This document shows positions 1 through 64,000 of a stretch of 64,000 bases of DNA, one piece after another. This DNA is from Nocardioides kongjuensis (GTDB taxonomy: Bacteria > Actinomycetota > Actinomycetes > Propionibacteriales > Nocardioidaceae), in NCBI RefSeq assembly GCF_013409625.1, contig NZ_JACCBF010000001.1, positions 4,777,001-4,841,000 of the forward strand. The letters run 5' to 3'. The notes under the pieces are model-generated. The model had not been told where the DNA came from. It did no database searches and worked only from the letters and a program-made list of their open reading frames with translations. The translations under genes and the position numbers were made by a program. The stretch's first letter is position 1. Each line of letters starts with the position of its first letter.

Positions 1-762
1 CCGGTCAACGTGACCGTGCCGGCGGTCGGGCCCGAGCGGGCGCACGAGATCGTGCTCGCCGGCGGCTGCCGGACCGCCAAGGTCAAGGTCGCCGAGCCCG
101 GACAGGTCCTCGCCGAGGAGGAGGCCCGGCTGGAGGCGGTCAGGGACGCGCTCGACACCCTCGGCCCCGGCGGCCGGATCCGCGTCGACGCCAACGGCGG
201 CTGGTCCGTCGACGAGGCGGTCGCCGCGATCGGCCGGCTGGACCGGGCTGCCGGCGGCCTGGAGTACGCCGAGCAGCCGGTCGCGTCCGTCGAGGACCTC
301 GCGCTCGTGCGGCGCCGGGTGTCCGTGCCGGTCGCGGCCGACGAGTCGATCCGCCGCGCCGAGGACCCCTACCGGGTGCGCGAGCTCGACGCGGCCGACA
401 TCGCGGTGCTCAAGGTGCAGCCGCTGGGCGGGGTCCGCGCGTGCCTGGAGATCGCCGAGCGGATCGGCCTGCCCGTCGTGGTCTCCAGCGCGCTGGAGAC
501 CTCCGTCGGGATCGCGGCCGGCGTCGCGCTCGCGGCCGCCCTGCCCGAGCTGCCGTACGCCTGCGGTCTCGCCACGGTGCAGCTGCTCACCGGCGACGTC
601 GTGGACGACTCGCTGCTGCCGGTCGGCGGTGCCCTGCCCGTCGTACGACCTGCGGTCGAGGCGGCGCGGCTCGACGCCCTCGCGGCCGCGCCGGAGCGGG
701 TGGCGCACTGGGAGGCCCGGCTCGCGCAGGTGCGGGCGGTGCGGAAGGATCAGCGTCCATGA
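1..762 (+). CDS. menC: o-Succinylbenzoate synthase MenC (5' end outside window)
   Basis: C-terminal 253 residues of an enolase-superfamily enzyme that dehydrates SHCHC to o-succinylbenzoate in menaquinone synthesis. The frame is open from base 1, so the true start lies upstream; the GTG at 10 is internal. Seen in local numbering: the KVK acid/base pair (27-29), metal ligand D63 in DANGGW, E88/E91 in EYAEQP, D114-E115 in ADES, and catalytic K138 in VLKVQPLGG. These are the usual MenC positions. Other muconate-cycloisomerase subgroup enzymes look similar, but the ATGA overlap with menD settles the call. The stop overlaps the menD start, so the two are probably translationally coupled. Confidence 0.93.
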   Translation, partial: PVNVTVPAVGPERAHEIVLAGGCRTAKVKVAEPGQVLAEEEARLEAVRDALDTLGPGGRIRVDANGGWSVDEAVAAIGRLDRAAGGLEYAEQPVASVEDLALVRRRVSVPVAADESIRRAEDPYRVRELDAADIAVLKVQPLGGVRACLEIAERIGLPVVVSSALETSVGIAAGVALAAALPELPYACGLATVQLLTGDVVDDSLLPVGGALPVVRPAVEAARLDALAAAPERVAHWEARLAQVRAVRKDQRP

Positions 763-2348
763 CGGACAGCTCGTTCGCGCTCGCGGACGCCCTCGTCGAC
801 CGGCTCCGGCGAGCCGGCGTGAGCGAGGTCGTGGTGGCGCCCGGGTCGCGCAACGCCCCGCTGGCGATGGCGCTGTGGGCAGCCGCGCAGGCCGGAGGGC
901 TCCGGCTGCACACGCGGATCGACGAGCGCACGGCCGGCTTCCTCGCGCTCGGCCTGACGAAGTCGGGCGCCCGGGCCGCCGTGCTGACCACCTCCGGCAC
1001 CGCCGTCGCCAACCTGCACCCGGCCGTCCTCGAGGCCGTGCACGCCGGCGTCGGCCTGGTCGTCGTCTCGGCCGACCGCCCTGCCCGCCTGCGCGGCACC
1101 GGCGCCAACCAGACCACCGACCAGGTCGGCATCTTCGGCGGCTTCGTGTCGACGTACGACATCGCCGCGGTCGCCGACCTCGCGGCCGTGCCCGTCCCGT
1201 GGGACAGCGTCGTCCACCTCAACCTCCAGCTCGACACCCCGCTCGTGCCGCCCGCGGCGCGCACCCCGTGCGAGCTGGCCGCGATCGAGCCGGAGTCGCG
1301 ACCGGAGCGCACGAGGCGCGGTCCCAGTCCGCTGCAGCCCGGCCCGCGGACGGTCGTGGTGGCGGGGGACGACGCGAGCCAGCGGGCGCGGCAGCTGGCC
1401 GAGACGGCCGGGTGGCCGCTGCTCGCCGAGCCGTCCAGCGGCTCGCGCACCGGCGACAACGCGCTGCGCACCTACCGCCTGCTGCTCGGCACCGACCTCG
1501 GGGCCCGCATCGAGCGGGTCGTGGTGTTCGGCCGGCCGACGCTGTCCCGGCCGGTGACCCGGCTCCTCGAGCGCGCGGACGTCGAGGTGCTCGTCGTGCC
1601 CGGCCCCGGTGTGTGGCCGGTGCGTCCCGACGGGTCCCGCACGATCGACGGGCCGACCTGGGCCGGCGACCAGCCGGACGACCCGGCCTGGCTCGACGCC
1701 TGGCGCACGGCGGACCGCGAGCTCGGCAGGCGCATCGACCAGCTGCTGGCCGAGCAGCCCGCACTGACGCCGTACGACGTCGCTGCGGTCACCCACGCCG
1801 CCCTCCCCGCCGGGGGCCTGCTCGTCGTCGGCGCCTCGAGCCCGATCCGCGACCTCGACATCATGGCCCGCCCGCCCTCGGTCGGCACCCACCGCAAGGT
1901 GATCGCGAACCGTGGTCTGGCCGGCATCGACGGCACCATCAGCACCGCGATCGGCGCCGCGCTGGGTCGGCCCGACGGCACGCGCAACCTTGCCCTGATG
2001 GGCGACCTGACCTTCCTGCACGACCAGACCGCGCTCGTGCTCGGACCCGACGAACCCCGCCCGGACCTGACGATCGTCGTACCGAACGACGACGGGGGCG
2101 CGATCTTCTCGATGCTCGAGCAGGGCGCCCCCGAGCACGCGGCGTCCTTCGAGCGGCTCTTCGGCACGCCGCACGGCCACGACCTCGCCAGCCTCTGCGC
2201 GGCCGCCCGGATCCCGCACCTGCGGGTCACCTCGCGCCCGGAGCTGGAGCAGGCGCTGGCCAGCCCCAACGGCGGCATCGAGGTCGTCGAGGCCGTCGTG
2301 TCCCGCGCAGGACGTCGTGACCTGGACCTGCGGATCCGGTGCCTCTAG
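759..2348 (+). CDS. menD: 2-succinyl-5-enolpyruvyl-6-hydroxy-3-cyclohexene-1-carboxylate synthase MenD
   Basis: Thiamine-diphosphate enzyme of 529 aa that joins isochorismate and 2-oxoglutarate in menaquinone synthesis. The N-terminus carries VVAPGSRNAPL and the HTRIDERTAGFLALG stretch, whose Glu activates ThDP. The C-terminal domain has a ThDP/Mg motif reading ALMGDLTFLHD followed by VVPNDDGGAIFS. Length is close to the family norm of about 550. The ATG at 759 is chosen because it overlaps the menC stop (ATGA) and begins the conserved MTDSSFALADALVDRL; the frame runs open far upstream, but that part lies inside menC. Its TAG stop shares bases with the stop of the convergent gene. Confidence 0.96.
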   Translation: MTDSSFALADALVDRLRRAGVSEVVVAPGSRNAPLAMALWAAAQAGGLRLHTRIDERTAGFLALGLTKSGARAAVLTTSGTAVANLHPAVLEAVHAGVGLVVVSADRPARLRGTGANQTTDQVGIFGGFVSTYDIAAVADLAAVPVPWDSVVHLNLQLDTPLVPPAARTPCELAAIEPESRPERTRRGPSPLQPGPRTVVVAGDDASQRARQLAETAGWPLLAEPSSGSRTGDNALRTYRLLLGTDLGARIERVVVFGRPTLSRPVTRLLERADVEVLVVPGPGVWPVRPDGSRTIDGPTWAGDQPDDPAWLDAWRTADRELGRRIDQLLAEQPALTPYDVAAVTHAALPAGGLLVVGASSPIRDLDIMARPPSVGTHRKVIANRGLAGIDGTISTAIGAALGRPDGTRNLALMGDLTFLHDQTALVLGPDEPRPDLTIVVPNDDGGAIFSMLEQGAPEHAASFERLFGTPHGHDLASLCAAARIPHLRVTSRPELEQALASPNGGIEVVEAVVSRAGRRDLDLRIRCL

Positions 2349-3469
2349 GCGATCCAGATCTCGCCGGTGTCCGGACCGCTCAGGGCGGGGCACCGGACGT
2401 CGGGCAGCACCTGGACGTCGAAGATCTCCTCGACGGCGGTGGTGAACTCGAAGGTCGCGACGGTCGTCCCGGTCGCCAGGTCGATGACGCCGAGGCCGCA
2501 CTTGAGCTGGTCGTGGTACTCCGCGAGGGGGACCTCGCCGAAGATGGCGGTCTCCCGGATCCGCGAGAGCCCGACGAACGCGAGGCCGTCGTGGATCGCG
2601 AGCCCGCGGGCGTAGCCGGGCAGGGCCGCGACGACGTCGCGGCGCCCGGAGGCGAGGTCGACGCGCTGCAGGTGACCCATCCCCGAGTTGAGGACGTAGA
2701 GGTGCCCGTCGTGCCACCGCGGCGAGTGCGGCATGACGATCCCAGTGGTCACCGGCTGGCCCGAGGCGACGTCGAGGACCATGCCGCTGGCCTTCGGCAA
2801 CCGGCGCCACCCGGTCGGCTCGTCGGTGGCGGCCATCAGGCTGACGTACGCCGGCCGGCCGTCGCGCAGCGCGAGCCCGTTGAGGTGGCACCGGTCCTCG
2901 GCGGCCAGCGAGGTGATGAACGGCGGGCGCCAGCGCGGTACGAAGTTGTGCTCCGCGCGCTCGGGAGCCGTGAGCCCGACGAGGCAGGAGAAGGCGGTGT
3001 TCACCATCCAGAGCTCGGGTGCGCCGTCCGCGTCGCGTCCCCAGACCATCTCGTGTCCCTGCACGGGGCCGGTGAAGGTCGAGCTGCGCGGCAGGTAGCA
3101 GCCGTCGTACCGCGCACCGGGGAGCCGGCGGGCGATGTCGGGGAAGGAGCGCAACGACCACACCTGGTTCTTCGAGCCCACCGTGAGGCCCGGGCCGGTG
3201 CGCCCGGCTGCACTGGGCGCGTCGGCCGGGTCCACCGCGACTCCCATCGCCCGGTCGAAGTGCCGGAAGGACAGGTTGACCCGCCCGTCGTCCACTCCGA
3301 CCGCGACCAGCTGGCCGGCCTGGTAGGTGGAGACCAGCAGCGAGCACCCGGCCTTCGTCAGGATCTCCGGCAAGGACGCGCTGTGGGTCCAGGACACCGG
3401 CGTACCGATGTCCTTCCCCGCGGGCCTGTCGCTCGCCGTGGCGTCCTCGATGTCCGCACTCGTGGGCAT
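2345..3469 (-). CDS. TIGR03032/DUF4915-type conserved protein, function unknown
   Basis: Protein of 374 aa resembling the TIGR03032 family, judged from stretches such as SLLVSTYQAGQLVAVG, GCYLPRSSTFTGPVQGHEM, VNTAFSCLVGL and FVPRWRPPFIT. The family probably forms a beta-propeller; no enzymatic activity is established that I know of. No signal peptide is seen, so it is likely cytoplasmic. The ATG at 3469 is preferred because an open extension to 4321 lies wholly inside the neighbouring gene. It sits 23 bp after the ELW-repeat gene on the same strand, so the two may be co-transcribed. Its stop codon overlaps that of menD. Confidence 0.75.
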   Translation of the reverse strand: MPTSADIEDATASDRPAGKDIGTPVSWTHSASLPEILTKAGCSLLVSTYQAGQLVAVGVDDGRVNLSFRHFDRAMGVAVDPADAPSAAGRTGPGLTVGSKNQVWSLRSFPDIARRLPGARYDGCYLPRSSTFTGPVQGHEMVWGRDADGAPELWMVNTAFSCLVGLTAPERAEHNFVPRWRPPFITSLAAEDRCHLNGLALRDGRPAYVSLMAATDEPTGWRRLPKASGMVLDVASGQPVTTGIVMPHSPRWHDGHLYVLNSGMGHLQRVDLASGRRDVVAALPGYARGLAIHDGLAFVGLSRIRETAIFGEVPLAEYHDQLKCGLGVIDLATGTTVATFEFTTAVEEIFDVQVLPDVRCPALSGPDTGEIWIA

Positions 3470-3492
3470 GGCAGAGTGTTGCACCGGTCCCG

Positions 3493-5403
3493 TCAGCTGC
3501 AGGACGCGGCCTGGTTGGCGGCGGCGGCCGCGGCGGCCGCCTTGGCCTTCTTGAGCTTGGCCTTGGCCTTCTTGATCTTGGCCGCGTTGTGCGACTTCTT
3601 GGCCTTCTTGAGCTTGGCCTTGGCCTTGGTCACCTTTGCGGCGGCATCGGCGGACGCGGTGGTCGCCGGTGCGCAGGCCGGGTTCACGGCTGGGGCACCG
3701 CCGGTCCCGCCCGTGCCGCCGGTCCCGCCGGTCCCGCCGGTCCCGCCCGTGCCGGGGTCGGCGATCCCGCGCACCCACAGCTCGCGTCCGTGCGCGGCGT
3801 CGGATCCGGTGAAGAACAACGCCGTGCCGACCGCGGCGAACCCGTTGGGCGAGGAGGAGTTCGGGTAGGTCTCGGTGTGACCGTCGTAGGTGTAGGTGTA
3901 CGTGCCGGGGTAGAGGTCCTGGACCAGTGCCGTGCCGCCGGCAGTGCCGTCGGACGACCACAGCTCGCCACCGTGGTCCGGGTCGTAGCCCCGGAAGAAG
4001 AGCGTGCTGCCGATCATCGCGCCGGCGCCGGAGGAGTGGGAGTACGAGTACGTGCCGCTCCCCGCTCCCGGGTTGATGTCCTTGACCAGGACGGTGCCGG
4101 CCGCGGTGCCGTTGGACCTCCACAGCTCGCGGCCGTGGGCGTCGTCGCGTGCGGAGAAGTAGAAGGTCGCACCCGCGGAGGCCAGACCGTGCGGGTCGGA
4201 CTGGTTCGTGTACGTGTCGGTGTGCTCGACGCCCTCGTCGTCGGTGTAGGTGTAGGTGGTGGTCCCGGGGTAGATGTCCTTGACCAGCGTGGTGCCCACC
4301 GCGGTGCCGTCGGACTTCCACAGCTCACGGCCGTTGGTCCCGTTGTCGGCCGAGAAGAACAGCGTGTTGCCGATGGCGGACACTGGCCGTGGGCCGGCGC
4401 TGTTGGGGTAGGTGAAGGTCTCGGTGTGCTCGACGCCCTCGTCGTCGGTCCAGGTCTCCGTGTAGCTGTAGGTCCCGGGATAGATGTCCTTCACGAACGC
4501 GGTGCCGCCGGCCGTGCCGTCGGACTTCCACAGCTCGCGACCGGTCGTCTCGTCCCAGCTCGAGAAGAAGAGCGTGGTGCCTGCGGCGGAGAAGTCGGCC
4601 AGGCTGGAGCCGTTGGGCCAGGTGTAGGTGTGCTCGACGCCCTCGTCGTCGGTGTAGGTGGAGGTGCTGGTCCCAGGGGTGATGTCCTTGAGCAGCACGG
4701 TCCCGGCGGTCGTGCCGTCGGACCTCCACAGCTCCTGGCCGTGGTCGGCGTCGTTCGCGGCGAAGTAGAGGGTCCCGCTGGCAACCGCGAATTCGTTGCC
4801 GTACGAGCCGTAGTACTCGCCATAGCCGTAGGACGAGCCAGCCGGCCCCGGGTTGATGTCCTTGACCAGCACCGTGCCTGCCGGGGTGCCGTCCGTCTTC
4901 CAGACCTCGCGGCCGTGGTCCGGGTCGTAGGCGGAGAAGAAGACGCTGCCGCCGAGCGCCACGAAACCGCTGGGCCCGGAGCTGTTGGGCTCGGTGTAGG
5001 TGTGCACGACACCGCCGTCGTCGGTGTAGGTGTCGGTGTAGGAACCCGGGTAGATGTCCTTGACCAGCACCGTGCCGGCGGACGTGCCGTCCGACTTCCA
5101 CAGCTCGGTCCCGCCGCCGTCGGTGGAGGCGGCGAAGAAGACGGTGTTGCCGAGGACGGCCTTGTCGCCCGGGTAGCTGCTGTCGGTGCCGGGCCGGATG
5201 TCGGCGACGACGTGGGGGTCGGTCGAGGCGGCGAGGGCGGGCGCCATGCCGAGCCCGGACAGGCCGAGAGCGGTCACCGCGACAGCAGCGCCTGACCGGG
5301 CGCTGGCCTGGCGGAGGCGGCGGCGGCGCTGCTTGCGCTCGGCCTTCTGCGCTGCCCGGCGCTGGATCGACTTCTCGCGTGCCTGACGCTGCCCCATGCT
5401 CAT
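3493..5403 (-). CDS. Secreted ELWxxDGTxxGT-repeat beta-propeller protein
   Basis: About 636 aa. The basic N-terminus (RRAAQKAERKQRRRR) is followed by a hydrophobic stretch ending APALA, a signal peptide. Seven repeats carry the ELWxxDGTxxGT core, each followed by a VKDIxPG-like strand, plus an eighth degenerate copy (ELWVRG); these are probably propeller blades. Between blades lie Thr/Tyr/Asp-rich loops such as TYTDDEGVEHTYT. A Gly-Thr-Gly linker (GGTGG repeats) then leads to a Lys/Ala-rich helix (KAKAKLKKAKK) and a terminal SCS. The repeat type occurs in secreted bacterial proteins of unknown role. Start uncertain: ATG at 5403 or 5397, or GTG at 5430; none has a clear ribosome-binding site. 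Confidence 0.8.
   Translation of the reverse strand: MSMGQRQAREKSIQRRAAQKAERKQRRRRLRQASARSGAAVAVTALGLSGLGMAPALAASTDPHVVADIRPGTDSSYPGDKAVLGNTVFFAASTDGGGTELWKSDGTSAGTVLVKDIYPGSYTDTYTDDGGVVHTYTEPNSSGPSGFVALGGSVFFSAYDPDHGREVWKTDGTPAGTVLVKDINPGPAGSSYGYGEYYGSYGNEFAVASGTLYFAANDADHGQELWRSDGTTAGTVLLKDITPGTSTSTYTDDEGVEHTYTWPNGSSLADFSAAGTTLFFSSWDETTGRELWKSDGTAGGTAFVKDIYPGTYSYTETWTDDEGVEHTETFTYPNSAGPRPVSAIGNTLFFSADNGTNGRELWKSDGTAVGTTLVKDIYPGTTTYTYTDDEGVEHTDTYTNQSDPHGLASAGATFYFSARDDAHGRELWRSNGTAAGTVLVKDINPGAGSGTYSYSHSSGAGAMIGSTLFFRGYDPDHGGELWSSDGTAGGTALVQDLYPGTYTYTYDGHTETYPNSSSPNGFAAVGTALFFTGSDAAHGRELWVRGIADPGTGGTGGTGGTGGTGGTGGAPAVNPACAPATTASADAAAKVTKAKAKLKKAKKSHNAAKIKKAKAKLKKAKAAAAAAAANQAASCS
4220..4653. 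repeat. 26-bp identical copies at an exact 204-bp spacing inside the ELW gene
   Basis: An identical 26-base segment (starting GTGTGCTCGACG on the plus strand) occurs at 4220-4245, 4424-4449 and 4628-4653. Starts are exactly 204 bp apart, or 68 codons, one propeller blade. It encodes the DDEGVEHT loop on the minus strand. A divergent fourth loop (DDGGVVHT) lies near 5015. The loops are more alike than the blades around them, which suggests recent duplication or gene conversion. Confidence 0.85.
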
Positions 5404-5482
5404 GCGGGCGAAGGTAGTGATGCCGCGCACGGGCAGGACGAAAGTCCCGGAAATCTTTACCTGTGGCGGCGTTCCGGTCTAG

Positions 5483-6160
5483 TCAGGATCCGCATCGGTG
5501 GCTCAGGAAGTCCACGAGGGCCGGCGCGAACCGCGCGTAGACGTCCTCCGTGAGCTGCTCGATCCGGTCCTTGTCCTCGGCTTCGAGGGGGCCCTCCCGG
5601 CCGTCCGTGCCGACGACCTGACCGACGCGGCGGTAGTAGCTGCGCAGGCCCTCGACGTCCTGCGCAAGCGCCGGTGGGGGTGAGATCTCGCGCAGCAGCT
5701 GCAGGTTGGCACCGACCTGGTGCCGGACCTCCGTCGTGGTCGCGTCATCCGTGACCGGCGACAGCGGAGCGCGCTGTGAGCCACCCCAGCACGCCACGCC
5801 ACTCGGTTCGGCCGCTCCTGGGGCCCTGCCACCCTGGCCGGATCGGCCGCCGTTGCCCCGGGCCTTTCCGGGGCCGCGGCCGTCGGCCGGTCCGCCCGCG
5901 CTGTTGGTCGGGGTGCCAGTCGGCGTGCCGGTCGGGGTGCCGGCGGGGGCATCGGTCCCGGACGCCTGCGGGCCGGGTGTCGTGCCCGACAGCCCTTCGC
6001 TCGGCCCCGCCGTCGGCGTGGACGTGACGTCCGAGGTCGACCGAGCGGTCGACGTCGCGTCGGTGTCGTCACGCTGGAGCACCCAGGCCAGCGCGCCCAC
6101 GGCGACCAGGACGACGATCGCGGCGGCGATCCAGCGGCGGTTCGGTCGGAGCGTGGGCAT
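5483..6160 (-). CDS. Membrane-anchored protein with Pro/Thr/Gly-rich stalk, unknown function
   Basis: Protein of 225 aa starting MPTLRPNRR with one transmembrane helix (AAAIVVLVAVGALAWVL, about residues 11-28). A low-complexity Ser/Thr/Pro/Gly stalk follows, including a threefold GTPT repeat. The C-terminal domain of about 110 residues begins GVACWGGSQRAP and is predicted helical (VRHQVGANLQLLREI, LRSYYRRVGQVV), ending in FLSHRCGS. The two Cys residues could pair outside the membrane. I do not recognise the domain. An in-frame extension to an upstream ATG (MADSRIRVR) is less likely because it would bury the transmembrane helix. It is the most upstream of three consecutive minus-strand genes. 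Confidence 0.7.
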   Translation of the reverse strand: MPTLRPNRRWIAAAIVVLVAVGALAWVLQRDDTDATSTARSTSDVTSTPTAGPSEGLSGTTPGPQASGTDAPAGTPTGTPTGTPTNSAGGPADGRGPGKARGNGGRSGQGGRAPGAAEPSGVACWGGSQRAPLSPVTDDATTTEVRHQVGANLQLLREISPPPALAQDVEGLRSYYRRVGQVVGTDGREGPLEAEDKDRIEQLTEDVYARFAPALVDFLSHRCGS

Positions 6161-6301
6161 GCCCGGGATCGTAGGTGCGGCGTGCCGGACGCGAACTCGA
6201 ATCCGCGAATCCGCCATGTTCCTGGTGACGGGAATCCGCGCGTGGCCCCCTAGGTTGGGCGTGCAAGCCGTGCGACCAGCCACCCAGACAAGGACGGACC
6301 C

Positions 6302-8167
6302 GTGGAGATCGCCTTCCTGCTCGTCGCCATCGCGGCCACGGTGCTCGCCGTGACCGCGATCTCGGAGCACGTCGAGGTCCCGGCACCGCTCACGCTGGTC
6401 GTGGTCGGCGTCGCGGCGTCGTACGTCCCGGGTGTGCCGGAGCTGCGCCTCGAGCCCGAGGTGGTGCTGCTCGGCCTGCTCCCGCCGCTGCTCTACTCCG
6501 CCGCGGTCAACACCTCGCTCGTCGACTTCAACGCCAACCGACGCCCCATCCTGCTGCTGTCCGTGGGCCTGGTCGCCTTCACGACCTTCGGTGTCGCGGC
6601 GGTCATCCGCATGGTCATCCCGGAGGTGGAGTGGCCGCTGGCGCTCGCCATCGGCGCGGTCGTCGCGCCGCCCGACGCCGTCGCCGCGACCGCGATCGGC
6701 CGTCGGATCGGCCTGCCGCGGCGGATCGTCACGATCCTCGAGGGTGAGTCGCTGTTCAACGACGCCAGCGCGCTGGTGGCGTTGCGGGCGGCCGTCACCG
6801 CCATCGGTACGACGGTCACCGCCTGGCAGGTCGGCCGCGACTTCGTCATCGCGGCCGGGGGCGGCGTGGCCGTCGGCGCGCTGACCTTCGTGGCCGTGGG
6901 CTTCCTGCGCAAGAAGGTCACCGACCCCCTGATGGACACCGCCATCTCGCTGGTGATCCCGTTCGCGGCGTACATCGTGGCCGAGAAGATCCACGCCTCC
7001 GGCGTGGTCGCGGTCGTGGTGGCCGGCCTGGCGCTCGGGCACGTCGCGCCGGTCCTGCAGACCGCGCAGTCGCGGATCGCGGAGCGGATGAACTGGCGCA
7101 CGATCGCCTACGTCCTGGAGAACACCGTCTTCCTCCTCATCGGCCTGCAGGCCGACTGGCTGCTCAACGAGGTCGGCAAGAGCGAGTTCGGGGTCGGGAC
7201 CGTCGCGGCTGCCTGCGCCGCCGCCTTCGTCGCCGTCGTCGTGCTGCGGATGGTGTGGGTCTTCGCCGGTCAGGCGCTGCTCTTCCGCCACGGCCCCGAC
7301 CCGGTGACCGGGGAGCAGCGCTCGTGGCGCTACTCGTTCCTCATCGGCTGGGCCGGCATGCGCGGCGTGGTCACCCTGGCCGCGGCGTTCACGGTCCCCG
7401 AGCACACGGCCCACCGGGAGGTGCTGCTCATCGTGGCCTTCACCGTCGTGGCCGGCACCCTGCTGGGCCAGGGGCTGACGCTGCCGATGATCGCCCGCAG
7501 GCTGCACGTGCCCTCGCCCGACCCGCACGACGACGCCCTCGCCCGGGCGACCCTGCTGCAGCAGGCCGCGAAGGCCGGCATCCACCGGCTCGACGAGCTG
7601 GCCGCCGACTGCGACGACCCCCACCAGGTCCGAGCCCTGATCGTCCAGCGGATCGAGCAGCGCAACTTCGCCGCCTGGGAGCGGCTCGGCACCACCGCGG
7701 GCGAGGAGAGCCCGAGCGACCTCTACTCCCGCTGGCGCGGCGAGATGATCGAGGCCGAGCGCCGCCGGGTCCTCGAGATCCGGTCCACCGGGTCGGTGCC
7801 CTCGGAGATCGTCAGCGAGGTGCTCGCGATGCTCGACGTCGAGGAGTCGATGCTCGACGCGGCCGAGGCCGCCCGTGCCGACCTGCGCGACACCAGCCGC
7901 GTCCAGCGCTACGACGGGTGCGAGCACCTCGCGCACGCCCCGCTCCTCGACCCGCCCGACGAGCCGGCCTGTGCCGCGTGCCTCGCCGAGGGCACCCGCT
8001 GGGTCGCGCTGCGGATGTGCCTGTCCTGCGGCCAGGTCGGCTGCTGCGACTCCTCCCCGAGCCGGCACGCGACCGCCCACTTCCGCTCCACCCAGCACCC
8101 CGTCATGCGCTCGGTCGAGCCGGACGAGGACTGGCGCTGGTGCTACGTCCACCACCAGACCGGCTGA
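6302..8167 (+). CDS. CPA1-family Na+/H+ antiporter with C-terminal UBP-type zinc finger
   Basis: Protein of 621 aa. Residues 1 to about 410 form a 12-helix CPA1 (NhaP-like) exchanger. VAPPDAVAATAIGRRIGLPRR carries the conserved Asp pair region, followed by LEGESLFNDASALVAL, both typical of the family. A cytoplasmic helical region follows. The last 85 residues hold a UBP zinc finger: C-x-H near YDGCEHL, CAAC, CLSCGQVGCC and H-x5-HF (HATAHF). In eukaryotes this fold binds the free C-terminus of ubiquitin; in bacteria its ligand is unknown. The start is GTG at 6302 (VEIAFLLVA). No strong ribosome-binding site is seen. Confidence 0.9.
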   Translation: MEIAFLLVAIAATVLAVTAISEHVEVPAPLTLVVVGVAASYVPGVPELRLEPEVVLLGLLPPLLYSAAVNTSLVDFNANRRPILLLSVGLVAFTTFGVAAVIRMVIPEVEWPLALAIGAVVAPPDAVAATAIGRRIGLPRRIVTILEGESLFNDASALVALRAAVTAIGTTVTAWQVGRDFVIAAGGGVAVGALTFVAVGFLRKKVTDPLMDTAISLVIPFAAYIVAEKIHASGVVAVVVAGLALGHVAPVLQTAQSRIAERMNWRTIAYVLENTVFLLIGLQADWLLNEVGKSEFGVGTVAAACAAAFVAVVVLRMVWVFAGQALLFRHGPDPVTGEQRSWRYSFLIGWAGMRGVVTLAAAFTVPEHTAHREVLLIVAFTVVAGTLLGQGLTLPMIARRLHVPSPDPHDDALARATLLQQAAKAGIHRLDELAADCDDPHQVRALIVQRIEQRNFAAWERLGTTAGEESPSDLYSRWRGEMIEAERRRVLEIRSTGSVPSEIVSEVLAMLDVEESMLDAAEAARADLRDTSRVQRYDGCEHLAHAPLLDPPDEPACAACLAEGTRWVALRMCLSCGQVGCCDSSPSRHATAHFRSTQHPVMRSVEPDEDWRWCYVHHQTG

Positions 8168-8189
8168 GCCGCAGGACTACCGTGGCGCC

Positions 8190-8828
8190 ATGCGCCTCAC
8201 CAAGTTCGGCCACTCCGCGGTCCGGCTCGAGCACGCCGGCACGACGCTCGTCCTCGACCCCGGTTCCTGGAGCCAGCGCGAGTGCGTCGAAGGCGTCGAC
8301 GCGGTGCTCATCACCCACGAGCACCCCGACCACTACGCCCCCGAGCACCTGCGTGCGACGGATGCGCCGATCTTCACCATCGACGCGGTCGCGGCCCAGA
8401 TCCGTGAGCACGCGCCCGACCTGCTCGAGCGGGTCACCGTGGTCGCGCCCGACGAGACCTGGACCATCGGCGACATCGCGGTTCGTGCCGTGGGGGAGCT
8501 GCACGCGGTGATCCACCCCGAGCTGCCGCGCTTCCACAACAGCGGCTACCTGCTGACCGCGGGGGAGAGCACCGTCTTCCACCCGGGCGACGCGCTGACC
8601 CCGCCGGGCGTGCCGGTCGACGTGCTCCTGGCGCCCGTGTGCGCGCCCTGGATGCGGGTGTCCGAGGGGGTCGACTTCGCGCGCGAGGTCGGCGCGGCCC
8701 GTAACGTCGCGATCCACGACCGGGTGTTCTCCGCCGAAGGGCTCGGCGTCGCCGACGCGCAGTTCGGCCGCTTCCTGGAGGCCGCCGGCCAGGAGTACGC
8801 GCGACTGGCCGACGGCACCGACCTCTGA
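8190..8828 (+). CDS. MBL-fold metal-dependent hydrolase, UlaG-like
   Basis: Protein of 212 aa of the metallo-beta-lactamase fold, in the short L-ascorbate-6-phosphate-lactonase-like (UlaG) group. The metal motif is intact: ITHEHPDHYAPEH (HxHxDH), with GELHAVIHP, FHPGDAL and the final AIHD. The N-terminal MRLTKFGHSAVRLEHAG is typical of such hydrolases. The substrate cannot be told from sequence. The ATG at 8190 lies 22 bp after the antiporter stop, so both may sit on one transcript. Confidence 0.88.
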   Translation: MRLTKFGHSAVRLEHAGTTLVLDPGSWSQRECVEGVDAVLITHEHPDHYAPEHLRATDAPIFTIDAVAAQIREHAPDLLERVTVVAPDETWTIGDIAVRAVGELHAVIHPELPRFHNSGYLLTAGESTVFHPGDALTPPGVPVDVLLAPVCAPWMRVSEGVDFAREVGAARNVAIHDRVFSAEGLGVADAQFGRFLEAAGQEYARLADGTDL

Positions 8829-8900
8829 TCCGGGCCAGGACCCGATCTCTCTGAGCGGCCCGGTCAGCAGACGCTCAGGTCGACCCGGCATGATGGCCTG

Positions 8901-9560
8901 ATGCCGATCGCTCGATCCACCGTCGTGGGCGCCACCACCGGCGTCCTCCTCCTCGCCGGAGCCGTGGGCTTCGGTGTCGGCCTGCCGAAGGTCGTCGACG
9001 ACCCGGCTGCGGTGCCCACGCTGCCGACCAAGCTCGACAACCGCTTCGTCGCGCTCCAGGCGATCACGCCGGAGCAGGCGGGCGCGACCTCGCCCGACCA
9101 GGCCGCGCAGATCAAGACCTTCACCGACCGCGCCGCCAAGTCGGAGGCGGAGACCCGCAAGATCCTGGTCAAGCAGTACGACGCCGCCGCCGTCCGTGCC
9201 TACATCGACGTGCCCGCGGCGTCCGCCTCCTCGCAGTCCATCCCGGCGCAGATCGCGGTGACGGTCATCCCGGGCGACGCCGGCCTGGTCAACCCGAGCG
9301 GTCCGTTCGTCGTCGACGAGTCGGGCTCGCACTACACGCTCGAGGTCATCCACGGCAGCCACTGCGCCGTCGCCTGGAACGAGCCGGTCGACCAGACCGC
9401 CGGCACGCCCACCGGCCAGAAGCCGACGGGCGCCGACTACCGCGTCCAGTGCCGCAAGGAGGTCGACGGGCTCACCTACGACCTCTACACCAACGGCCTG
9501 ACGCCCAACGAGGTCGCGTCGTACGTCGACAAGGTGCTCGAGCTCACCGGGAAGGCCTGA
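8901..9560 (+). CDS. Membrane-anchored or secreted protein, unknown function
   Basis: Protein of 219 aa. The N-terminus has a short positive region and one hydrophobic helix ([19 protein letters not shown]), so it is either secreted or anchored outside. The rest is soluble, alpha/beta in feel: [15 protein letters not shown], then [34 protein letters not shown] and [19 protein letters not shown]. Two Cys residues (in HGSHC and VQC) could form a disulfide. I do not recognise the family. It lies 5 bp before menG in the same direction, so it is probably co-transcribed, though a role in quinone metabolism is only guilt by association. Confidence 0.72.
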
Positions 9561-9565
9561 CCGGC

Positions 9566-10255
9566 GTGGCCCGTGCAGCCCTCGACAAGCAGCCGGCCGA
9601 CGTCCGCCGGATGTTCGACACGGTCGCGCGACGCTACGACCTGACCAACGACATCCTGTCCTTCGGCCAGGACCGTCGCTGGCGACGCGACGTGCTCGCC
9701 GCGGTCGACCCGTCGTACGGCGACCGGGTGCTCGACCTGGCCGCCGGCACCGGCACCTCCAGCCAGCCGTTCCTGGACGCCGGCGCGGAGGTCGTGCCGT
9801 GCGACTTCTCGATCGGGATGCTCCAGGTCGGCAAGAAGCAGCTGCCCCACCTGCCCTTCACCGCCGGTGACGGCACCAGGCTCCCGTTCCGCGACGCCAC
9901 CTTCGACGCGGTCACGATCTCGTTCGGCCTGCGCAACATCGTCGACCCGCTGGCGGGCCTCGCGGAGATGCGCCGGGTCACCAAGCCCGGCGGCCGGCTG
10001 GTGGTGTGCGAGTTCAGCCACCCCACGTGGAGCCCGTGGCGCACGGTCTACATCGAGTACCTGATGAAGGCGCTCCCGGCCGTCGCGCGCACCGTCTCCT
10101 CGGCCCCCGACGCCTACGTCTACCTGGCCGAGTCGATCCGCGCCTGGCCCGACCAGCGCGGCCTGGCCGACCTGATCGCCGAGGCCGGCTGGACGAGGCC
10201 GGAGTGGCGCAACCTGTCGGGTGGCATCGTCGCCCTGCACCGCGCCACGGCCTGA
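9566..10255 (+). CDS. menG: Demethylmenaquinone methyltransferase MenG/UbiE
   Basis: SAM-dependent methyltransferase of 229 aa that makes menaquinone from demethylmenaquinone. It begins with the family's [27 protein letters not shown] motif I is [12 protein letters not shown]. It also has [15 protein letters not shown] and [12 protein letters not shown], both highly typical of UbiE/MenG. Length matches the family. The GTG at 9566 is chosen 5 bp after the preceding stop. With menC and menD in the same window and nuo just downstream, menaquinone is clearly the substrate family. Confidence 0.95.
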
Positions 10256-10266
10256 CGGGCGAGCGC

Positions 10267-10737
10267 GTGGACCCGCTCGCCGACCGCGTCGAGTGGACGG
10301 TCACCAGCGAGGAGCAGACCGCCCTCATCCGTACGTCGACGTGGCGCCTGTGGCGCAGGCTCGCGCTCTACCTCGTCGTCCTCTTCGCCTGCGGCATGGC
10401 GGTGCTCGGCTCGGCTCGCTGGGGCGTGCCCGGCCTGGCCCTCGGACCGGTGGCCGGCGTGGTGATGGGGGCCTGGTTCTGGCTGTCGGCCCGCTCGTCG
10501 GTGCGCCGGATGCTGCTCGCCGCCTACCCGGTCGGTGCCACGGTGGCCGCGGAGGCGACCGAGGACACCCTGCGGCTCGAGACGGCGGCCGGGGCCAGCG
10601 ACCTGCCCTGGGACCGACTGGTCCTGGCGTCGCCGGGCCCCGTCGTCGTCCTGGCCCGCGACGCGGTCGACAGGCAGTGGATCACGCTCCCGCGCCAGCT
10701 GGTGCCGGACGCCTGGCTGCACCACCTCGCGGCCTGA
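10267..10737 (+). CDS. YcxB-like small membrane protein
   Basis: Protein of 156 aa with two transmembrane helices (about residues 31-50 and 56-77: LYLVVLFACGMAVLG and GPVAGVVMGAWFWLSA). A soluble C-terminal part has the YcxB-type pattern: a beta strand, then LPWDRLVLASPGPVVVLARD and ITLPRQLVPD. YcxB-like domains are found in integral membrane proteins of unknown role. The start is GTG at 10267 (VDPLADRVEW), 11 bp after menG. In many actinobacteria a geranylgeranyl reductase stands between menG and nuoA; here this gene does. Confidence 0.68.
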   Translation: MDPLADRVEWTVTSEEQTALIRTSTWRLWRRLALYLVVLFACGMAVLGSARWGVPGLALGPVAGVVMGAWFWLSARSSVRRMLLAAYPVGATVAAEATEDTLRLETAAGASDLPWDRLVLASPGPVVVLARDAVDRQWITLPRQLVPDAWLHHLAA

Positions 10738-10885
10738 GGTCGCGCGGAGGAATTACGCAACCCTCTCGTTGCTGAATCCGCAGGTCAGGGCGGGTTTCGG
10801 CCTGCGCGAGCGTGCCGGACGGCTTCGATGGCCACCCCCCTGTGACGAGGTCTGCGGGCAGTGGCAGGATGTGTGCCACACCACT

Positions 10886-10901
10886 AGTGATTCTGTTCAC
10901 A
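10886..10901 (+). promoter_or_regulatory. Candidate CRP/GlxR-like operator before nuoA
   Basis: AGTGA-N6-TCACA matches the CRP-family consensus TGTGA-N6-TCACA at 9 of 10 positions with the right spacing. It lies 20 bp upstream of the nuoA ATG. Just upstream, at 10871-10881, is a perfect GTGTG-C-CACAC palindrome. Being so near the start codon, the site would more easily block than activate transcription unless the promoter lies downstream of it. Confidence 0.45.
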
Positions 10902-10921
10902 AGATCACGAGAGGGAGGCTC

Positions 10922-11278
10922 ATGGAGCTCTACACGCCGGTACTGGTGCTGGCGGCGCTGGCTGCGTTGTTCGCGGTCGGGTCGGTCGTCATGAGCACGA
11001 TGGTGGGGCCGCGGCGCTACAACCGCGCCAAGTACGACTCCTACGAGTGCGGCATCGAGCCGACCCCCCAGGCGCTGACGGGCCGCTTCCCGGTGAAGTA
11101 CTACATCACCGCGATGCTCTTCATCGTCTTCGACATCGAGATCGTCTTCCTCTACCCGTGGGCCGTGCGCTTCGACGCCATGGCCTGGTACGGGCTGATC
11201 GAGATGGTCCTGTTCATCGCCACGGTCTTCGTGGCCTACGCCTACGTGTGGCGCCGCGGCGGACTGGATTGGGATTGA
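10922..11278 (+). CDS. nuoA: NADH-quinone oxidoreductase subunit A
   Basis: Membrane-arm subunit of complex I, 118 aa, with three transmembrane helices. Conserved stretches are KYDSYECGIEP (the Cys-containing loop) and FPVKYYITAMLFIVFDIEIVFLYPW. The ATG at 10922 has a strong ribosome-binding site, GAGGGAGG, about 3-9 bases upstream. First gene of a complete 14-gene nuo operon, separated from the preceding gene by 184 bp that probably holds the operon promoter. Confidence 0.97.
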   Translation: MELYTPVLVLAALAALFAVGSVVMSTMVGPRRYNRAKYDSYECGIEPTPQALTGRFPVKYYITAMLFIVFDIEIVFLYPWAVRFDAMAWYGLIEMVLFIATVFVAYAYVWRRGGLDWD

Positions 11279-11327
11279 GGACCACGGTGCACGTCAGCGG
11301 ATCGCGGTCCTCAACGGGAGGTAGATG

Positions 11328-11882
11328 ATGGGTGTCGAGGAGAAGCTCCCCAGCGGAGTCCTGCTGAGCACGGTCGAGGGCCTCGCCGGCTACATGCGCA
11401 AGGCCAGCTTCTGGCCCGCGACCTTCGGCCTGGCCTGCTGCGCGATCGAGATGATGACGAGCGGCGGCCCGAAGTACGACCTCGCGCGGTTCGGCATGGA
11501 GGTCTTCCGGGCCAGCCCGCGCCAGGCCGACCTGATGATCGTGGCCGGCCGGGTCAGCCAGAAGATGGCGCCGGTGCTGCGCCAGATCTACGACCAGATG
11601 GCCGAGCCCAAGTGGGTGCTCGCGATGGGCGTGTGCGCCAGCAGCGGCGGCATGTTCAACAACTACGCGATCGTCCAGGGCGTCGACCACGTCGTCCCCG
11701 TCGACATGTACCTCCCCGGCTGCCCGCCGCGCCCGGAGATGCTCATCGACGCGATCCTCAAGCTGCACGACAAGGTCCAGCACACCCCGCTCGGTGCCAA
11801 CCGCCAGGCGCAGATCCGTGAGCTCGAGGCCGAGGGCCTGGTCGCCCTGCCGACCAGCGACATGAGGGGGATGCTGCGGTGA
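11328..11882 (+). CDS. nuoB: NADH-quinone oxidoreductase subunit B
   Basis: 184-aa peripheral-arm subunit carrying the N2 [4Fe-4S] cluster that passes electrons to quinone. The ligands are visible: the tandem Cys in [11 protein letters not shown], Cys in [10 protein letters not shown], and Cys in [10 protein letters not shown]. Two adjacent ATGs exist (11325 and 11328). The second gives [10 protein letters not shown], the usual family start, and a 6-base spacing from GGGAGG. The stop overlaps the nuoC GTG by 4 bases. Confidence 0.97.
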
Positions 11883-12603
11883 GCGACGAGAAGCCGGCCG
11901 AGAAGTCCGTCGAGCAGCGCGCCACCGACCAGTCGCCCGAGAACGCCCCCGAGGCCCTCGGCGAGCCCGGCCTCGAGGTCCGCGCCGTCGGCGAGCGCCA
12001 CGGCATGTTCGGCGTGAAGGGCTCCGGCGACACCAGCGGGTACGGCGGCCTGGTGGCCCCCGTGGTCCTGCCCGGTGCCGCGCAGCGCCCCTACGGCGGC
12101 TGGTTCGACACCGTCGCCGACGTCTTGGACCCGCTGATCGAGCAGGTCGTGATCCACCGCGGCGAGATCACCTTTCACGTCCACCCCGACCACCTCGTCG
12201 AGGTGGCGAGGAAGCTCCGCGACGACCCGAGCCTGCGCTTCGAGCTGCTCTCGGGAGTCAGCGGCGTGCACTACCCGGGCGACACCGGGCGCGAGCTGCA
12301 CGCGGTCTACCACCTGATGTCGTTCACCTGGAACCGCCGGGTCCGGGTCGAGGTCGCCGTACCCGACAGCGACCCGCACCTGCCGTCCCTCGTCCCGGTC
12401 TACCCGGCGGCCGACTGGCACGAGCGCGAGACCTGGGACATGTTCGGCCTGCAGTTCGACGGCCACCCGGCGCTGACCCGGATCCTGATGCCCGACGACT
12501 GGCCGGGCCACCCGCAGCGCAAGGACTACCCGCTCGGCGGCATCCCCGTCGAGTACAAGGGCGCCAGCGTGCCACCGCCGGACCAGCGGAGGAGCTACAA
12601 CTG

Positions 12604-12604
<1 letters not shown>
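11879..12604 (+). CDS. nuoC: NADH-quinone oxidoreductase subunit C
   Basis: 30-kDa type peripheral subunit of complex I, 241 aa. The first 60 residues are an acidic, probably disordered extension ([14 protein letters not shown]). The conserved core includes [21 protein letters not shown] and [21 protein letters not shown], signatures of the family. GTG start overlapping nuoB; its TGA overlaps the nuoD ATG by one base (TGATG), so translation is likely coupled. Confidence 0.97.
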
Positions 12605-13937
<1,333 letters not shown>

Positions 13938-13941
<4 letters not shown>

Positions 13942-14651
13942 GCACCCAGCCCCTCGACGACAAGACGATCGCCGAGCTGCGCGAGATCGCCGAGCGCTAC
14001 CCCGAGGCGCGCTCGGGCCTGCTGCCGATGCTGCACCTGGTGCAGTCGGTGCAGGGCCGGATCACCCCCGAGGGCATCGAGGCCTGCGCCGCGATCCTCG
14101 AGATCAGCGCCGCCGAGGTCAACGGCGTCGCGACCTTCTACACGATGTACAAGCGCCACGGCGTCGGCGACTACCACGTCGGCGTCTGCACCAACACGCT
14201 GTGCGCGGTGATGGGCGGCGACGCGATCTTCGAGCGGCTCAAGGACCACCTCGACATCGGCAACGACGAGGTCGCGGTCCAGCGGCAGGGCGACTCCCGC
14301 ACGGTCAGCCTCGAGCACATCGAGTGCAACGCCGCCTGCGACTACGCGCCGGTCGTGATGGTCAACTGGGAGTTCATGGACAACCAGACCCCCGAGTCGG
14401 CGGTCCAGATGGTCGAGGCGCTGCGGGCCGGCCACGAGGTCAGCTCGACCCGCGGCCCCAAGCTCTGCACCTGGCGGGAGGCCGAGCGGGTGCTCGCCGG
14501 CTTCCCCGACGGCCGCGTCGACGAGGGACCCTCTGCGGGCTCGGCCTCGCTCGCCGGTCTCGAGATCGCCCGCCAGCGCGGCTGGCACGCCCCGGACCCG
14601 GCGGCCGCGCCCGCCGTCGAGGCCGCACAGAAGTCGGAGACCGACGCATGA
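13938..14651 (+). CDS. nuoE: NADH-quinone oxidoreductase subunit E
   Basis: 24-kDa type subunit, 237 aa, thioredoxin-like fold with one [2Fe-2S] cluster (N1a). Ligands: C-x4-C in [13 protein letters not shown] and C-x3-C in [10 protein letters not shown]. The last 60 residues (after [15 protein letters not shown]) are an Ala/Pro-rich tail of a kind common in actinobacterial NuoE. It works with NuoF in NADH oxidation. ATGA overlaps at both ends. Confidence 0.97.
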
Positions 14652-15958
14652 CCGACGTGCTGACCCCCGTCCTCACCGACATCTGGGACGCCGAGCAGTC
14701 CTGGAAGCTCGCGACGTACGCCGGCAGGGGCGGCTACTCCGCCCTCGACGTCGCGTTCGCGATGAGCCCCGACGACGTGATCGCCACCGTCAAGGACAGC
14801 GGCCTGCGCGGCCGCGGCGGCGCCGGGTTCCCGACCGGCATGAAGTGGTCCTTCATCCCCCAGGACAACCCGAAGCCCAAGTACCTCGTCGTCAACGCCG
14901 ACGAGTCCGAGCCGGGCACCTGCAAGGACATCCCGCTGATGATGGGCAACCCCCACGTCCTCGTCGAGGGCGTCATCATCAGCTCCTACGCCATCCGCGC
15001 CAACAAGGCGTTCATCTACATCCGCGGCGAGGTCGTCCACGTCATCCGCCGGGTGCAGGCCGCCGTCGCCGAGGCGTACGCCGCCGGCCACCTCGGCAAG
15101 GACATCCACGGCTCCGGCTACGACCTCGACGTCGTCGTCCACGCCGGTGCCGGCGCCTACATCTGCGGCGAGGAGACCGCCCTCCTCGAGGGCCTCGAGG
15201 GCCGGCGCGGACAACCGCGCCTGCGCCCGCCGTTCCCCGCCGTCGCCGGCCTCTACGCCAGCCCGACGGTCATCAACAACGTCGAGTCCATCGCCTCGGT
15301 CCCGGCGATCGTCAAGAACGGCGCTGCCTGGTTCGGCTCGATGGGCACCGAGAAGTCCAAGGGCCACGGCATCTTCTCGCTGTCCGGGCACGTGCAGAAG
15401 CCAGGACAGTACGAGGCGCCGCTCGGCATCACGCTGCGCGAGCTGCTCGACCTCGCCGGCGGCATCCGCGAGGGCCACCAGCTGAAGTTCTGGACTCCTG
15501 GCGGATCCAGCACGCCGTTGCTCACGGCCGAGCACCTCGACGTACCCCTCGACTTCGAGGGCGTCGGCGCGGTCGGCTCGATGCTCGGCACCCGCGCGCT
15601 GCAGATCTTCGACGAGACGGTCTGCGTCGTGCGCGCGGTGCTGCGCTGGACGGAGTTCTACAAGCACGAGTCCTGCGGCAAGTGCACGCCCTGTCGCGAG
15701 GGCACCTGGTGGCTGGTGCAGGCGCTCACCCGCCTGGAGAACGGCCAGGGCAGCGAGGCCGACCTCGACCAGCTGCTCGACCAGTGCGACAACATCCTGG
15801 GCCGCTCGTTCTGCGCGCTCGGCGACGGCGCGACCAGCCCGGTGTCGAGCTCGATCCAGCACTTCCGCGAGGAGTACCTCGCGCACCTCGCCCAGGGTGG
15901 CTGCCCGTTCGACCCCGCGCGGTCGACGGCCTGGTCCGGAACGGAGGTCTCGGCGTGA
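14648..15958 (+). CDS. nuoF: NADH-quinone oxidoreductase subunit F
   Basis: 51-kDa type subunit, 436 aa, binding NADH, FMN and the N3 [4Fe-4S] cluster. Nucleotide-binding stretches are [15 protein letters not shown] and [18 protein letters not shown]. The cluster ligands are [11 protein letters not shown] plus the later Cys in SFCALGDG. The ATG at 14648 overlaps the nuoE stop. Electrons enter the complex here. Confidence 0.97.
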
Positions 15959-18378
15959 GCGCCCCGGAGATCGAGAAGACCGACCTGGTCACCGTCACCA
16001 TCGACGGCGTCCAGGTCAGCGTCCCCAAGGACACCCTGGTGATCCGCGCCGCCGAGCAGGTCGGTGTGCAGATCCCGCGGTTCTGCGACCACCCGCTGCT
16101 GGCGCCGGTCGGCGCGTGCCGGCAGTGCCTGGTCGACGTGCCCGATGCCGGCAACGGCCGCGGGTTCCCCAAGCCGCAGGCCTCCTGCACGCTGCCGGTG
16201 GCCGAGGGCATGGTCGTCAGCACCCAGGTCACCAGCCCGGTCGCCGACAAGGCACAGCAGGGCGTGATGGAGCTGCTGCTCATCAACCACCCGCTCGACT
16301 GCCCGGTCTGCGACAAGGGCGGCGAGTGCCCGCTGCAGAACCAGGCGATGTCCAACGGCCGGGCCGAGTCGCGCTTCTCCGACGACCGCAACCGCGGCGT
16401 GAAGCGGACCTTCCCCAAGCCGATCAACCTCTCGCCGACGGTGCTGCTCGACCGCGAGCGCTGCATCGTGTGCCAGCGCTGCACCCGGTTCGCCGACGAG
16501 ATCGCCGGCGACCCGTTCATCGCGCTGGTCGAGCGCGGCGCCCAGCAGCAGATCGGCATCGCCGAGGACGCGCCGTTCCTGTCGTACTTCTCCGGCAACG
16601 TCATCCAGATCTGCCCGGTCGGTGCGCTCACCTCCGAGCAGTACCGGTTCCGCTCGCGGCCCTTCGACCTGGTCTCGACGCCCGGCATCGCCGAGCACGA
16701 CGCCTGCGGGTCCGCGATCCGCGTCGACCACCGCCGCGGCACCGTGCTGCGCCGCCAGGCGGGCAACGACCCCGACGTCAACGAGGAGTGGATCAGCGAC
16801 AAGGACCGGTTCGCCTTCGCCTACGCCCACGGCGACGACCGGATCACCTACCCGCAGGTCCGCGACGAGGACGGCTCGCTGCGCGCGGCGTCGTGGCCCG
16901 AGGCGTTCGCCGTCGCCGCCCGCGGTCTCGCTGCCGCCAAGGAGGCCGGTGGCGTCGGCGTGCTGACCGGTGGCCGGCTCAGCGCCGAGGACGCCTACGC
17001 CTACGGGAAGCTCGCCCGGGTCGCGCTCGGCACCAACGACATCGACTTCCGGGCCCGCCCGCACTCCGCGGAGGAGGCGGCCTTCCTCGCCGCGTCCGTC
17101 GTGCTGACCGGCCCCGGCAACGGCGGTGTCACCTACGACGACCTCGAGTCGGCCGCGAAGGTCGTCCTGGTCGGCCTGGAGCCCGAGGACGAGGCCGCCG
17201 CGATCTTCCTGCGGCTGCGCAAGTCGGTCCGCGCCGGCGGGACCGAGGTCATCAGCCTCGCACCGTTCACGACCCGCGGCCTGGCGAAGCTGTCCGCCCG
17301 CGTCCTCCCGACCGTGCCCGGCGACGAGCCGGCTGCCCTGCGGGCCCTGGCCGGCGAGCTGGACGCCACCACCGTCGTGCTCGTGGGGGAGCGGCTCGCC
17401 ACGGTGCCCGGCGCGCTCACGGCCGCCGGCGAGGTCGCCGCATCCACCGGAGCCCGGCTGGCCTGGGTGCCGCGCCGCGCCGGTGACCGCGGCGCGCTCG
17501 AGGCCGGCTGCCTGCCGACCCTGCTGCCCGGCGGACGCCCGGTCGAGGACCCCCGGGCCCGGGTCGACGTCGCCGCCGCCTGGGGCGTCGAGCACCTGCC
17601 GGAGGCCGAGGGCCGCAGCGGTGACGCGATCCTCGAGGCGTTGTCCAGCGGCGAGCTCGGCGGCCTGGTGATCGCCGGCGTCGACCCGCTCGACACCAGC
17701 AACCCGACCGCAGCGCTGGCCGCGATCGACGCGGCCGGCTTCGTGGTCGCGCTCGACCTGCGCCGCACCGAGGTCACCGACCGGGCCGACGTGGTCTTCC
17801 CGGTCGCGCCCACCACCGACAAGGCCGGCACCTTCGTCAACTGGGAGGGCCGGGTCCGCACCTGGGAGGCCGCCCTGCACAACCCGGCCTCGCTGCCCGA
17901 CCTGCGTGCCCTGGCCGGCATCGCCGACGAGATGGGCGCCCCGCTGGGCTTCCGCACCGTCGACGAGGTCCGCGCCGAGATGGCGCAGCTCGGGCCGTGG
18001 GACGGTGAGCGGCCGCGTCTCGACTCCTCCACGCTCGTTCCTGACGAGGGCCACCCGACGGGCTCGGGCACGGTGCGGCTCGCCACCTGGAAGCAGCTCC
18101 TCGACAACGGCTCGCTCCAGGACGGCGACAAGTTCCTCAAGGCGACCGCCCGCACGCCGGTCGCCCTCGTCACGCCCGCGGACTTCGACCGCTACGGGCC
18201 GACGGTCACCCTCACCGGTGACCGCGGGTCGATGACGCTGCCGGCCGAGATCTGCGACGACCTCGTCGAGGGCGTGGTCTGGGTGCCGGCCAACTCGGTC
18301 GGCAACGGCGTCCTCGCCGACCTGGCGTCGCCGGGCGCCACGGTCACCATCACGGGAGCGGAAGGGGTGCACGGGTGA
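15955..18378 (+). CDS. nuoG: NADH-quinone oxidoreductase subunit G
   Basis: Large iron-sulfur subunit, 807 aa. The N-terminal 2Fe-2S ferredoxin domain has [15 protein letters not shown] and a fourth Cys in SCTLPVAEG. The His-Cys3 cluster appears as [18 protein letters not shown], and the second 4Fe-4S as [16 protein letters not shown] with [10 protein letters not shown] long, diverged molybdopterin-oxidoreductase-like domain follows from about residue 240 and has no catalytic role in complex I. The GTG at 15955 overlaps the nuoF stop (GTGA). Confidence 0.96.
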
Positions 18379-19679
18379 GCCAGTCGCTCGCACTGTTCGG
18401 CAAGGACCCCTGGTGGGTCGTCGGTCTGAAGACCCTCCTGATCTTCGTGATCCTGGTCCTGCTCACGCTGTTCAACATCTGGTGGGAGCGCCGGGTCGTG
18501 GCCCGGATGCAACACCGGATCGGCCCCAACGTGCACGGCCCCTTCGGCCTGCTGCAGTCGCTGGCCGACGGCGTGAAGCTGGCCTTCAAGGAGGACCTGA
18601 TCCCCAAGGCCGCCGACAAGGTGGTGTTCGTGCTCGCCCCCGTGATCGTCGTGGTGCCGGCGTTCGTGACGTTCAGCGTCATCCCGTTCGGCCCGGACGT
18701 GAACTTCTTCGGGCACCGCACGCCACTGCAGCTCACCGACATGCCGGTGGCCGTGCTCTTCGTGATGGCGATCGCCTCGATCGGCATCTACGGCATCGTC
18801 CTCGGCGGCTGGTCCAGCGGCTCGACGTACTCGCTGCTCGGCGGCCTGCGCTCGAGCGCGCAGATGATCTCCTACGAGGTCGCCATGGGCCTCGCGCTGG
18901 TCGCGGTGTTCATGTACGCCGGCTCCATGTCGACCAGCGAGATCGTCGCCGCGCAGGGCGACTGGTGGTTCGGGCTGATCCTGCTGCCGTCGTTCGTCAT
19001 CTACACGATCGCCATGGTCGGTGAGACCAACCGGGCGCCCTTCGACCTCCCCGAGGCCGAGGGCGAGCTGGTCGGCGGCTTCCACACCGAGTACTCCAGC
19101 CTGAAGTTCGCGCTGTTCTTCCTCGCCGAGTACATCAACATGGCGACCGTCTCCGCGCTCGCGACCACGCTCTTCCTGGGCGGCTGGCACGCGCCGTTCT
19201 GGATCGACCACGTCTGGGCCGGCGCCAACGAGGGCTACTGGCCGGTGCTGTGGTTCTTCGGCAAGGTGCTGTCCTTCATCTTCGTGTTCATCTGGCTGCG
19301 CGGCTCGCTGCCGCGACTGCGCTACGACCAGTTCATGGCGTTCGGCTGGAAGCGGCTGATCCCCGTCTCGCTGGTCTGGATCGTCGCGGTCGCCACCATG
19401 CGGGCCGCCCGCAACGAAGGCGTGTTCGGCGAGAGCTTCGGCACCAACCCGCAGTTCTGGCTGATCCTGGCCGGCGTGCTGCTGGTGGTCCTGCTGGTGA
19501 CCTTCTTCGTCCCGGAGAAGGACGAGGAGGCCACCGTCGAGCCGGCCCGGCCGCGGGCCGGGGGCTTCCCGGTGCCGCCGATGCCCGCGGGCGGTGCCGT
19601 CCGCGGCGCCGCCGCTCCGCTGGTGTTCCGCACGTCCGACACTGAGACCGTCCGCGATTCAGGGGTGAGCAATGGCTGA
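18375..19679 (+). CDS. nuoH: NADH-quinone oxidoreductase subunit H
   Basis: Membrane subunit joining the two arms of complex I, 434 aa, eight or nine helices. Conserved: [51 protein letters not shown] (acidic quinone-channel loop) and [16 protein letters not shown] soluble C-terminal tail of about 55 residues rich in Arg, Pro and Gly is extra relative to E. coli. GTG start with GTGA overlap to nuoG. Confidence 0.97.
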
Positions 19680-20235
19680 CCAGCCCAAGGGTCCGTCCCT
19701 CAAGGAGCAGTTCTGGGACCCGGTCGCCGGGTTCGGGGTCACCTTCCGGACGATGTTCCGCAAGGTCGTCACCGAGCAGTACCCCAAGGAGAAGTTCCCC
19801 ACCGCGCCGCGCTTCCACGGCCGCCACCAGCTCAACCGCTGGCCCGACGGCCTCGAGAAGTGCGTCGGCTGCGAGCTGTGCGCCTGGGCGTGCCCGGCCG
19901 ACGCGATCTACGTCGAGGGCGCCGAGAACATCGACCAGCCGGACAGCGACGGCATCTCGCAGCGCTACAGCGCCGGTGAGCGGTACGGCCGCGTCTACCA
20001 GATCAACTACCTGCGCTGCATCCTGTGCGGGCTGTGCATCGAGGCCTGCCCGACCCGGGCGCTGACGATGACCAACGAGTACGAGCTCGCCGACGACAGC
20101 CGCGCCAGCCTGATCTACGAGAAGTCCGACCTGCTGGCGCCGCTGCTGCCCGGCATGGAGCAGCCGCCCCACCCGATGCTGCTCGGCAACGACGACGACT
20201 ACTACCGCGGAGACTTCAAGGGGGCCGAGCAGTGA
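19672..20235 (+). CDS. nuoI: NADH-quinone oxidoreductase subunit I
   Basis: 187-aa 8Fe ferredoxin-like subunit carrying clusters N6a and N6b, bridging NuoG and NuoB. The two cluster motifs are intact: [15 protein letters not shown] and [15 protein letters not shown]. It overlaps the nuoH 3' end by 8 bases; the ATG at 19672 is preceded by GGGGTGAG. It ends with an acidic C-terminus ([15 protein letters not shown]) that overlaps the nuoJ GTG. Confidence 0.97.
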
Positions 20236-21044
20236 CCGCCTTCTGGGTCCTCGCGCCGATCATGGTGCTCGCCGCGCTCGGCATCCTGTTCGTGCGCAAG
20301 GCCGTCCACGCCGCGCTGCTGCTGGCGGTCGTGATGATCAGCCTCGCCGTGCTGTACGCCGTCCTGGAGGCGCCGTTCCTCTTCGCGGTGCAGATCATCG
20401 TCTACACCGGCGCGATCCTGATGCTGTTCCTCTTCGTGCTGATGCTGGTCGGCGTCGACGCCTCCGACTCCACGGTCGAGACGATCAAGGGCCAGCGTCC
20501 GCTGGCCTGGCTGGTCGGCCTCGCGTTCGTCGTGGTGATGGTGGTCGGCCTGACCCAGCTCACCTTCGGCACCGCGGTCGGCCTCGACGAGGCCAACTCC
20601 GGCGGCAACGTCCAGGCGCTCGCCGACCTGCTGTTCTCGCGCTACGTCTTCATCTTCGAGGCCACCAGCGCCCTGCTCATCACCGCCGCCGTCGGCGCGA
20701 TGGTGCTGGCCCACCGCGAGCGCCTGACCCCGAAGCGCACCCAGGCGAGCATCGCCGCCGACAAGATCCGGGCGTACGCCGAGACGGGCGCCCACCTCGG
20801 CCCGCTGCCGCCACCGGGCGTCTACGCGCGTCACAACGCGGTCGACACCCCCGCCCTCCTGCCCGACGGCAGCCCGGCTCCCGCATCGGTCTCCCGGGTG
20901 CTCGCGGCTCGCGGCACCATGCAGAAGACCGGCTTGCGCGACATCGACGTGATCACCGACCAGCTCGGCGTCGATCCCGCCGAGATGCCCGAGGAAGCCG
21001 GCAAGGCCGGGGCCACGGCGTCGAGCGAGGAGGACGTGAAGTGA
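20232..21044 (+). CDS. nuoJ: NADH-quinone oxidoreductase subunit J
   Basis: Membrane subunit of complex I, 270 aa. Five helices occupy roughly the first 165 residues, including the typical [23 protein letters not shown]. The remaining 105 residues are a hydrophilic tail beginning [11 protein letters not shown] and ending [17 protein letters not shown]. Such tails occur in actinobacterial NuoJ and are absent from E. coli. GTG start; GTGA overlap with nuoI and nuoK. Confidence 0.96.
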
Positions 21045-21334
21045 CCGAGTACGTCGTCCTCAGCGCCATCCTGTTCACGATCGGCTCGATCGGGGTGCTC
21101 ACCCGCCGCAACGCGATCGTCGTGTTCATGTGCGTCGAGCTGATGCTCAACTCCTGCAACCTGGCGTTCGTCGCCTTCGCGCACCAGCACGGCAACCTCG
21201 ACGGCCAGATCGCCGCCTTCTTCGTGATGGTGGTGGCGGCGGCCGAGGTCGTCGTCGGCCTCGCGATCATCATGACCATCTTCCGGACCCGTCGCTCGGC
21301 CTCGGTCGACGACGCGAGCCTGCTGAAGTTCTAA
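21041..21334 (+). CDS. nuoK: NADH-quinone oxidoreductase subunit K
   Basis: 97-aa, three-helix membrane subunit of the MrpC/NuoK type. The intramembrane Glu residues expected for proton transfer are present in [13 protein letters not shown] and [14 protein letters not shown] start overlapping nuoJ. Its TAA is unusual among the TGA/TAG stops around it and is followed by AAGGATC, the ribosome-binding site of nuoL. Confidence 0.96.
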
Positions 21335-21345
21335 AGGATCAGACG

Positions 21346-23289
21346 ATGCACGCACTCACCGCGCTGACCCTCAAGGCCAGCGAGACGCACGTCCCCGTGG
21401 TCTCGCCGACCGACGCCGACGGGCCGTTCACGCTGCTGTGGCTGATCATCGCGCTGCCGCTGCTCGGCGCCGCCGTGCTGCTGCTCGGCGGCCGCTACAC
21501 CGACAGGTGGGGCCACCTGCTCGGTACGGCGACCTCCGCGACCTCGTTCGTGATCAGCCTCGTGCTGTTCGTGAACCTGCTCGGTCGCGACGAGGGGGAC
21601 CGTCAGGTCTCGCAGCACCTCTACGACTGGATCGACGCCGGCAGCCTGCACATCGGCATGGACCTGCTCTACGACCCGCTGTCGGCGCTCTTCCTGCTGC
21701 TGATCACCGGCGTCGGCTCGCTGATCCACGTCTACTCGATCGGCTACATGGCCCACGACCCCCGCCGGCGCCGGTTCTTCGCCTACCTGAACCTGTTCGT
21801 CGCGGCCATGCTCATGCTGGTCCTCTCGGAGAACTACGTGGGCCTGTTCCTGGGCTGGGAGGGTGTCGGCCTCGCGTCGTACCTCCTCATCGGGTTCTGG
21901 CAGCACAAGCCCTCGGCCGCCGCCGCGGCCAAGAAGGCGTTCGTCATCAACCGGGTCGGCGACATGGGCATGGGCCTGGCGATCTTCCTGATGATCGTCA
22001 CCTTCGGCACCACCAGCTTCAGCGGCGTCAGCGCCCTGGCCGGCGGTGCGACCGAGACCACGCTCAACTGGATCGGCGTGCTGCTCCTCGTCGGCGCATG
22101 CGGCAAGTCGGCACAGGTCCCGCTCCAGGCCTGGCTCCTGGACGCGATGGAGGGCCCCACCCCGGTCTCCGCCCTCATCCACGCCGCAACCATGGTCACC
22201 GCCGGCGTCTACCTGATCACCCGGTCCAACTTCGTCTTCGAGCTCGCGCCCACCGCCCAGACCGCGGTGGTCATCGTGGCCACCGTGACCCTGCTGTGGG
22301 GCGCGATCATCGGGTGCGCGAAGGACGACATCAAGAAGGGCCTGGCCGGCTCCACGATGAGCCAGATCGGCTACATGATGCTCGGCGCCGGCCTCGGCGT
22401 CGCGGGCTACGCCTTCGCGATCTTCCACCTGCTGACGCACGGCTTCTTCAAGGCCAACATGTTCCTCGGCGCCGGCTCGGTGATGCACGCGATGGACGAC
22501 GACGTCGACATGCGCCACTACGGCGCCCTGCAGAAGGCGCTGCCCATCACCTTCGCGACCTTCGCCCTCGGCTTCCTCGCGATCATCGGCATCCCGCCGT
22601 TCGCCGGCTTCTGGTCGAAGGACAAGATCATCGAGGTCGCGCTGACCGAGAACCCGGTCGTGGGCATCTGCGCGCTGCTGGGCGCGGGCATCACCGGCTT
22701 CTACATGACCCGGATGATGCTGATGACCTTCTTCACCGAGAAGCGCTGGGAGAAGGGCGTCCACCCGCACGAGAGCCCGCTGGTGATGACCATCCCGCTG
22801 ATGGTCCTCGCCGCGCTGTCCGCCCTCGGTGGCCTGATGCTCGCCGGCAACTGGATCGTCGACTTCCTCGGCCCCGTCGTCGGCCATGCCGAGCACGAGG
22901 AGCCGCCGCTGCCGGTGATCGTGCTCACCCTGATCACGATCGCCGTGGTCGCCGCCGGAGTGGCACTGGCCTGGGTCCTGGTCGGCCAGCGCGACGTACC
23001 GCGCACCGCCCCGGCCGACGTCTCCTTCGCCACCAGGGCCGCCCGTGCGGACCTCTACGGCGACGCCATCAACGAGGGCCTGGTCGTCAACCCCGGTCGC
23101 GCCACGGTGCGCGCTCTCACCGACGGTGACCGCACCCTCGTCGACGGCCTCTTCACGGGCGGTACGACGGTCCTCGCCGGCACCGGCGAGCTGCTCCGGC
23201 GGCTCCAGAACGGCTACGTCCGGTCCTACGCCCTCGGCATCCTCGGTGGCGCACTGCTCGTCGTCCTGACCCTGGTGGTGGTGAACTGA
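21346..23289 (+). CDS. nuoL: NADH-quinone oxidoreductase subunit L
   Basis: Antiporter-like proton-pumping subunit, 647 aa, with about 16 helices. Conserved segments: [18 protein letters not shown] (key Glu), [33 protein letters not shown] with following [12 protein letters not shown], and [16 protein letters not shown]. The ATG at 21346 is the only gene start in the operon after nuoB that does not overlap its predecessor; it has its own AAGGA site 9 bases away. Confidence 0.97.
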
Positions 23290-24821
23290 TGTTGAGCTTG
23301 CTCGTCTGGCTGCCGATCGCCGGTGCGGTCGCCGTCGCGCTTCTCCCGCGCACGGTCAGCAAGACCGCCGGTCTCGGCGTCGCGTTGGCGACCCTGGTCG
23401 TCGGCGTGGTCGTCGCCGCGTCGTACGACGCCGACGGCGGCCGCCAGCTCACGGAGGAGCACGAGTGGATCGAGGCGTTCGGCGTGCACTACGCCCTCGG
23501 CGTCGACGGTCTCGGCCTGCTGCTGGTCCTGCTGACGGTCCTGCTCGTCCCGCTGGTGCTCGGCGCGGAGTGGTTCAAGGCCGACGCCGAGGGCTCGGCC
23601 GGCGCCCGCGCGTTCGTGGCGTGGACCCTCGCGCTCGAGGGCCTCTCGCTCGCGGTGTTCTGCGCGACCGACGTGTTCTTGTTCTACGTCGTCTTCGAGG
23701 CGACGCTGATCCCGGCGTACTTCCTGGTCGGCGGCTTCGGTCGCGAGGGCCGGGGCGCCGCGGCCCTGAAGTTCCTGATGTTCCAGCTCGCGGGCGGCCT
23801 GATCCTGCTGGCCGCGGTGATCGGCCTCTACGTCGTCTCCGCCCAGCAGGGTGAGCCGTCCTACCTGCTGTCCGACCTCGAGAAGCTCGACATCGGCACC
23901 GAGGCCGGCCGCTGGCTGTTCTTCGGCTTCTTCATCGCCTTCGCGATCAAGGCCCCGCTGTTCCCGTTGCACACGTGGCTGGCCGACACGACCGAGAAGG
24001 CGACGCCCGGCACCGGCGTGCTGCTCGTCTGCATCCTCGACAAGATCGGCACCTTCGGGATGATGCGGTTCTGCCTCGGCATCTTCCCCGAGGCCTCGCA
24101 GTGGGCGACCCCGCTGGTGATCACCCTCGCGCTGATCTCCGTGGTCTACGGCGCCTTCATCGCGATCGGCCAGGACGACATCTTCCGCCTGATCGGTCTC
24201 ACCTCGCTGAGCCACTTCGGTCTGATCACGCTGGGCGTCTTCACGATGACCAGCCAGGGCGGCACCGGCGCGATCCTCTACATGATCAACCACGGCCTGG
24301 GCACCGCCGCGCTCTTCCTGGTCGCCGGCTACCTCTACGACCGCAGCGGCACCTCCTCGATCCGCGAGATGCGCGGCGTCGAGAAGGTCGCGCCCGTCCT
24401 GGCCGGACTGCTGCTCGTCGCCGGTCTGGCCACGCTCGGCCTTCCCGGCCTCTCGCCGTTCGTCAGCGAGTTCCTGGTGTTCGTCGCCGCCTTCGACTAC
24501 GGCTGGTACGTCGGCGCGATCGCCGTCACCGCGGTCGTCCTGTCCGCGATCTACGTGCTGTGGATGTACCAGCGCACCATGACCGGTCCCACGCCGCCGG
24601 AGGTCGAGGCGACGACCAGGGACCTCGGCGTCCGTGAGGTCGCCGCCGTCGCTCCGCTGGTGGCCGCGCTCGTGTTCTTCGGGTTCTACCCCGCACCGCT
24701 GCTCGACGTGAGCAACCCGATGGTGGGCGACCTGATGCACCAGATGGGGATCCAGGACGACGCACCGACCGTCGTCCACGCCGACCTTGATGCCGGCCAC
24801 GAGGGCGAGGGGGCCAACTGA
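23289..24821 (+). CDS. nuoM: NADH-quinone oxidoreductase subunit M
   Basis: Second antiporter-like subunit, 510 aa and about 14 helices. Proton-path residues sit in VVFEATLIPAYFLVGGFG (key Glu), AIKAPLFPLHTWLADTTEKATP (Lys and His), and INHGLGTAALFLVAGYLYDR. It ends with a short acidic/His tail. TGATG overlap with nuoL, and its own TGA overlaps the nuoN ATG in the same way. Confidence 0.97.
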   Translation: MLSLLVWLPIAGAVAVALLPRTVSKTAGLGVALATLVVGVVVAASYDADGGRQLTEEHEWIEAFGVHYALGVDGLGLLLVLLTVLLVPLVLGAEWFKADAEGSAGARAFVAWTLALEGLSLAVFCATDVFLFYVVFEATLIPAYFLVGGFGREGRGAAALKFLMFQLAGGLILLAAVIGLYVVSAQQGEPSYLLSDLEKLDIGTEAGRWLFFGFFIAFAIKAPLFPLHTWLADTTEKATPGTGVLLVCILDKIGTFGMMRFCLGIFPEASQWATPLVITLALISVVYGAFIAIGQDDIFRLIGLTSLSHFGLITLGVFTMTSQGGTGAILYMINHGLGTAALFLVAGYLYDRSGTSSIREMRGVEKVAPVLAGLLLVAGLATLGLPGLSPFVSEFLVFVAAFDYGWYVGAIAVTAVVLSAIYVLWMYQRTMTGPTPPEVEATTRDLGVREVAAVAPLVAALVFFGFYPAPLLDVSNPMVGDLMHQMGIQDDAPTVVHADLDAGHEGEGAN

Positions 24822-26422
24822 TGGAGTTCGTGAAGCCCGAGCTCGAGTACGCCGAGCTGCTGCCGATCCTCATCGTCCTCGGCGGCGCCTGCGTCGGCGT
24901 CGCGCTGGAGGCCTTCCTGCCACGCGGCACCCGCCGGCTGCCCCAGGTCGGCCTCGCCGCCGTCACCGTCCTCGCCGCGCTCGTGTCGACCGTCCTCGTC
25001 GGCACGAACCTCGACGTGCACAAGGGCGCCGACGGCGCCGAGGGACGCGGCCTGGTCGGCGCGATGGGCAGCGTCGTCGTCGACGGCCCGACGGTCTACC
25101 TGTGGGGCCTGCTCCTCGTCTTCGCCCTCGGCGGCATCGCCCTCTTCGCCGAGCAGCGGCTCGAGGGTGGCGTCTCCGCCTTCACCGGCCAGGCAGCCGC
25201 GCTGCCGGGCACCGAGGGCGAGCGGGAGGCCTCGACCCGCGGTCTGGAGCACACCGAGGTCTACCCGCTCCTCCTGTTCGCCGTGAGCGGCATGCTGCTG
25301 TTCCCGGCGTCCGGTGACCTGCTCACCATGTTCGTCGCCCTGGAGATCCTCTCCCTGCCGCTCTACCTGCTCTGCGGCCTCGCGCGCCGGCGCCGCCTGC
25401 TGAGCCAGGAGGCGGCGATGAAGTACTTCCTCCTCGGCGCCTTCGCCTCCGGGTTCTTCCTCTACGGCGCCGCCCTCGTCTACGGCTACGCGGGCTCGGT
25501 CTCCTTCGCCGGGATCAACGAGGCGGTCCGTGCCGGCACGGCCAACCACGGCCTCCTGCTGGCCGGCATCGGCCTGCTCGCCGTCGGCCTGCTGTTCAAG
25601 ATCGGCGCCGCGCCCTTCCAGGCGTGGACCCCCGACGTCTACCAGGGCGCGCCCACCGCGGTCACCGCGTTCATGGCCGCCGGCACCAAGGTCGCCGCCT
25701 TCGGTGCGCTGCTCCGGCTGCTGTACGTCGCCTTCGGCGGCGAGCGCTGGAGCTGGCAGCCGATGCTGTGGGTGATCGCGATCGCCTCGATGGTCCTCGG
25801 CGCGGTCCTGGCCATCGTCCAGAACGACGTCAAGCGGATGCTGGCCTACTCCTCGGTCGCCCACACCGGTTTCATCCTGGTCGGCGTCCTGGGCGTGCAG
25901 AGCGCCGGCGAGCTCGCGAAGGGGCAGTACACCTCGCTCGAGGGCGTGCTCTTCTACCTCACCACCTACGGCTTCGCCATGATCGGCGCCTTCGCGATCG
26001 TCACGCTGGTCCGCGACGCGGGCGGCGAGGCGACGGCGTACGAGCGCTGGGCCGGCCTGGGCCGGACCTCGCCGCTGGTGGCCGGCGCCTTCGCCTTCTT
26101 CCTGCTCTCCATGGCCGGGATCCCGCTCACCGCGGGCTTCATCGGCAAGTGGGCCGTGTTCACCTCGGCGCTGTCCGCGGGGGCGTGGCCGGTGGTCCTC
26201 GTGGCGATCGCGTGCAGCATCCTGGCGATCACGTTCTACGTGCGGCACATCCGGCTGATGTTCTTCACCGAGCCCAGCGCGGACGGTGCCGGCGTGGTCA
26301 CCCGGTCCTCGCTGCTGACCTCCGCCACGATCGCGGTGTGCCTGGTCGCGACCCTGGTCATGGGCGTGGTGCCGGGCCCGGTTCTCGATCTCGTGACCCG
26401 TACGGGAGACTTCATCAGGTGA
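24821..26422 (+). CDS. nuoN: NADH-quinone oxidoreductase subunit N
   Basis: Third antiporter-like subunit, 533 aa. Conserved: FVALEILSLPLYLLCGL (Glu), AAMKYFLLGAFASGFFLYGAA, FKIGAAPFQAWTPDVYQGAPT and MLAYSSVAHTGFILVG. A loop after helix 3 (FTGQAAALPGTEGEREASTRG) is longer than in E. coli, as in other actinobacteria. Its TGA overlaps the GTG of the polyprenyl synthase, tying the operon to quinone tail synthesis. Confidence 0.97.
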   Translation: MEFVKPELEYAELLPILIVLGGACVGVALEAFLPRGTRRLPQVGLAAVTVLAALVSTVLVGTNLDVHKGADGAEGRGLVGAMGSVVVDGPTVYLWGLLLVFALGGIALFAEQRLEGGVSAFTGQAAALPGTEGEREASTRGLEHTEVYPLLLFAVSGMLLFPASGDLLTMFVALEILSLPLYLLCGLARRRRLLSQEAAMKYFLLGAFASGFFLYGAALVYGYAGSVSFAGINEAVRAGTANHGLLLAGIGLLAVGLLFKIGAAPFQAWTPDVYQGAPTAVTAFMAAGTKVAAFGALLRLLYVAFGGERWSWQPMLWVIAIASMVLGAVLAIVQNDVKRMLAYSSVAHTGFILVGVLGVQSAGELAKGQYTSLEGVLFYLTTYGFAMIGAFAIVTLVRDAGGEATAYERWAGLGRTSPLVAGAFAFFLLSMAGIPLTAGFIGKWAVFTSALSAGAWPVVLVAIACSILAITFYVRHIRLMFFTEPSADGAGVVTRSSLLTSATIAVCLVATLVMGVVPGPVLDLVTRTGDFIR

Positions 26423-27435
26423 ACACACCTGGGGCCGAGCTTGCGCTGCCGATCGACGACTCCGCTCTCGCCGACCGCCTGCGGGCACGGATGGCGACGG
26501 TCGAGGAGGCTCTCTACGGGCACGCGTCCAGCCGGGCGCCGTACGTCACCGAGGCGGCGCGCCACCTGCTGGCCGCCGGGGGCAAGCGGTTCCGGCCCTT
26601 GCTGGTGCTCCTGGCGGCCGAGGCCGGTCCCCGGCCCGACGCCGACGAGGTGCTCACCGCGGCCTGCGTCGTCGAGATCACCCACGTCGGCTCGCTCTAC
26701 CACGACGACGTGATGGACGAGGCCGCGCTGCGCCGCGGCGAGGACTCGGCCAACGCCCGCTACGACAACCTGGTCGCGATCCTCACCGGCGACTGGCTGT
26801 TCGCGAAGTCCTCGGAGCTGACCGCCCAGCTGGGTCCCGAGGCCGTCCGCATCCAGGCGGAGACGTTCACCCGTCTCGTCGAGGGCCAGATCCTCGAGAC
26901 CGTGAAGCCCGGCCCCGACGAGGACGCCCTGGCCCACTACCTCGAGGTCGTCGCCGGCAAGACCGGCTCCCTGATCGCCACCTCGGCCCGCTACGGCGCG
27001 CTGTTCTCCGGCGCCGCGCCCGAGGTCGTCACCGCGCTCACCGAGTACGGCGAGTTGGTCGGCACCGCGTTCCAGCTCTCCGACGACATCCTCGACATCG
27101 CCTCCGAGAGCGAGGAGTCCGGCAAGACGCCCGGCACCGACCTCAAGGAGGGCGTGCCCACCCTGCCGGTCCTCATGGCCCGGGCCTCGACCGACCCGGC
27201 CGACGCCCGCCTGCTCGAGCTCCTCGACCCGTCCCGGTCCGACCTGGCCGCCGATGCCCAGCTGCACGCCGAGGCCCTCGACCTGCTCCGCAAGCACCCC
27301 GCGATGGCCCAGGCGCAGGCGTACGTCGTCGCCCGCGCGCAGGAGGCCAAGCAGCGTCTCCAGGCCCTCCCCGAGGGCTCCGTCCGCACCGCCCTCGAGG
27401 CGTTCGCCGACGTCGTGGCGGTCCGCTCCGCCTGA
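26419..27435 (+). CDS. Long-chain polyprenyl diphosphate synthase
   Basis: Trans-isoprenyl diphosphate synthase of 338 aa, likely making the menaquinone side chain. Seen: AGGKRFRPLLVLL, the first Asp motif YHDDVMDEAALRRG, the Arg after it, and the second Asp motif QLSDDILDIASESEESGKT with LKEGVPTLPVLMA. Residues before the first Asp motif (THVGSLYHDD) are small, consistent with a long product, but chain length cannot be fixed by eye. GTGA overlap with nuoN makes it the fifteenth gene of the nuo transcript. Confidence 0.93.
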   Translation: MNTPGAELALPIDDSALADRLRARMATVEEALYGHASSRAPYVTEAARHLLAAGGKRFRPLLVLLAAEAGPRPDADEVLTAACVVEITHVGSLYHDDVMDEAALRRGEDSANARYDNLVAILTGDWLFAKSSELTAQLGPEAVRIQAETFTRLVEGQILETVKPGPDEDALAHYLEVVAGKTGSLIATSARYGALFSGAAPEVVTALTEYGELVGTAFQLSDDILDIASESEESGKTPGTDLKEGVPTLPVLMARASTDPADARLLELLDPSRSDLAADAQLHAEALDLLRKHPAMAQAQAYVVARAQEAKQRLQALPEGSVRTALEAFADVVAVRSA

Positions 27436-27440
27436 GCCGG

Positions 27441-27486
27441 CTGCCGGATGAGCGGCCCCTCCGGCGTACGTCGCCCGATCCGGCAG
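27441..27486 (+). terminator. Possible weak terminator or hairpin after the nuo operon
   Basis: CTGCCGGAT (27441-27449) and ATCCGGCAG (27478-27486) form perfect 9-bp arms around a 28-base loop, starting 5 bp after the polyprenyl synthase stop. No U-run follows, so it may be only a stabilising hairpin. Confidence 0.4.
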
Positions 27487-27571
27487 TGATCGGCGAGACC
27501 TCTCACACGGTCGGCCGTTCCGTTGCAGCATCCGCTCGGCGAACACGAGTAAAAGGGCTAACTTTGTCATC

Positions 27572-27628
27572 ATGACGTCGCTGGCCACGAACCAGGACCT
27601 CGAGCGCTCGTTCCGAGTGACCCCTTGA
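27572..27628 (+). other. 18-codon reading frame, possible gene remnant or leader peptide
   Basis: ATG at 27572 opens MTSLATNQDLERSFRVTP then TGA. A TAACTT hexamer at 27559-27564 would place transcription start at or near the ATG, giving a leaderless message, and the ATG lies inside a small palindrome (GTCAT-C-ATGAC). The peptide reads like a normal protein N-terminus, so this may be the stump of a deleted gene. The rest of the 241-bp gap to rarD shows nothing else. Confidence 0.25.
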
Positions 27629-27676
27629 ACGCCTCGCGCGGCGGCGACGTGCACCCCGTCCGCCGCCGCGCCTGGC

Positions 27677-28585
27677 TCAGACCGCGCAGGACTCCGCCGC
27701 GAGGGCGAGCTGGCGACGGTGGTGGCGCAGCGCCTCGGCGGTGAGGACGAGGAGCGCCAGCCAGACGAGCGCGAACCCGATCCAGCGGCCGGTGGGCATC
27801 TGCTCGCCGAGCAGGGTGACGCCGAGGGCGAACTGGATGGACGGCGTGAGGTACTGCAGCAGGCCCAGGGTGGTCATCGAGACCCGGGTGGCCGCGCCGC
27901 CGAAGCACAACAGGGGGACGGCGGTGACCACGCCGCTGGCGACCAGCAGGAAGACGTGGCCGGGGCCCTCGCCGGCGAAGTGGGCGCGGCCGGTGCTGCC
28001 GAGCCAGACCAGGTAGCCGAGGGCGAACGGCGCGATGACCGCGGTCTCGAAGGCGAGGCTCTCGATCGCGCCGACGCCGGCGGACTTCTTGGCCAGCCCG
28101 TACGTGCCGAAGGAGAGGGCCAGGACGAGCGCGATGACCGGGGGCCGGCCGTAGTCGACGGTGAGCACGACGACCGCGGCGAACCCGATGGCCAGCGCCG
28201 TCCACTGCACGGGCCGCAGGCGCTCGCCGAGGACGAGGACGCCGAGCAGCACGGTGACGAGGGGGTTGATGAAGTAGCCCAGCGACGTCTCGACCACGCG
28301 GTCGGTGTTGACGCCGTAGATGTAGGTGCCCCAGTTGGCGGTGATGGTGGCGGCCGCGACGACCAGCAGCAGTGCCGTACGACGGTCGCGGAGCACCGCC
28401 CGGAGCGCGTCCGCCCGGCGCAGCGCGACCACGAGCACGCCCATGACGACCAGGGACCAGACCATGCGGTGGGCGAGGATCTCGAGCGCGCCGCTGGGTT
28501 TGAGCAGCGGCCAGTACAGGGGAAACGCACCCCACATCAGGTAGGCGAGGAACCCGAGGGTGAATCCGCGGCGCTGGTCCGACAC
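27677..28585 (-). CDS. rarD: RarD-type EamA/DMT-superfamily transporter
   Basis: Integral membrane protein of 302 aa with ten helices in two EamA repeats. The RarD-type signatures are near the start (GFLAYLMWGAFPLYWPLLKPSGALEILAHRM, here split for reading) and NTDRVVETSLGYFINPLVTVLLG. RarD in E. coli is named for chloramphenicol sensitivity; the physiological substrate is unknown. GTG start at 28585. It is divergent from the small secreted protein gene. Confidence 0.88.
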   Translation of the reverse strand: MSDQRRGFTLGFLAYLMWGAFPLYWPLLKPSGALEILAHRMVWSLVVMGVLVVALRRADALRAVLRDRRTALLLVVAAATITANWGTYIYGVNTDRVVETSLGYFINPLVTVLLGVLVLGERLRPVQWTALAIGFAAVVVLTVDYGRPPVIALVLALSFGTYGLAKKSAGVGAIESLAFETAVIAPFALGYLVWLGSTGRAHFAGEGPGHVFLLVASGVVTAVPLLCFGGAATRVSMTTLGLLQYLTPSIQFALGVTLLGEQMPTGRWIGFALVWLALLVLTAEALRHHRRQLALAAESCAV

Positions 28586-28701
28586 ACTGGGACCCTAGCG
28601 ACGTGGTGCTGCCTTGCATGGGGCGAGGTGGTTTCAGGTCCTGGCCAGGTGGGCACGAAGGCCGTGTCCACGAACGACCCGATCTCGAGGGGGAGTCCCC
28701 G

Positions 28702-29148
28702 ATGCGATTCACTCGCACCATCACCGTCCTGGTGGCGGCACTGACCGCCGCCCTGCTGGGCCTGACGCTGGCGCCGACCAGCGCGCAGGCCGCCGATTCC
28801 ATCCAGGTCCAGCCGGCCAAGGCCGTCGTCGCCGCGAAGGGTGTCACCCCGCGTACTGTCGGCATCGCCGACTGTGGTCCCCACCCGGCTGCCGGTTGCT
28901 ACGGCAAGCGCCTGTGGGCGAAGTTCGCCACCAACCCGCTCGCGCCGGGCGTGAAGATCTCGCTCTACGTCAAGCGCAACGGCCACTGGGTCCGGATCGC
29001 CAAGGTCAAGACCAAGGCCGACGGCCTGACCAAGAAGATCTACGTGCGCGCCGAGCGTCGCAAGACCACCCGCTACAAGGTCGTCGCCAAGGGCGACGCC
29101 GTGTACGCGAAGGCGGTCGACAAGTTCAAGGTGACCCCGCGGTACTGA
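28702..29148 (+). CDS. Small secreted protein, unknown function
   Basis: Protein of 148 aa with a clear Sec signal peptide: MRFTRTITVLVAALTAALLG...SAQA, cleaved near residue 30. The mature part has two Cys in DCGPHPAAGCYGKRLWAKF that could form a disulfide. It is then Lys/Arg rich (KLYVKRNG-like ISLYVKRNGHWVRIAKVKT, ERRKTTRYKVVAKGD), consistent with a small beta-sandwich such as those in secreted actinobacterial proteins. No family recognised. The ATG follows GGGGGAG by 6 bases. A strong terminator lies 20 bp after the stop. Confidence 0.75.
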   Translation: MRFTRTITVLVAALTAALLGLTLAPTSAQAADSIQVQPAKAVVAAKGVTPRTVGIADCGPHPAAGCYGKRLWAKFATNPLAPGVKISLYVKRNGHWVRIAKVKTKADGLTKKIYVRAERRKTTRYKVVAKGDAVYAKAVDKFKVTPRY

Positions 29149-29168
29149 CCGCCGTCGCCCTGCGCAAC

Positions 29169-29209
29169 ACGAAACGCGCCGCCGAGCTGGGCTCGGCGGC
29201 GCGTTTCGT
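29169..29209. terminator. Bidirectional terminator between convergent genes
   Basis: A perfect 19-bp stem, arms 29169-29187 and 29191-29209, with a 3-base loop. Each arm ends in ACGAAA/TTTCGT, giving a short U-rich exit in both directions. It lies between the secreted-protein gene and korB, which converge here. Confidence 0.9.
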
Positions 29210-29227
29210 CGTTCGCGGGGCGGACCG

Positions 29228-30331
29228 TCAGTCGATGGTCCAGGTGTCTCCGGCGTTGATGAGGGCGGTCAGCCGCTCCTCGGGCGTGCCTTGGGCGGCG
29301 GCGGCCTCGCTGGCGGTGGCGACCTGGGCACGCGCCTGGTCGTCGTACGTCGGCCGCTCGACCTGGCGGAAGATGCCGATCGGGCTGCGGTTGAGGTAGC
29401 CCGCGTCGGTGAGCCGCGAGATCGCGAACGCCGTGGACGGGTCCGGGTCCTGCGCGTCGTGGACGATGATCGCCTCGGCGGCCACGGACGCGGTGTCCGC
29501 GACCTCGACGCCGCCCCCGGCGCCGCGGACCAGGGCCTTGTCGCCCAGGCCGGTCGCCTCGTCGCGCACGCCGAACGTGATCGGCTCGCCGTGGGTGAGC
29601 GGGATCAGGGCGTGCGCGTTGTCGCGGTCCTTGATCGCGTCGAAGGCACCGTCGTTGAAGATCGGGCAGTTCTGGTAGATCTCGACCAGCGAGGTGCCGC
29701 GGTGCGCGGCCGCGGCAGCGAGCACCGCGGTGAGGTGCTTGCGGTCGGAGTCGATGGTCCGGGCCACGAAGGACGCCTCGGCGCCCAGCGCCAGCGAGAC
29801 CGGGTTGAACGGGTGGTCGAGCGAGCCCACGGGGGTGGACTTGGTGACCTTGCCGACCTCGGAGGTGGGGGAGTACTGGCCCTTGGTGAGGCCGTAGATC
29901 CGGTTGTTGAACAGCAGGATCGTCATGTTCACGTTGCGGCGCAGCGCGTGGATCAGGTGGTTGCCACCGATCGAGAGCGCGTCGCCGTCACCGGTGACCA
30001 CCCACACCGACAGGTCCTCGCGGGCCGTGGCGATGCCGGTCGCGATCGACGGCGCGCGGCCGTGGATCGAGTGCATGCCGTAGGTGTCGAGGTAGTAGGG
30101 GAACCGCGAGCTGCAGCCGATGCCGGAGACGAACACGATGTTCTCGCGGCGCAGGCCCAGGTCGGGCAGGAAGGACTGCACGGCCTTGAGGACGGCGTAG
30201 TCGCCGCAGCCGGGGCACCAGCGGACCTCCTGGTCGCTGGAGAAGTCCTTGGCCGTCTGGGTCTCGCCCTCGGCGAGGGTGGGGACCAGAGCGGTGCCCA
30301 GGGCGGGCATGGGGAGATCGATGGTGCTCAT
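29228..30331 (-). CDS. korB: 2-oxoacid:ferredoxin oxidoreductase, beta subunit
   Basis: ThDP-binding subunit of 367 aa, probably for 2-oxoglutarate as in mycobacterial KorB. Seen: VRWCPGCGDYAVLKAVQ (CxxC cluster ligands), FVSGIGCSSRFPYYL, GDGDALSIGGNHLIHALRRN (ThDP Mg motif GDGD...N) and NNRIYGLTKGQYSPTS. The complex oxidises the oxoacid and reduces ferredoxin. ATG at 30331; the start overlaps the korA stop by 4 bases. Substrate assignment rests on family resemblance. Confidence 0.93.
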   Translation of the reverse strand: MSTIDLPMPALGTALVPTLAEGETQTAKDFSSDQEVRWCPGCGDYAVLKAVQSFLPDLGLRRENIVFVSGIGCSSRFPYYLDTYGMHSIHGRAPSIATGIATAREDLSVWVVTGDGDALSIGGNHLIHALRRNVNMTILLFNNRIYGLTKGQYSPTSEVGKVTKSTPVGSLDHPFNPVSLALGAEASFVARTIDSDRKHLTAVLAAAAAHRGTSLVEIYQNCPIFNDGAFDAIKDRDNAHALIPLTHGEPITFGVRDEATGLGDKALVRGAGGGVEVADTASVAAEAIIVHDAQDPDPSTAFAISRLTDAGYLNRSPIGIFRQVERPTYDDQARAQVATASEAAAAQGTPEERLTALINAGDTWTID

Positions 30332-32307
30332 GCGTTCGGAGCCTCCTCGTGGTCGGCGGGAAGGTTGAGGCCGTGCTCGCCGAGGTCGACCTCGCGACCC
30401 TCGGCGTCGCCGACGAGCACGCCGATGGCCTCGGCCAGCTCGGCGGCCTTGAGCGGCAGGCCGTAGACGTGGTTGTAGCCCTGGGCGTCGACGAGGTACT
30501 CGGCGCGCAGCATCTTGGAGAGCTGGCCGAGGTTCATCTCGGGGACGAGGACCTTGTCGTAGCCCTTGAGGATCTCGCCGAGGTCCTTGGGGAACGGGTT
30601 GAGGTGGCGCAGGTGCACCTGCGCGACGTTGTAGCCGGCGCGGCGGACCCGGCGGCAGGCGGCGCCGATCGGGCCGTACGTCGAGCCCCAGCCGATCACC
30701 AGGACCTTGGCCTCGCCCGACGGGTCGTCGACCTCGAGCGGCGGGAGCGAGTCGGCGATGCGCTGGATCTTCTCCTGGCGCAGCCGGACCATCTGGTCGT
30801 GGTTGGCCGGGTCGTAGGAGATGTTGCCGTGGCCGGTCTGGAGGGTGCCGGCCTTCTCGAGGCCGCCGATGCGGTGCTCGAGGCCCGCGGTGCCCGGGAT
30901 GGCCCACGGGCGGGCCAGGGTGTCGCGGTCGCGGGCGTAGGGCCAGAACTCCTCGACCTGCTCGCCCTTGGCGTTGGTGGAGGTGTGGTTGGGCCCGGTC
31001 GCGAAGCCCGGCTCGATCTTCGGCAGCTCGTCGATGGACGGGATCGCCCACGGCTCGGAGCCGTTGGCGAGGTAGCCGTCGGAGAGCAGGAAGACCGGGG
31101 TGCGGTAGGTGATCGCGATCCGGGCGGCCTCGACCGCGGCAGCGAAGCAGTCGCCGGGCGACTGCGGCGCGACGATCGGGACCGGCGCCTCGCCGTTGCG
31201 GCCGTACATCGCCTGCAGCAGGTCTGCCTGCTCGGTCTTGGTCGGCAGGCCGGTCGAGGGGCCGCCGCGCTGGACGTTGACGACGACGAGGGGGAGCTCG
31301 GTCATCACGGCCAGGCCGATCGCCTCGGACTTGAGCGCGATGCCGGGGCCCGAGGTGGTGGTGATCGCGAGCTGGCCGGCGAACGAGGCGCCGATCGCGG
31401 CGCCGATGCCGGCGATCTCGTCCTCGGCCTGCAGCGTGGTCACGCCGAACGCCTTGTGCTTGCTCAGCTCGTGGAGGATGTCGGAGGCCGGGGTGATCGG
31501 GTACGACCCGAGGAACACCGGCAGCTCGGAGCGCACGCCCGCGGCGACCAGGCCGTACGACAGGGCCAGGTTGCCGGTGATGTTGCGGTAGGTGCCGGCG
31601 TGCATCCGGGCCGGCTTGATCTCGTACTGGACGACGAAGGTCTCGGTGGTCTCGCCGTAGTTCCAGCCGGCCTTGAAGGCGGCGATGTTGGCGCCGAGGA
31701 TGTCGGGGACCTTGGCGAACTTCTTCTCCAGGAACGCGATGGTCGGCTCGGTCGGGCGGCCGTACATCCACGACAGCAGGCCCAGCGCGAACATGTTCTT
31801 GGCCCGGGCGGCGTCCTTGCGGGACAGGCCGAACTCCTTGACCGCCTCGACGGTGATGCCGGTCAGGTCGACGGGCTGGACCTGGAAGCCGGCCAGGATG
31901 TCGTCGACCTCGCCCAGCTTGTCGAGCGGGTTGGAGGTGTAGCCGGCCTTGTCGAGGTTGCGCTTGGAGAAGTCGTGGGTGTCGACGATGATCGTCGCCC
32001 CGCGCGGCAGGTCGCCCAGGTTGGCCTTCAGGGCCGCCGGGTTCATCGCCACCAGCACGTCGGGTCGGTCGCCCGCGGTGAGGATGTCGTGGTCGGCGAA
32101 GTGGATCTGGAACGACGAGACGCCGGGGATGGTGCCCTGGGGCGCACGGATCTCGGCGGGGAAGTTGGGCAGCGTCACCAGGTCGTTGCCGAACACGGCC
32201 GACTCCTGGGTGAACCGGTCACCGGTCAGCTGCATGCCGTCACCGGAGTCACCGGCGAACCGGATGATGACCCGGTCCAGCTGCTTGACCTGCTTGGTCT
32301 GGCTCAC
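30328..32307 (-). CDS. korA: 2-oxoacid:ferredoxin oxidoreductase, alpha (gamma-alpha fused) subunit
   Basis: Protein of 659 aa fusing the gamma domain (first 190 residues: VIIRFAGDSGDGMQLTGDRF) to the alpha domain (from about 250: GSYPITPASDILHELSKHK, LQAEDEIAGIGAAIGASFAG, TTTSGPGIALKSEAIG). This fusion is typical of actinobacterial KorA. The alpha domain shapes the oxoacid site. GTG start at 32307. Transcription probably begins near 32370, where a KstR-like box covers the promoter. Co-transcribed with korB. Confidence 0.94.
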   Translation of the reverse strand: MSQTKQVKQLDRVIIRFAGDSGDGMQLTGDRFTQESAVFGNDLVTLPNFPAEIRAPQGTIPGVSSFQIHFADHDILTAGDRPDVLVAMNPAALKANLGDLPRGATIIVDTHDFSKRNLDKAGYTSNPLDKLGEVDDILAGFQVQPVDLTGITVEAVKEFGLSRKDAARAKNMFALGLLSWMYGRPTEPTIAFLEKKFAKVPDILGANIAAFKAGWNYGETTETFVVQYEIKPARMHAGTYRNITGNLALSYGLVAAGVRSELPVFLGSYPITPASDILHELSKHKAFGVTTLQAEDEIAGIGAAIGASFAGQLAITTTSGPGIALKSEAIGLAVMTELPLVVVNVQRGGPSTGLPTKTEQADLLQAMYGRNGEAPVPIVAPQSPGDCFAAAVEAARIAITYRTPVFLLSDGYLANGSEPWAIPSIDELPKIEPGFATGPNHTSTNAKGEQVEEFWPYARDRDTLARPWAIPGTAGLEHRIGGLEKAGTLQTGHGNISYDPANHDQMVRLRQEKIQRIADSLPPLEVDDPSGEAKVLVIGWGSTYGPIGAACRRVRRAGYNVAQVHLRHLNPFPKDLGEILKGYDKVLVPEMNLGQLSKMLRAEYLVDAQGYNHVYGLPLKAAELAEAIGVLVGDAEGREVDLGEHGLNLPADHEEAPNA

Positions 32308-32388
32308 ACCTGCTCCACTTCTCTCGACATCGACGTCGGCCGTGGGGAAGCGGCGACGGCGTCAGGTGGGTCGATTCTAGAAGCAAAC

Positions 32389-32402
32389 TAGAACACGTTC
32401 CA
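32389..32402 (-). promoter_or_regulatory. KstR-like operator at the korAB promoter
   Basis: TAGAACACGTTCCA fits the 14-base pattern TNNAACNNGTTNNA described for the TetR-family regulator KstR. On the minus strand it overlaps the -35 element of a plausible korA promoter: TGGAAC, 17-base spacer, then TAGAAT at 32374-32379. Next to it is a TTCTAGAA palindrome (32375-32382). Binding here would repress korAB. Confidence 0.5.
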
Positions 32403-32566
32403 CCTTCCGGTGAATGTCTTTCGTCGTCCCCCGTGGCCTGCGTGCGACGCGGCGCTCGAAAACTCCTCACCACGATAGACCGCCACGCCCGCGCACCCCG
32501 CCCCGTGCCGCCTGATGAGCCTCCCGGGGGCCCGTGGAGGCGTGTGACCTCCGTCATGTCGTCGAT

Positions 32567-32647
32567 TTGTCTAGAACCGAGTCACTTAACTCTCTAATGT
32601 GTATTATTCCGATCTAGTTTGAAGGAACCGGCCACCCGAGAGGCCGG
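32567..32647 (+). promoter_or_regulatory. AT-rich promoter/leader of the sulfate transport operon
   Basis: In the 365-bp gap between korA and the binding-protein gene, 32567-32620 is unusually AT-rich. It contains TTGTCT (32567-32572), TAATGT (32595-32600) and TATTAT (32602-32607), any of which could serve a promoter, though no pair has ideal spacing. A 6-bp GC hairpin (CCGGCC/GGCCGG, 32628-32647) lies in the likely leader. The part from 32403 to 32566 shows nothing I can name. Confidence 0.4.
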
Positions 32648-32672
32648 CCTGAGCAAGCAAGGAATGGGTGCA

Positions 32673-33707
32673 ATGAAGCGAGTTCTCAAGGCTGCGGCCC
32701 TGGCGATGACCGGCGCTCTGGCGCTGACCGCCTGCGCCAGCGCCGACGGTGGCAGTGGCGACGACAAGGGCTCGACGGTCAACATCGTCGGGTTCGCCGT
32801 CCCGGAGGCCGGCAACAAGGCCGCCGCGGCGGAGTTCAACAAGACCGACGCCGGCAAGGACGTGAAGTTCTCCGGCTCCTACGGCCCCTCGGGTGACCAG
32901 AGCCGCAAGGTCGCCGACACCAAGGGCAAGGACGTCGACTACGTCGTCTTCTCGCTCGAGCCCGACATGACCCGCCTGGTCGACGCCGGTCTCGTGGCCG
33001 ACGACTGGAACGCCGGCCCCAACAAGGGCATCGTCTCCAAGTCCGTCGCCGTGATCGCCACCCAGAAGGGCAACCCGCTCGGCATCAAGGACTGGGACGA
33101 CCTGACCCGCGACGACGTCAAGATCGTCACCCCCGACCCGGCCAGCTCCGGCTCGGCGAAGTGGAACATCCTCGCGCTCTACACCTACGCCAAGCAGAAC
33201 GGCGCCACCGAGGAGCAGGCGGACGCCTTCTTGAAGAAGGTCTTCAAGAACGTCACCACCTGGGCGGCCAGCGGCCGCGAGGCGACCGAGGCCTTCAAGA
33301 AGGGCGTCGGCAACGTGCTGCTCACCTACGAGAACGAGGCCATCCTGGCCCGGCAGAACGGCGAGGACCTGGACTACATCGTCCCGCCGCACACCTTCCT
33401 GATCGAGAACCCGGGTGCCGTGCTGAAGAAGTCCGACCCGGCCGCGAAGGACTGGCTGGACTTCGTCCTCAGCGACGCAGGCCAGACCGCGTTCGTGGAG
33501 AAGGGCTTCCGCCCCGTCGGTGACCTCGACATCTCCGGCATCGAGGTCCAGGGCGCCAACGACCCGGCCAACCCCTTCCCGACCCCGACCTCGCTGAGCA
33601 CCGCGGCCGACCTCGGTGGCTGGAGCGCCATCAACGCGGAGTGGTTCGGCAAGGACGGCGAGAAGCTCCGCTTCGACAAGCTGTACGCCGAAGCGACCAA
33701 GCAGTGA
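32673..33707 (+). CDS. cysP: Sulfate ABC transporter substrate-binding lipoprotein
   Basis: Periplasmic-type sulfate/thiosulfate binding protein, 344 aa. A lipobox (ALTAC, Cys21) follows a signal peptide, so it is anchored outside the membrane. Family signatures: FSGSYGPSGDQSRKVADT, DVDYVVFSLEPDM, TPDPASSGSAKWNILALY, and NVLLTYENEAIL. Of two in-frame ATGs (32664 and 32673), the second has AAGGA 9 bases upstream and is preferred. The stop overlaps the GTG of cysT. Sbp, CysP and SubI are alternative names for this family. Confidence 0.92.
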   Translation: MKRVLKAAALAMTGALALTACASADGGSGDDKGSTVNIVGFAVPEAGNKAAAAEFNKTDAGKDVKFSGSYGPSGDQSRKVADTKGKDVDYVVFSLEPDMTRLVDAGLVADDWNAGPNKGIVSKSVAVIATQKGNPLGIKDWDDLTRDDVKIVTPDPASSGSAKWNILALYTYAKQNGATEEQADAFLKKVFKNVTTWAASGREATEAFKKGVGNVLLTYENEAILARQNGEDLDYIVPPHTFLIENPGAVLKKSDPAAKDWLDFVLSDAGQTAFVEKGFRPVGDLDISGIEVQGANDPANPFPTPTSLSTAADLGGWSAINAEWFGKDGEKLRFDKLYAEATKQ

Positions 33708-34552
33708 CGGACACACTCGTTGCACCCCCTGGGCCGGCTCGCACGACGAGCCGGCCCAGCGGGCTGTTCCGCCTCACTCCCGCCTCGGGGGTGGGGCTGG
33801 GCGTGGCCCTGGTCTGGTTCAGCGTCCTCGTGCTGCTGCCGCTCGCGGCGGTCGTCGGGGCCGCTGCCGCCGGCGGCTGGAGCGCGTTCTGGGGCACCCT
33901 GACCGACGCGCAGACCTTCGCCGCGCTGCGGCTGACCGTCGTCGAGGCCGCGGGCGTCACCGTCGTCAACGCCGTCATCGGCACCGTCGTCGCGTGGGTG
34001 CTGGTCCGTGACCAGTTCTTCGGCAAGCGGGTCCTCGACGTCGTCATCGACATCCCGTTCGCCCTGCCGACGATCGTCGCCGGCCTGGTCCTGCTCAGCC
34101 TGTGGGGCCCGGAGAGCCCGGTCGGCGTGAACATCGTGAACACCCGCCAGGGCATCTTCCTGGCGCTGCTGTTCGTGACGCTGCCCTTCGTCGTGCGCAC
34201 GGTCCAGCCGGTGCTGCTCGAGCTGGACGCCGACGTCGAGGAGGCGGCGGCGTCACTGGGCGCCTCGCGGCTCACGACGTTTCGCCGGGTGATCCTGCCG
34301 AGCCTGGTGCCGGCGATCGCGGCCGGCTCCTCGCTGGGCTTCGCACGGGCGATCAGCGAGTTCGGCTCGCTGGTCCTCATCTCGGGCAACACGCCCTACG
34401 AGACCGAGGTCGCGTCGCTGAAGATCCTCAAGTTCCTCGAGGGCGACAACCAGGCCGGGGCGGCGGCCGTGGCCGTGCTCCTGCTGATCGTCGCGGTGCT
34501 GACGATCGTCGTGCTCGACGTCTTGTCCAGGAGGGTGGCGCGCCGTGGCTGA
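33704..34552 (+). CDS. cysT: Sulfate ABC transporter permease CysT
   Basis: Inner-membrane permease of 282 aa with six helices. The EAA loop that docks the ATPase reads EEAAASLGASRLTTFRRVILPSL. IDIPFALPTIVAGLVLLSLWG and RAISEFGSLVLISGN are typical of CysT. The start is a GTG overlapping the preceding stop, giving MTDTLVAPPG. It overlaps cysW by 8 bases. Confidence 0.94.
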   Translation: MTDTLVAPPGPARTTSRPSGLFRLTPASGVGLGVALVWFSVLVLLPLAAVVGAAAAGGWSAFWGTLTDAQTFAALRLTVVEAAGVTVVNAVIGTVVAWVLVRDQFFGKRVLDVVIDIPFALPTIVAGLVLLSLWGPESPVGVNIVNTRQGIFLALLFVTLPFVVRTVQPVLLELDADVEEAAASLGASRLTTFRRVILPSLVPAIAAGSSLGFARAISEFGSLVLISGNTPYETEVASLKILKFLEGDNQAGAAAVAVLLLIVAVLTIVVLDVLSRRVARRG

Positions 34553-35393
34553 CACCCGACAGATCCGGGCCCGTCGCGGGCTCGTGGCGTACCTCCTGCG
34601 CACGCTGGTGATCGTCTACCTGGCCGTGCTGGTCATCTGGCCGCTCTACGAGGTCGGCAAGCAGACCTTCGCCCCGAGCAAGGCGGGCGCGGAGGGTGGC
34701 TTCTCCGCCTTCCTCGACCGGCTCAGCGACCCGTCGGTCACCTACGCCTTCAACCTGACCGGGACCGTCGCGTTCTGGGCGGTCCTGATCAACACCCTGT
34801 TCGGGGTGGGCATCTCGCTGCTCATCGTGCGCTACCAGTTCCCGGGCCGGCGGATCCTCTCGGTGCTCGTCGACCTGCCGATGTCCGTCTCGCCGGTCGT
34901 CGTCGGTCTGGCGCTGGTGCTGGCCTACAGCACCGGCAAGGGCTGGTTCGGCGAGGCGCTGGCCTCGATGGGCTTCTACGTCATCGGCACCACGCCCGGC
35001 CTGATCATGGCGACCGCCTTCGTCAGCCTGCCGCTGGTGATCCGCGAGATCGTGCCCGTGCTCGAGGAGATCGGCACCGACGCCGAGATGGCCGCCAGCA
35101 GCCTCGGCGCCAACGGCTGGCAGACCTTCCGGCGGATCACGCTGCCCAGCATCAAGTGGGCGGTCGTGTACGGCGTCGTGCTCAGCATGGCCCGCTCGCT
35201 CGGCGAGTTCGGTGCGGTGAAGATCGTCAGCCCCGGCGCCGAGTTCCGTGGCGAGACCACCACCCTCCTCATCCAGAACCGTTACAACAACTACGAGGAG
35301 CCTACGGCGTACGCCGCCGCGTTCGTGCTCGTGCTGGCCTCCGTGCTGGCCCTCGTCGTCGTCTCCCTGATCCGCAAGGAGGATCACGCATGA
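34545..35393 (+). CDS. cysW: Sulfate ABC transporter permease CysW
   Basis: Partner permease of 282 aa with six helices. EAA loop: [23 protein letters not shown]. Other signatures are [18 protein letters not shown] and [20 protein letters not shown] start within the cysT 3' end. The last helix is followed by RKEDHA. It ends with an ATGA overlap to cysA, whose ribosome-binding site AAGGAGG lies within cysW. Confidence 0.94.
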
Positions 35394-36388
35394 GCATCGA
35401 AGTGAGGGGTGTCGGCAAGCGCTACGGCGACTTCGTCGCCCTCGACGACATCAACGTCTCCCTGCCGACCGGTCAGCTGACCGCCCTGCTCGGCCCCAGC
35501 GGTGGCGGCAAGTCCACCCTGCTGCGCATCATCGCCGGCCTCGAGACCGCCGACACCGGCACGGTCGACATCGAGGGCGTGGACGCCACGAAGCTGCCGC
35601 CGCAGAAGCGCAACGTCGGCTTCGTGTTCCAGCACTACGCCGTCTTCAAGCACATGACGGTGGCGAAGAACGTCGCGTTCGGCCTGGAGATCCGCAAGCG
35701 GCCCAAGGCCGAGGTGAAGGCGAAGGTCGCCGAGCTGCTCGAGCTCGTGCACCTCTCGCAGTTCGCCCACCGGCTGCCCTCGCAGCTGTCCGGCGGCCAG
35801 CGGCAGCGCCTCGCGCTCGCCCGCGCGCTCGCGGTGGAGCCCTCGGTGCTGCTGCTCGACGAGCCGTTCGGTGCGCTCGACGCGAAGGTCCGCAAGGAGC
35901 TGCGCGACTGGCTGCGCCGGCTGCACGACGAGGTGCACGTGACGACCGTGTTCGTGACCCACGACCAGGAGGAGGCCCTCGAGGTCGCCGACGAGATCGT
36001 GGTCATCAACGAGGGCCGGATCGAGCAGATCGGCAGCCCCGACCAGCTCTACGACGAGCCGGCCAATGACTTCGTGATGGGCTTCCTCGGTGCGGTGACC
36101 CGGCTCGGGCCGGTGGTGCTGCGGCCCCACGACATCGAGGTCGCGGTGCAGCCCGGCGTGCCCGGTGCGGCGGCGGGCGTCGTCCAGCGTGCGCTGCGGG
36201 TCGGCTTCGAGGTGCGTCTCACCGTCGACGTCGAGGGGCAGGAGGAGCCGGTCCTGGTGGTGCTCTCCCGCACCCACGCGCGGGCGCTCGACCTGGAGCT
36301 CGGCAGCAGGGTCTGGCTCAGTCCCACGACCGGCGCGACGACGGTCCCGGTGCTCGGGGTTCCGCGGGAGGCCGTGACCTCCGCCTAG
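35390..36388 (+). CDS. cysA: Sulfate ABC transporter ATP-binding protein CysA
   Basis: ATPase of 332 aa. Walker [11 protein letters not shown]-loop [14 protein letters not shown], signature [15 protein letters not shown], Walker [13 protein letters not shown] and the switch His in [13 protein letters not shown] are intact. The C-terminal regulatory part (from about residue 245) is short, with a TOBE-like domain ([15 protein letters not shown]). ATG at 35390 with AAGGAGG 6 bases before. Last gene of the operon. Confidence 0.95.
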
Positions 36389-36398
36389 TCTGGGGCGT

Positions 36399-36848
36399 GT
36401 GAGCTATCTGCGGGCGACGCGGGTCCTGTGCTGGCTGCTCGGGATCGCGGTACTGGTGTCGGTCGTCCACTACGTCGACAACTACGTCAACCACGACGAC
36501 TTCCCGGTGCCGGGTCCCGACTCCGCCGTGCCCGCCCCGTCCGCGACGCTCGTCGCCGTCGGCTGGTTCGTGTTCACCGCCCTCGGGGCGGTGGGCCTGC
36601 TGCTGTGGTTCCGCCGTCACATCACCACGTCGGCGGTCTTCCTCACCGGCTACTCGGTCTCCGGGCTGATCGGCATCGCCCACTACACGGTCCCTGGCGC
36701 CACCGACATGGTCTGGTGGCGCCAGGCGCACGTGCTCGCCGACATCGTGTGCGGCGCGGCGGTCCTGGGCTTCGCGCTGTGGGCGGCGAAGAACTCCGAC
36801 GACCTCATCCCGCCCGGCGCGAAGCCTCCTGCTCGGCCCGCTTCCTGA
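36399..36848 (+). CDS. Four-helix integral membrane protein, unknown function
   Basis: Protein of 149 aa with four predicted transmembrane helices (near residues 8-25, 48-68, 77-97 and 109-128). His/Asp/Asn residues cluster outside the first helix (HYVDNYVNHDDFP) and HY and WWRQAH occur nearer the end. Such His-rich helices might bind haem or metal, but no family is recognised. GTG start at 36399, 10 bp after cysA; it may be co-transcribed. The 3' end overlaps the convergent SRPBCC gene by 44 bp. Confidence 0.72.
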   Translation: MSYLRATRVLCWLLGIAVLVSVVHYVDNYVNHDDFPVPGPDSAVPAPSATLVAVGWFVFTALGAVGLLLWFRRHITTSAVFLTGYSVSGLIGIAHYTVPGATDMVWWRQAHVLADIVCGAAVLGFALWAAKNSDDLIPPGAKPPARPAS

Positions 36849-37287
36849 GGCCCTCGGCGTGACGGCGGAAGCCGTCGGCGACCCGGCCGGGGCCGGCGAG
36901 GCGGACGAGCGGGCCGCTGAACTCCTCGACGGTGGCGTACGTCGTCGGCCCGCCCGGGTGCTGTGTGAGCCGTTGGTGGCGCACGCCCCTGACCAGTCCG
37001 AGCCTCGAGGGCAGGCCCTCGTAGACGTAGGACATCAGCGCGGTCGTCGTACCGCTGGCGGGGTCGGTGGTCGGGCCGTCCAGTGCGGTGATCCGCTCGG
37101 GGGAGCGCGTGCGCCTGCCGTTGGCCCACACGACGTGGAGCACGATCGGGTTGCCGACGGCGGCGGGCTGCGCCGTCTCGGCGCGCTCGACGAAGGGGTT
37201 CCACTCGCCGTACCGCTCGGTGTCGGTCATCACGGCCCACACGACCTCGAGCGGGGCGTCGATGTCGATCTGCGCGGAGGGGTTCAC
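36805..37287 (-). CDS. SRPBCC-family protein
   Basis: Protein of 160 aa with the START/Bet v1 fold of the polyketide cyclase/dehydrase group. It begins with the typical IDIDAPLEVVWAVMTDTERYGEWNPFVERAE and ends with a long helix (RVADGFRRHAEGLRKRAEQEA). The fold binds hydrophobic ligands in a cavity; ligand unknown. GTG start at 37287. Convergent and overlapping with the upstream four-helix gene, divergent from lhgO. Confidence 0.85.
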   Translation of the reverse strand: MNPSAQIDIDAPLEVVWAVMTDTERYGEWNPFVERAETAQPAAVGNPIVLHVVWANGRRTRSPERITALDGPTTDPASGTTTALMSYVYEGLPSRLGLVRGVRHQRLTQHPGGPTTYATVEEFSGPLVRLAGPGRVADGFRRHAEGLRKRAEQEASRRAG

Positions 37288-37331
37288 GGGGTCATCATGG
37301 CGGAGTCGGACCGGCCCGCGATGATGGTTGC

Positions 37332-38531
37332 GTGAGTGCGGGCACGATCGGCATCGTCGGCGGCGGGATCGTCGGCCTGGCCGTGGGCCGGGAGCTCGCG
37401 CGCCGGCGCCCGGGCGTGCGGATCGTGGTCCTCGAGAAGGAGGACCGGCTGGCCGCGCACCAGACCGGCCACAATTCCGGCGTCGTGCACGCCGGCATCT
37501 ACTACCGGCCGGGCAGCCTCAAGGCCGAGCTGTGCACCCGCGGCCGGGCGCTGATGCGCGACTACTGCGCCGAGCACGCGATCGCGTACGACGAGTGCGG
37601 CAAGCTCGTGGTCGCGGTCGATCCGGCCGAGCTCGCCCGGTTCGAGGCGCTCGCGCGCACGGCGCGGGAGAACGGCGTGCCCGGGCTGCGCCGGCTCGAC
37701 GGCGCGGCGATCCGGGAGGTCGAGCCGCACGCCGCCGGCCTGGCCGCACTGCACTCGCCGCGGACCGCGATCACCGACTACGTCGCGGTCGCCGAGGCGA
37801 TGGCTGCCGAGATCGCCGCCGCTGGGGGAGCCGTGCACCTGCGCGCCGAGGTCACGGTCGTGGCGCGGGTCGCCGGCGGCCTGTCGGTCCTCGCCGGGGG
37901 CGACGAGCACCGGGTCGATGAGCTGGTGGTCTGCGGCGGGCTGCAGTCCGACCGGCTGGGCCGGCTCGTGGGCGGACCCGCGACGCCGCGGATCGTGCCC
38001 TTCCGGGGCGAGTACATGAAGGTGGCCCCGGCCAAGGAGGACCTGGTGCGGGGCATGGTCTACCCGGTGCCCGACCCGGCGTACCCGTTCCTGGGGGTGC
38101 ACTTCACCCGCCGCGTCGGCGGCGGGCTGGAGGTCGGGCCGAACGCCTTCCTCGCGTTCAGCCGCGACGGGTACGGGCGGGCGTCACTCTCGCCGCGCGA
38201 CCTCGCGGACACCCTGGCGTACGGCGGGTTCTGGAGGTTCGCGCGCAGGCACTGGCGCACCGGCGTCGGCGAGCTGCGCGGGGTGCTCTCGCGCACGGCG
38301 TACATGCGCGGCGCGCAACGCTACGTCCCCGCCATCGGTCCCGACGACGTCACCCGTGCCGGTCTCGGGCTGCGCGCCCAGGCGGTCGGGGCCGACGGGT
38401 CGCTGGTCGACGACTTCGTCATCCAGCGCAGCAACGGGGTCAGCGTGGTCCGCAACGCGCCGTCACCGGCCGCGACGTCGAGCCTCGCGATCGCCGAGCA
38501 CGTCGTCGATCAGCTGGACCGTGAGGCGTAG
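37332..38531 (+). CDS. lhgO: L-2-hydroxyglutarate oxidase LhgO
   Basis: FAD-dependent DAO-family oxidoreductase, 399 aa, oxidising L-2-hydroxyglutarate to 2-oxoglutarate. Seen: the FAD motif IGIVGGGIVGLAVGREL with VVLEKEDRLAAHQTG, then HNSGVVHAGIYYRPGSLKAELC, which is highly typical of LhgO. FRGEYMKVAP and PDPAYPFLGVHFTRR add support. Electrons probably go to the quinone pool. GTG start at 37332, 44 bp from the divergent SRPBCC gene. The 3' end overlaps the convergent transglycosylase gene by 22 bp. Confidence 0.92.
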   Translation: MSAGTIGIVGGGIVGLAVGRELARRRPGVRIVVLEKEDRLAAHQTGHNSGVVHAGIYYRPGSLKAELCTRGRALMRDYCAEHAIAYDECGKLVVAVDPAELARFEALARTARENGVPGLRRLDGAAIREVEPHAAGLAALHSPRTAITDYVAVAEAMAAEIAAAGGAVHLRAEVTVVARVAGGLSVLAGGDEHRVDELVVCGGLQSDRLGRLVGGPATPRIVPFRGEYMKVAPAKEDLVRGMVYPVPDPAYPFLGVHFTRRVGGGLEVGPNAFLAFSRDGYGRASLSPRDLADTLAYGGFWRFARRHWRTGVGELRGVLSRTAYMRGAQRYVPAIGPDDVTRAGLGLRAQAVGADGSLVDDFVIQRSNGVSVVRNAPSPAATSSLAIAEHVVDQLDREA

Positions 38532-39274
38532 ACGTTGGCCAGGTTCGCGATGTCGGCGACGTAGGCGTCGGAGTGGTTGAAGCTGAAGATCGCGCGGCGC
38601 CACGTGTCGGGGTCGGCGAGGTCGCCGGCGTGGCACAGGTAGCGCGCCGCCGCGAGCGCGGCGTCGTCGATCTGGTTGGGGTCGCTGAGCCCGTCGCCGT
38701 TGCCGTCGGCGCCCCAGGTCTCCCAGGTGGACGGGATGAACTGGAGCGGTCCGATCGCGCGGTCCCAGGCGGTGTCGCCGTCGAGCACCCCACCGTCGGT
38801 GTCGCGGACCGCGCCGAACGCGCCGCCGTCGAGGACCGGCCCGAGGATCTGCGGGCGCGGGACGCCGTCCTCGCCGAGCACCGAGCCGTGCACGCTGCCG
38901 TGGGTGGACTCGATGCCGCCGATCGCGGCCAGGCTGTTCCACGCGACCCGGCATCCGGGCTGCTCCGCGGCCACCCGCAGGTGTGCCCGCGCGTATGCCG
39001 CCAGGGCTCGCGGCGCGATCCCCGTCTGCGCCGCCACCCGGGCCAGCCAGGCGTCGTCGGGCCGGTAGGGGTCTGTCGCCGGCTGCGCGGGTGCGGCCGG
39101 CGCGACGGGCGCCGGGGCACCGGTGAGCGCGGGCGCCTGCGCCGCCGGGTCCGGGAACGGCGTACGACGCGAGCCCGCGTCGTACGCGAACGCCACGCCG
39201 ACGCCGATCACCAGCGCGACCATGACCACCGCGAGGCCGATCGCACCGGCCAGGTAGCGGTCGGGACGGGGCAT
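38510..39274 (-). CDS. Membrane-anchored lytic transglycosylase
   Basis: Protein of 254 aa with one N-terminal helix (LAGAIGLAVVMVALVIGVGVAFAY) and an Ala/Pro-rich linker. The catalytic domain starts near residue 70. The active-site Glu is in AAIGGIESTHG, and the family motifs AIGPLQFIPSTWETWGAD and AARYLCHAGDL follow, placing it near the MltB-like peptidoglycan transglycosylases. GDGNGDGLSD-type residues near the end (GNGDGLSDPNQIDDA) may bind calcium. It acts on the cell wall outside the membrane. ATG at 39274, close after yajQ. Confidence 0.88.
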   Translation of the reverse strand: MPRPDRYLAGAIGLAVVMVALVIGVGVAFAYDAGSRRTPFPDPAAQAPALTGAPAPVAPAAPAQPATDPYRPDDAWLARVAAQTGIAPRALAAYARAHLRVAAEQPGCRVAWNSLAAIGGIESTHGSVHGSVLGEDGVPRPQILGPVLDGGAFGAVRDTDGGVLDGDTAWDRAIGPLQFIPSTWETWGADGNGDGLSDPNQIDDAALAAARYLCHAGDLADPDTWRRAIFSFNHSDAYVADIANLANVYASRSS

Positions 39275-39284
39275 CAGGGCTGGA

Positions 39285-39776
39285 TCAGCGGTAGTTGGTG
39301 AACTGGACCGCGAAGTCGTAGTCCTGCGCCTTGACCAGCGCCTGCACGGCCTGGAGGTCGTCGCGCTTCTTGGAGGAGATCCGCAGCTCGTCGCCCTGGA
39401 TCTGTGCCTTGACGCCCTTGGGGCCCTCGTCGCGGATCAGCTTGGAGACCTTCTTGGCGTCCTCGGAGCTGATCCCCTCCTTGAGGGTGATCGAGATCTT
39501 GGAGACCTGGCCGGACTGGCGCGGCTCGGAGGCGTCGAGGATCTTGAGGGACTGGTTGCGCTTGATCAGCTTGTCCTGGAAGACGCTGAGCACGGCGTTG
39601 GCCCGGTCGTCGGCGGACGCGCTGATCTCGATCGCGTGCTCGCCCTTCCACTCGATCGTGGCGCCCGTGCCCTTGAAGTCGAAGCGGGTCGAGATCTCGC
39701 GCGCCGTCTGCCCGAGCGCGTTGTCGACCTCCTGGCGGTCGATCTTGGAGACGATGTCGAACGAGGAGTCGGCCAT
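39285..39776 (-). CDS. yajQ: YajQ-family nucleotide-binding protein
   Basis: Cytoplasmic protein of 163 aa, full length for the family. It begins [21 protein letters not shown] and continues [17 protein letters not shown]. It ends with [31 protein letters not shown] (read in two parts), all diagnostic. Members bind cyclic di-GMP in Xanthomonas or RNA/nucleotides elsewhere; which applies here is unknown. ATG at 39776. Downstream by 10 bp lies the transglycosylase gene. Confidence 0.95.
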
Positions 39777-39869
39777 GGGTGTGTCACCTGCTGATTCGGA
39801 GGGGTCGGTCCTGCTGCGCTATTGTTCCGCGTAGTGGTCCGGTCGCCAAAAGCGGTCGGACGACACCGA

Positions 39870-39951
39870 GGCAGGTTGCCCGAGCGGCCAATGGGAGCGG
39901 ACTGTAAATCCGTCGGCTTTGCCTTCGAAGGTTCGAATCCTTCACCTGCCA
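39870..39951 (+). tRNA. tRNA-Tyr (GTA)
   Basis: 82-base class II tRNA. The acceptor stem pairs GGCAGGT with ACCTGCC, discriminator A at 39951. The anticodon loop reads CTGTAAA with anticodon GTA. The T arm is GAAGG-TTCGAAT-CCTTC, and a long variable arm (CGGCTTTGCCTTCG region) is as expected for bacterial tRNA-Tyr. No CCA is encoded. Confidence 0.97.
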
Positions 39952-39958
39952 CGGCACG

Positions 39959-39998
39959 AACCGCCCCTGGCCCGCGGAGACGCGGACCAGGGGCGGTT
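39959..39998 (+). terminator. Terminator after tRNA-Tyr
   Basis: Stem of 12 perfect pairs (AACCGCCCCTGG with CCAGGGGCGGTT) extended by CGCG pairs around a GAGA loop, followed by TTGCTTTACT. It begins 8 bases after the tRNA 3' end. Confidence 0.85.
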
Positions 39999-40014
39999 TG
40001 CTTTACTCACCGTC

Positions 40015-40527
40015 GTGACCGACGCCGACCGCCGCGAGATCCACGACACCGTGCTGCGCTACTGCCGCGCGGTCGACCGGCTCGACTACGACGGCATCCG
40101 GGCGGTGTACGCCGCGGGCGGTGTCGACCACCACACCGGATTCAGCGGGACGGCGGACGACTACGTGGCGTGGCTGCGAGAGGTGCTGCCGCGGCTCGAC
40201 GGGACGATGCACGTCATCGGCAACCACCTGGCGGAGGTGGCCGGCGACGAGGCGGTGGCGGAGACCTACGGCACCGCCGTGCACTGGGGCACCCCGGCGG
40301 AGGACGCGCGCCGGAACTTCACCACCGGCTTCCGGTACGTCGACCACTTCGTCCGCACGCCGGCCGGCTGGCGGATCCGGGAGCGGTTCGCCGTGCGGGA
40401 GTGGACCCGCAGCGATGCGGGACGGCTGCTCGCGCCGGAGGGCGCCGGCCCCCGGGGCCGCCGCGACGGGAGCGATCCGCTCGTCGTCATGCGGCAGGCG
40501 GTGCTCGGGGAGCGCGCCGCCGGCTGA
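40015..40527 (+). CDS. SnoaL/NTF2-like protein
   Basis: Protein of 170 aa. The start MTDADRREIHDTVLRYCRAVDRLDYDGIRAVY and later FTTGFRYVDHFVRTPAGWRIRERFAVREW are typical of the SnoaL-like (NTF2 fold) group, a cone-shaped fold used by isomerases, dehydratases and non-enzymes. A His pair (DHHTGF) may be catalytic, as in the scytalone-dehydratase-like branch. GTG at 40015 is chosen because the longer frame runs back through the terminator and tRNA. Confidence 0.82.
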   Translation: MTDADRREIHDTVLRYCRAVDRLDYDGIRAVYAAGGVDHHTGFSGTADDYVAWLREVLPRLDGTMHVIGNHLAEVAGDEAVAETYGTAVHWGTPAEDARRNFTTGFRYVDHFVRTPAGWRIRERFAVREWTRSDAGRLLAPEGAGPRGRRDGSDPLVVMRQAVLGERAAG

Positions 40528-40555
40528 CGCCACCTCAGGTGACGCGCAGCGTCGA

Positions 40556-40708
40556 TCAGTCCGGCGGCTCCGCGAAGCGTGTCGCCGTCGCCGTGTCCGG
40601 GCCGGGGGCGGTGAGGCCCTCCACGTCCACCACCGCCGACTCGAGCTGCTCGACGATGCTGCGTGCCTGGTCGAAGGTGCACGGCACTGCCGCGGCCTGC
40701 GTGCTCAC
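40556..40708 (-). CDS. 50-residue acidic protein, unknown
   Basis: GTG at 40708 opens MSTQAAAVPCTF and runs 50 residues to TGA at 40556. It contains a helix-like FDQARSIVEQLESAVVDVE and a short Pro/Thr-rich tail. Third codon positions are G or C in all but three codons, as expected of a real gene here. The start overlaps the stop of the next gene upstream by 4 bases (GTGA), a strong sign of coupled translation. No family recognised. Confidence 0.55.
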   Translation of the reverse strand: MSTQAAAVPCTFDQARSIVEQLESAVVDVEGLTAPGPDTATATRFAEPPD

Positions 40709-40899
40709 AGGCGGACGATCAGTCGGGCGGCCCGGTACCGGAGCCCCAGGCTGCGCAGGGATGCGCGGTGCGTCCTCCCGGAGCTCCCGCGGAGGAACTC
40801 GGCGAGCTCCTCGTCAGTGGGGGCACGACCGACGAGCCGGATGAAGTGGTGGACGGCCGCGCGGTCTTCCTCACGCGATCTCCTGATGTCCTGTGCCAT
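40705..40899 (-). CDS. 64-residue basic protein, unknown
   Basis: ATG at 40899 (GCCATGG context) encodes MAQDIRRSREEDRAAVHHF...RAARLIVRL, 64 residues, Arg rich. It reads as three helices, with APTDEELAEFLRGSSGRTHRASLRSLG suggesting a small helical bundle perhaps able to bind nucleic acid. GAGTC/GGAGAG lies just upstream as a plausible ribosome-binding site (GCAGGAGAG). First gene of a two-gene unit with the 50-residue protein. No family recognised. Confidence 0.6.
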   Translation of the reverse strand: MAQDIRRSREEDRAAVHHFIRLVGRAPTDEELAEFLRGSSGRTHRASLRSLGLRYRAARLIVRL

Positions 40900-41015
40900 G
40901 GCCGACTCTCCTGCTGCCGGGCGCCGGGAGCGGCGCTCGTGGGACACCGCCGCTTCCGGACGGTACCCACCGCGGGTACCCCGGGGCGGGGGACGCATAC
41001 CTCGCCCCTCCGGTC

Positions 41016-42992
41016 CTAGGGTCCCTGGAAGGGGAACAACGCCCGCGACGCCCAGCCCGAGCCGGACGGGGCGATCGGGGTGGCGGTGCCCGCCACCGCG
41101 CCGGTGGGCGTCCAGTCGGCCCGGGTCAACGAGCCGTCGGTACCGGCGAACCACAGCTTCCCGTCCGCGACGAAGGCGCCCCGCATCCCGCTGTAGCCGA
41201 CGCCGGTGACCGACGGGAACGAGTACAGCTGCTGGCCGACCACACCGGACTCGACCTCGAAGCCGCGGCGGAACAGCTGGGACGAGCCGGCCTTGGTGAA
41301 GTAGATCCAGCCGCGGTCGTAGAAGAGGCTGGTGAGGAGCGGGACGTCGCCGTTGTGCCAGTCGGACTGGAAGACGAGCTGGTCGGCGGCGTTGACCGTG
41401 CTCGGCGCGCCGTACGTCGTGCCGTCGAAGGTACGACGCGTCAGCGTGCCGTTGGCGTAGGCCGTGTAGAGGCTGCCGTTGACCATGAACGCGCCGACCG
41501 TCGTACCCCACCCGGTGCCGTTGGGTGCGTCGGTGGGAGCGGTGGCCGTCGTCCCGTCGAAACCGACGCTGACCAGCTGCGCGCCGCCGCTGGCCACCCG
41601 GTAGACGGTCGCGGGCAGGGTCCCGACCCGGCGGGCGGGGAGGGTCGCGCCCGAGGAGAGCGGCACGAAGGCGACCTTGCGGTGCGTCTCGTTCGCGAAC
41701 ACGTCGGTGTCGGAGCCGACGAACAGGCCCTCGGGTGTGGCGACCATGTCCTTCACGCCGACGCCGAGGGTGCGGGTCGGGTTCCAGGAGTAGGGCATCC
41801 CGTTGGCCACGTCCAGGGCACCGATGCCCGGCCGCGACACGGCGCCCTGGCCGGCGGCGTCGCCGCGGGTGGGGTTGTTCTGCCAGCGCATGTGGCCGCC
41901 GACGTACACGACGTCGGCCGTGACCTCGGTGTCCCAGGTGGTGTCGCCGCCGGTGTAGGCCACCCAGGTCGGGCGGACGTTCGTGCCCGTGGCGGCGGAC
42001 TCGTAGCGGGCGACGCCGTCGCAGCCGCTGGTGCCGGCGACGGTGGCGCTGCCGCCGTACGCGCCGGTGGTGGAGACGACGAAGAAGCTGCCGTCGGGGG
42101 AGAACTCGACGTCGGTCATGTAGGTCTCGAACGAGGAGCTGCAGGCCGACTCGTACTGCGTCGTGTAGTAGTTGGCGAGCGCCATGGCGGCCCCGGAGAT
42201 GTCGAGGACGGCGAACTGGTGACGGCGGGCGCCGTTGACGGTGTTGAAGTTGCCGACCAGTACCAGCTTGCCGTTGGCGGGGTCGGTCGCGATCTTCTGG
42301 ACGTTGGTGATGCCGCCGTTGTGCACGCCCGCGATCACGCCGGTGTAGTAGGGGTCGCGGGCGCCGGTGGTGGCGTTGAGCGTGCCGAGCGCGGCGCTCG
42401 GCTGACCCTGCAGGTGGGTGAACTTGCCGGCCACCCACAGCCGGTTGCCGATGACCGACAGGTCGCGCACCTGACCGTTCAGGCTGCCCGGCTGGAAGGC
42501 CGCGATCCGGTTGCCGGTCGCGACGTCGGCCTTGTACAGGCGGCTGACCGCGACGCTCGTGCCACCGGAGGTCGCGCTGGTGAACGCGCCGCCGATGTAG
42601 ACCGAGGTCCCGTCGGCAGCAGGCGCGAGCGTGTAGACACGGTTGTTGGGGTTGGGGACGAAGGTGGTGGACACCTGTCCCGTGAACGCGTTGAAGGCGA
42701 ACAGGTTCACCCGCGGGATGTCGGTCGAGCTGTTCGCGTTGCGCACCCGCGTGAACGTGCCGCCGACGATGACCATGTCGCCGACCCGGGTCATCGCGTA
42801 GACGGCGCCGTCCATCACGTGCGGGGTGAAGCCGACCGGGTCGACGTCCACGATCCGCCCGTTCTGGGGCGCCGAGTTGCCGGTGTCGGCCGCACGGGCC
42901 GGCGGTGAGAGCGTCGCGGCCAGGAAGGTGGCGACGACGATCCCCACGAGGAGCACGAAGCCGGTGCTCCTGCGCGCGTTCACGGTTCCCAT
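41016..42992 (-). CDS. Secreted beta-propeller (delta-60/DUF5122-like) protein
   Basis: Protein of 658 aa with a Sec signal (STGFVLLVGIVVATFLAATLSPPARA). From about residue 45 it is built of blade-like repeats: VGDMVIVGGTFTRVRN, GTSVYIGGAFTSATSG, GNRLWVAGKFTHLQG, GKLVLVGNFNTVNGARR. These recall delta-60 propellers, and the same type of domain makes up the middle of the 1837-aa protein at 49.6-55 kb. The C-terminal half has a different repeat set. Gene lies 15 bp after the sugar transferase and probably ends its operon, so it may bind or process the polysaccharide. Confidence 0.8.
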   Translation of the reverse strand: MGTVNARRSTGFVLLVGIVVATFLAATLSPPARAADTGNSAPQNGRIVDVDPVGFTPHVMDGAVYAMTRVGDMVIVGGTFTRVRNANSSTDIPRVNLFAFNAFTGQVSTTFVPNPNNRVYTLAPAADGTSVYIGGAFTSATSGGTSVAVSRLYKADVATGNRIAAFQPGSLNGQVRDLSVIGNRLWVAGKFTHLQGQPSAALGTLNATTGARDPYYTGVIAGVHNGGITNVQKIATDPANGKLVLVGNFNTVNGARRHQFAVLDISGAAMALANYYTTQYESACSSSFETYMTDVEFSPDGSFFVVSTTGAYGGSATVAGTSGCDGVARYESAATGTNVRPTWVAYTGGDTTWDTEVTADVVYVGGHMRWQNNPTRGDAAGQGAVSRPGIGALDVANGMPYSWNPTRTLGVGVKDMVATPEGLFVGSDTDVFANETHRKVAFVPLSSGATLPARRVGTLPATVYRVASGGAQLVSVGFDGTTATAPTDAPNGTGWGTTVGAFMVNGSLYTAYANGTLTRRTFDGTTYGAPSTVNAADQLVFQSDWHNGDVPLLTSLFYDRGWIYFTKAGSSQLFRRGFEVESGVVGQQLYSFPSVTGVGYSGMRGAFVADGKLWFAGTDGSLTRADWTPTGAVAGTATPIAPSGSGWASRALFPFQGP

Positions 42993-43007
42993 GCGAGGTG
43001 GTTCCTT

Positions 43008-44387
43008 TCAGTAGGCGCCGCGGCCGCTGAGGACGGCACCGGCAGTGCGGAGCAGGATCCGGGCATCGAGCAGCAGCGACCAGTTGTCGACGTACTGCTG
43101 GTCGAGGTGGACCGTGTCGTCCCAGGACAGGTCGGAACGGCCGGAGACCTGCCACAGACCGGTGATCCCGGGGCGGACGACCAGGCGGTGCCGGACGTCG
43201 GGCAGGTACGCCGCGACCTCGGACGGCAGCGCAGGGCGTGGACCGACGAGGGACATGTGGCCGAGGGCGACGTTGATCAGCTGCGGCAGCTCGTCGAGCG
43301 ACGTACGGCGCAGCCAGCGCCCGACGCGGGTGATGCGCGGGTCCCGGTGGATCTTGAAGAGCGGGCCGCTGGCCTCGTTCAGCGCGACCAGGTCGGGCGC
43401 GACGGCCGCGGCGTCGCAGGTCATGGTGCGCAGCTTCCACATCGTGAACGGCGCGTCGTCCCGGCCGACCCGGGTCTGCCGGAAGAACGCGGGCCCCGGC
43501 GAGTCGAGCCGGATCGCCAGTGCCAGCAGCAGCAGGAGGGGCGACAGCACGAGGAGGGCGACCACGGCTACGGCGCGGTCGAGGAGGTGCTTGACCAGGT
43601 GGGACGGGCCGAACCGGCGGGGAGCGCCGAGGTGGAGGAGGGGCAGCTGCTCTGCCAGGTCGAGCCGGGTCCGTCCGACGGGTGAGCTCAGCAGCCCGGT
43701 CCAGACGAAGATCGCGACACCGGCCTCCTCCAGCTGCCAGCACAGGCGCTGGAGGTCGGGCGCAGGGAGGGTCGGGTCGGGGGCGAGGATCACCGCGTCG
43801 GCGTCGCCCTCGCGGGCTGCGTCGACGCAGGTGGAGATCGCCCCGGCGCCCACGACCTCGAACCGGTGGGACGGAGAGCTCTCGAGGCGCTCGAGCAGGC
43901 TGGGCAGCACGTCCGTGGTGCCCGCGACCACGACCCGGTGGCTCACCCCCCGCAGCCGGACGCCGCTGCGGGCGACGGCCGCCATCACCCCGCGCGCCAT
44001 GCCGCTGAGGCCGGCACTCGCGAGGCACACCGCGGTGACGGTGCGTGCCGACAGGGGGTACCCGACCACGTCGGCCGCCAGCAGCGCACCGGTCGGCAGC
44101 ACCAGGGCGGCCACCAGCAGGCGCCGGACGCGGGCGCCGAGGTGACCGGGCAGCTGGTAGTCGCCGGTGGCGCACACCGCGACCACCCACATCGGCACGA
44201 ACAGGAACGCCGGCGCGAGGCGGGAGATCGCGTCGGGCACCAGGCCCGCGACGAGGACGACGAGGAGCGCGGCCACGGCGTCCGACACGGCGAGCATGCG
44301 GCCGGCGTGGTGCAACGGTGCCGCAGCCCGGGACTCCCCGTGCTCGGCCGTCATCACCGCCGTCGTGCGGGCACCCAGGACCGTCAT
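43008..44387 (-). CDS. Initiating sugar transferase (WbaP/WcaJ-like polyisoprenyl-phosphate glycosyl-1-phosphate transferase)
   Basis: Protein of 459 aa. The first half has four hydrophobic helices and a Rossmann-like domain (VVVAGTTDVLPSLLERLE). The C-terminal half is the bacterial sugar transferase domain: FFRQTRVGRDDAPFTMWKLRTM, RRTSLDELPQLINVALG, SLVGPRPALP and RPGITGLWQVSGRSDLSWDD. It moves a sugar-1-phosphate onto undecaprenyl phosphate, beginning the repeat unit. ATG at 44387 overlaps the PssE-like stop. Confidence 0.92.
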   Translation of the reverse strand: MTVLGARTTAVMTAEHGESRAAAPLHHAGRMLAVSDAVAALLVVLVAGLVPDAISRLAPAFLFVPMWVVAVCATGDYQLPGHLGARVRRLLVAALVLPTGALLAADVVGYPLSARTVTAVCLASAGLSGMARGVMAAVARSGVRLRGVSHRVVVAGTTDVLPSLLERLESSPSHRFEVVGAGAISTCVDAAREGDADAVILAPDPTLPAPDLQRLCWQLEEAGVAIFVWTGLLSSPVGRTRLDLAEQLPLLHLGAPRRFGPSHLVKHLLDRAVAVVALLVLSPLLLLLALAIRLDSPGPAFFRQTRVGRDDAPFTMWKLRTMTCDAAAVAPDLVALNEASGPLFKIHRDPRITRVGRWLRRTSLDELPQLINVALGHMSLVGPRPALPSEVAAYLPDVRHRLVVRPGITGLWQVSGRSDLSWDDTVHLDQQYVDNWSLLLDARILLRTAGAVLSGRGAY

Positions 44388-44890
44388 CGGTGCACGAGGT
44401 CTTCGACGAGCGCCTCGAACCGGGCGAGCGTGGGGGAGACCCGATGCTCCGTGGGGGTGTGGTGACCGGTCAGCACGGCGAGCGAGAGCCGGGTCGCGAG
44501 CTCCTCCTCGTCGTACGCCGTCACGACGAGACCGGTCCGGGAGACGAACCGTGCGAACCGCTGCTGGTGGTCGTCGACGTGCTCGCCCAGGCGCGGGTCG
44601 CGCGGGACCACGATCGGCAGGTGGCCGTGCTCCCGGGCGTCCATGATCGAGCCGGGGCCGCCGTGCGTCACGACGGCGTCGGCGCGGTCGAGCAGGTCGC
44701 CCAGCGCGCCGGGCGCGAGCAGGGCGCTCCCGCCGACACCGTCGGGGAGTGGAGTGGAGCCGTGCTGCACGTGGAAGGAGAACAGGCCCTGCTCGGACAG
44801 GCTGACGACCCAGCGCACCAACCGGTCGAACCGGTGGTGGTCGGTGCCCAGGAAGACCGCGACGAGCGGTGGCTGCGCCCGCGTCACCAC
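44384..44890 (-). CDS. PssE/Alg13-like glycosyltransferase catalytic subunit
   Basis: Protein of 168 aa similar to the C-terminal half of GT28 enzymes. It starts LVAVFLGTDHHRFDRLVRWV and holds the UDP-sugar binding motif ADAVVTHGGPGSIMDAREHGHLPIVVPRD, with HVDDHQQRFARF. It has no acceptor domain, so it would need the adjacent PssD-like gene as partner. ATG at 44890 overlaps that gene by 7 bases. Sugar donor unknown, UDP-GlcA or UDP-Glc in related systems. Confidence 0.87.
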   Translation of the reverse strand: MVTRAQPPLVAVFLGTDHHRFDRLVRWVVSLSEQGLFSFHVQHGSTPLPDGVGGSALLAPGALGDLLDRADAVVTHGGPGSIMDAREHGHLPIVVPRDPRLGEHVDDHQQRFARFVSRTGLVVTAYDEEELATRLSLAVLTGHHTPTEHRVSPTLARFEALVEDLVHR

Positions 44891-45333
44891 AGCTCACCGA
44901 CCAGGACCGAGGAACGGTACAGGTGCTGCTGCTCGGGCCACTGCACGAGGAACAGGTCGGTGGCCGGTCGGCACAGCTTGCCGGTCAGGGTGCGGGTCTC
45001 GACCCGGTCGTAGACCTCGAGGTAGATCGACGAGGTCTGCCGGCGGTGACGCAGCCAGAAGTAGGGGACGGCGACAGCGGCGCCGGTCGAGACCACGACG
45101 TCCGGGGCGAACTCGTCGAGCACGTGGTGGGCCTGCACGGAGTTGCGCGCGAGGTTGACCAGGTTGCGGGTCGTCGGGTGGTGCGCCCAGGTCACGCTCT
45201 CGCCCTCGAGCTTGGCGACGGCGTCCGCGGTGTCGAAGGTGACCCAGTGCCGGTCGTGCTTCTCCCACCAGGGGCGCAGGCACATCAGCTGGGCGAGATG
45301 ACCTCCCGAGGAGGAGACGAGAAGCACCCGCAT
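44884..45333 (-). CDS. PssD/Alg14-like glycosyltransferase membrane subunit
   Basis: Protein of 149 aa with the family start MRVLLVSSSGGHLAQLMCL. It continues ARNSVQAHHVLDEFAPDVVVSTGAAVAVPYFW and SSIYLEVYDRVETRTLTGKLC, typical of the acceptor-side subunit of split GT28 enzymes. It would recruit the catalytic PssE-like partner to the membrane. I take the ATG at 45333; the open frame extends to 45402 but those residues look non-conserved. A CCCCAAATA-type box lies about 70 bp upstream. Confidence 0.87.
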   Translation of the reverse strand: MRVLLVSSSGGHLAQLMCLRPWWEKHDRHWVTFDTADAVAKLEGESVTWAHHPTTRNLVNLARNSVQAHHVLDEFAPDVVVSTGAAVAVPYFWLRHRRQTSSIYLEVYDRVETRTLTGKLCRPATDLFLVQWPEQQHLYRSSVLVGELW

Positions 45334-45396
45334 GACGCGCTCCCGGAGCTTGGTGGCTGACGGTGATCCCCTGACCTTAGGGAGGCGTCGAAACGC

Positions 45397-45424
45397 TGAC
45401 ATGCCCCAAATACGGCATGTCTGA
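45397..45424. promoter_or_regulatory. Palindromic box A upstream of the PssD-like gene
   Basis: GACATGCC (45398-45405) and GGCATGTC (45414-45421) form 8-bp arms around CCAAATAC. The centre, GCCCCAAATA, matches other boxes upstream of polysaccharide genes. A TAAGGT hexamer on the minus strand at 45374-45379 could be the -10 element, placing the box about 43 bases upstream of transcription start, where an activator would sit. Confidence 0.45.
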
Positions 45425-45453
45425 GCCGTTCCGCCGAGCGCCGGCGAAGGCCG

Positions 45454-46893
45454 TCAGGCGGCGTAGTCGCCGGCGAGCACGATCGCCTGTTCCTCGAGCA
45501 GGTGGTACTCGGCTCGGGTGATGGTGGTGGTGCCGCTGCCGGTGACGAGGCGGTGGAGGCCGTGGGGTGTGCCCCAGACCCACTTGTCGGGTCCGAGCTG
45601 CAGGACGGTGTAACCGAGGTGGGTCTTGGCTCGGTGGTGATGTCGCGACAACGGGGTGTCGTTGTGGTCGCCGGTCTGACCGGGTGGACCGTTCTTGTCG
45701 TAGGGCGTGGTGTGGTCGTGGTCGGGTGCCCGGCCGTGCTGGGTGAAGAGGCGGGTGGCGTGGGGGAAGACGTCGCCGATGGTGCGGAGCTCGGTGCGGT
45801 GTTTGACGTCGGTGGGGTGCTCGTAGCCGTTGACCGAGCGGCCGGTGTGGAGGTCGATGACCGGGGTGAGGGTGACGTGGGCGTGGCGGCGGAGCAGGTC
45901 GCGGACCTGGTCGAGCAGCCGTGGGCCGAGGCCTTCGACGCGGGCCAGCGGGCCGAGGGTGCCGTCGGCCTGTTGGGCGAGGTGGACGACGATCTCGGCC
46001 GTCGGGGCAGCCGGGGCAGGGGTGGGTTCGGGCTCGTCGCCTCCCTTCGCGTCTTCCTCCTCGATCTGGTGGAGGAACGCGAGGACGGCGGCGGGGTCGG
46101 CGAGCATCGCGAAGGCCTCGGCGCGCCAGTGGTCCATCCCCAGCGGCTCCTCGCCCTCAGCGGGCGGTGCTGCCTGCTCGGCCAGGGCGGTGGCGAGGTG
46201 CTCGACCATGGCGGCGTGCTCGAGGGCGTCGGCCTCGTCGAGACGGGCGAACACCGTTGCGACCCCGGCAGTGGTGCCGGTGCCGTCGGTGTCGTCGGTG
46301 TCGTTGATCTGGGAGCCGGGTCGGGGTGTGGGGTACCAGACGCCCTTGGTCTTCTGGTTGTCGGTGATCCGCTTCGCGTGGGCGACCGGGTCGGCCTCGA
46401 TGATCTTGGCTTCGGCGATCGTGAGGATCCGTGCGGGTGCTTCGTCCAGTGCGGCGGCGACCGCGTCGTCGACGATCCGGGCCTGGTGGCGGTCGAGCTT
46501 GCGGGACCAGCGGGCGACCTTGCGGGCCACCCACACCTCGCAGCGTCCGGCCTTCACGCCGGCCCAGACCTTCGGGAGGCGGTGGCGCAGGTCGAACGCG
46601 TCCGCCAGGGCGTTACGGGTGGTCAGCACGCCCTCGTGGCGGGCGATCGCGATCTCGACCAACGCCAGGTCCTGGACCTCCGGCGTCCCGTCCCCACCGA
46701 GGGTGATCAACCGCGGACCGCCGAACCTCACGGGCACGGCGTCGGGCTCGGCTTGCGGGTCTCCGGAGTGGAGGTCGGCCCAGGCGAGCAGCAGCTCGAG
46801 CTTGTCGACCTCGACCTCGCGCGCCATCCGGACACGGTCTTCGGCCGCGTGGAGCAGCTGCTCCGGTGTGGCGTCCGAGAGGTCCGAGATCAT
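45454..46893 (-). CDS. DUF222/HNH endonuclease-like protein (13E12 repeat family)
   Basis: Protein of 479 aa. The N-terminal DUF222 helices include EQLLHAAEDRVRMAREVEVDKLELLLAWADLH. The HNH end has DHDHTTPYD and LSRHHHRAKTHLGY. The Cys residues that usually bind zinc around this motif are absent. The family is abundant in actinobacteria and often mobile in copy number; 13E12 members in M. tuberculosis are SOS-regulated. ATG at 46893 lies 12 bp from a LexA-type box, and a TAAAAT (46899-46904) suggests a leaderless transcript. It interrupts the polysaccharide region. Confidence 0.85.
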   Translation of the reverse strand: MISDLSDATPEQLLHAAEDRVRMAREVEVDKLELLLAWADLHSGDPQAEPDAVPVRFGGPRLITLGGDGTPEVQDLALVEIAIARHEGVLTTRNALADAFDLRHRLPKVWAGVKAGRCEVWVARKVARWSRKLDRHQARIVDDAVAAALDEAPARILTIAEAKIIEADPVAHAKRITDNQKTKGVWYPTPRPGSQINDTDDTDGTGTTAGVATVFARLDEADALEHAAMVEHLATALAEQAAPPAEGEEPLGMDHWRAEAFAMLADPAAVLAFLHQIEEEDAKGGDEPEPTPAPAAPTAEIVVHLAQQADGTLGPLARVEGLGPRLLDQVRDLLRRHAHVTLTPVIDLHTGRSVNGYEHPTDVKHRTELRTIGDVFPHATRLFTQHGRAPDHDHTTPYDKNGPPGQTGDHNDTPLSRHHHRAKTHLGYTVLQLGPDKWVWGTPHGLHRLVTGSGTTTITRAEYHLLEEQAIVLAGDYAA

Positions 46894-46904
46894 GCTTGAT
46901 TTTA

Positions 46905-46920
46905 TCGCACACATGTTCGA
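46905..46920 (-). promoter_or_regulatory. LexA (SOS) box before the HNH gene
   Basis: On the minus strand TCGAACATGTGTGCGA matches the actinobacterial LexA pattern TCGAAC-N4-GTTCGA at 11 of 12 fixed positions. It directly abuts the likely -10 element (46899-46904), so binding would block transcription of the DUF222/HNH gene. The rest of the 282-bp gap to 47175 shows nothing I can name. Confidence 0.65.
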
Positions 46921-47175
46921 ACAGCCAGTGTCGTGCAGCGAGTTTCGCATTGTTTCTAGCGGGTTCTCGAGGTCGCGGCCGGTCGCGCGCTACCTCGTTG
47001 ATCCCGGGGAGAACCGCAACCCGACAGCGGAACCCGACCCCCTACGGAGCTCTCTCGTCGCTGCGCCTTTTCAAGACTGTGCCCGCTACGCAACCGAGAC
47101 TCATGGGCGAGCGGCCGGGCGGGCCTGGCAATGGAGGCTCGCCGACGTCCCTCACCCCTCGACCACCGGCAGACC

Positions 47176-47862
47176 TCACCCCTGGGGCGGGTGCCAGCCG
47201 ACCTTGTAGGCCGCGCCGACGGCGGCGAGCTGGGAGCTCATCTCCATCTTCGCCAGGATCGACTTCACCTGCGTGCGCACGGTCGCCTCGGACACCACGC
47301 TGTCCCGGGCGATCTCGCGCACCGGTGCACCGCGCATCAGGGCGCCGAGGACCTCCATCTCGCGGCGGGTGAGGCGGTCGAGCCGGGTGCGGATGTCGCG
47401 GACCTCGTCGCGGTCGTGGAGAGCCAGCTCGATCAGCGAGCCGCGCTCCTGGGCGTTCATGAGCGGCAGCCCGTCGCGGGCCCGGCGGACGGTGGCGACG
47501 ACCTCGTGCAGCGGGCAGGTCTTGACGAGCACGGCCTTCGCGCCGCGGCGCAGGCACTCGCCGCGGCGGGCGCTCTCGCCGCTTCCGGTGACCACGACCA
47601 CGGCGATGCCGGCAGCGGCGAGGGGCGTGATCAGCCGCATGCCGTCGCCGACGCGGCCCAGGTCGAGGTCGAGCAGGATCACCCGGGGGGCGCTGCGCAG
47701 GGCGGTCGCGAGCACGGTCGCCAGGGTGGTGTGCTCGTCGGTCAGGTCGATGCGGCGTACGGCGTAGCCCTCGGCCTCGAGGGTCAGCGAGACCGACTCG
47801 GCGAACAGGGCGTGGTCGTCGATGATGGTGATCCGCATCGGGCGGGGGCGTCCGGTCGACAT
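47176..47862 (-). CDS. LuxR-type response regulator
   Basis: Protein of 228 aa. The receiver domain has the acidic pair D15-D16, phospho-acceptor D65 in VILLDLDLG, and K114 in AVLVKTCP. The LuxR helix-turn-helix (about 160-225) reads LTRREMEVLGALMRGAPVREIA and VSEATVRTQVKSILAKMEMSS. It would bind DNA as a dimer when phosphorylated by the adjacent kinase. ATG at 47862, 5 bp after the kinase stop; MRITIIDD at 47838 is an alternative. Candidate reader of the shared boxes in this region. Confidence 0.9.
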   Translation of the reverse strand: MSTGRPRPMRITIIDDHALFAESVSLTLEAEGYAVRRIDLTDEHTTLATVLATALRSAPRVILLDLDLGRVGDGMRLITPLAAAGIAVVVVTGSGESARRGECLRRGAKAVLVKTCPLHEVVATVRRARDGLPLMNAQERGSLIELALHDRDEVRDIRTRLDRLTRREMEVLGALMRGAPVREIARDSVVSEATVRTQVKSILAKMEMSSQLAAVGAAYKVGWHPPQG

Positions 47863-47867
47863 CGGCG

Positions 47868-49451
47868 TCAGCTCGCGGCCGCGGCCGTCGTGACCGACGG
47901 CTCCCGGGACTCCGACGACGACATGAGCAGTGCTGCGCCGGCGTCGACGTCGAGGCCGGCGTTGCGCAGCGTGACCACGAAGGTCGCTCCGCCGCCACGG
48001 CCGGAGGGGTCGTGGTGCAGCGAGCCACCGAGCTCGAGCATCAGCCGGTGGGCCCGTTGGAGTCCGATGCCCTGGCCGGTCGAGCCGGAGCCGCGGGCTC
48101 CCCACTGGAAGAGCCGGTCCTCGAGGCCGGGCTCGATGCCCGGTCCTCGGTCGGAGACCCGGATCTCGACGCAGTCCCCGGTCACCTGCGACACGACGGT
48201 GGTGGCGTGCCCGTGAGCATGCCGGTGGGCGTTGGTGAGGAGCACGTTGAGGACCTCCGCGAGGGCGTCGGGACGGGCGAGGACGCGGTGCCCGTCGGGG
48301 TGCCAGTGCACTCGGTGACCGAGCGCCTCCTGGGCGATGACGAGGGGCTCGACGACGTCGTCGACCGCGAGCTCGGCGAGCTGGTCGGGACCGTCGTCGG
48401 TGCAGGTGCGACCGAGGCGCGCCGCCTCTGCGTCGACCATGTGCTTGAGTGCCAGTCGGCGCGGTCCCGGCGGGACCTGGTCGCTGGCGAGGAGGTGGAC
48501 GCCCGCGACGATCCCCGCGGTCGCGGCGCGCATCTCGTGGACCACCTCCCGGTCGTGCTGGACGGTCGCCTCCGCCTCGGCGGCCCGCAGCACGAGGCTC
48601 GCCTCGCGGGAGCTGTGCTCACGCAGCGAGGCGCCCAGCAGTCCGATCGCGGTCGTGGCCACCAGCGAGCTGCACAGCACCACCCCGACCATCACGACCG
48701 GCGGCGGCGACGACGCCTCGACGAGGGTCGCCCAGGCCCGGGCCGCGAAGATCACGAAGACGCCGCACGCGATCCGCTGGGCTGCCCAGTGAGGCAGCGG
48801 GGAGCGCAGCAGGCGCACCGTCACGAGGACCGTGACGCCGGCGATCGCCGCCAGCACCAGCACGTCCTGCCACTGGCCGACCGTGAGGAACGGCGCCGGG
48901 TCGGTGAGGATCTGACCGAGCCGGACCGCCAGCACGCCGAGCCCCAGCAGCAACCCACCGAGCATCGGGTTGAAGCGCGGCGCGTGCTGGTCCCGGGTGC
49001 CGACGGAGAAGACGCCGTACAGCACCAGCACGGTCACCAGGTGCCCCGCGGTGAGCCGGTAGCTGTGCCCGCCGCTCGCCGGGTCCCCGAGCGACATCAT
49101 CACGAGCGGCAGGTCCTGGACGGCGACCAGCGTCGCGGCGGTCGCCAGCCGGGCCTTGACCAGGCTCTGCTCGATGCTCACGTCGAAGCTCAGCGCGAGC
49201 GCACTGCCGAGCAGGACCAGGTCGGCCAGCACCATGCTCAGGTGCCCGGCCGCAGCCACGGACTGGGTCGACGGGTCCTCGAGGAGCAGGACGCCGTACG
49301 GGTGGAGCATCAGACACGCGAGGAGCACGGCCCACCACAGGGGCGCGCGATCAGCTGCTCTCGGCGAGGAGACTGACGGCCGCCCAGCCACCGCCCGAGA
49401 GAGCGCTCGGCGAGAGCGCCGGGACTGACGGCCCTGGTGCGGACCGGTCAT
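47868..49451 (-). CDS. Membrane histidine kinase
   Basis: Protein of 527 aa. Roughly seven or eight hydrophobic helices cover residues 38-275 with no large sensing domain outside, so it probably senses something within the membrane. The dimerisation helix holds H305 in HDREVVHEMRAATAG. The ATPase domain has the N box (N407 in LLTNAHRHAHG), D434 in VSDRGPGIEP and G2 STGQGIGLQRAH. ATG at 49451. A CATAAT at 49459-49464 implies a nearly leaderless message, with box B centred near -59. Confidence 0.9.
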   Translation of the reverse strand: MTGPHQGRQSRRSRRALSRAVAGRPSVSSPRAADRAPLWWAVLLACLMLHPYGVLLLEDPSTQSVAAAGHLSMVLADLVLLGSALALSFDVSIEQSLVKARLATAATLVAVQDLPLVMMSLGDPASGGHSYRLTAGHLVTVLVLYGVFSVGTRDQHAPRFNPMLGGLLLGLGVLAVRLGQILTDPAPFLTVGQWQDVLVLAAIAGVTVLVTVRLLRSPLPHWAAQRIACGVFVIFAARAWATLVEASSPPPVVMVGVVLCSSLVATTAIGLLGASLREHSSREASLVLRAAEAEATVQHDREVVHEMRAATAGIVAGVHLLASDQVPPGPRRLALKHMVDAEAARLGRTCTDDGPDQLAELAVDDVVEPLVIAQEALGHRVHWHPDGHRVLARPDALAEVLNVLLTNAHRHAHGHATTVVSQVTGDCVEIRVSDRGPGIEPGLEDRLFQWGARGSGSTGQGIGLQRAHRLMLELGGSLHHDPSGRGGGATFVVTLRNAGLDVDAGAALLMSSSESREPSVTTAAAAS

Positions 49452-49502
49452 GCTGGCGATTATGCGCGGGTGTCCGGCCCCACGTCGAGGAAGACCTCAA
49501 CG

Positions 49503-49518
49503 TACCCAATTTTTGGGC
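49503..49518. promoter_or_regulatory. Palindromic box B upstream of the kinase/regulator operon
   Basis: CCCAA (49505-49509), a TTT centre, and TTGGG (49513-49517) make a near-perfect palindrome preceded by TA. Relative to the probable start of the kinase transcript its centre lies at about -59, a common activator position. It also lies just past the 3' end of the giant secreted-protein gene (stop at 49551). Confidence 0.5.
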
Positions 49519-49550
49519 CTGCTCGGCGTGTCGGTGCGGCGTCACCGTCC

Positions 49551-52500
49551 TCAGGGTGTGCTCACCGTGACCTGGCGGGTGGTCGTCGTGGCGACCCCCC
49601 AACCGTCGGTCACGGTCAGCTGGACGGTGTAGGTGCCGGCCGCCGGGAAGGTGTGGGACACCGAGCTCGTGGTCGCGTTCGCGGTGCCGTCGCCCCAGAC
49701 CCAGCGGTAGGTGATCGTGTCGCCCGCATCCGGGTCGCTCGAGCCCACGGCCGAGAAGTTGCAGACCAGGCCCGAGCACGCCGGCGGGTTCAGCACGGCC
49801 ACCGGCGCCCGGTTTCCGGGCGGTGTCGTGATCGTGACGGTCTGCGTCGCGGTGCCGGTGTCGCCCCACTCGTCCCGCGCGGTGAGCGTGACGGTGAAGG
49901 TGCCCGGCGTCGCGTAGGTGCGGGTCGGGAGCGGACCGGTGCCGGTGCCGTTGCCGAAGTTCCACGAGTAGGTCAGGGTCGCGGCGTTCTCGTCGGTCGA
50001 GCTGCGGGCGTCGTAGGTGCAGACGTTGTTGGTGCAGCTGACCGTGAAGCTCGCCACCGGCGGGTTGTTGGGCGGGTGGGTGACGGTCGCATGCCTCTCG
50101 GACACCGCGCTGACGAAGTTGTGCTGGTCGATCGCCCGCACCTGCACGGTGTAGGCCCCGGCCGGGATCACCGGAGTCGTGTAGGAGAAGTTCGAGCCGG
50201 GGGTGCCGGGACTGTTCAGGAACGCCGTGCGCCAGCTCGGCGTGGTGCTGGTGAAGGTCCCCGTCGAGCTCATGTACTGCCCGGCGGAGTTCACGATCCC
50301 GACCTGCACCTGCTGCATCGCCTGGTCGTCCTCGGCCCGGCCGCTCACGAAGATCTTGCCGTCGGGGAACTCGGCGCCCTCGGTCGGGCTCAGCAGCGCG
50401 TCGGTCAGCACCGGCGGCTGGTCGCCCGGGTAGATCGGGTAGCGCGACGTCGCCCCGGTCGTCGACGGGTCCTGCTGGCCTGCCGTGTCCCAGGCGTACG
50501 CCGTGACGTTCCAGTCACCCTGGGTCGGCAGCGCCCGGTTCAGCGTCCAGGTGGTGCTCGTCGCCCCGGGACTGGCCAAGGTGGCGTCCAGGTAGGCGAG
50601 CGAGGCGGACATGGTGCCGTCCGGCTGCAGGTAGCGGCTGGTGTCGGCGTCGCGGAGCGACACGGCGACGCGGGCGACGCCCTTGTCGTCCGTGGCTGCG
50701 CCCGAGAGGTTCAGCAGCAGCACCTGCTGGCCGGTGATCGTCCCGGTCGGCGTGATCGTCGCGTTGGGCGGGTTGTCGCCCGGGATGGTGGCGTTGAGGG
50801 TCAGCCGGCCCTGGTTGGCCGACGACGTCGACAGGCCGATGTTGTCGTCGGCGCTGACCGTGAACGTGTAGCTGCCGGGGCTGAGGTTGAACGGCGTCGT
50901 GTAGCTCCAGTTGTAGCTTCCCTGGTTGATGTTGACGGGCGAGATCCGGTAGGAGCCCGCGATCACGTTCGTGCCCCAGGAGCCGTCGGCCGCCAGCCGC
51001 TCACCCGTTGACGTGTTGCGCAGCGTCACCCACACCTGGTGCAGGGACTGGTCGTCGTTGGCCGAGCCCGCGAACGTGATCGGGCTGCCGGGTGTCACCG
51101 TCACCGGCTGGACCGCCGTCGGCGGCACCATCGACACCGGCTGGCTGATCGACACCGTCGGCGCCTGTCCGGTGGTCGTCACGATCCAGCGCCGGTCGGC
51201 GGTGTCGAGCGACGACTGGCCACCCGTGTCGGAGGAGCGTGCCTGCGCCCACCACTCGTCCTCGAAGGGCACGGTGACCTCGTAGGACCAAGTGGTCGAC
51301 GTCGCGCCCACCACGTCGGGCGTGATCTGGAACGAGTTGTAGGTGAAGGACACGGTGCCGTCGTCCTGCAGGTAGCGGTTCTGCGTGTCGCGCAGGGTCA
51401 GGCTGACCCCGTTGACGCCGATGTCGTCGGCCGCGCTGCCGGTGATGGTGAAGGTCGTCTGGGCCTGCGGGCTCGGCGGGCCCGTGATGCTGGTCGTCGG
51501 CGGCGCGTCGGCGGTCCCGAAGGTCTCGAACTTCTTCGACGCCTTGGTGTTGTCACCGGTGCCGTTGCCCGCCACGGCGCGGGCACGGACCAGCAGCTCG
51601 CGGTTGGTGGCCATGGTGAGCGGCAGCCGCCAGGTGCGGGTCGGGCCGGTGCCCGGGTCCAGGGTCGCGTTGAAGGTGTTGAGCGTCGTCGTGCCCCACG
51701 TGGTGAGGTCGTCGTTGAGGTAGCGGTTGGTGTTGCGGTCCTGGATCTCGACCTCGACCCGGTTGATGCCCGAGGCCGCGGTCGCCGTGCCGGTGATCTC
51801 GTACTGCTCGTTCACCGGCTCGATCCGGCCCTCGATGGGCGCGGTGATCGTGGTCTGGGTGCCGTTCTGCGCCGGCACGCTGTTGAAGTCGAGGAAGGCG
51901 ATCCGGCCGACGTTGTAGCCGCCCTTGGTGTTGCCGTCACCGCCCACGAACAGGCCGCGCGGCGTCGCCTCGAGGTGCTTGTCGCCCTCGTTGGAGTTCG
52001 ACGACACGAACCACTCCAGGGCGTGCCCGTCGACCGGGTCGAGCGCCGCGAGGTGGGCGCGCTTGACCACCGCGTCGCCCAGGGCGTACGCCGACAGCCC
52101 CTGCCCGGTGCCGTAGCCGACGTCGTCGAGACCGGGCCACGGCAGCGGTGCGGTCGCCGACTCGGACCACTGGAAGTGGCCGCCGACGTAGATGCCGGCC
52201 TCGGTGATCACGACCGAGTACGTCGAGTCGAACTGCCGGGTGATCCACACCGGCTGGGCGTTCGGGTCGTCGTTCATGTTGAACCTGATCACCGTGTCGT
52301 TGATCGGTGGGCGGTCGCCGCCCGAGCCGCTGGTCACGATGAAGTAGGAGCCGTCCGGCGAGATGTCGCCGCCGTAGGCGCGCTGGATGCCGCCCACGAA
52401 CTGCAGGTTGTCCTGCCACAGCGTGGTCTTCCACGGCGTCAGCTTGTTGGTGCGGGTGTTGATGATCGCGACGCCGTACCGGTCCTGGCCGTTGACCTGG

Positions 52501-55064
52501 CGACCGGTGTGGACCACCAGCAGCCGGCCCTCGTCGCGGCTCAGCCTCAGCCGCTGCACGGCGAGGTCGCCGTTGGTGCCGATGCCGCCGGTGATGTTGT
52601 TGACGAAGTCGCTGCGGACCGCGCCGGTGACACCGTCGAGAGCGGCGAGAGCGCCGCGCGGCACGTTGTTGATGGTGCTGAAGCGGCCGCCGGCGTACAC
52701 CGTCGTGTTGGTGACGGCCAGCTCGTTGACCTTGCCGTTGGCGTTCGCGACGAAGCCGGCGATCGGCGCACCGGTCGCAGGGTTGATCTGGGCGATGGCC
52801 TTCCTGGTCTGGCCGTTCACGGTGCCGAAGGTGCCGGAGATGTAGAGCTTCGTGCCGTCGGGCGTCGCCTCGACCGCGTCCACGCCGCCGTTGGTGAAGG
52901 TCGGCCGGAAGGTCGTGTCGACCTGTCCCGTGCTCCAGTTGTACGCCGCCAGGCTGGGCTGGTTGATGATCGCGCCGTTGTTGGGCTGCCGGATCGAGGT
53001 GAACGTGCCGGCGATGTAGACCCGGTTGCCGACGACCTCGATGTCCCAGATCTCACCGTCGGTGATGGTCGGCTGGTCGGTGCGCGGCGTGTCCGGCACC
53101 AGCCCGGCGTGACCCGGCGCCGGGTCGAGCGGCACCGCCGTCGCGGTGCCCGTGGTCTGGTCGGTGTGGCCGTGGCCGTCGTTCACCGTCAAGGTGACGG
53201 TCCGGTTGCCGGTGGTCGCGTAGGTGTGTGACGGGTTGACGCCCGTCCCGGTCTGCCCGTCCCCGAACTGCCACGTGTAGGTCAGCGCGTCCTTGTCGAG
53301 GTCGTAGGAGTGCGACGCGTCGAACTCGCAGGTCATGCCGGCGCAGCCGGTCGAGAAGTCGGCGACCGGGGGCTCGTTGGTGGAGGTCGCGTCGACGCCG
53401 GGGTCGATGACGACCGAGAGGAGCATGTCGCGCGAGACGGACGTGCTGGTGGTGGCAGTGCGCCCGGGGAGGGGACCGACCGGCACGGCGCCGTCGGAGT
53501 CGCCGAGGATCGCGCTCACCTTGCCGGTCCCCGAGGCCGCGGCCTGGGTCCGCGTCTTCTCGCTGGCGGGCAGGGTCCACACGGTGTCGGTGGAGGACTT
53601 CTCGCTCCACACGTTGACCAGCCACGAGTTCGCGTTGGCCGCGGTGACCGCCGGTGCGGTGTGACTGGTGGCCGGGGCGTCCGCACCCCCCAGAGCAGAC
53701 GCCCCGACCACGGCCGGTCCGGTGCTGCGGTAGGCAGCCACCGTCATCGCGGACTTCACGTACGTCGTGCCGCTCGACACGGTGACGTCGCGGCCGGCGT
53801 CGGCCGCGGTCGCACTGCGGGTCCAGGCCCGGCCGCGGATCCCGTTGCCGTCGCGGGTCTGGATCAGGGTCCAGCCGGCGGGGTCCTCGATCGGGACGGT
53901 CGTGGTGTTCGTGACGAGGAAGAGGACGAGCCGGTCGCCGGGCTCGACGGTGCTGGGGATGGTCACCGAGCGTCCGGGCGCGTTGCCGGCGGAGCTGGCC
54001 GCCGCGACGTACTGGATCTGCCCGGCGGTGACCGCCACGTCCGGGCTGACCTGCCGGGTGGTGACGTCCTGGTGGCTCCCGTCGCTGACGGTCAGGGTCA
54101 CGGTGCGCTGCCCGGCGGAGGCGTAGGTGTGGCTGGGGGTGCGTCCGGTGCCGGTCTGGCCGTCGCCGAAGGCCCACGCGTAGGTGAGGGTGTCGCCGTC
54201 CGCGTCGGTCGAGCCGGACGCGTCGAAGGAGCAGGTGAGCCCGCTGCAGCTCGCCGTGAAGGAGGCCTGGGGCGCCGTGTCACTGAGGTCGCCGGGGTTG
54301 ATCACGACCGAGAAGGTCGCGCTGCGCGAGGCCGCGGAGGTGAGGGTCGCGGTGCGGGCGGGCGCCGTACCGGTGGCGACCGGTGCGTTGGAGTCGCCCC
54401 ACACGCCGCTGACCTTGCCGCTGCCGGTGGTGGCCGCGGTGGTGCGGCTGGTCGTGCCCGCGGGCACGGTCCAGGTGCTGTCGGTGGACGACTTCTCGGT
54501 CCACACGCCGACCAGCCAGGAGCCGGCGGCGGCCACGGGGATCGCGGGGGCGTCGACGCTGGTGCTCGACGTGTCCGAGCCACCGGCGAGCGCGGTGACC
54601 GACGGGGCGAGGCCCGTGCTGCGGTAGGCGCCGACCGACATGAACGACTTCGCAGCGGCGGTCGTCGTGACCGTCACGTTGACGTTGGCGTCGGCGGCGA
54701 CGGCGGTCCGGGTCCACAGCCTGCTGCGGATGCCGTTGCCGTCGCGGCTGGCGAGCGGGTTCCAGCCGGCCAGGTCGGGGATCGCCTCCGTCGTGTTCGT
54801 GGTGAGCTCGAGAAGCAGCACGTCACCGGCCTGGACGGTGCTGGGGATCCGTACGACGTGCGCCGTCCGGTTCCCGGCGGTGCTCGCCGCGTCGACGAAG
54901 GAGACGGCGCCGGGGGCGGCCTGGGCCGGCGGCACGAGTGGGCTGAGTGGCGCGAGTGCGGGGACGACCACGAAGGCGGTGATGATGGGGACGACCGCCC
55001 GGGCGATGCGCCGCCATCGTCGGCTAGGGACCGGTTGACGCCGACTGGTGGTGGTTGTGCGCAT
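49551..55064 (-). CDS. Giant secreted protein with PKD, propeller and Ig-like domains
   Basis: Protein of 1837 aa with a signal peptide (AVVPIITAFVVVPALAPL...AQA). Two successive copies of an approx. 200-residue beta domain (VDAASTAGNRTAHVV, VAAASSAGNAPGRSV), each followed by a PKD domain with FGDGQTGTG. Then a delta-60-like propeller (VGNRVYIAGTFTSIRQ, VYAGGRFSTINNVPRGAL), like that of the 658-aa protein at 41 kb. Next about five Ig-like modules (ITGSAADDIGVNGVSLTLRD and relatives) and two more PKD domains at the C-terminus. No sortase motif or anchoring helix is seen, so it is likely released or held by sugar binding. ATG at 55064 preferred over 55127. Confidence 0.85.
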   Translation of the reverse strand: MRTTTTSRRQPVPSRRWRRIARAVVPIITAFVVVPALAPLSPLVPPAQAAPGAVSFVDAASTAGNRTAHVVRIPSTVQAGDVLLLELTTNTTEAIPDLAGWNPLASRDGNGIRSRLWTRTAVAADANVNVTVTTTAAAKSFMSVGAYRSTGLAPSVTALAGGSDTSSTSVDAPAIPVAAAGSWLVGVWTEKSSTDSTWTVPAGTTSRTTAATTGSGKVSGVWGDSNAPVATGTAPARTATLTSAASRSATFSVVINPGDLSDTAPQASFTASCSGLTCSFDASGSTDADGDTLTYAWAFGDGQTGTGRTPSHTYASAGQRTVTLTVSDGSHQDVTTRQVSPDVAVTAGQIQYVAAASSAGNAPGRSVTIPSTVEPGDRLVLFLVTNTTTVPIEDPAGWTLIQTRDGNGIRGRAWTRSATAADAGRDVTVSSGTTYVKSAMTVAAYRSTGPAVVGASALGGADAPATSHTAPAVTAANANSWLVNVWSEKSSTDTVWTLPASEKTRTQAAASGTGKVSAILGDSDGAVPVGPLPGRTATTSTSVSRDMLLSVVIDPGVDATSTNEPPVADFSTGCAGMTCEFDASHSYDLDKDALTYTWQFGDGQTGTGVNPSHTYATTGNRTVTLTVNDGHGHTDQTTGTATAVPLDPAPGHAGLVPDTPRTDQPTITDGEIWDIEVVGNRVYIAGTFTSIRQPNNGAIINQPSLAAYNWSTGQVDTTFRPTFTNGGVDAVEATPDGTKLYISGTFGTVNGQTRKAIAQINPATGAPIAGFVANANGKVNELAVTNTTVYAGGRFSTINNVPRGALAALDGVTGAVRSDFVNNITGGIGTNGDLAVQRLRLSRDEGRLLVVHTGRQVNGQDRYGVAIINTRTNKLTPWKTTLWQDNLQFVGGIQRAYGGDISPDGSYFIVTSGSGGDRPPINDTVIRFNMNDDPNAQPVWITRQFDSTYSVVITEAGIYVGGHFQWSESATAPLPWPGLDDVGYGTGQGLSAYALGDAVVKRAHLAALDPVDGHALEWFVSSNSNEGDKHLEATPRGLFVGGDGNTKGGYNVGRIAFLDFNSVPAQNGTQTTITAPIEGRIEPVNEQYEITGTATAASGINRVEVEIQDRNTNRYLNDDLTTWGTTTLNTFNATLDPGTGPTRTWRLPLTMATNRELLVRARAVAGNGTGDNTKASKKFETFGTADAPPTTSITGPPSPQAQTTFTITGSAADDIGVNGVSLTLRDTQNRYLQDDGTVSFTYNSFQITPDVVGATSTTWSYEVTVPFEDEWWAQARSSDTGGQSSLDTADRRWIVTTTGQAPTVSISQPVSMVPPTAVQPVTVTPGSPITFAGSANDDQSLHQVWVTLRNTSTGERLAADGSWGTNVIAGSYRISPVNINQGSYNWSYTTPFNLSPGSYTFTVSADDNIGLSTSSANQGRLTLNATIPGDNPPNATITPTGTITGQQVLLLNLSGAATDDKGVARVAVSLRDADTSRYLQPDGTMSASLAYLDATLASPGATSTTWTLNRALPTQGDWNVTAYAWDTAGQQDPSTTGATSRYPIYPGDQPPVLTDALLSPTEGAEFPDGKIFVSGRAEDDQAMQQVQVGIVNSAGQYMSSTGTFTSTTPSWRTAFLNSPGTPGSNFSYTTPVIPAGAYTVQVRAIDQHNFVSAVSERHATVTHPPNNPPVASFTVSCTNNVCTYDARSSTDENAATLTYSWNFGNGTGTGPLPTRTYATPGTFTVTLTARDEWGDTGTATQTVTITTPPGNRAPVAVLNPPACSGLVCNFSAVGSSDPDAGDTITYRWVWGDGTANATTSSVSHTFPAAGTYTVQLTVTDGWGVATTTTRQVTVSTP

Positions 55065-55148
55065 CTGCCTCACCGTCCCCGCACTCGCATGATGCCCTCG
55101 GTCCTGAGGGCACGGCGATCGTGTCAACGGTCACACGGCAGGGGCATG

Positions 55149-55163
55149 ACCGATATTGGGCAG
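55149..55163. promoter_or_regulatory. Box C in the divergent intergenic region
   Basis: ACCGATATTGGGCAG lies about 90 bp upstream of the giant-protein start. On the minus strand it reads GCCCAATATCGG, nearly the same as GGCCAATATCC at 63135-63145. It also resembles box A (CCGTATTTGGGGCAT on the minus strand). Confidence 0.4.
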
Positions 55164-55208
55164 GATTCGCCCGCACTTTCGGGGCTCTCGGCGGCCTGCA
55201 GCGCACCC

Positions 55209-55228
55209 ATCCCACAAATTGGGGGTAT
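55209..55228. promoter_or_regulatory. Box D in the divergent intergenic region
   Basis: CCCACAAATTGGGGG (55211-55225) followed by TAT. On the minus strand it reads TACCCCCAATTTGTGGG, close to box B (TACCCAATTTTTGGG). It lies 113 bp before the Wzz-like gene and 145 bp before the giant-protein gene, so it could serve either. The 276-bp region otherwise has a TTGACA on the minus strand at 55122-55127 without a clear -10 partner. Confidence 0.45.
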
Positions 55229-55340
55229 CTGCCGACGCCCTGCTCACGGGCCCCTGGGGGCGCCCATGATGAACCGGTCATCGAGCGGACCGGCTCGGTC
55301 GACCAGACCGATCTGCCGGACCTGGACCGGGGAGGTGGAC

Positions 55341-56768
55341 GTGGAGCAGCGCCGTGTGCTTCCACTGCGAGTCGTCGCGCTCGCGCTCCTGGCGGGTCTG
55401 CTCGCGGGCGCCGCGGCGTGGGGTTGGGGCCAGCGTCGCGCCGAGGAGCACGTCGGGACCGCCACGATCATGCTGCACCCGCTGGAGGGCAACGCCTACA
55501 GCCCCGGTGGCCGCGGCGACGACCTGGTCAACCTCGAGACCGAGGCGCAGGTGCTGCGCTCGGACACCGTGGCCCGCGCGGTCCTGGACAAGCTGCACGA
55601 GGCCGGCACGCCCTCCGACCTGCTCGCGGCGGTCACCGTCGTGGTCCCGCCCAACACCCAGCTGCTCCAGATCACCGCACGCGGCAAGGACGACGCCACG
55701 GCCGTCGCCCGGGCGTCCGCGTTCGGCGACGTCTACCTCGAGTTCCGCCGCTCGCGCACCGAGTCGGCCGTCTACGAGCAGACCTCACGCCTCGAGGAGC
55801 TGGTCAAGCAGCGCGAGGACGAGCGGGACGCGGCCGTCGCGCACCTCGACCAGCTCAAGAGCGATGCTCCCGAGCGGGCCCTGATCCAGCAGCAGGTGCA
55901 GGAGGAGGTCGTCCAGATCGGCTCCCTGCGCGCCCAGCTCGCCGCGGCCCAGGCCGTCGCGCTCGACCCCGGCCAGGTGGTCACGCCCGGCCAGGTCGTC
56001 GGGGCGGGCCTGTGGGCCTCGCCGACCCGTGTCGGCGCGATCGCGGGCGTCCTCGCGGCCCTGCTGGTGCTGGGGATCGCGGTCGTCCGCCGGACCGGTG
56101 CCGCACCCGGCGTGGTGCGTCACCTCGACGACCTCGCCGACGCGGGCCCCACGGTCCTCGGTGAGCTCCGGACCCCGGTCCGGGCCGACAGCGACGTGAT
56201 CGCCCACGCGCGATCCGTGGTGCTCGCTGTCGGTTCGGACCGGCCACCCGTGGTCGCCGTGGGCGCGGTCGGAGCCGGGGCCTCCATCGCCTTCCCCGCG
56301 CTCGTCGACTCCTTCGTGCGGGCCCGCTACGAGGTCGTCGCCGTCGACCTGACCCGCCGCGCGGACCGCCAGGCGATGGCCGAGCTGGTCATGCAGCAGG
56401 CCGTCGTCGCCGACGTCCTCGTCGAGGACGGCCACTTCCGCAACCGGCTGCGGCCCCTCGAGCCGCTGCCGGGCGCCGTCGACGCAGCGCCGCCGACGGA
56501 CGACCTCGACGACCTGGCCGCCTCCGCGGAGATGCGTCGCATCCTCGCCGAGCTCGCCAAGCGTGCCGACCTGGTCCTGCTGCGCTCGCCCGGACTGGGT
56601 ACGACGGTCGGTCGCGCCGTGCTGGTCGCCGCCACCGCCGTCGTCGCCGAGGTCCCGCAGGGCTCGGCCACCGAGGCCGACCTCGCCGTTCTCACCGCCG
56701 AGGCCGAGCGGGTCGGGACCGTCGTGGCGGGGCTGGTCCTCACCCACGGGCGCGGGGACGAGTCGTGA
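55341..56768 (+). CDS. Wzz-like polysaccharide chain-length protein with degenerate kinase-like domain
   Basis: Protein of 475 aa. One helix near the N-terminus (VVALALLAGLLAGAAAWGW), a Wzz-type outer domain (ATIMLHPLEGNAY, coiled-coil LEELVKQREDERDAAVAHLDQL), and a second helix (GAIAGVLAALLVLGIAVV). A cytoplasmic domain like BY-kinases follows, but where Walker A should be it has AVGAVGAGASIAFP, with no Lys, and no Tyr cluster at the end. It probably regulates chain length without kinase activity. GTG at 55341 with GGAGG 5 bases upstream. First gene of a five-gene operon. Confidence 0.85.
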   Translation: MEQRRVLPLRVVALALLAGLLAGAAAWGWGQRRAEEHVGTATIMLHPLEGNAYSPGGRGDDLVNLETEAQVLRSDTVARAVLDKLHEAGTPSDLLAAVTVVVPPNTQLLQITARGKDDATAVARASAFGDVYLEFRRSRTESAVYEQTSRLEELVKQREDERDAAVAHLDQLKSDAPERALIQQQVQEEVVQIGSLRAQLAAAQAVALDPGQVVTPGQVVGAGLWASPTRVGAIAGVLAALLVLGIAVVRRTGAAPGVVRHLDDLADAGPTVLGELRTPVRADSDVIAHARSVVLAVGSDRPPVVAVGAVGAGASIAFPALVDSFVRARYEVVAVDLTRRADRQAMAELVMQQAVVADVLVEDGHFRNRLRPLEPLPGAVDAAPPTDDLDDLAASAEMRRILAELAKRADLVLLRSPGLGTTVGRAVLVAATAVVAEVPQGSATEADLAVLTAEAERVGTVVAGLVLTHGRGDES

Positions 56769-58264
56769 CGGATCGGACCGGAGAGCCCTCGGACCTCGAG
56801 GCCCACCACCTGCGCGCGGTCGCGCGCGGCAGCACGGCGACCCTGCTCGGCGCGGTGCTCAGCACGCTCGCCGGCTTCGGTCTGGTCCTGGTCGTGACCC
56901 GGGGCGTCGACCCGGACCCCGCCGGCCGGTTCTTCGCGGCGACGGCCGTCTTCCTCGTGGCGCTCGCGGCAGCCGGGCTCGGGACCGACACCGGGCTGGC
57001 GCGGTTCGTGCTGCGGACCGACCAGCCGGGTGCCGTGCGCAGGCTGGTGGGGATGGCTGCGATCCCGGTGCTGGTGGTGGCCGCAGCGCTGGCGCTGGCC
57101 CTGGCGGCCTGGTGGCCCGACACCCGGTGGCTGGTGTGGGCGTTGCCGCTCGCCGCCACCTCCGACCTGTGCCTGGCCGCGGTCCAGGCCCACGCGACCT
57201 TCCGCGCGGCCGTGCTGATCGACCGGATCGTGCGACCCGGGGCGCAGATCGTGCTGGTGAGCGCCGCCGTGGTCGCCGGGCTGCCCGGCGCCGTGCTGGC
57301 GCTCGCCTGGGGGGCGGCCTACCTGCTCAGTGCGGTGCTCGCCGTGCGCGCCCTGCACGGGGTGCTGCGCAGGGCCGGGCCCGACGCCCCGGCAGGGGAG
57401 CACGTCACTCCCCGCGAGTTCTGGGGCTTCACCTGGGCGAGGGCCGCGGCGCGGATCGCGCAGGTCGGCGTGCAGCGGCTCGACATCGTGCTGGTCGCCT
57501 GGCTGTTGACGCCCACGGACGCTGCCGTCTACACGGTCGCGACCCGGTTCGTGGTGTTCGGCCAGCTCGCCAACCAGGCGGTGTCCTCCGTGGTGCAGCC
57601 GAGGTTCACGCTGATCCTCGCCGACGAGGCCGGGGACGCCGGAGCCCGGCGGGCACTGCTCAGCCGGGTGTTCGCGGTGACCACCAGCTGGAGCGTGCTG
57701 CTGGCGTGGCCGGTCTACCTGTGCGTCGCCGCGGCCCCCCTGGCCTACCTGGGCTGGTTCGGCACGGCCTACACCACCGACGACGCCCGCACGGTCGCCC
57801 TCGTGATGGCCGGCGGGATGCTGGTCGCGGTCGCCTCCGGACCGGTCGACACCCTCCTGCTGATGACCGGGCGCAGCACCCGCAGCCTCGCCAACACCCT
57901 GGTCGCGCTGGTCGTCGACGTCGGTGGCTGCCTGCTGCTGGTCCCGCGGATGGGCATCGCCGGTGCCGCCCTCGCCTGGGCGGTCGCGGTCGTCGTACGG
58001 TGCGCGCTCGCGGTGGTCCAGGTCCGCCCGGACATCGGGCTGCTGCCCGGTCGCCGCACCCTGCTCGTCGCCGCAGCCGTTCCCCTCGGCTGCGTCGGCG
58101 TACCGCTCGCGCTCGCGCAGGCCCTCGGCGGCCTGACCCCTGCGACCTGGCTGCTGGCCTCGGCGCTCGTCGCCGTGGGCTACGTCGCGGTGGTGTGGCG
58201 GTTGCGCGCCCGGCTCGCCGTCGACCTGTTCCTGCCCCGGCGACGAGAGCTGGTGACGGCATGA
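56765..58264 (+). CDS. Polysaccharide flippase (Wzx-like, MOP superfamily)
   Basis: Protein of 499 aa with 12-14 transmembrane helices. It starts with a cytoplasmic segment, then LRAVARGSTATLLGAVLSTLAGFGLVLVVTR, typical of Wzx/RfbX proteins, and has LTPTDAAVYTVATRFVVFGQL and GMLVAVASGPVDTLLLMTGRS. It would turn the lipid-linked repeat unit across the membrane. GTG start at 56765 overlapping the Wzz-like stop; ends in an ATGA overlap with the sulfotransferase gene. Confidence 0.88.
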   Translation: MTDRTGEPSDLEAHHLRAVARGSTATLLGAVLSTLAGFGLVLVVTRGVDPDPAGRFFAATAVFLVALAAAGLGTDTGLARFVLRTDQPGAVRRLVGMAAIPVLVVAAALALALAAWWPDTRWLVWALPLAATSDLCLAAVQAHATFRAAVLIDRIVRPGAQIVLVSAAVVAGLPGAVLALAWGAAYLLSAVLAVRALHGVLRRAGPDAPAGEHVTPREFWGFTWARAAARIAQVGVQRLDIVLVAWLLTPTDAAVYTVATRFVVFGQLANQAVSSVVQPRFTLILADEAGDAGARRALLSRVFAVTTSWSVLLAWPVYLCVAAAPLAYLGWFGTAYTTDDARTVALVMAGGMLVAVASGPVDTLLLMTGRSTRSLANTLVALVVDVGGCLLLVPRMGIAGAALAWAVAVVVRCALAVVQVRPDIGLLPGRRTLLVAAAVPLGCVGVPLALAQALGGLTPATWLLASALVAVGYVAVVWRLRARLAVDLFLPRRRELVTA

Positions 58265-59145
58265 GCGGGCTGCGCACGGTGGCGGGGAAGGCGCGGCGCC
58301 GGCTGCCCGAGCCGGTGGTCCGCGCGGCCCGGGCGCTCCTGCTCGGGTGGGGCTGGCTGACCGCCGACCTGCGCGAGGAGCCGGGTGTCATCGTCGTCGG
58401 CGCGCAGCGGGCGGGGACGACCACCCTGTTCCGGCTGCTCAGCGAGCACCCGCACCTGTGCCGGCCCACCGTCGACAAGGGGACCGGCTACTTCGACGAC
58501 GGCTACCGGCACGGCCGGCGCTGGTACCGCGCCCACTTCCCGCTGCGCCGCCCCGGCCGCTGGCGCCGGACGAGCTTCGAGTGCAGCGGCTACTACCTCT
58601 TCCACCCGCTCGCCGCCGAGCGGATCGCCCGCGACCTGCCCGGCGTCCAGGTCGTCGCGATGGTCCGCGACCCGGTCGCGCGGGCCCACTCGGCGCACCG
58701 CCACGAGCTCGCCCGCGGCTTCGAGACGCTGCCGTTCGCCGAGGCCGTCGAGAGCGAGCCGGCACGCACCGCCGGCGTCGCCGCCCGGCTGGCGGCCGAG
58801 CCCGGCACGCTGAGCTTCGAGCACCGGCACCACGCCTACCTGCAGCGCGGCGAGTACGCCGTCCAGCTCCACCGCTTCGTCGAGCAGCTCGGCCCGGACC
58901 GGGTGCACGTCGTCGAGGCCGACGAGCTGTTCGCCGACCCGGTGCCGGTGTACGTCGACCTGCAGCGCCGCCTCGGCCTGCCGGTGCACCGCCCCGACGA
59001 GGTCGGCCGCTGGAACGAGCGCCCCGGCGACCCGCTGCCCCCCGACCTGGAGGCCCGGCTGCGCGGGCATTTCGACGACCACGACGCCGCCCTCGCCGAG
59101 CTCCTCGGCCGGGTGCCCAGCTGGCGAAAGGAATCACTGCGATGA
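58261..59145 (+). CDS. PAPS-dependent sulfotransferase
   Basis: Cytoplasmic protein of 294 aa. The 5'-phosphosulfate binding loop is VVGAQRAGTTTLFRLLSEHP, and the 3'-phosphate site is VAMVRDPVARAHSAHRHELA; both are typical of the heparan-sulfate-type/Stf family. Also FVEQLGPDRVHVVEADELFADP. In this setting it probably adds sulfate to a sugar of the repeat unit. ATG at 58261; overlaps its neighbours at both ends by 4 bases. Confidence 0.9.
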   Translation: MSGLRTVAGKARRRLPEPVVRAARALLLGWGWLTADLREEPGVIVVGAQRAGTTTLFRLLSEHPHLCRPTVDKGTGYFDDGYRHGRRWYRAHFPLRRPGRWRRTSFECSGYYLFHPLAAERIARDLPGVQVVAMVRDPVARAHSAHRHELARGFETLPFAEAVESEPARTAGVAARLAAEPGTLSFEHRHHAYLQRGEYAVQLHRFVEQLGPDRVHVVEADELFADPVPVYVDLQRRLGLPVHRPDEVGRWNERPGDPLPPDLEARLRGHFDDHDAALAELLGRVPSWRKESLR

Positions 59146-60371
59146 CTGCACTCCATCCTCCCCGCGGCCGCCACACCGTGCTCTCGGGCCCCGTCCGTCA
59201 CCGGCTGGCACGGGGCACCCGCTGGCACCCCGGCACCCGCGAGGTGCGGCTGTCGCACCTGCTCCTCGGCGGCCAGAACGGGATGAGCGGGCACGAGTTC
59301 GCGACGGCGATGATGGACCCGCTGTGGCCCTCGCGCCGGGTGGTCGAGGGGCCGCACGCGGAGCTGCTGGAGCGCGGACCCGGCCAGTCCGACCACGACA
59401 TCCTCCGGTCGAGCTATGCGCGCATGGCGCGGGCGTGCATCCGGCACACGGGCGTCTACTTCGACGCGACCGACGACGCCGGGATCGTGGCCCAGGCCCG
59501 GCAGGTCCTCGCCCGGGCGGCCGGTGAGCCCGCGGAGGTGCCGACGGGCGTGATGCACTCCCCGCCCGGCCAGCCGGTGCTCGTCGCACCCATCGCGGAC
59601 TCGAGCTGCTTCCAGGTGATCGACGGCCACCACCGGATCGCGCTGGCGGCCGCGGCCGGGGCGACCACCATCCCCGTGCGGGTGCGCCGCGGCAAGGTCA
59701 GCACGCCGCTGCAGGACCTGCTCCACGAGATGTCGTGGCTCGAGGGCGGCCGGGAGCTCTACCAGCCCGTCGACTCGCCCGAGCTGGCGGCGCTGTGGCC
59801 GATCGTGCGTTGCTGCGTCGACCGGCTCGAGGCCATGGAGGGCTTCCTGCGCCCGCGCGGCCTGCTCGAGGGTCGCTACCTCGACGTCGCCAGCTGCTAC
59901 GGCTGGTTCGTCGCTCAGATGGCGGAGCGGGGGATGGCGGCCGAGGGCATCGAGCGGGACCCGCTCGGCGCGACCCTGGGCCGGCTGGTCTACGGCGTCG
60001 ACCCGGACCGGATCCGGATCGGGGACGTCGTCGAGGTCCTGCGCGGGACCCGGGAGCAGTGGGACGTCGTGTCGTGCTTCAGCCTGTTGCACCACTTCGT
60101 GCTCGGCCGCGGTTCCTGCGACGAGGTCGAGCTGATCCGGCTGCTCGACAAGTCGACGCGGCGGGTGCTCTTCTTCGACACGGGCCAGGAGCACGAGCGC
60201 TGGTTCCAGAAGTCACTGCGCGGCTGGAACCCCGAGCACATCCGCGACTTCCTGCTGACGAACACGACCTTCGACCAGGTGCTCGACCTGGGTCCCGACC
60301 GCGACGCCGTCGGCCCGTACGCCGAGAACTACGGGCGCCACCTGTTCGTCTGCGTCCGCGAGGACCGGTGA
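59142..60371 (+). CDS. SAM-dependent methyltransferase with ParB-like N-terminal domain
   Basis: Protein of 409 aa in two parts. Residues about 75-205 contain FQVIDGHHRIALAAAAGATTIPVRVRRG, the xDGHHRxxA signature of ParB/sulfiredoxin-fold domains. Residues about 235-405 form a methyltransferase domain with RYLDVASCYGWFVAQMAERG (motif I), EGIERDPLG, and WDVVSCFSLLHHFVLG. Other possible roles for the first domain include kinase or nuclease activity. ATG at 59142 overlapping the sulfotransferase stop. Target probably a sugar of the repeat unit, by context only. Confidence 0.72.
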   Translation: MTALHPPRGRHTVLSGPVRHRLARGTRWHPGTREVRLSHLLLGGQNGMSGHEFATAMMDPLWPSRRVVEGPHAELLERGPGQSDHDILRSSYARMARACIRHTGVYFDATDDAGIVAQARQVLARAAGEPAEVPTGVMHSPPGQPVLVAPIADSSCFQVIDGHHRIALAAAAGATTIPVRVRRGKVSTPLQDLLHEMSWLEGGRELYQPVDSPELAALWPIVRCCVDRLEAMEGFLRPRGLLEGRYLDVASCYGWFVAQMAERGMAAEGIERDPLGATLGRLVYGVDPDRIRIGDVVEVLRGTREQWDVVSCFSLLHHFVLGRGSCDEVELIRLLDKSTRRVLFFDTGQEHERWFQKSLRGWNPEHIRDFLLTNTTFDQVLDLGPDRDAVGPYAENYGRHLFVCVREDR

Positions 60372-61546
60372 GCGCGGTGACCAGCGAGCTGCTCGAGACC
60401 GTGGCCGAGCTGTGGCCCGGCGCCGACGTCGTCCCCGCGGGGACGGCGGGCGACGGCCGGCCGGTACGCGCCCGCTACGCCCTGCTCAGCCGTGGCGACG
60501 ACCCGACCGTGCTGGTGCCCGTCGAGTCGGCCACGGCCGCCGGGGCCTCGTTGCGCCGGTTCAGCACCGCCTCCTCCTGGTGGGAGACGACCTCGCGCGT
60601 GGCTGCGGGAGCCGCCGTGCGGGCGCTGCCCGGGCTGCTGCGCCAGCGCGTGGAGATCCGGGGCGGGCACGACGGGCTGGCCGTGCACCTCTCGGAGGTC
60701 CTCGGCACGCCGGTCAGCTTCAGCCTCAGCATCGGCACCGCTCGGGTGAACCGGAAGCCCGTGCTGCAGGTCTTCGACGAGGAGGGCCGGTGCCGGGCGT
60801 TCGCCAAGGTGGGCTGGTCGGAGAACACCTGCGCCGACGTGACGGCGGAGGGCCGGGCGCTGGCGACGGTGACCGCCCTGGAGTACCAGCACGTCGTACC
60901 GCCCCCGCTGCTGGCGCGGACGTCGTGGGCCGGGCGCCCGGTCCTCGTCATCGGGCCGTTGCAGCCCTCGCCGTGGCGTCGCCACCGGCGTGCCTGGACG
61001 CCCCCCGAGGAGGCGATGACCGAGCTGGCGTCGTCCTTCGCCTCGCCGGACGGCCGGCTGACCGACTCCGCGTGGTGGCAGCGCCAGTGGGAGGCCACCG
61101 GGGCGCTGGTCGACCCGGTGCTGCGCGGCCGCTTCGGGCGGGCGATGGAGCGGGTCGACGGGATCGTCGGACGGCGGGCGCTGAGCTGGGGTGCGTGGCA
61201 CGGCGACTGGACGCCGTGGAACATGGCCGTGTCCGGCGACGCCGTCCTGCTGTGGGACTGGGAGCGCTTCGAGACCGGCGTACCGATGGGCCTGGACCCG
61301 CTGCACTACGTCGTGAACTCGTTCAACTCCGGGGTGCCGGCCTCGATCGAGGGGGTGCTGCGCGCGCTGTGCTTCGCGTCGTACCGCGACCGGAGCCTGG
61401 GTGGCGAGCCGCACGTGACGAGCCTGCTCTACCTGGTCGCGATCCTGACCCGGTACCTGCGGCTGGTCGACGTGCCCGGCGGGGAGCACATCTCGCCGCG
61501 CGCGATGCAGACCCTGGTGGCACTCGAGCGCCTGACCCAGGTGTGA
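60368..61546 (+). CDS. APH/choline-kinase-like phosphotransferase
   Basis: Protein of 392 aa. The last third shows the phosphotransferase signature: WHGDWTPWNMAV (catalytic Asp and Asn) and LLWDWERFETGVPMGLDPLHY (metal Asp). CRAFAKVGWSENT holds a candidate ATP-binding Lys, followed by TAEGRALATV. The first 130 residues are unlike known kinases. The gene overlaps the methyltransferase gene by 4 bases, ending the operon. By context it may phosphorylate a sugar or lipid intermediate. Confidence 0.7.
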   Translation: MSAVTSELLETVAELWPGADVVPAGTAGDGRPVRARYALLSRGDDPTVLVPVESATAAGASLRRFSTASSWWETTSRVAAGAAVRALPGLLRQRVEIRGGHDGLAVHLSEVLGTPVSFSLSIGTARVNRKPVLQVFDEEGRCRAFAKVGWSENTCADVTAEGRALATVTALEYQHVVPPPLLARTSWAGRPVLVIGPLQPSPWRRHRRAWTPPEEAMTELASSFASPDGRLTDSAWWQRQWEATGALVDPVLRGRFGRAMERVDGIVGRRALSWGAWHGDWTPWNMAVSGDAVLLWDWERFETGVPMGLDPLHYVVNSFNSGVPASIEGVLRALCFASYRDRSLGGEPHVTSLLYLVAILTRYLRLVDVPGGEHISPRAMQTLVALERLTQV

Positions 61547-61585
61547 GACCCGGGGCAGGCGCTCGAGAAGGTGCGTCGGGTGCCG

Positions 61586-63037
61586 TCAGCGCAGGTGCGG
61601 CGAGCCGGCGAGCACCTGGGCGAACTCGTTGAGCTTCTCCGGGGTGCCGAGCGTCCACGGAGCCGTGCTGTTGAGCTCGCTGTCGAAGTAGGAGTAGGCG
61701 ATGCCGCCGAAGTCCTGCATGCTCTGCACGGTGTTCGCGATCTCGGTCGGCCGGTCGACGGCCGCCTTGTCGGTGATCCCGGTCTCGCCGAGCGCCCAGT
61801 CGACGCCGACGGTGCGGGCCCAGGCCGCGATCTTCTGGAAGTAGCCCGGCATGTCGACCCAGCGCAGGTCCATCTTGCCGTTCTTGACCGAGCCGTACTC
61901 CTGGTAGATGTCGAAGCCGGCGACGTCGATCTTGACGCCCCGCGGCCAGATGTTCGCCAGGCTGTACTGCGGGTCGCCGTAGAACTGGTGCCACCCGGTC
62001 ACGATCACGGTGAACGCCACGTTGGGGGCGTTGTTGCGGATGATCGGCGCGAGGTGCTCCTGCATCCGGCGCCACTCCTGGATGTCGCCGTCGTTCTCCG
62101 GCTCGTGGTGGAAGGCCACCCAGACCGGGCCGGGCAGCGCCGCGAGGCGCTGGGCGAGGTCGGTCGCCCAGGCGTCACCCACGCCGTTGGCCATGTCGGT
62201 CCAGCTGTACGGCGGCTTGAAGCTGATCCACGGCAGCCGGCCGGCGGCCAGGTCGGCCGAGGCGTTCTTGACGGCGCTGGCGACACCGGTGCCGGTGTAG
62301 TAGGTACGGCGCACCGCGAGCTTGTTGCCGAGCTGCTGCTCGAGCGCGGTCGGGTCGGTGTTGCCGCCGTGGGCAGCGCCGATGTAGGTGCCGCACGCCG
62401 GGATGCCTCGTGCGTCACGGCTGCAGCCGTTGGACAGGCTGCCCGCCGAGCCCTTGCCGCCACCGGCCTTGACCCGCAGGTCGTCGACCAGCAGTCGCTG
62501 CGCGGAGGTGAGCGAGGGGGTGCGGAACCGGAGCTTGAACACCGAGTTCGCCGCCTTCGCGGTCATCTTGACCTTGACCCGGGTCCAGGCCCGGCCCTTG
62601 GCGTTGACCGTCCTGGTCTTGGTCTGCAGGGTCCTGCCCTTGACCTCGCGGACCTGCAGCGTCACGGCGCGCTTGCCCGTGGAGCGGACCCAGGCCCGCA
62701 CGACGTACGTGGTGCCCTTGGAGTGGGCGCCACCGAACCGGTGCTTGCTGACGGCGGCGGCCGGCCCGTGGTTCTTCGTGCGCACGACCAGCGCGCGGCT
62801 GTGGTTGCGTCCCTCGCCGGTGCGCGAGAGCTTCACCCGGCTGCCGCCGACACCGGCGAACCCGTCCAGGTGCGACTCGAAGGTCCCGGTGGGGACCGAC
62901 TCCTGCGCCGCACGGCTCGGCTGTGCCGAGGTCGGCACCGCCGCGACGGCGCTGGTCAGCAGCACGGCAGCCAGGACCGGCAGCCAGAGCCACCGCACGA
63001 GGCCGTTCTTGTTCTTCGTCTTCTCGGCGTCCTGCAA
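61586..63037 (-). CDS. Secreted GH26-like glycoside hydrolase with beta-sandwich domain
   Basis: About 483 aa. N-terminal signal/anchor helix (LVRWLWLPVLAAVLLTSAVAAV). A jelly-roll sugar-binding type domain (about 50-190: TYVVRAWVRSTGKRAVTLQVREV) precedes the catalytic barrel (about 205-483). The likely acid/base is in AFHHEPEND (E312) and the nucleophile in WALGETGITD (E418), as in GH26-like enzymes. TTG at 63037 is proposed because GGAGG lies 7 bases upstream and the longer open frame to 63223 reads as noise. It probably trims the polysaccharide. It faces the Wzz operon convergently. Confidence 0.78.
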   Translation of the reverse strand: MQDAEKTKNKNGLVRWLWLPVLAAVLLTSAVAAVPTSAQPSRAAQESVPTGTFESHLDGFAGVGGSRVKLSRTGEGRNHSRALVVRTKNHGPAAAVSKHRFGGAHSKGTTYVVRAWVRSTGKRAVTLQVREVKGRTLQTKTRTVNAKGRAWTRVKVKMTAKAANSVFKLRFRTPSLTSAQRLLVDDLRVKAGGGKGSAGSLSNGCSRDARGIPACGTYIGAAHGGNTDPTALEQQLGNKLAVRRTYYTGTGVASAVKNASADLAAGRLPWISFKPPYSWTDMANGVGDAWATDLAQRLAALPGPVWVAFHHEPENDGDIQEWRRMQEHLAPIIRNNAPNVAFTVIVTGWHQFYGDPQYSLANIWPRGVKIDVAGFDIYQEYGSVKNGKMDLRWVDMPGYFQKIAAWARTVGVDWALGETGITDKAAVDRPTEIANTVQSMQDFGGIAYSYFDSELNSTAPWTLGTPEKLNEFAQVLAGSPHLR

Positions 63038-63134
63038 GACGCCACCTCCCCGGATCTCCGGGGCCGCGGGAGCGAAACTACGGCCCTCGTTCTCTCTTGT
63101 CTTCGGCTCGATTGGAACCGGAACGAGAGATCGT

Positions 63135-63162
63135 GGCCAATATCCTCCCCCATTTGAGGTAC
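63135..63162. promoter_or_regulatory. Box E upstream of the GH26-like gene
   Basis: Two elements: GGCCAATATCC (63135-63145), nearly identical to box C, and CCCCCATTTGAGGTA (63147-63161), which on the minus strand reads TACCTCAAATGGGGG and matches boxes B and D. They lie about 100-125 bp before the TTG start. A TAGTTT at 63075-63080 (minus strand) may be the -10 element. Confidence 0.4.
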
Positions 63163-63242
63163 GACGAGTGGGCAGCGCCGGGAGGCGCAAGGGGGCCGGC
63201 GCGGTCAGGGCGAGGGTGGTCATCTCCGCGGGCCCCGGTCGA

Positions 63243-64000
63243 CTAGATCCCGTGCCCCCGCCGGTGGGCCAGGTGCAGCAGCCGCTCGGCGCTCACAAGG
63301 TGCAGGGCGACGGCCGCAGCGAGGTACGCGCGCGGCTCGAGCGGGGAGCTCCAGGCCGTGCGGGCGGCCCACGGCAGGGCGTCGCGCCGGCCGAGGGCGG
63401 CGAGGGCGAACGCCTTGCGACCGGTCTCGCGCGCCAGCGCCCTCCGGTCGTCGAAGAAGACCGGGTGCTTGGCCAGGCCGTAGTCGATCGCGGCGGCGAT
63501 GGTCGCCCACTGCTGCGAGAACTGGGAACCGCCCCAGCGCACCTGCACCAGGGGCGCCTCGACGAGGGCGAAGCCCCCCTCCTGGGAGGCGCGGATCATC
63601 CAGTCGAAGTCCTCGCCGTAGCTGCCCGGGATCTTCTCGTCGACCAGCCCGATCCGGTGCACGAGGTCGTGGCGTCGTACGACGACCGAGGAGGGGTGCG
63701 CCGCCATCGTCCGGTGCCGGACCAGCTGCCGCAGCTCGAGCTCGGCCGGCGTCGGAACCCGGCGCGTCGAGGTGCCCTCGTAGGTCACCTCGATCCCGGT
63801 GACGGAGGTGGGGGCGTCGCTGGTTGCGAGCGCCCGGACCTGGCGCTGCAGCTTGCCGGGGAGCCAGAGGTCGTCGTCGTCGCAGAACGCGACCAGCTCG
63901 CCCTGCCCGGCCAGGATCCCGGTGTTCCGGGCGCCCGCGAGTCCCGGGCTGCGGGTGTTGCGGACCACGTCGACCTGTCGCTCCACGCAGGTGCGCACCA
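63243..64000 (-). CDS. Glycosyltransferase family 2 (start outside window)
   Basis: At least 252 residues of a GT-A fold enzyme, open to the window edge, so the N-terminal nucleotide-binding strand is missing. Seen: SPGLAGARNTGILAGQGELVAFCDDDDLW (the metal-binding DDDD region), then SVTGIEVTYEG, SSVVVRRHDLVHRIGLVDEKI and GEDFDWMIRAS, typical of GT2 acceptor/catalytic segments with the ED catalytic motif. It adds a sugar to a lipid-linked intermediate, substrate unknown. It lies upstream of the GH26-like gene on the same strand, 205 bp apart. Confidence 0.88.
   Translation of the reverse strand, partial: VRTCVERQVDVVRNTRSPGLAGARNTGILAGQGELVAFCDDDDLWLPGKLQRQVRALATSDAPTSVTGIEVTYEGTSTRRVPTPAELELRQLVRHRTMAAHPSSVVVRRHDLVHRIGLVDEKIPGSYGEDFDWMIRASQEGGFALVEAPLVQVRWGGSQFSQQWATIAAAIDYGLAKHPVFFDDRRALARETGRKAFALAALGRRDALPWAARTAWSSPLEPRAYLAAAVALHLVSAERLLHLAHRRGHGI

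Follow-up and report, generated by a model that had tools for sequence, protein, structure and literature searches.

The window, by which we mean the whole stretch of 64,000 nucleotides from the soil bacterium Nocardioides kongjuensis that was analysed, holds polysaccharide genes on both sides of a sensor kinase and the response regulator next to it. The kinase (47868..49451, minus strand; HATPase_c, with an N-terminal half that looks hydrophobic by eye) is encoded upstream of and on the same strand as a NarL/FixJ-type response regulator, RR1 (47176..47838, minus strand), which has an intact receiver and a GerE/LuxR helix-turn-helix with the recognition helix SEATVRTQVK. Both RR1 domains (Pfam PF00072 and PF00196) exceed their gathering scores, a sequence search matched the protein to VraR, DesR, and NarL chains (NarL, 1a04, at E 1.4e-8), and the acidic pair, the phosphoacceptor Asp, and the conserved Lys are present in all nine aligned rows. 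To the left lies a PssD-like gene of the Alg14 family (44884..45333, minus strand), followed by a PssE-like gene (44384-44890; Glyco_tran_28_C). To the right, the gene for a giant PKD-repeat protein (49551..55064, minus strand, start codon set by eye) diverges from the Wzz-like operon, five closely spaced plus-strand genes (55335..61546) that encode, in order, a Wzz-like protein without a Pfam hit, a Polysacc_synt_3 flippase-like protein, a sulfotransferase, and two proteins without Pfam hits. The gene at 61586..63037 (minus strand), labelled GH26-like in the preliminary description, has Pfam matches to CBM_4_9 and Cellulase (GH5) instead, and we refer to it as CBM_4_9/GH5-like.

The same description placed four AT-centred palindromic boxes in front of these genes, and all four are present at its positions, each within a gap between genes of a new gene call. 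On the minus strand, box B (49503..49517, TACCCAATTTTTGGG) precedes the kinase-RR1 operon and reads CCCAAAAATTGGGTACGTT toward the kinase, box C (55210..55227, TACCCCCAATTTGTGGGA) lies in the gap that separates the PKD giant gene from the Wzz-like operon, and box D (63146..63161, TACCTCAAATGGGGGA) precedes the CBM_4_9/GH5-like gene. Box A (45398..45421, minus strand), a palindrome with 8-bp arms before the PssD-like gene, is the weakest of the set. We found a fifth, box E, between divergent genes at about 66.3 kb, 2.3 kb beyond the window end and before a gene at 66,462. By a rule that requires at least 10 of 12 matches to CCCCAA-N(0-3)-TTGGGG, the 2,134 noncoding bases of the 40-72 kb stretch (the organism's own DNA, with coordinates running on beyond the window end) contain four noncoding boxes, B, C, D, and E, box A falling below the threshold; 14 permuted half-sites gave 0 to 2 noncoding sites each. 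The pattern TACCNNAATTNTGGG, with one mismatch allowed, matched box B only. In the organism's own genome, the 13-bp box with up to two mismatches shows no excess over its reversed control (35 vs. 34 rows), so the signal is one of place and conservation, not of overall count. Weak sites outside the cluster lie at 3,966,598 and 3,969,452 of this genome.

Conservation is extensive within the genus. The preliminary description had named an absence of the boxes from orthologous promoters as grounds for abandoning its idea of one regulon, but boxes A to E were found again in orthologous promoters, in 7 to 12 further Nocardioides genomes (8 to 13 of 13 with the present one included), and the idea stands. 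With up to two mismatches allowed, site C turned up in 14 of the 147 genomes searched, among them every one of the 13 whose RR1 is at least 71% identical. Box D was found in all of the 13 genomes except G002, and in several relatives it comes nearer to perfect symmetry (TCCCCCAAATGGGGGA), while box E was not found in three of the 13 (G042, G002, and G033). For box A, the pattern search found nothing in five of 13 genomes (G014, G056, G145, G002, and G033); among the eight aligned, which were chosen because the pattern matched at the site, four have the present form and four have near forms. The palindrome TCCCCAAWTTGGGGA, with one mismatch, was found in 12 of 147 genomes, ours not among them; most boxes deviate more. 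The site C search, taken to the three-mismatch level, left 26 further sites once the 13 orthologous ones and a duplicate strand row were set aside; for eight of them an RR1 homologue is encoded within 30 kb, and for the other 18 it is not, or the site could not be placed. Among 245 genomes of the order, RR1 matches at E up to 1e-50 occur in 50, all belonging to one of 37 genera.

The boxes also stand at a constant distance from promoter-like sequences. A -10-like CATAAT (49459..49464, minus strand) lies 40 bp downstream of box B and 7 bp before the kinase ATG, and the kinase message would be leaderless if this hexamer is the -10 element. The spacing is 40 bp in nine of 13 genomes and 42 bp in one, the remaining three giving no pattern match. 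For the Wzz-like operon, a -10-like CATGAT (55265..55270, plus strand) is found 41 bp from box C, a distance seen in 12 of 13 genomes, with 42 bp in the other. At three boxes a -10-like hexamer stands 40-41 bp away: B (kinase operon), C (Wzz-like operon), and E (66,462 gene). From box A to a -10-like TAAGGT, part of a conserved TCCCTA(A/G)GGTC, the distance is 24 bp, which is outside this spacing; for box D, no clear -10 was seen by eye at 41 bp. In 34 distant loci, some of which (L166-L172, L175, and G067) were first chosen for a box seen near RR1, YANNNT occurs at 40-43 bp in 41 of 108 box sides, where about 4.7 would be expected from other offsets, and in 38 of 101 after removal of similar sides, those kept coming from 28 loci. 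The consensus of 53 one-base-spacer boxes in these distant clusters is TTCCCCAAWTTGGGGAA. Both counts leave out the 13 orthologous clusters, the four RR paralogue loci of the present genome, G085, G134b, and L176, and a rough gene call on 3-kb loci, unreliable toward the ends of a locus, entered no count. A spacing of 40-43 bp corresponds to an activator-like position, and the fixed distance at B, C, and E resembles that of a class I activator site.

Boxes are likewise concentrated at the regulator loci of more distant relatives. Twenty loci with such RR1 homologues (L205-L224), chosen without regard to boxes there, hold 46 noncoding boxes in 61 kb of noncoding DNA, distributed over 17 loci; two of the other three have a hybrid form of the box, described below. 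Twenty control stretches, taken at arbitrary positions in the same genomes with no matching of gene content, hold three boxes in 48 kb, in three stretches. Three of the test genomes (G049, G089, and G102) had a three-mismatch site elsewhere beforehand. The largest locus-to-control contrasts for permuted motifs were 17:6, 16:7, and 20:9. The objection, raised in the preliminary description, that the box might be equally common elsewhere was thereby checked in part: the present genome as a whole shows no excess, but the regulator loci of relatives do over the control stretches (46 vs. 3).

At 69.2 kb there is another NarL-type regulator, absent from the earlier description, and it is tied just as closely to the boxes as a candidate reader or partner. 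This protein, RR2 (69,190-69,876, beyond the window end), has a degenerate receiver. As judged by eye, the full acidic pair is lost in all 12 aligned rows, and near the place of the phosphoacceptor there is an Asp in seven, a Glu in two, and neither in three; the conserved Lys is absent from its aligned column in all 12, L206 having one a position earlier. In the 34 distant clusters, the best RR1 match always carries TVR(T/S)Q(V/I)K, and an RR2-like protein is encoded within the fetched stretch of 31. The other three genomes (G063, G088, and G099) hold one elsewhere, and we therefore dropped presence and absence as a means of separating the two: as RR1 and RR2 co-occur, it cannot tell which of them reads the box.

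More information comes from one group of RR2 proteins in which the recognition helix is TVRSHVK and the box on the kinase side has one half changed to GTGCAC, the RR1-type half being kept. This hybrid box, GTGCACNNAWTTGGGGA, has 20 matches in 19 of 147 genomes and none in controls; all 20 have an RR1 homologue at a distance of 1.3-2.5 kb and an RR2 with TVRSH(V/I)K beside them, and all 10 aligned loci have TTGGGGA as the RR1-type half. Its form for a TVRSHVK pair, G096 for example, is given by GTGCACCTATTTGGGGA. Ten of 11 RR2 proteins with TVRSHVK have a hybrid box, and the one without it, L180, falls outside the group; the hybrid box is limited to one RR2 group and perhaps reflects a single event. 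An operator in which one half has changed with the RR2 helix and the other has stayed the same suggests an RR1-RR2 heterodimer on the box, by analogy with BldM-WhiI.

Taken together, the AT-centred palindromes look like genuine control sites, and the proposal of a single regulon is well supported by a common box 40-41 bp from a -10-like hexamer before three transcription units. We consider it probable that the boxes serve as the operators of a single polysaccharide regulon. RR1, alone or with RR2, would bind them and activate promoters with the -10 placed 40-43 bp further downstream. This reading is based on the boxes and how well they are conserved, on the fixed spacing, and on the tie to kinase, RR1, and RR2 loci. 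That RR1 itself reads the box, which the preliminary description offered as inference, is likely on comparative grounds, and RR2 perhaps joins it. In the predicted mechanism, the kinase would phosphorylate RR1, and an RR1 dimer, with itself or with RR2, would bind the palindrome TCCCCAAWTTGGGGA through the recognition helices. Centred near -60, the bound dimer would activate sigma-70-type promoters rather than repress them. Among the targets, the kinase-RR1 operon itself would be under feedback; the others would be the Wzz-like operon and the 66,462 gene. Possible further ones are PssD, at 24 bp, and the glycosidase, for which no -10 is clear. A more tentative extension, which we hold to be possible though somewhat less than even, gives the polysaccharide clusters of Nocardioides a heterodimeric switch: one NarL-type subunit would be phosphorylatable, its partner would have a dead receiver, and the genes of the two would often diverge from the box. 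Each helix would read its own half, so that the box would have evolved half by half.

It could also be that RR2 and not RR1 is the reader, as a phosphorylation-independent DNA binder, with RR1 acting elsewhere or only modulating RR2. The helix of our RR2, TVRSQVK, is nearly identical to the TVRTQVK of RR1, RR2-like proteins accompany every distant cluster or its genome, and the hybrid box tracks the RR2 helix type; the constant half of that box, however, tracks a constant helix, which is that of RR1, and we regard this alternative as unlikely. A third, unlinked regulator, with the RR1 and RR2 loci merely among its targets, would fit the RR1 paralogues of the present genome, three of which, with 58-69% identity and the helix TVRTQVK, are without a noncoding box in their 20-kb stretch, the fourth (52%) having two matches nearby, one with an AT-poor centre. 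Such a regulator is nevertheless improbable, given the proximity of all hybrid boxes to RR1, the scarcity of boxes in control stretches, and stretches with a kinase paralogue and neither RR1 nor RR2 that hold none (G085) and one (G134b). An RNA role for the palindromes, for instance as terminators, is highly improbable: box B does lie about 34 bp beyond the PKD stop codon, but no T run follows it and G145 keeps it with the kinase and Wzz-like gene about 0.9 kb apart, too little space for an intervening PKD gene (L045 has the same promoter), and boxes C and E lie between divergent genes, at spacings to -10-like hexamers too constant for an RNA reading. Chance resemblance among AT-rich islands in GC-rich DNA would agree with the ordinary frequency of the bare 13-mer and can be virtually dismissed in view of conservation in up to 13 genomes, the permuted-motif and same-genome controls, and the spacing.

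Comparable systems are known. The NarL operator of E. coli is a 7-2-7 inverted repeat of TACYNMT heptamers, 2 bp apart. RR1 has the same receiver-plus-HTH build, and box B, as well as its form in G042 (TACCCAATTTTGGGTG), looks similar to a pair of TACCCAA-like heptamers in 7-2-7 order; the 53-box consensus, in contrast, does not have this form, RR1 is a distant relative, and the regulon is another one. BldM and WhiI of Streptomyces also belong to the NarL type. These are atypical response regulators, the BldM homodimer site being a 16-bp palindrome, TCACcCgnncGgGTGA, and the heterodimer site, TGnnCCGnnCGGGTGA, a non-palindromic one with one homodimer half-site and one that differs (PMC4125116). 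The Nocardioides hybrid box would likewise involve two regulators, and it has one constant and one changed half-site, found in one group only, whereas the half-site is TCCCCAA, the targets are polysaccharide rather than sporulation genes, RR1 has an intact receiver and an adjoining kinase, RR1 and RR2 are mostly in one cluster, and binding is predicted. CmrR and CmrT of C. difficile are co-regulated response regulators of one signalling locus, and regulators with degenerate, pseudo-receiver domains are described (PMC12548384, PMC12632262). The pairing in one locus and the degenerate receivers recall RR2, whereas CmrR and CmrT are of the OmpR family, and no relation to the Nocardioides boxes was seen. 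A full-text literature search, with most subscription journals outside its reach, returned no earlier description of such boxes or regulon. A motif spotted by eye has thus become a testable regulon, widespread in the genus at surface-polysaccharide genes, in which the operator is defined, the geometry of the promoters is fixed, and a kinase and its regulator are joined by a partner with a dead receiver. The hybrid box and its matching helix change can be read as a mutation experiment made by nature, bearing on the way in which one operator could be divided between paired NarL-type regulators.

A second shared element, CCAATATC, had been reported at 55149 and 63135. It is almost invariant at the former and kept in only two of 11 relatives compared at the latter, where a shared element is therefore not supported. 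At the former place lies the nearly invariant element C' (55143..55164, minus strand, CCTGCCCAATATCGGTCATGCC), on the side toward the PKD giant gene, and this is perhaps a half-degenerate box.

The preliminary description proposed that four palindromic boxes mark one regulon, presumably read by the LuxR-type regulator at 47176, and this was right in substance, judging by the conservation of the boxes, their spacing and their enrichment at loci with homologues of that regulator. The sequences read as stated at all four places: box A at 45398 (PssD-like gene), box B at 49503 (operon of the sensor kinase HK1, 47868..49451, and the NarL-type response regulator RR1, 47176..47838, both on the minus strand), box C at 55210 (Wzz-like operon and giant PKD protein) and box D at 63146 (CBM_4_9/GH5-like gene). 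The regulon belongs to a known type, a NarL-type two-component system plus a putative operator; what seems unusual about it is the conserved dead-receiver partner, together with a box in which the two halves apparently follow the two helices. Among the matches listed by full-text literature searches, none described this regulon.

The genome is a single contig of 5.67 Mb, of which the window spans 4,777,001-4,841,000, and the closest named relatives found with RR1 as query were Nocardioides sp. SLBN-35 and Pimelobacter simplex 3E (98% identity each). The cluster extends from about 41 to 72 kb, ending past the window. In order, it carries PssD/PssE-like genes, a sugar transferase, RR1 with its kinase, the giant PKD protein, the Wzz-like operon, which includes a flippase-like protein and a sulfotransferase, and then the CBM_4_9/GH5-like protein and more genes; RR2, a second NarL-type protein, lies at 69.2 kb, past the window end, with a second kinase adjoining.

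All 10 aligned kinase promoters, our own counted, keep box B as approximately CCAAAAATTGGGTACGTT, with one variant, TTAGGGACGTT, and have ATAATCG downstream of it. Box C and its neighboring element C' were almost invariant in nine aligned promoters and recur in the wider set. In an alignment of 12 genomes, several relatives have a more nearly perfect palindrome at box D (TCCCCCAAATGGGGGA). A related palindrome occupies the place of box A in all 8 aligned genomes, these being the genomes in which a pattern had located the site. The preliminary description lacked a further box, E (about 66,310-66,325, past the window end), which is flanked by two divergent genes and was kept in 10 of 13 genomes. 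Across the 13 genomes, box A was not found in five, D in G002, and E in G042, G002 and G033. The consensus of 53 boxes with a single central base is TTCCCCAAWTTGGGGAA, and this base is A or T in 90% of them, which the search rule does not demand. Element C' itself (55143-55164, minus strand, CCTGCCCAATATCGGTCATGCC) is near-invariant among orthologous promoters, with a variable gap of about 38-75 bp to box C.

Orthologues of RR1 (at least 71% identity) occur in 13 of 147 Nocardioides genomes, including our own, and box C, with up to two mismatches, occurs in 14 genomes, among them all 13. Since descent of one cluster alone could explain this shared occurrence, we turned to 20 additional loci, each carrying a more distant homologue of RR1 and chosen blind to any boxes there, and to 20 arbitrary stretches of the same genomes as controls. 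The rule CCCCAA-N(0-3)-TTGGGG (at least 10 of 12 matches) found 46 noncoding boxes in 17 of the 20 loci (61 kb noncoding) versus 3 boxes in 3 of the 20 controls (48 kb noncoding), while 14 permuted half-sites gave noncoding counts of 7-32 and 5-33, respectively, with greatest contrasts of 17:6, 16:7 and 20:9. Genome-wide and outside the orthologous loci, 8 of 26 further sites with up to three mismatches from box C have an RR1 homologue no more than 30 kb away. Results in our own genome count against the tie to RR1: the motif shows no overall excess there, and three of the four RR1 paralogues elsewhere in it, though they have the same helix, lack a noncoding box in their 20-kb stretches, where we found no HK1-like kinase or RR2 either. 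Weak sites near the fourth paralogue (52%) stand at genome positions 3,966,598 and 3,969,452, one preceding a gene distantly like that at 60,368 and the other a secreted, by eye GH16-like gene. A near-perfect box, ATACCCAAAATGGGGTAT, also stands at genome position 3,503,696 (L138), upstream of a gene whose secreted product looks, by eye, like a von Willebrand A domain protein.

Measured from TTGGG, a -10-like hexamer stands 40 bp from box B in 9 of 13 genomes and 42 bp in one, the other three having no match to the search pattern. Toward the Wzz-like operon, the distance from box C is 41 bp in 12 of 13 genomes and 42 bp in one, and from box E toward the gene at 66,462 it is 41 bp in all 10 box-bearing genomes. 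Box A deviates, at 24 bp, and no clear hexamer was seen at box D. In the distant clusters, excluding the orthologous set, YANNNT falls at 40-43 bp on 41 of 108 box sides, with about 4.7 expected from other offsets, and on 38 of 101 once similar sides are removed. Three box-resembling permuted half-sites also gave the peak (CCCACA, 14/44; ACCCCA, 13/56; CCCAAC, 9/36), presumably because they pick up the same sites, and the remaining 11 gave 0-5. Assuming the usual distance to the transcription start, the centre of the box would lie near -60, where a class I activator sits, and it is solely from this position that we infer activation rather than repression.

In many distant clusters, RR2 lies on one strand, followed by the box or boxes and by the kinase and RR1 on the opposite strand. 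An RR2-like protein was present within the fetched stretch in 31 of 34 distant clusters, and the other three carry one elsewhere in the genome. None of the 12 aligned RR2 sequences retains the receiver's full acidic pair or its lysine, and all 9 aligned RR1 sequences keep both. The helix TVR(T/S)Q(V/I)K occurs in the best RR1 match of all 34 clusters; that of RR2 is mostly TVRSQVK-like, with TVRSH(V/I)K in one group.

The RR2-kinase promoter of all 10 fetched loci of this group contains GTGCACNNAWTTGGGGA, a hybrid box with one half unchanged and the other altered. An exact search of the 147 whole genomes gave 20 matches in 19 genomes and none for the control pattern; each of the 20 has an RR1 homologue 1.3-2.5 kb away and adjoins an RR2 with TVRSH(V/I)K. 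No hybrid box was found at L180, a locus outside the group whose RR2 has TVRSHVK. Given this distribution and the helices of RR1 and RR2, the unchanged half tracks the constant helix and the altered half the changed one, and the box halves thus seem to follow the helices of the two regulators. This co-change comes from one group and may represent a single evolutionary event. According to PMC4125116, BldM has the homodimer site TCACcCgnncGgGTGA and BldM-WhiI the heterodimer site TGnnCCGnnCGGGTGA; the hybrid box likewise pairs a constant half with a changed one. Kinase promoters of the TVRSHVK group (for example, L215-L219) have a second degenerate box (GCCCTATTTGCGGTACG is one instance) that immediately precedes a CACAATC-like hexamer, a position at which a repressor or a class II activator would be more typical.

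Several other features of the cluster deserve mention. The presence of the sulfotransferase (58261-59145, plus strand) among the polysaccharide genes of the operon is a hint that the product is sulfated. At opposite cluster ends, 41016-42983 (minus strand) and 66462-68372 (plus strand, past the window end) each have weak beta-propeller matches and share 41% identity. The second kinase (69886-71334, minus strand, past the window end) is 46-48% identical to the first and has 84% relatives in genomes G085 and G134; the stretches around these relatives lack both RR1 and RR2 and contain 0 and 1 noncoding boxes, respectively. Between PssD and RR1, an open reading frame without a Pfam match (45454-46950, minus strand) looks like a movable insertion: one relative (84%) sits at L162:4884, the G139 stretch has two and G034 has one, and the stretches of G083 and of several other genomes yielded none.
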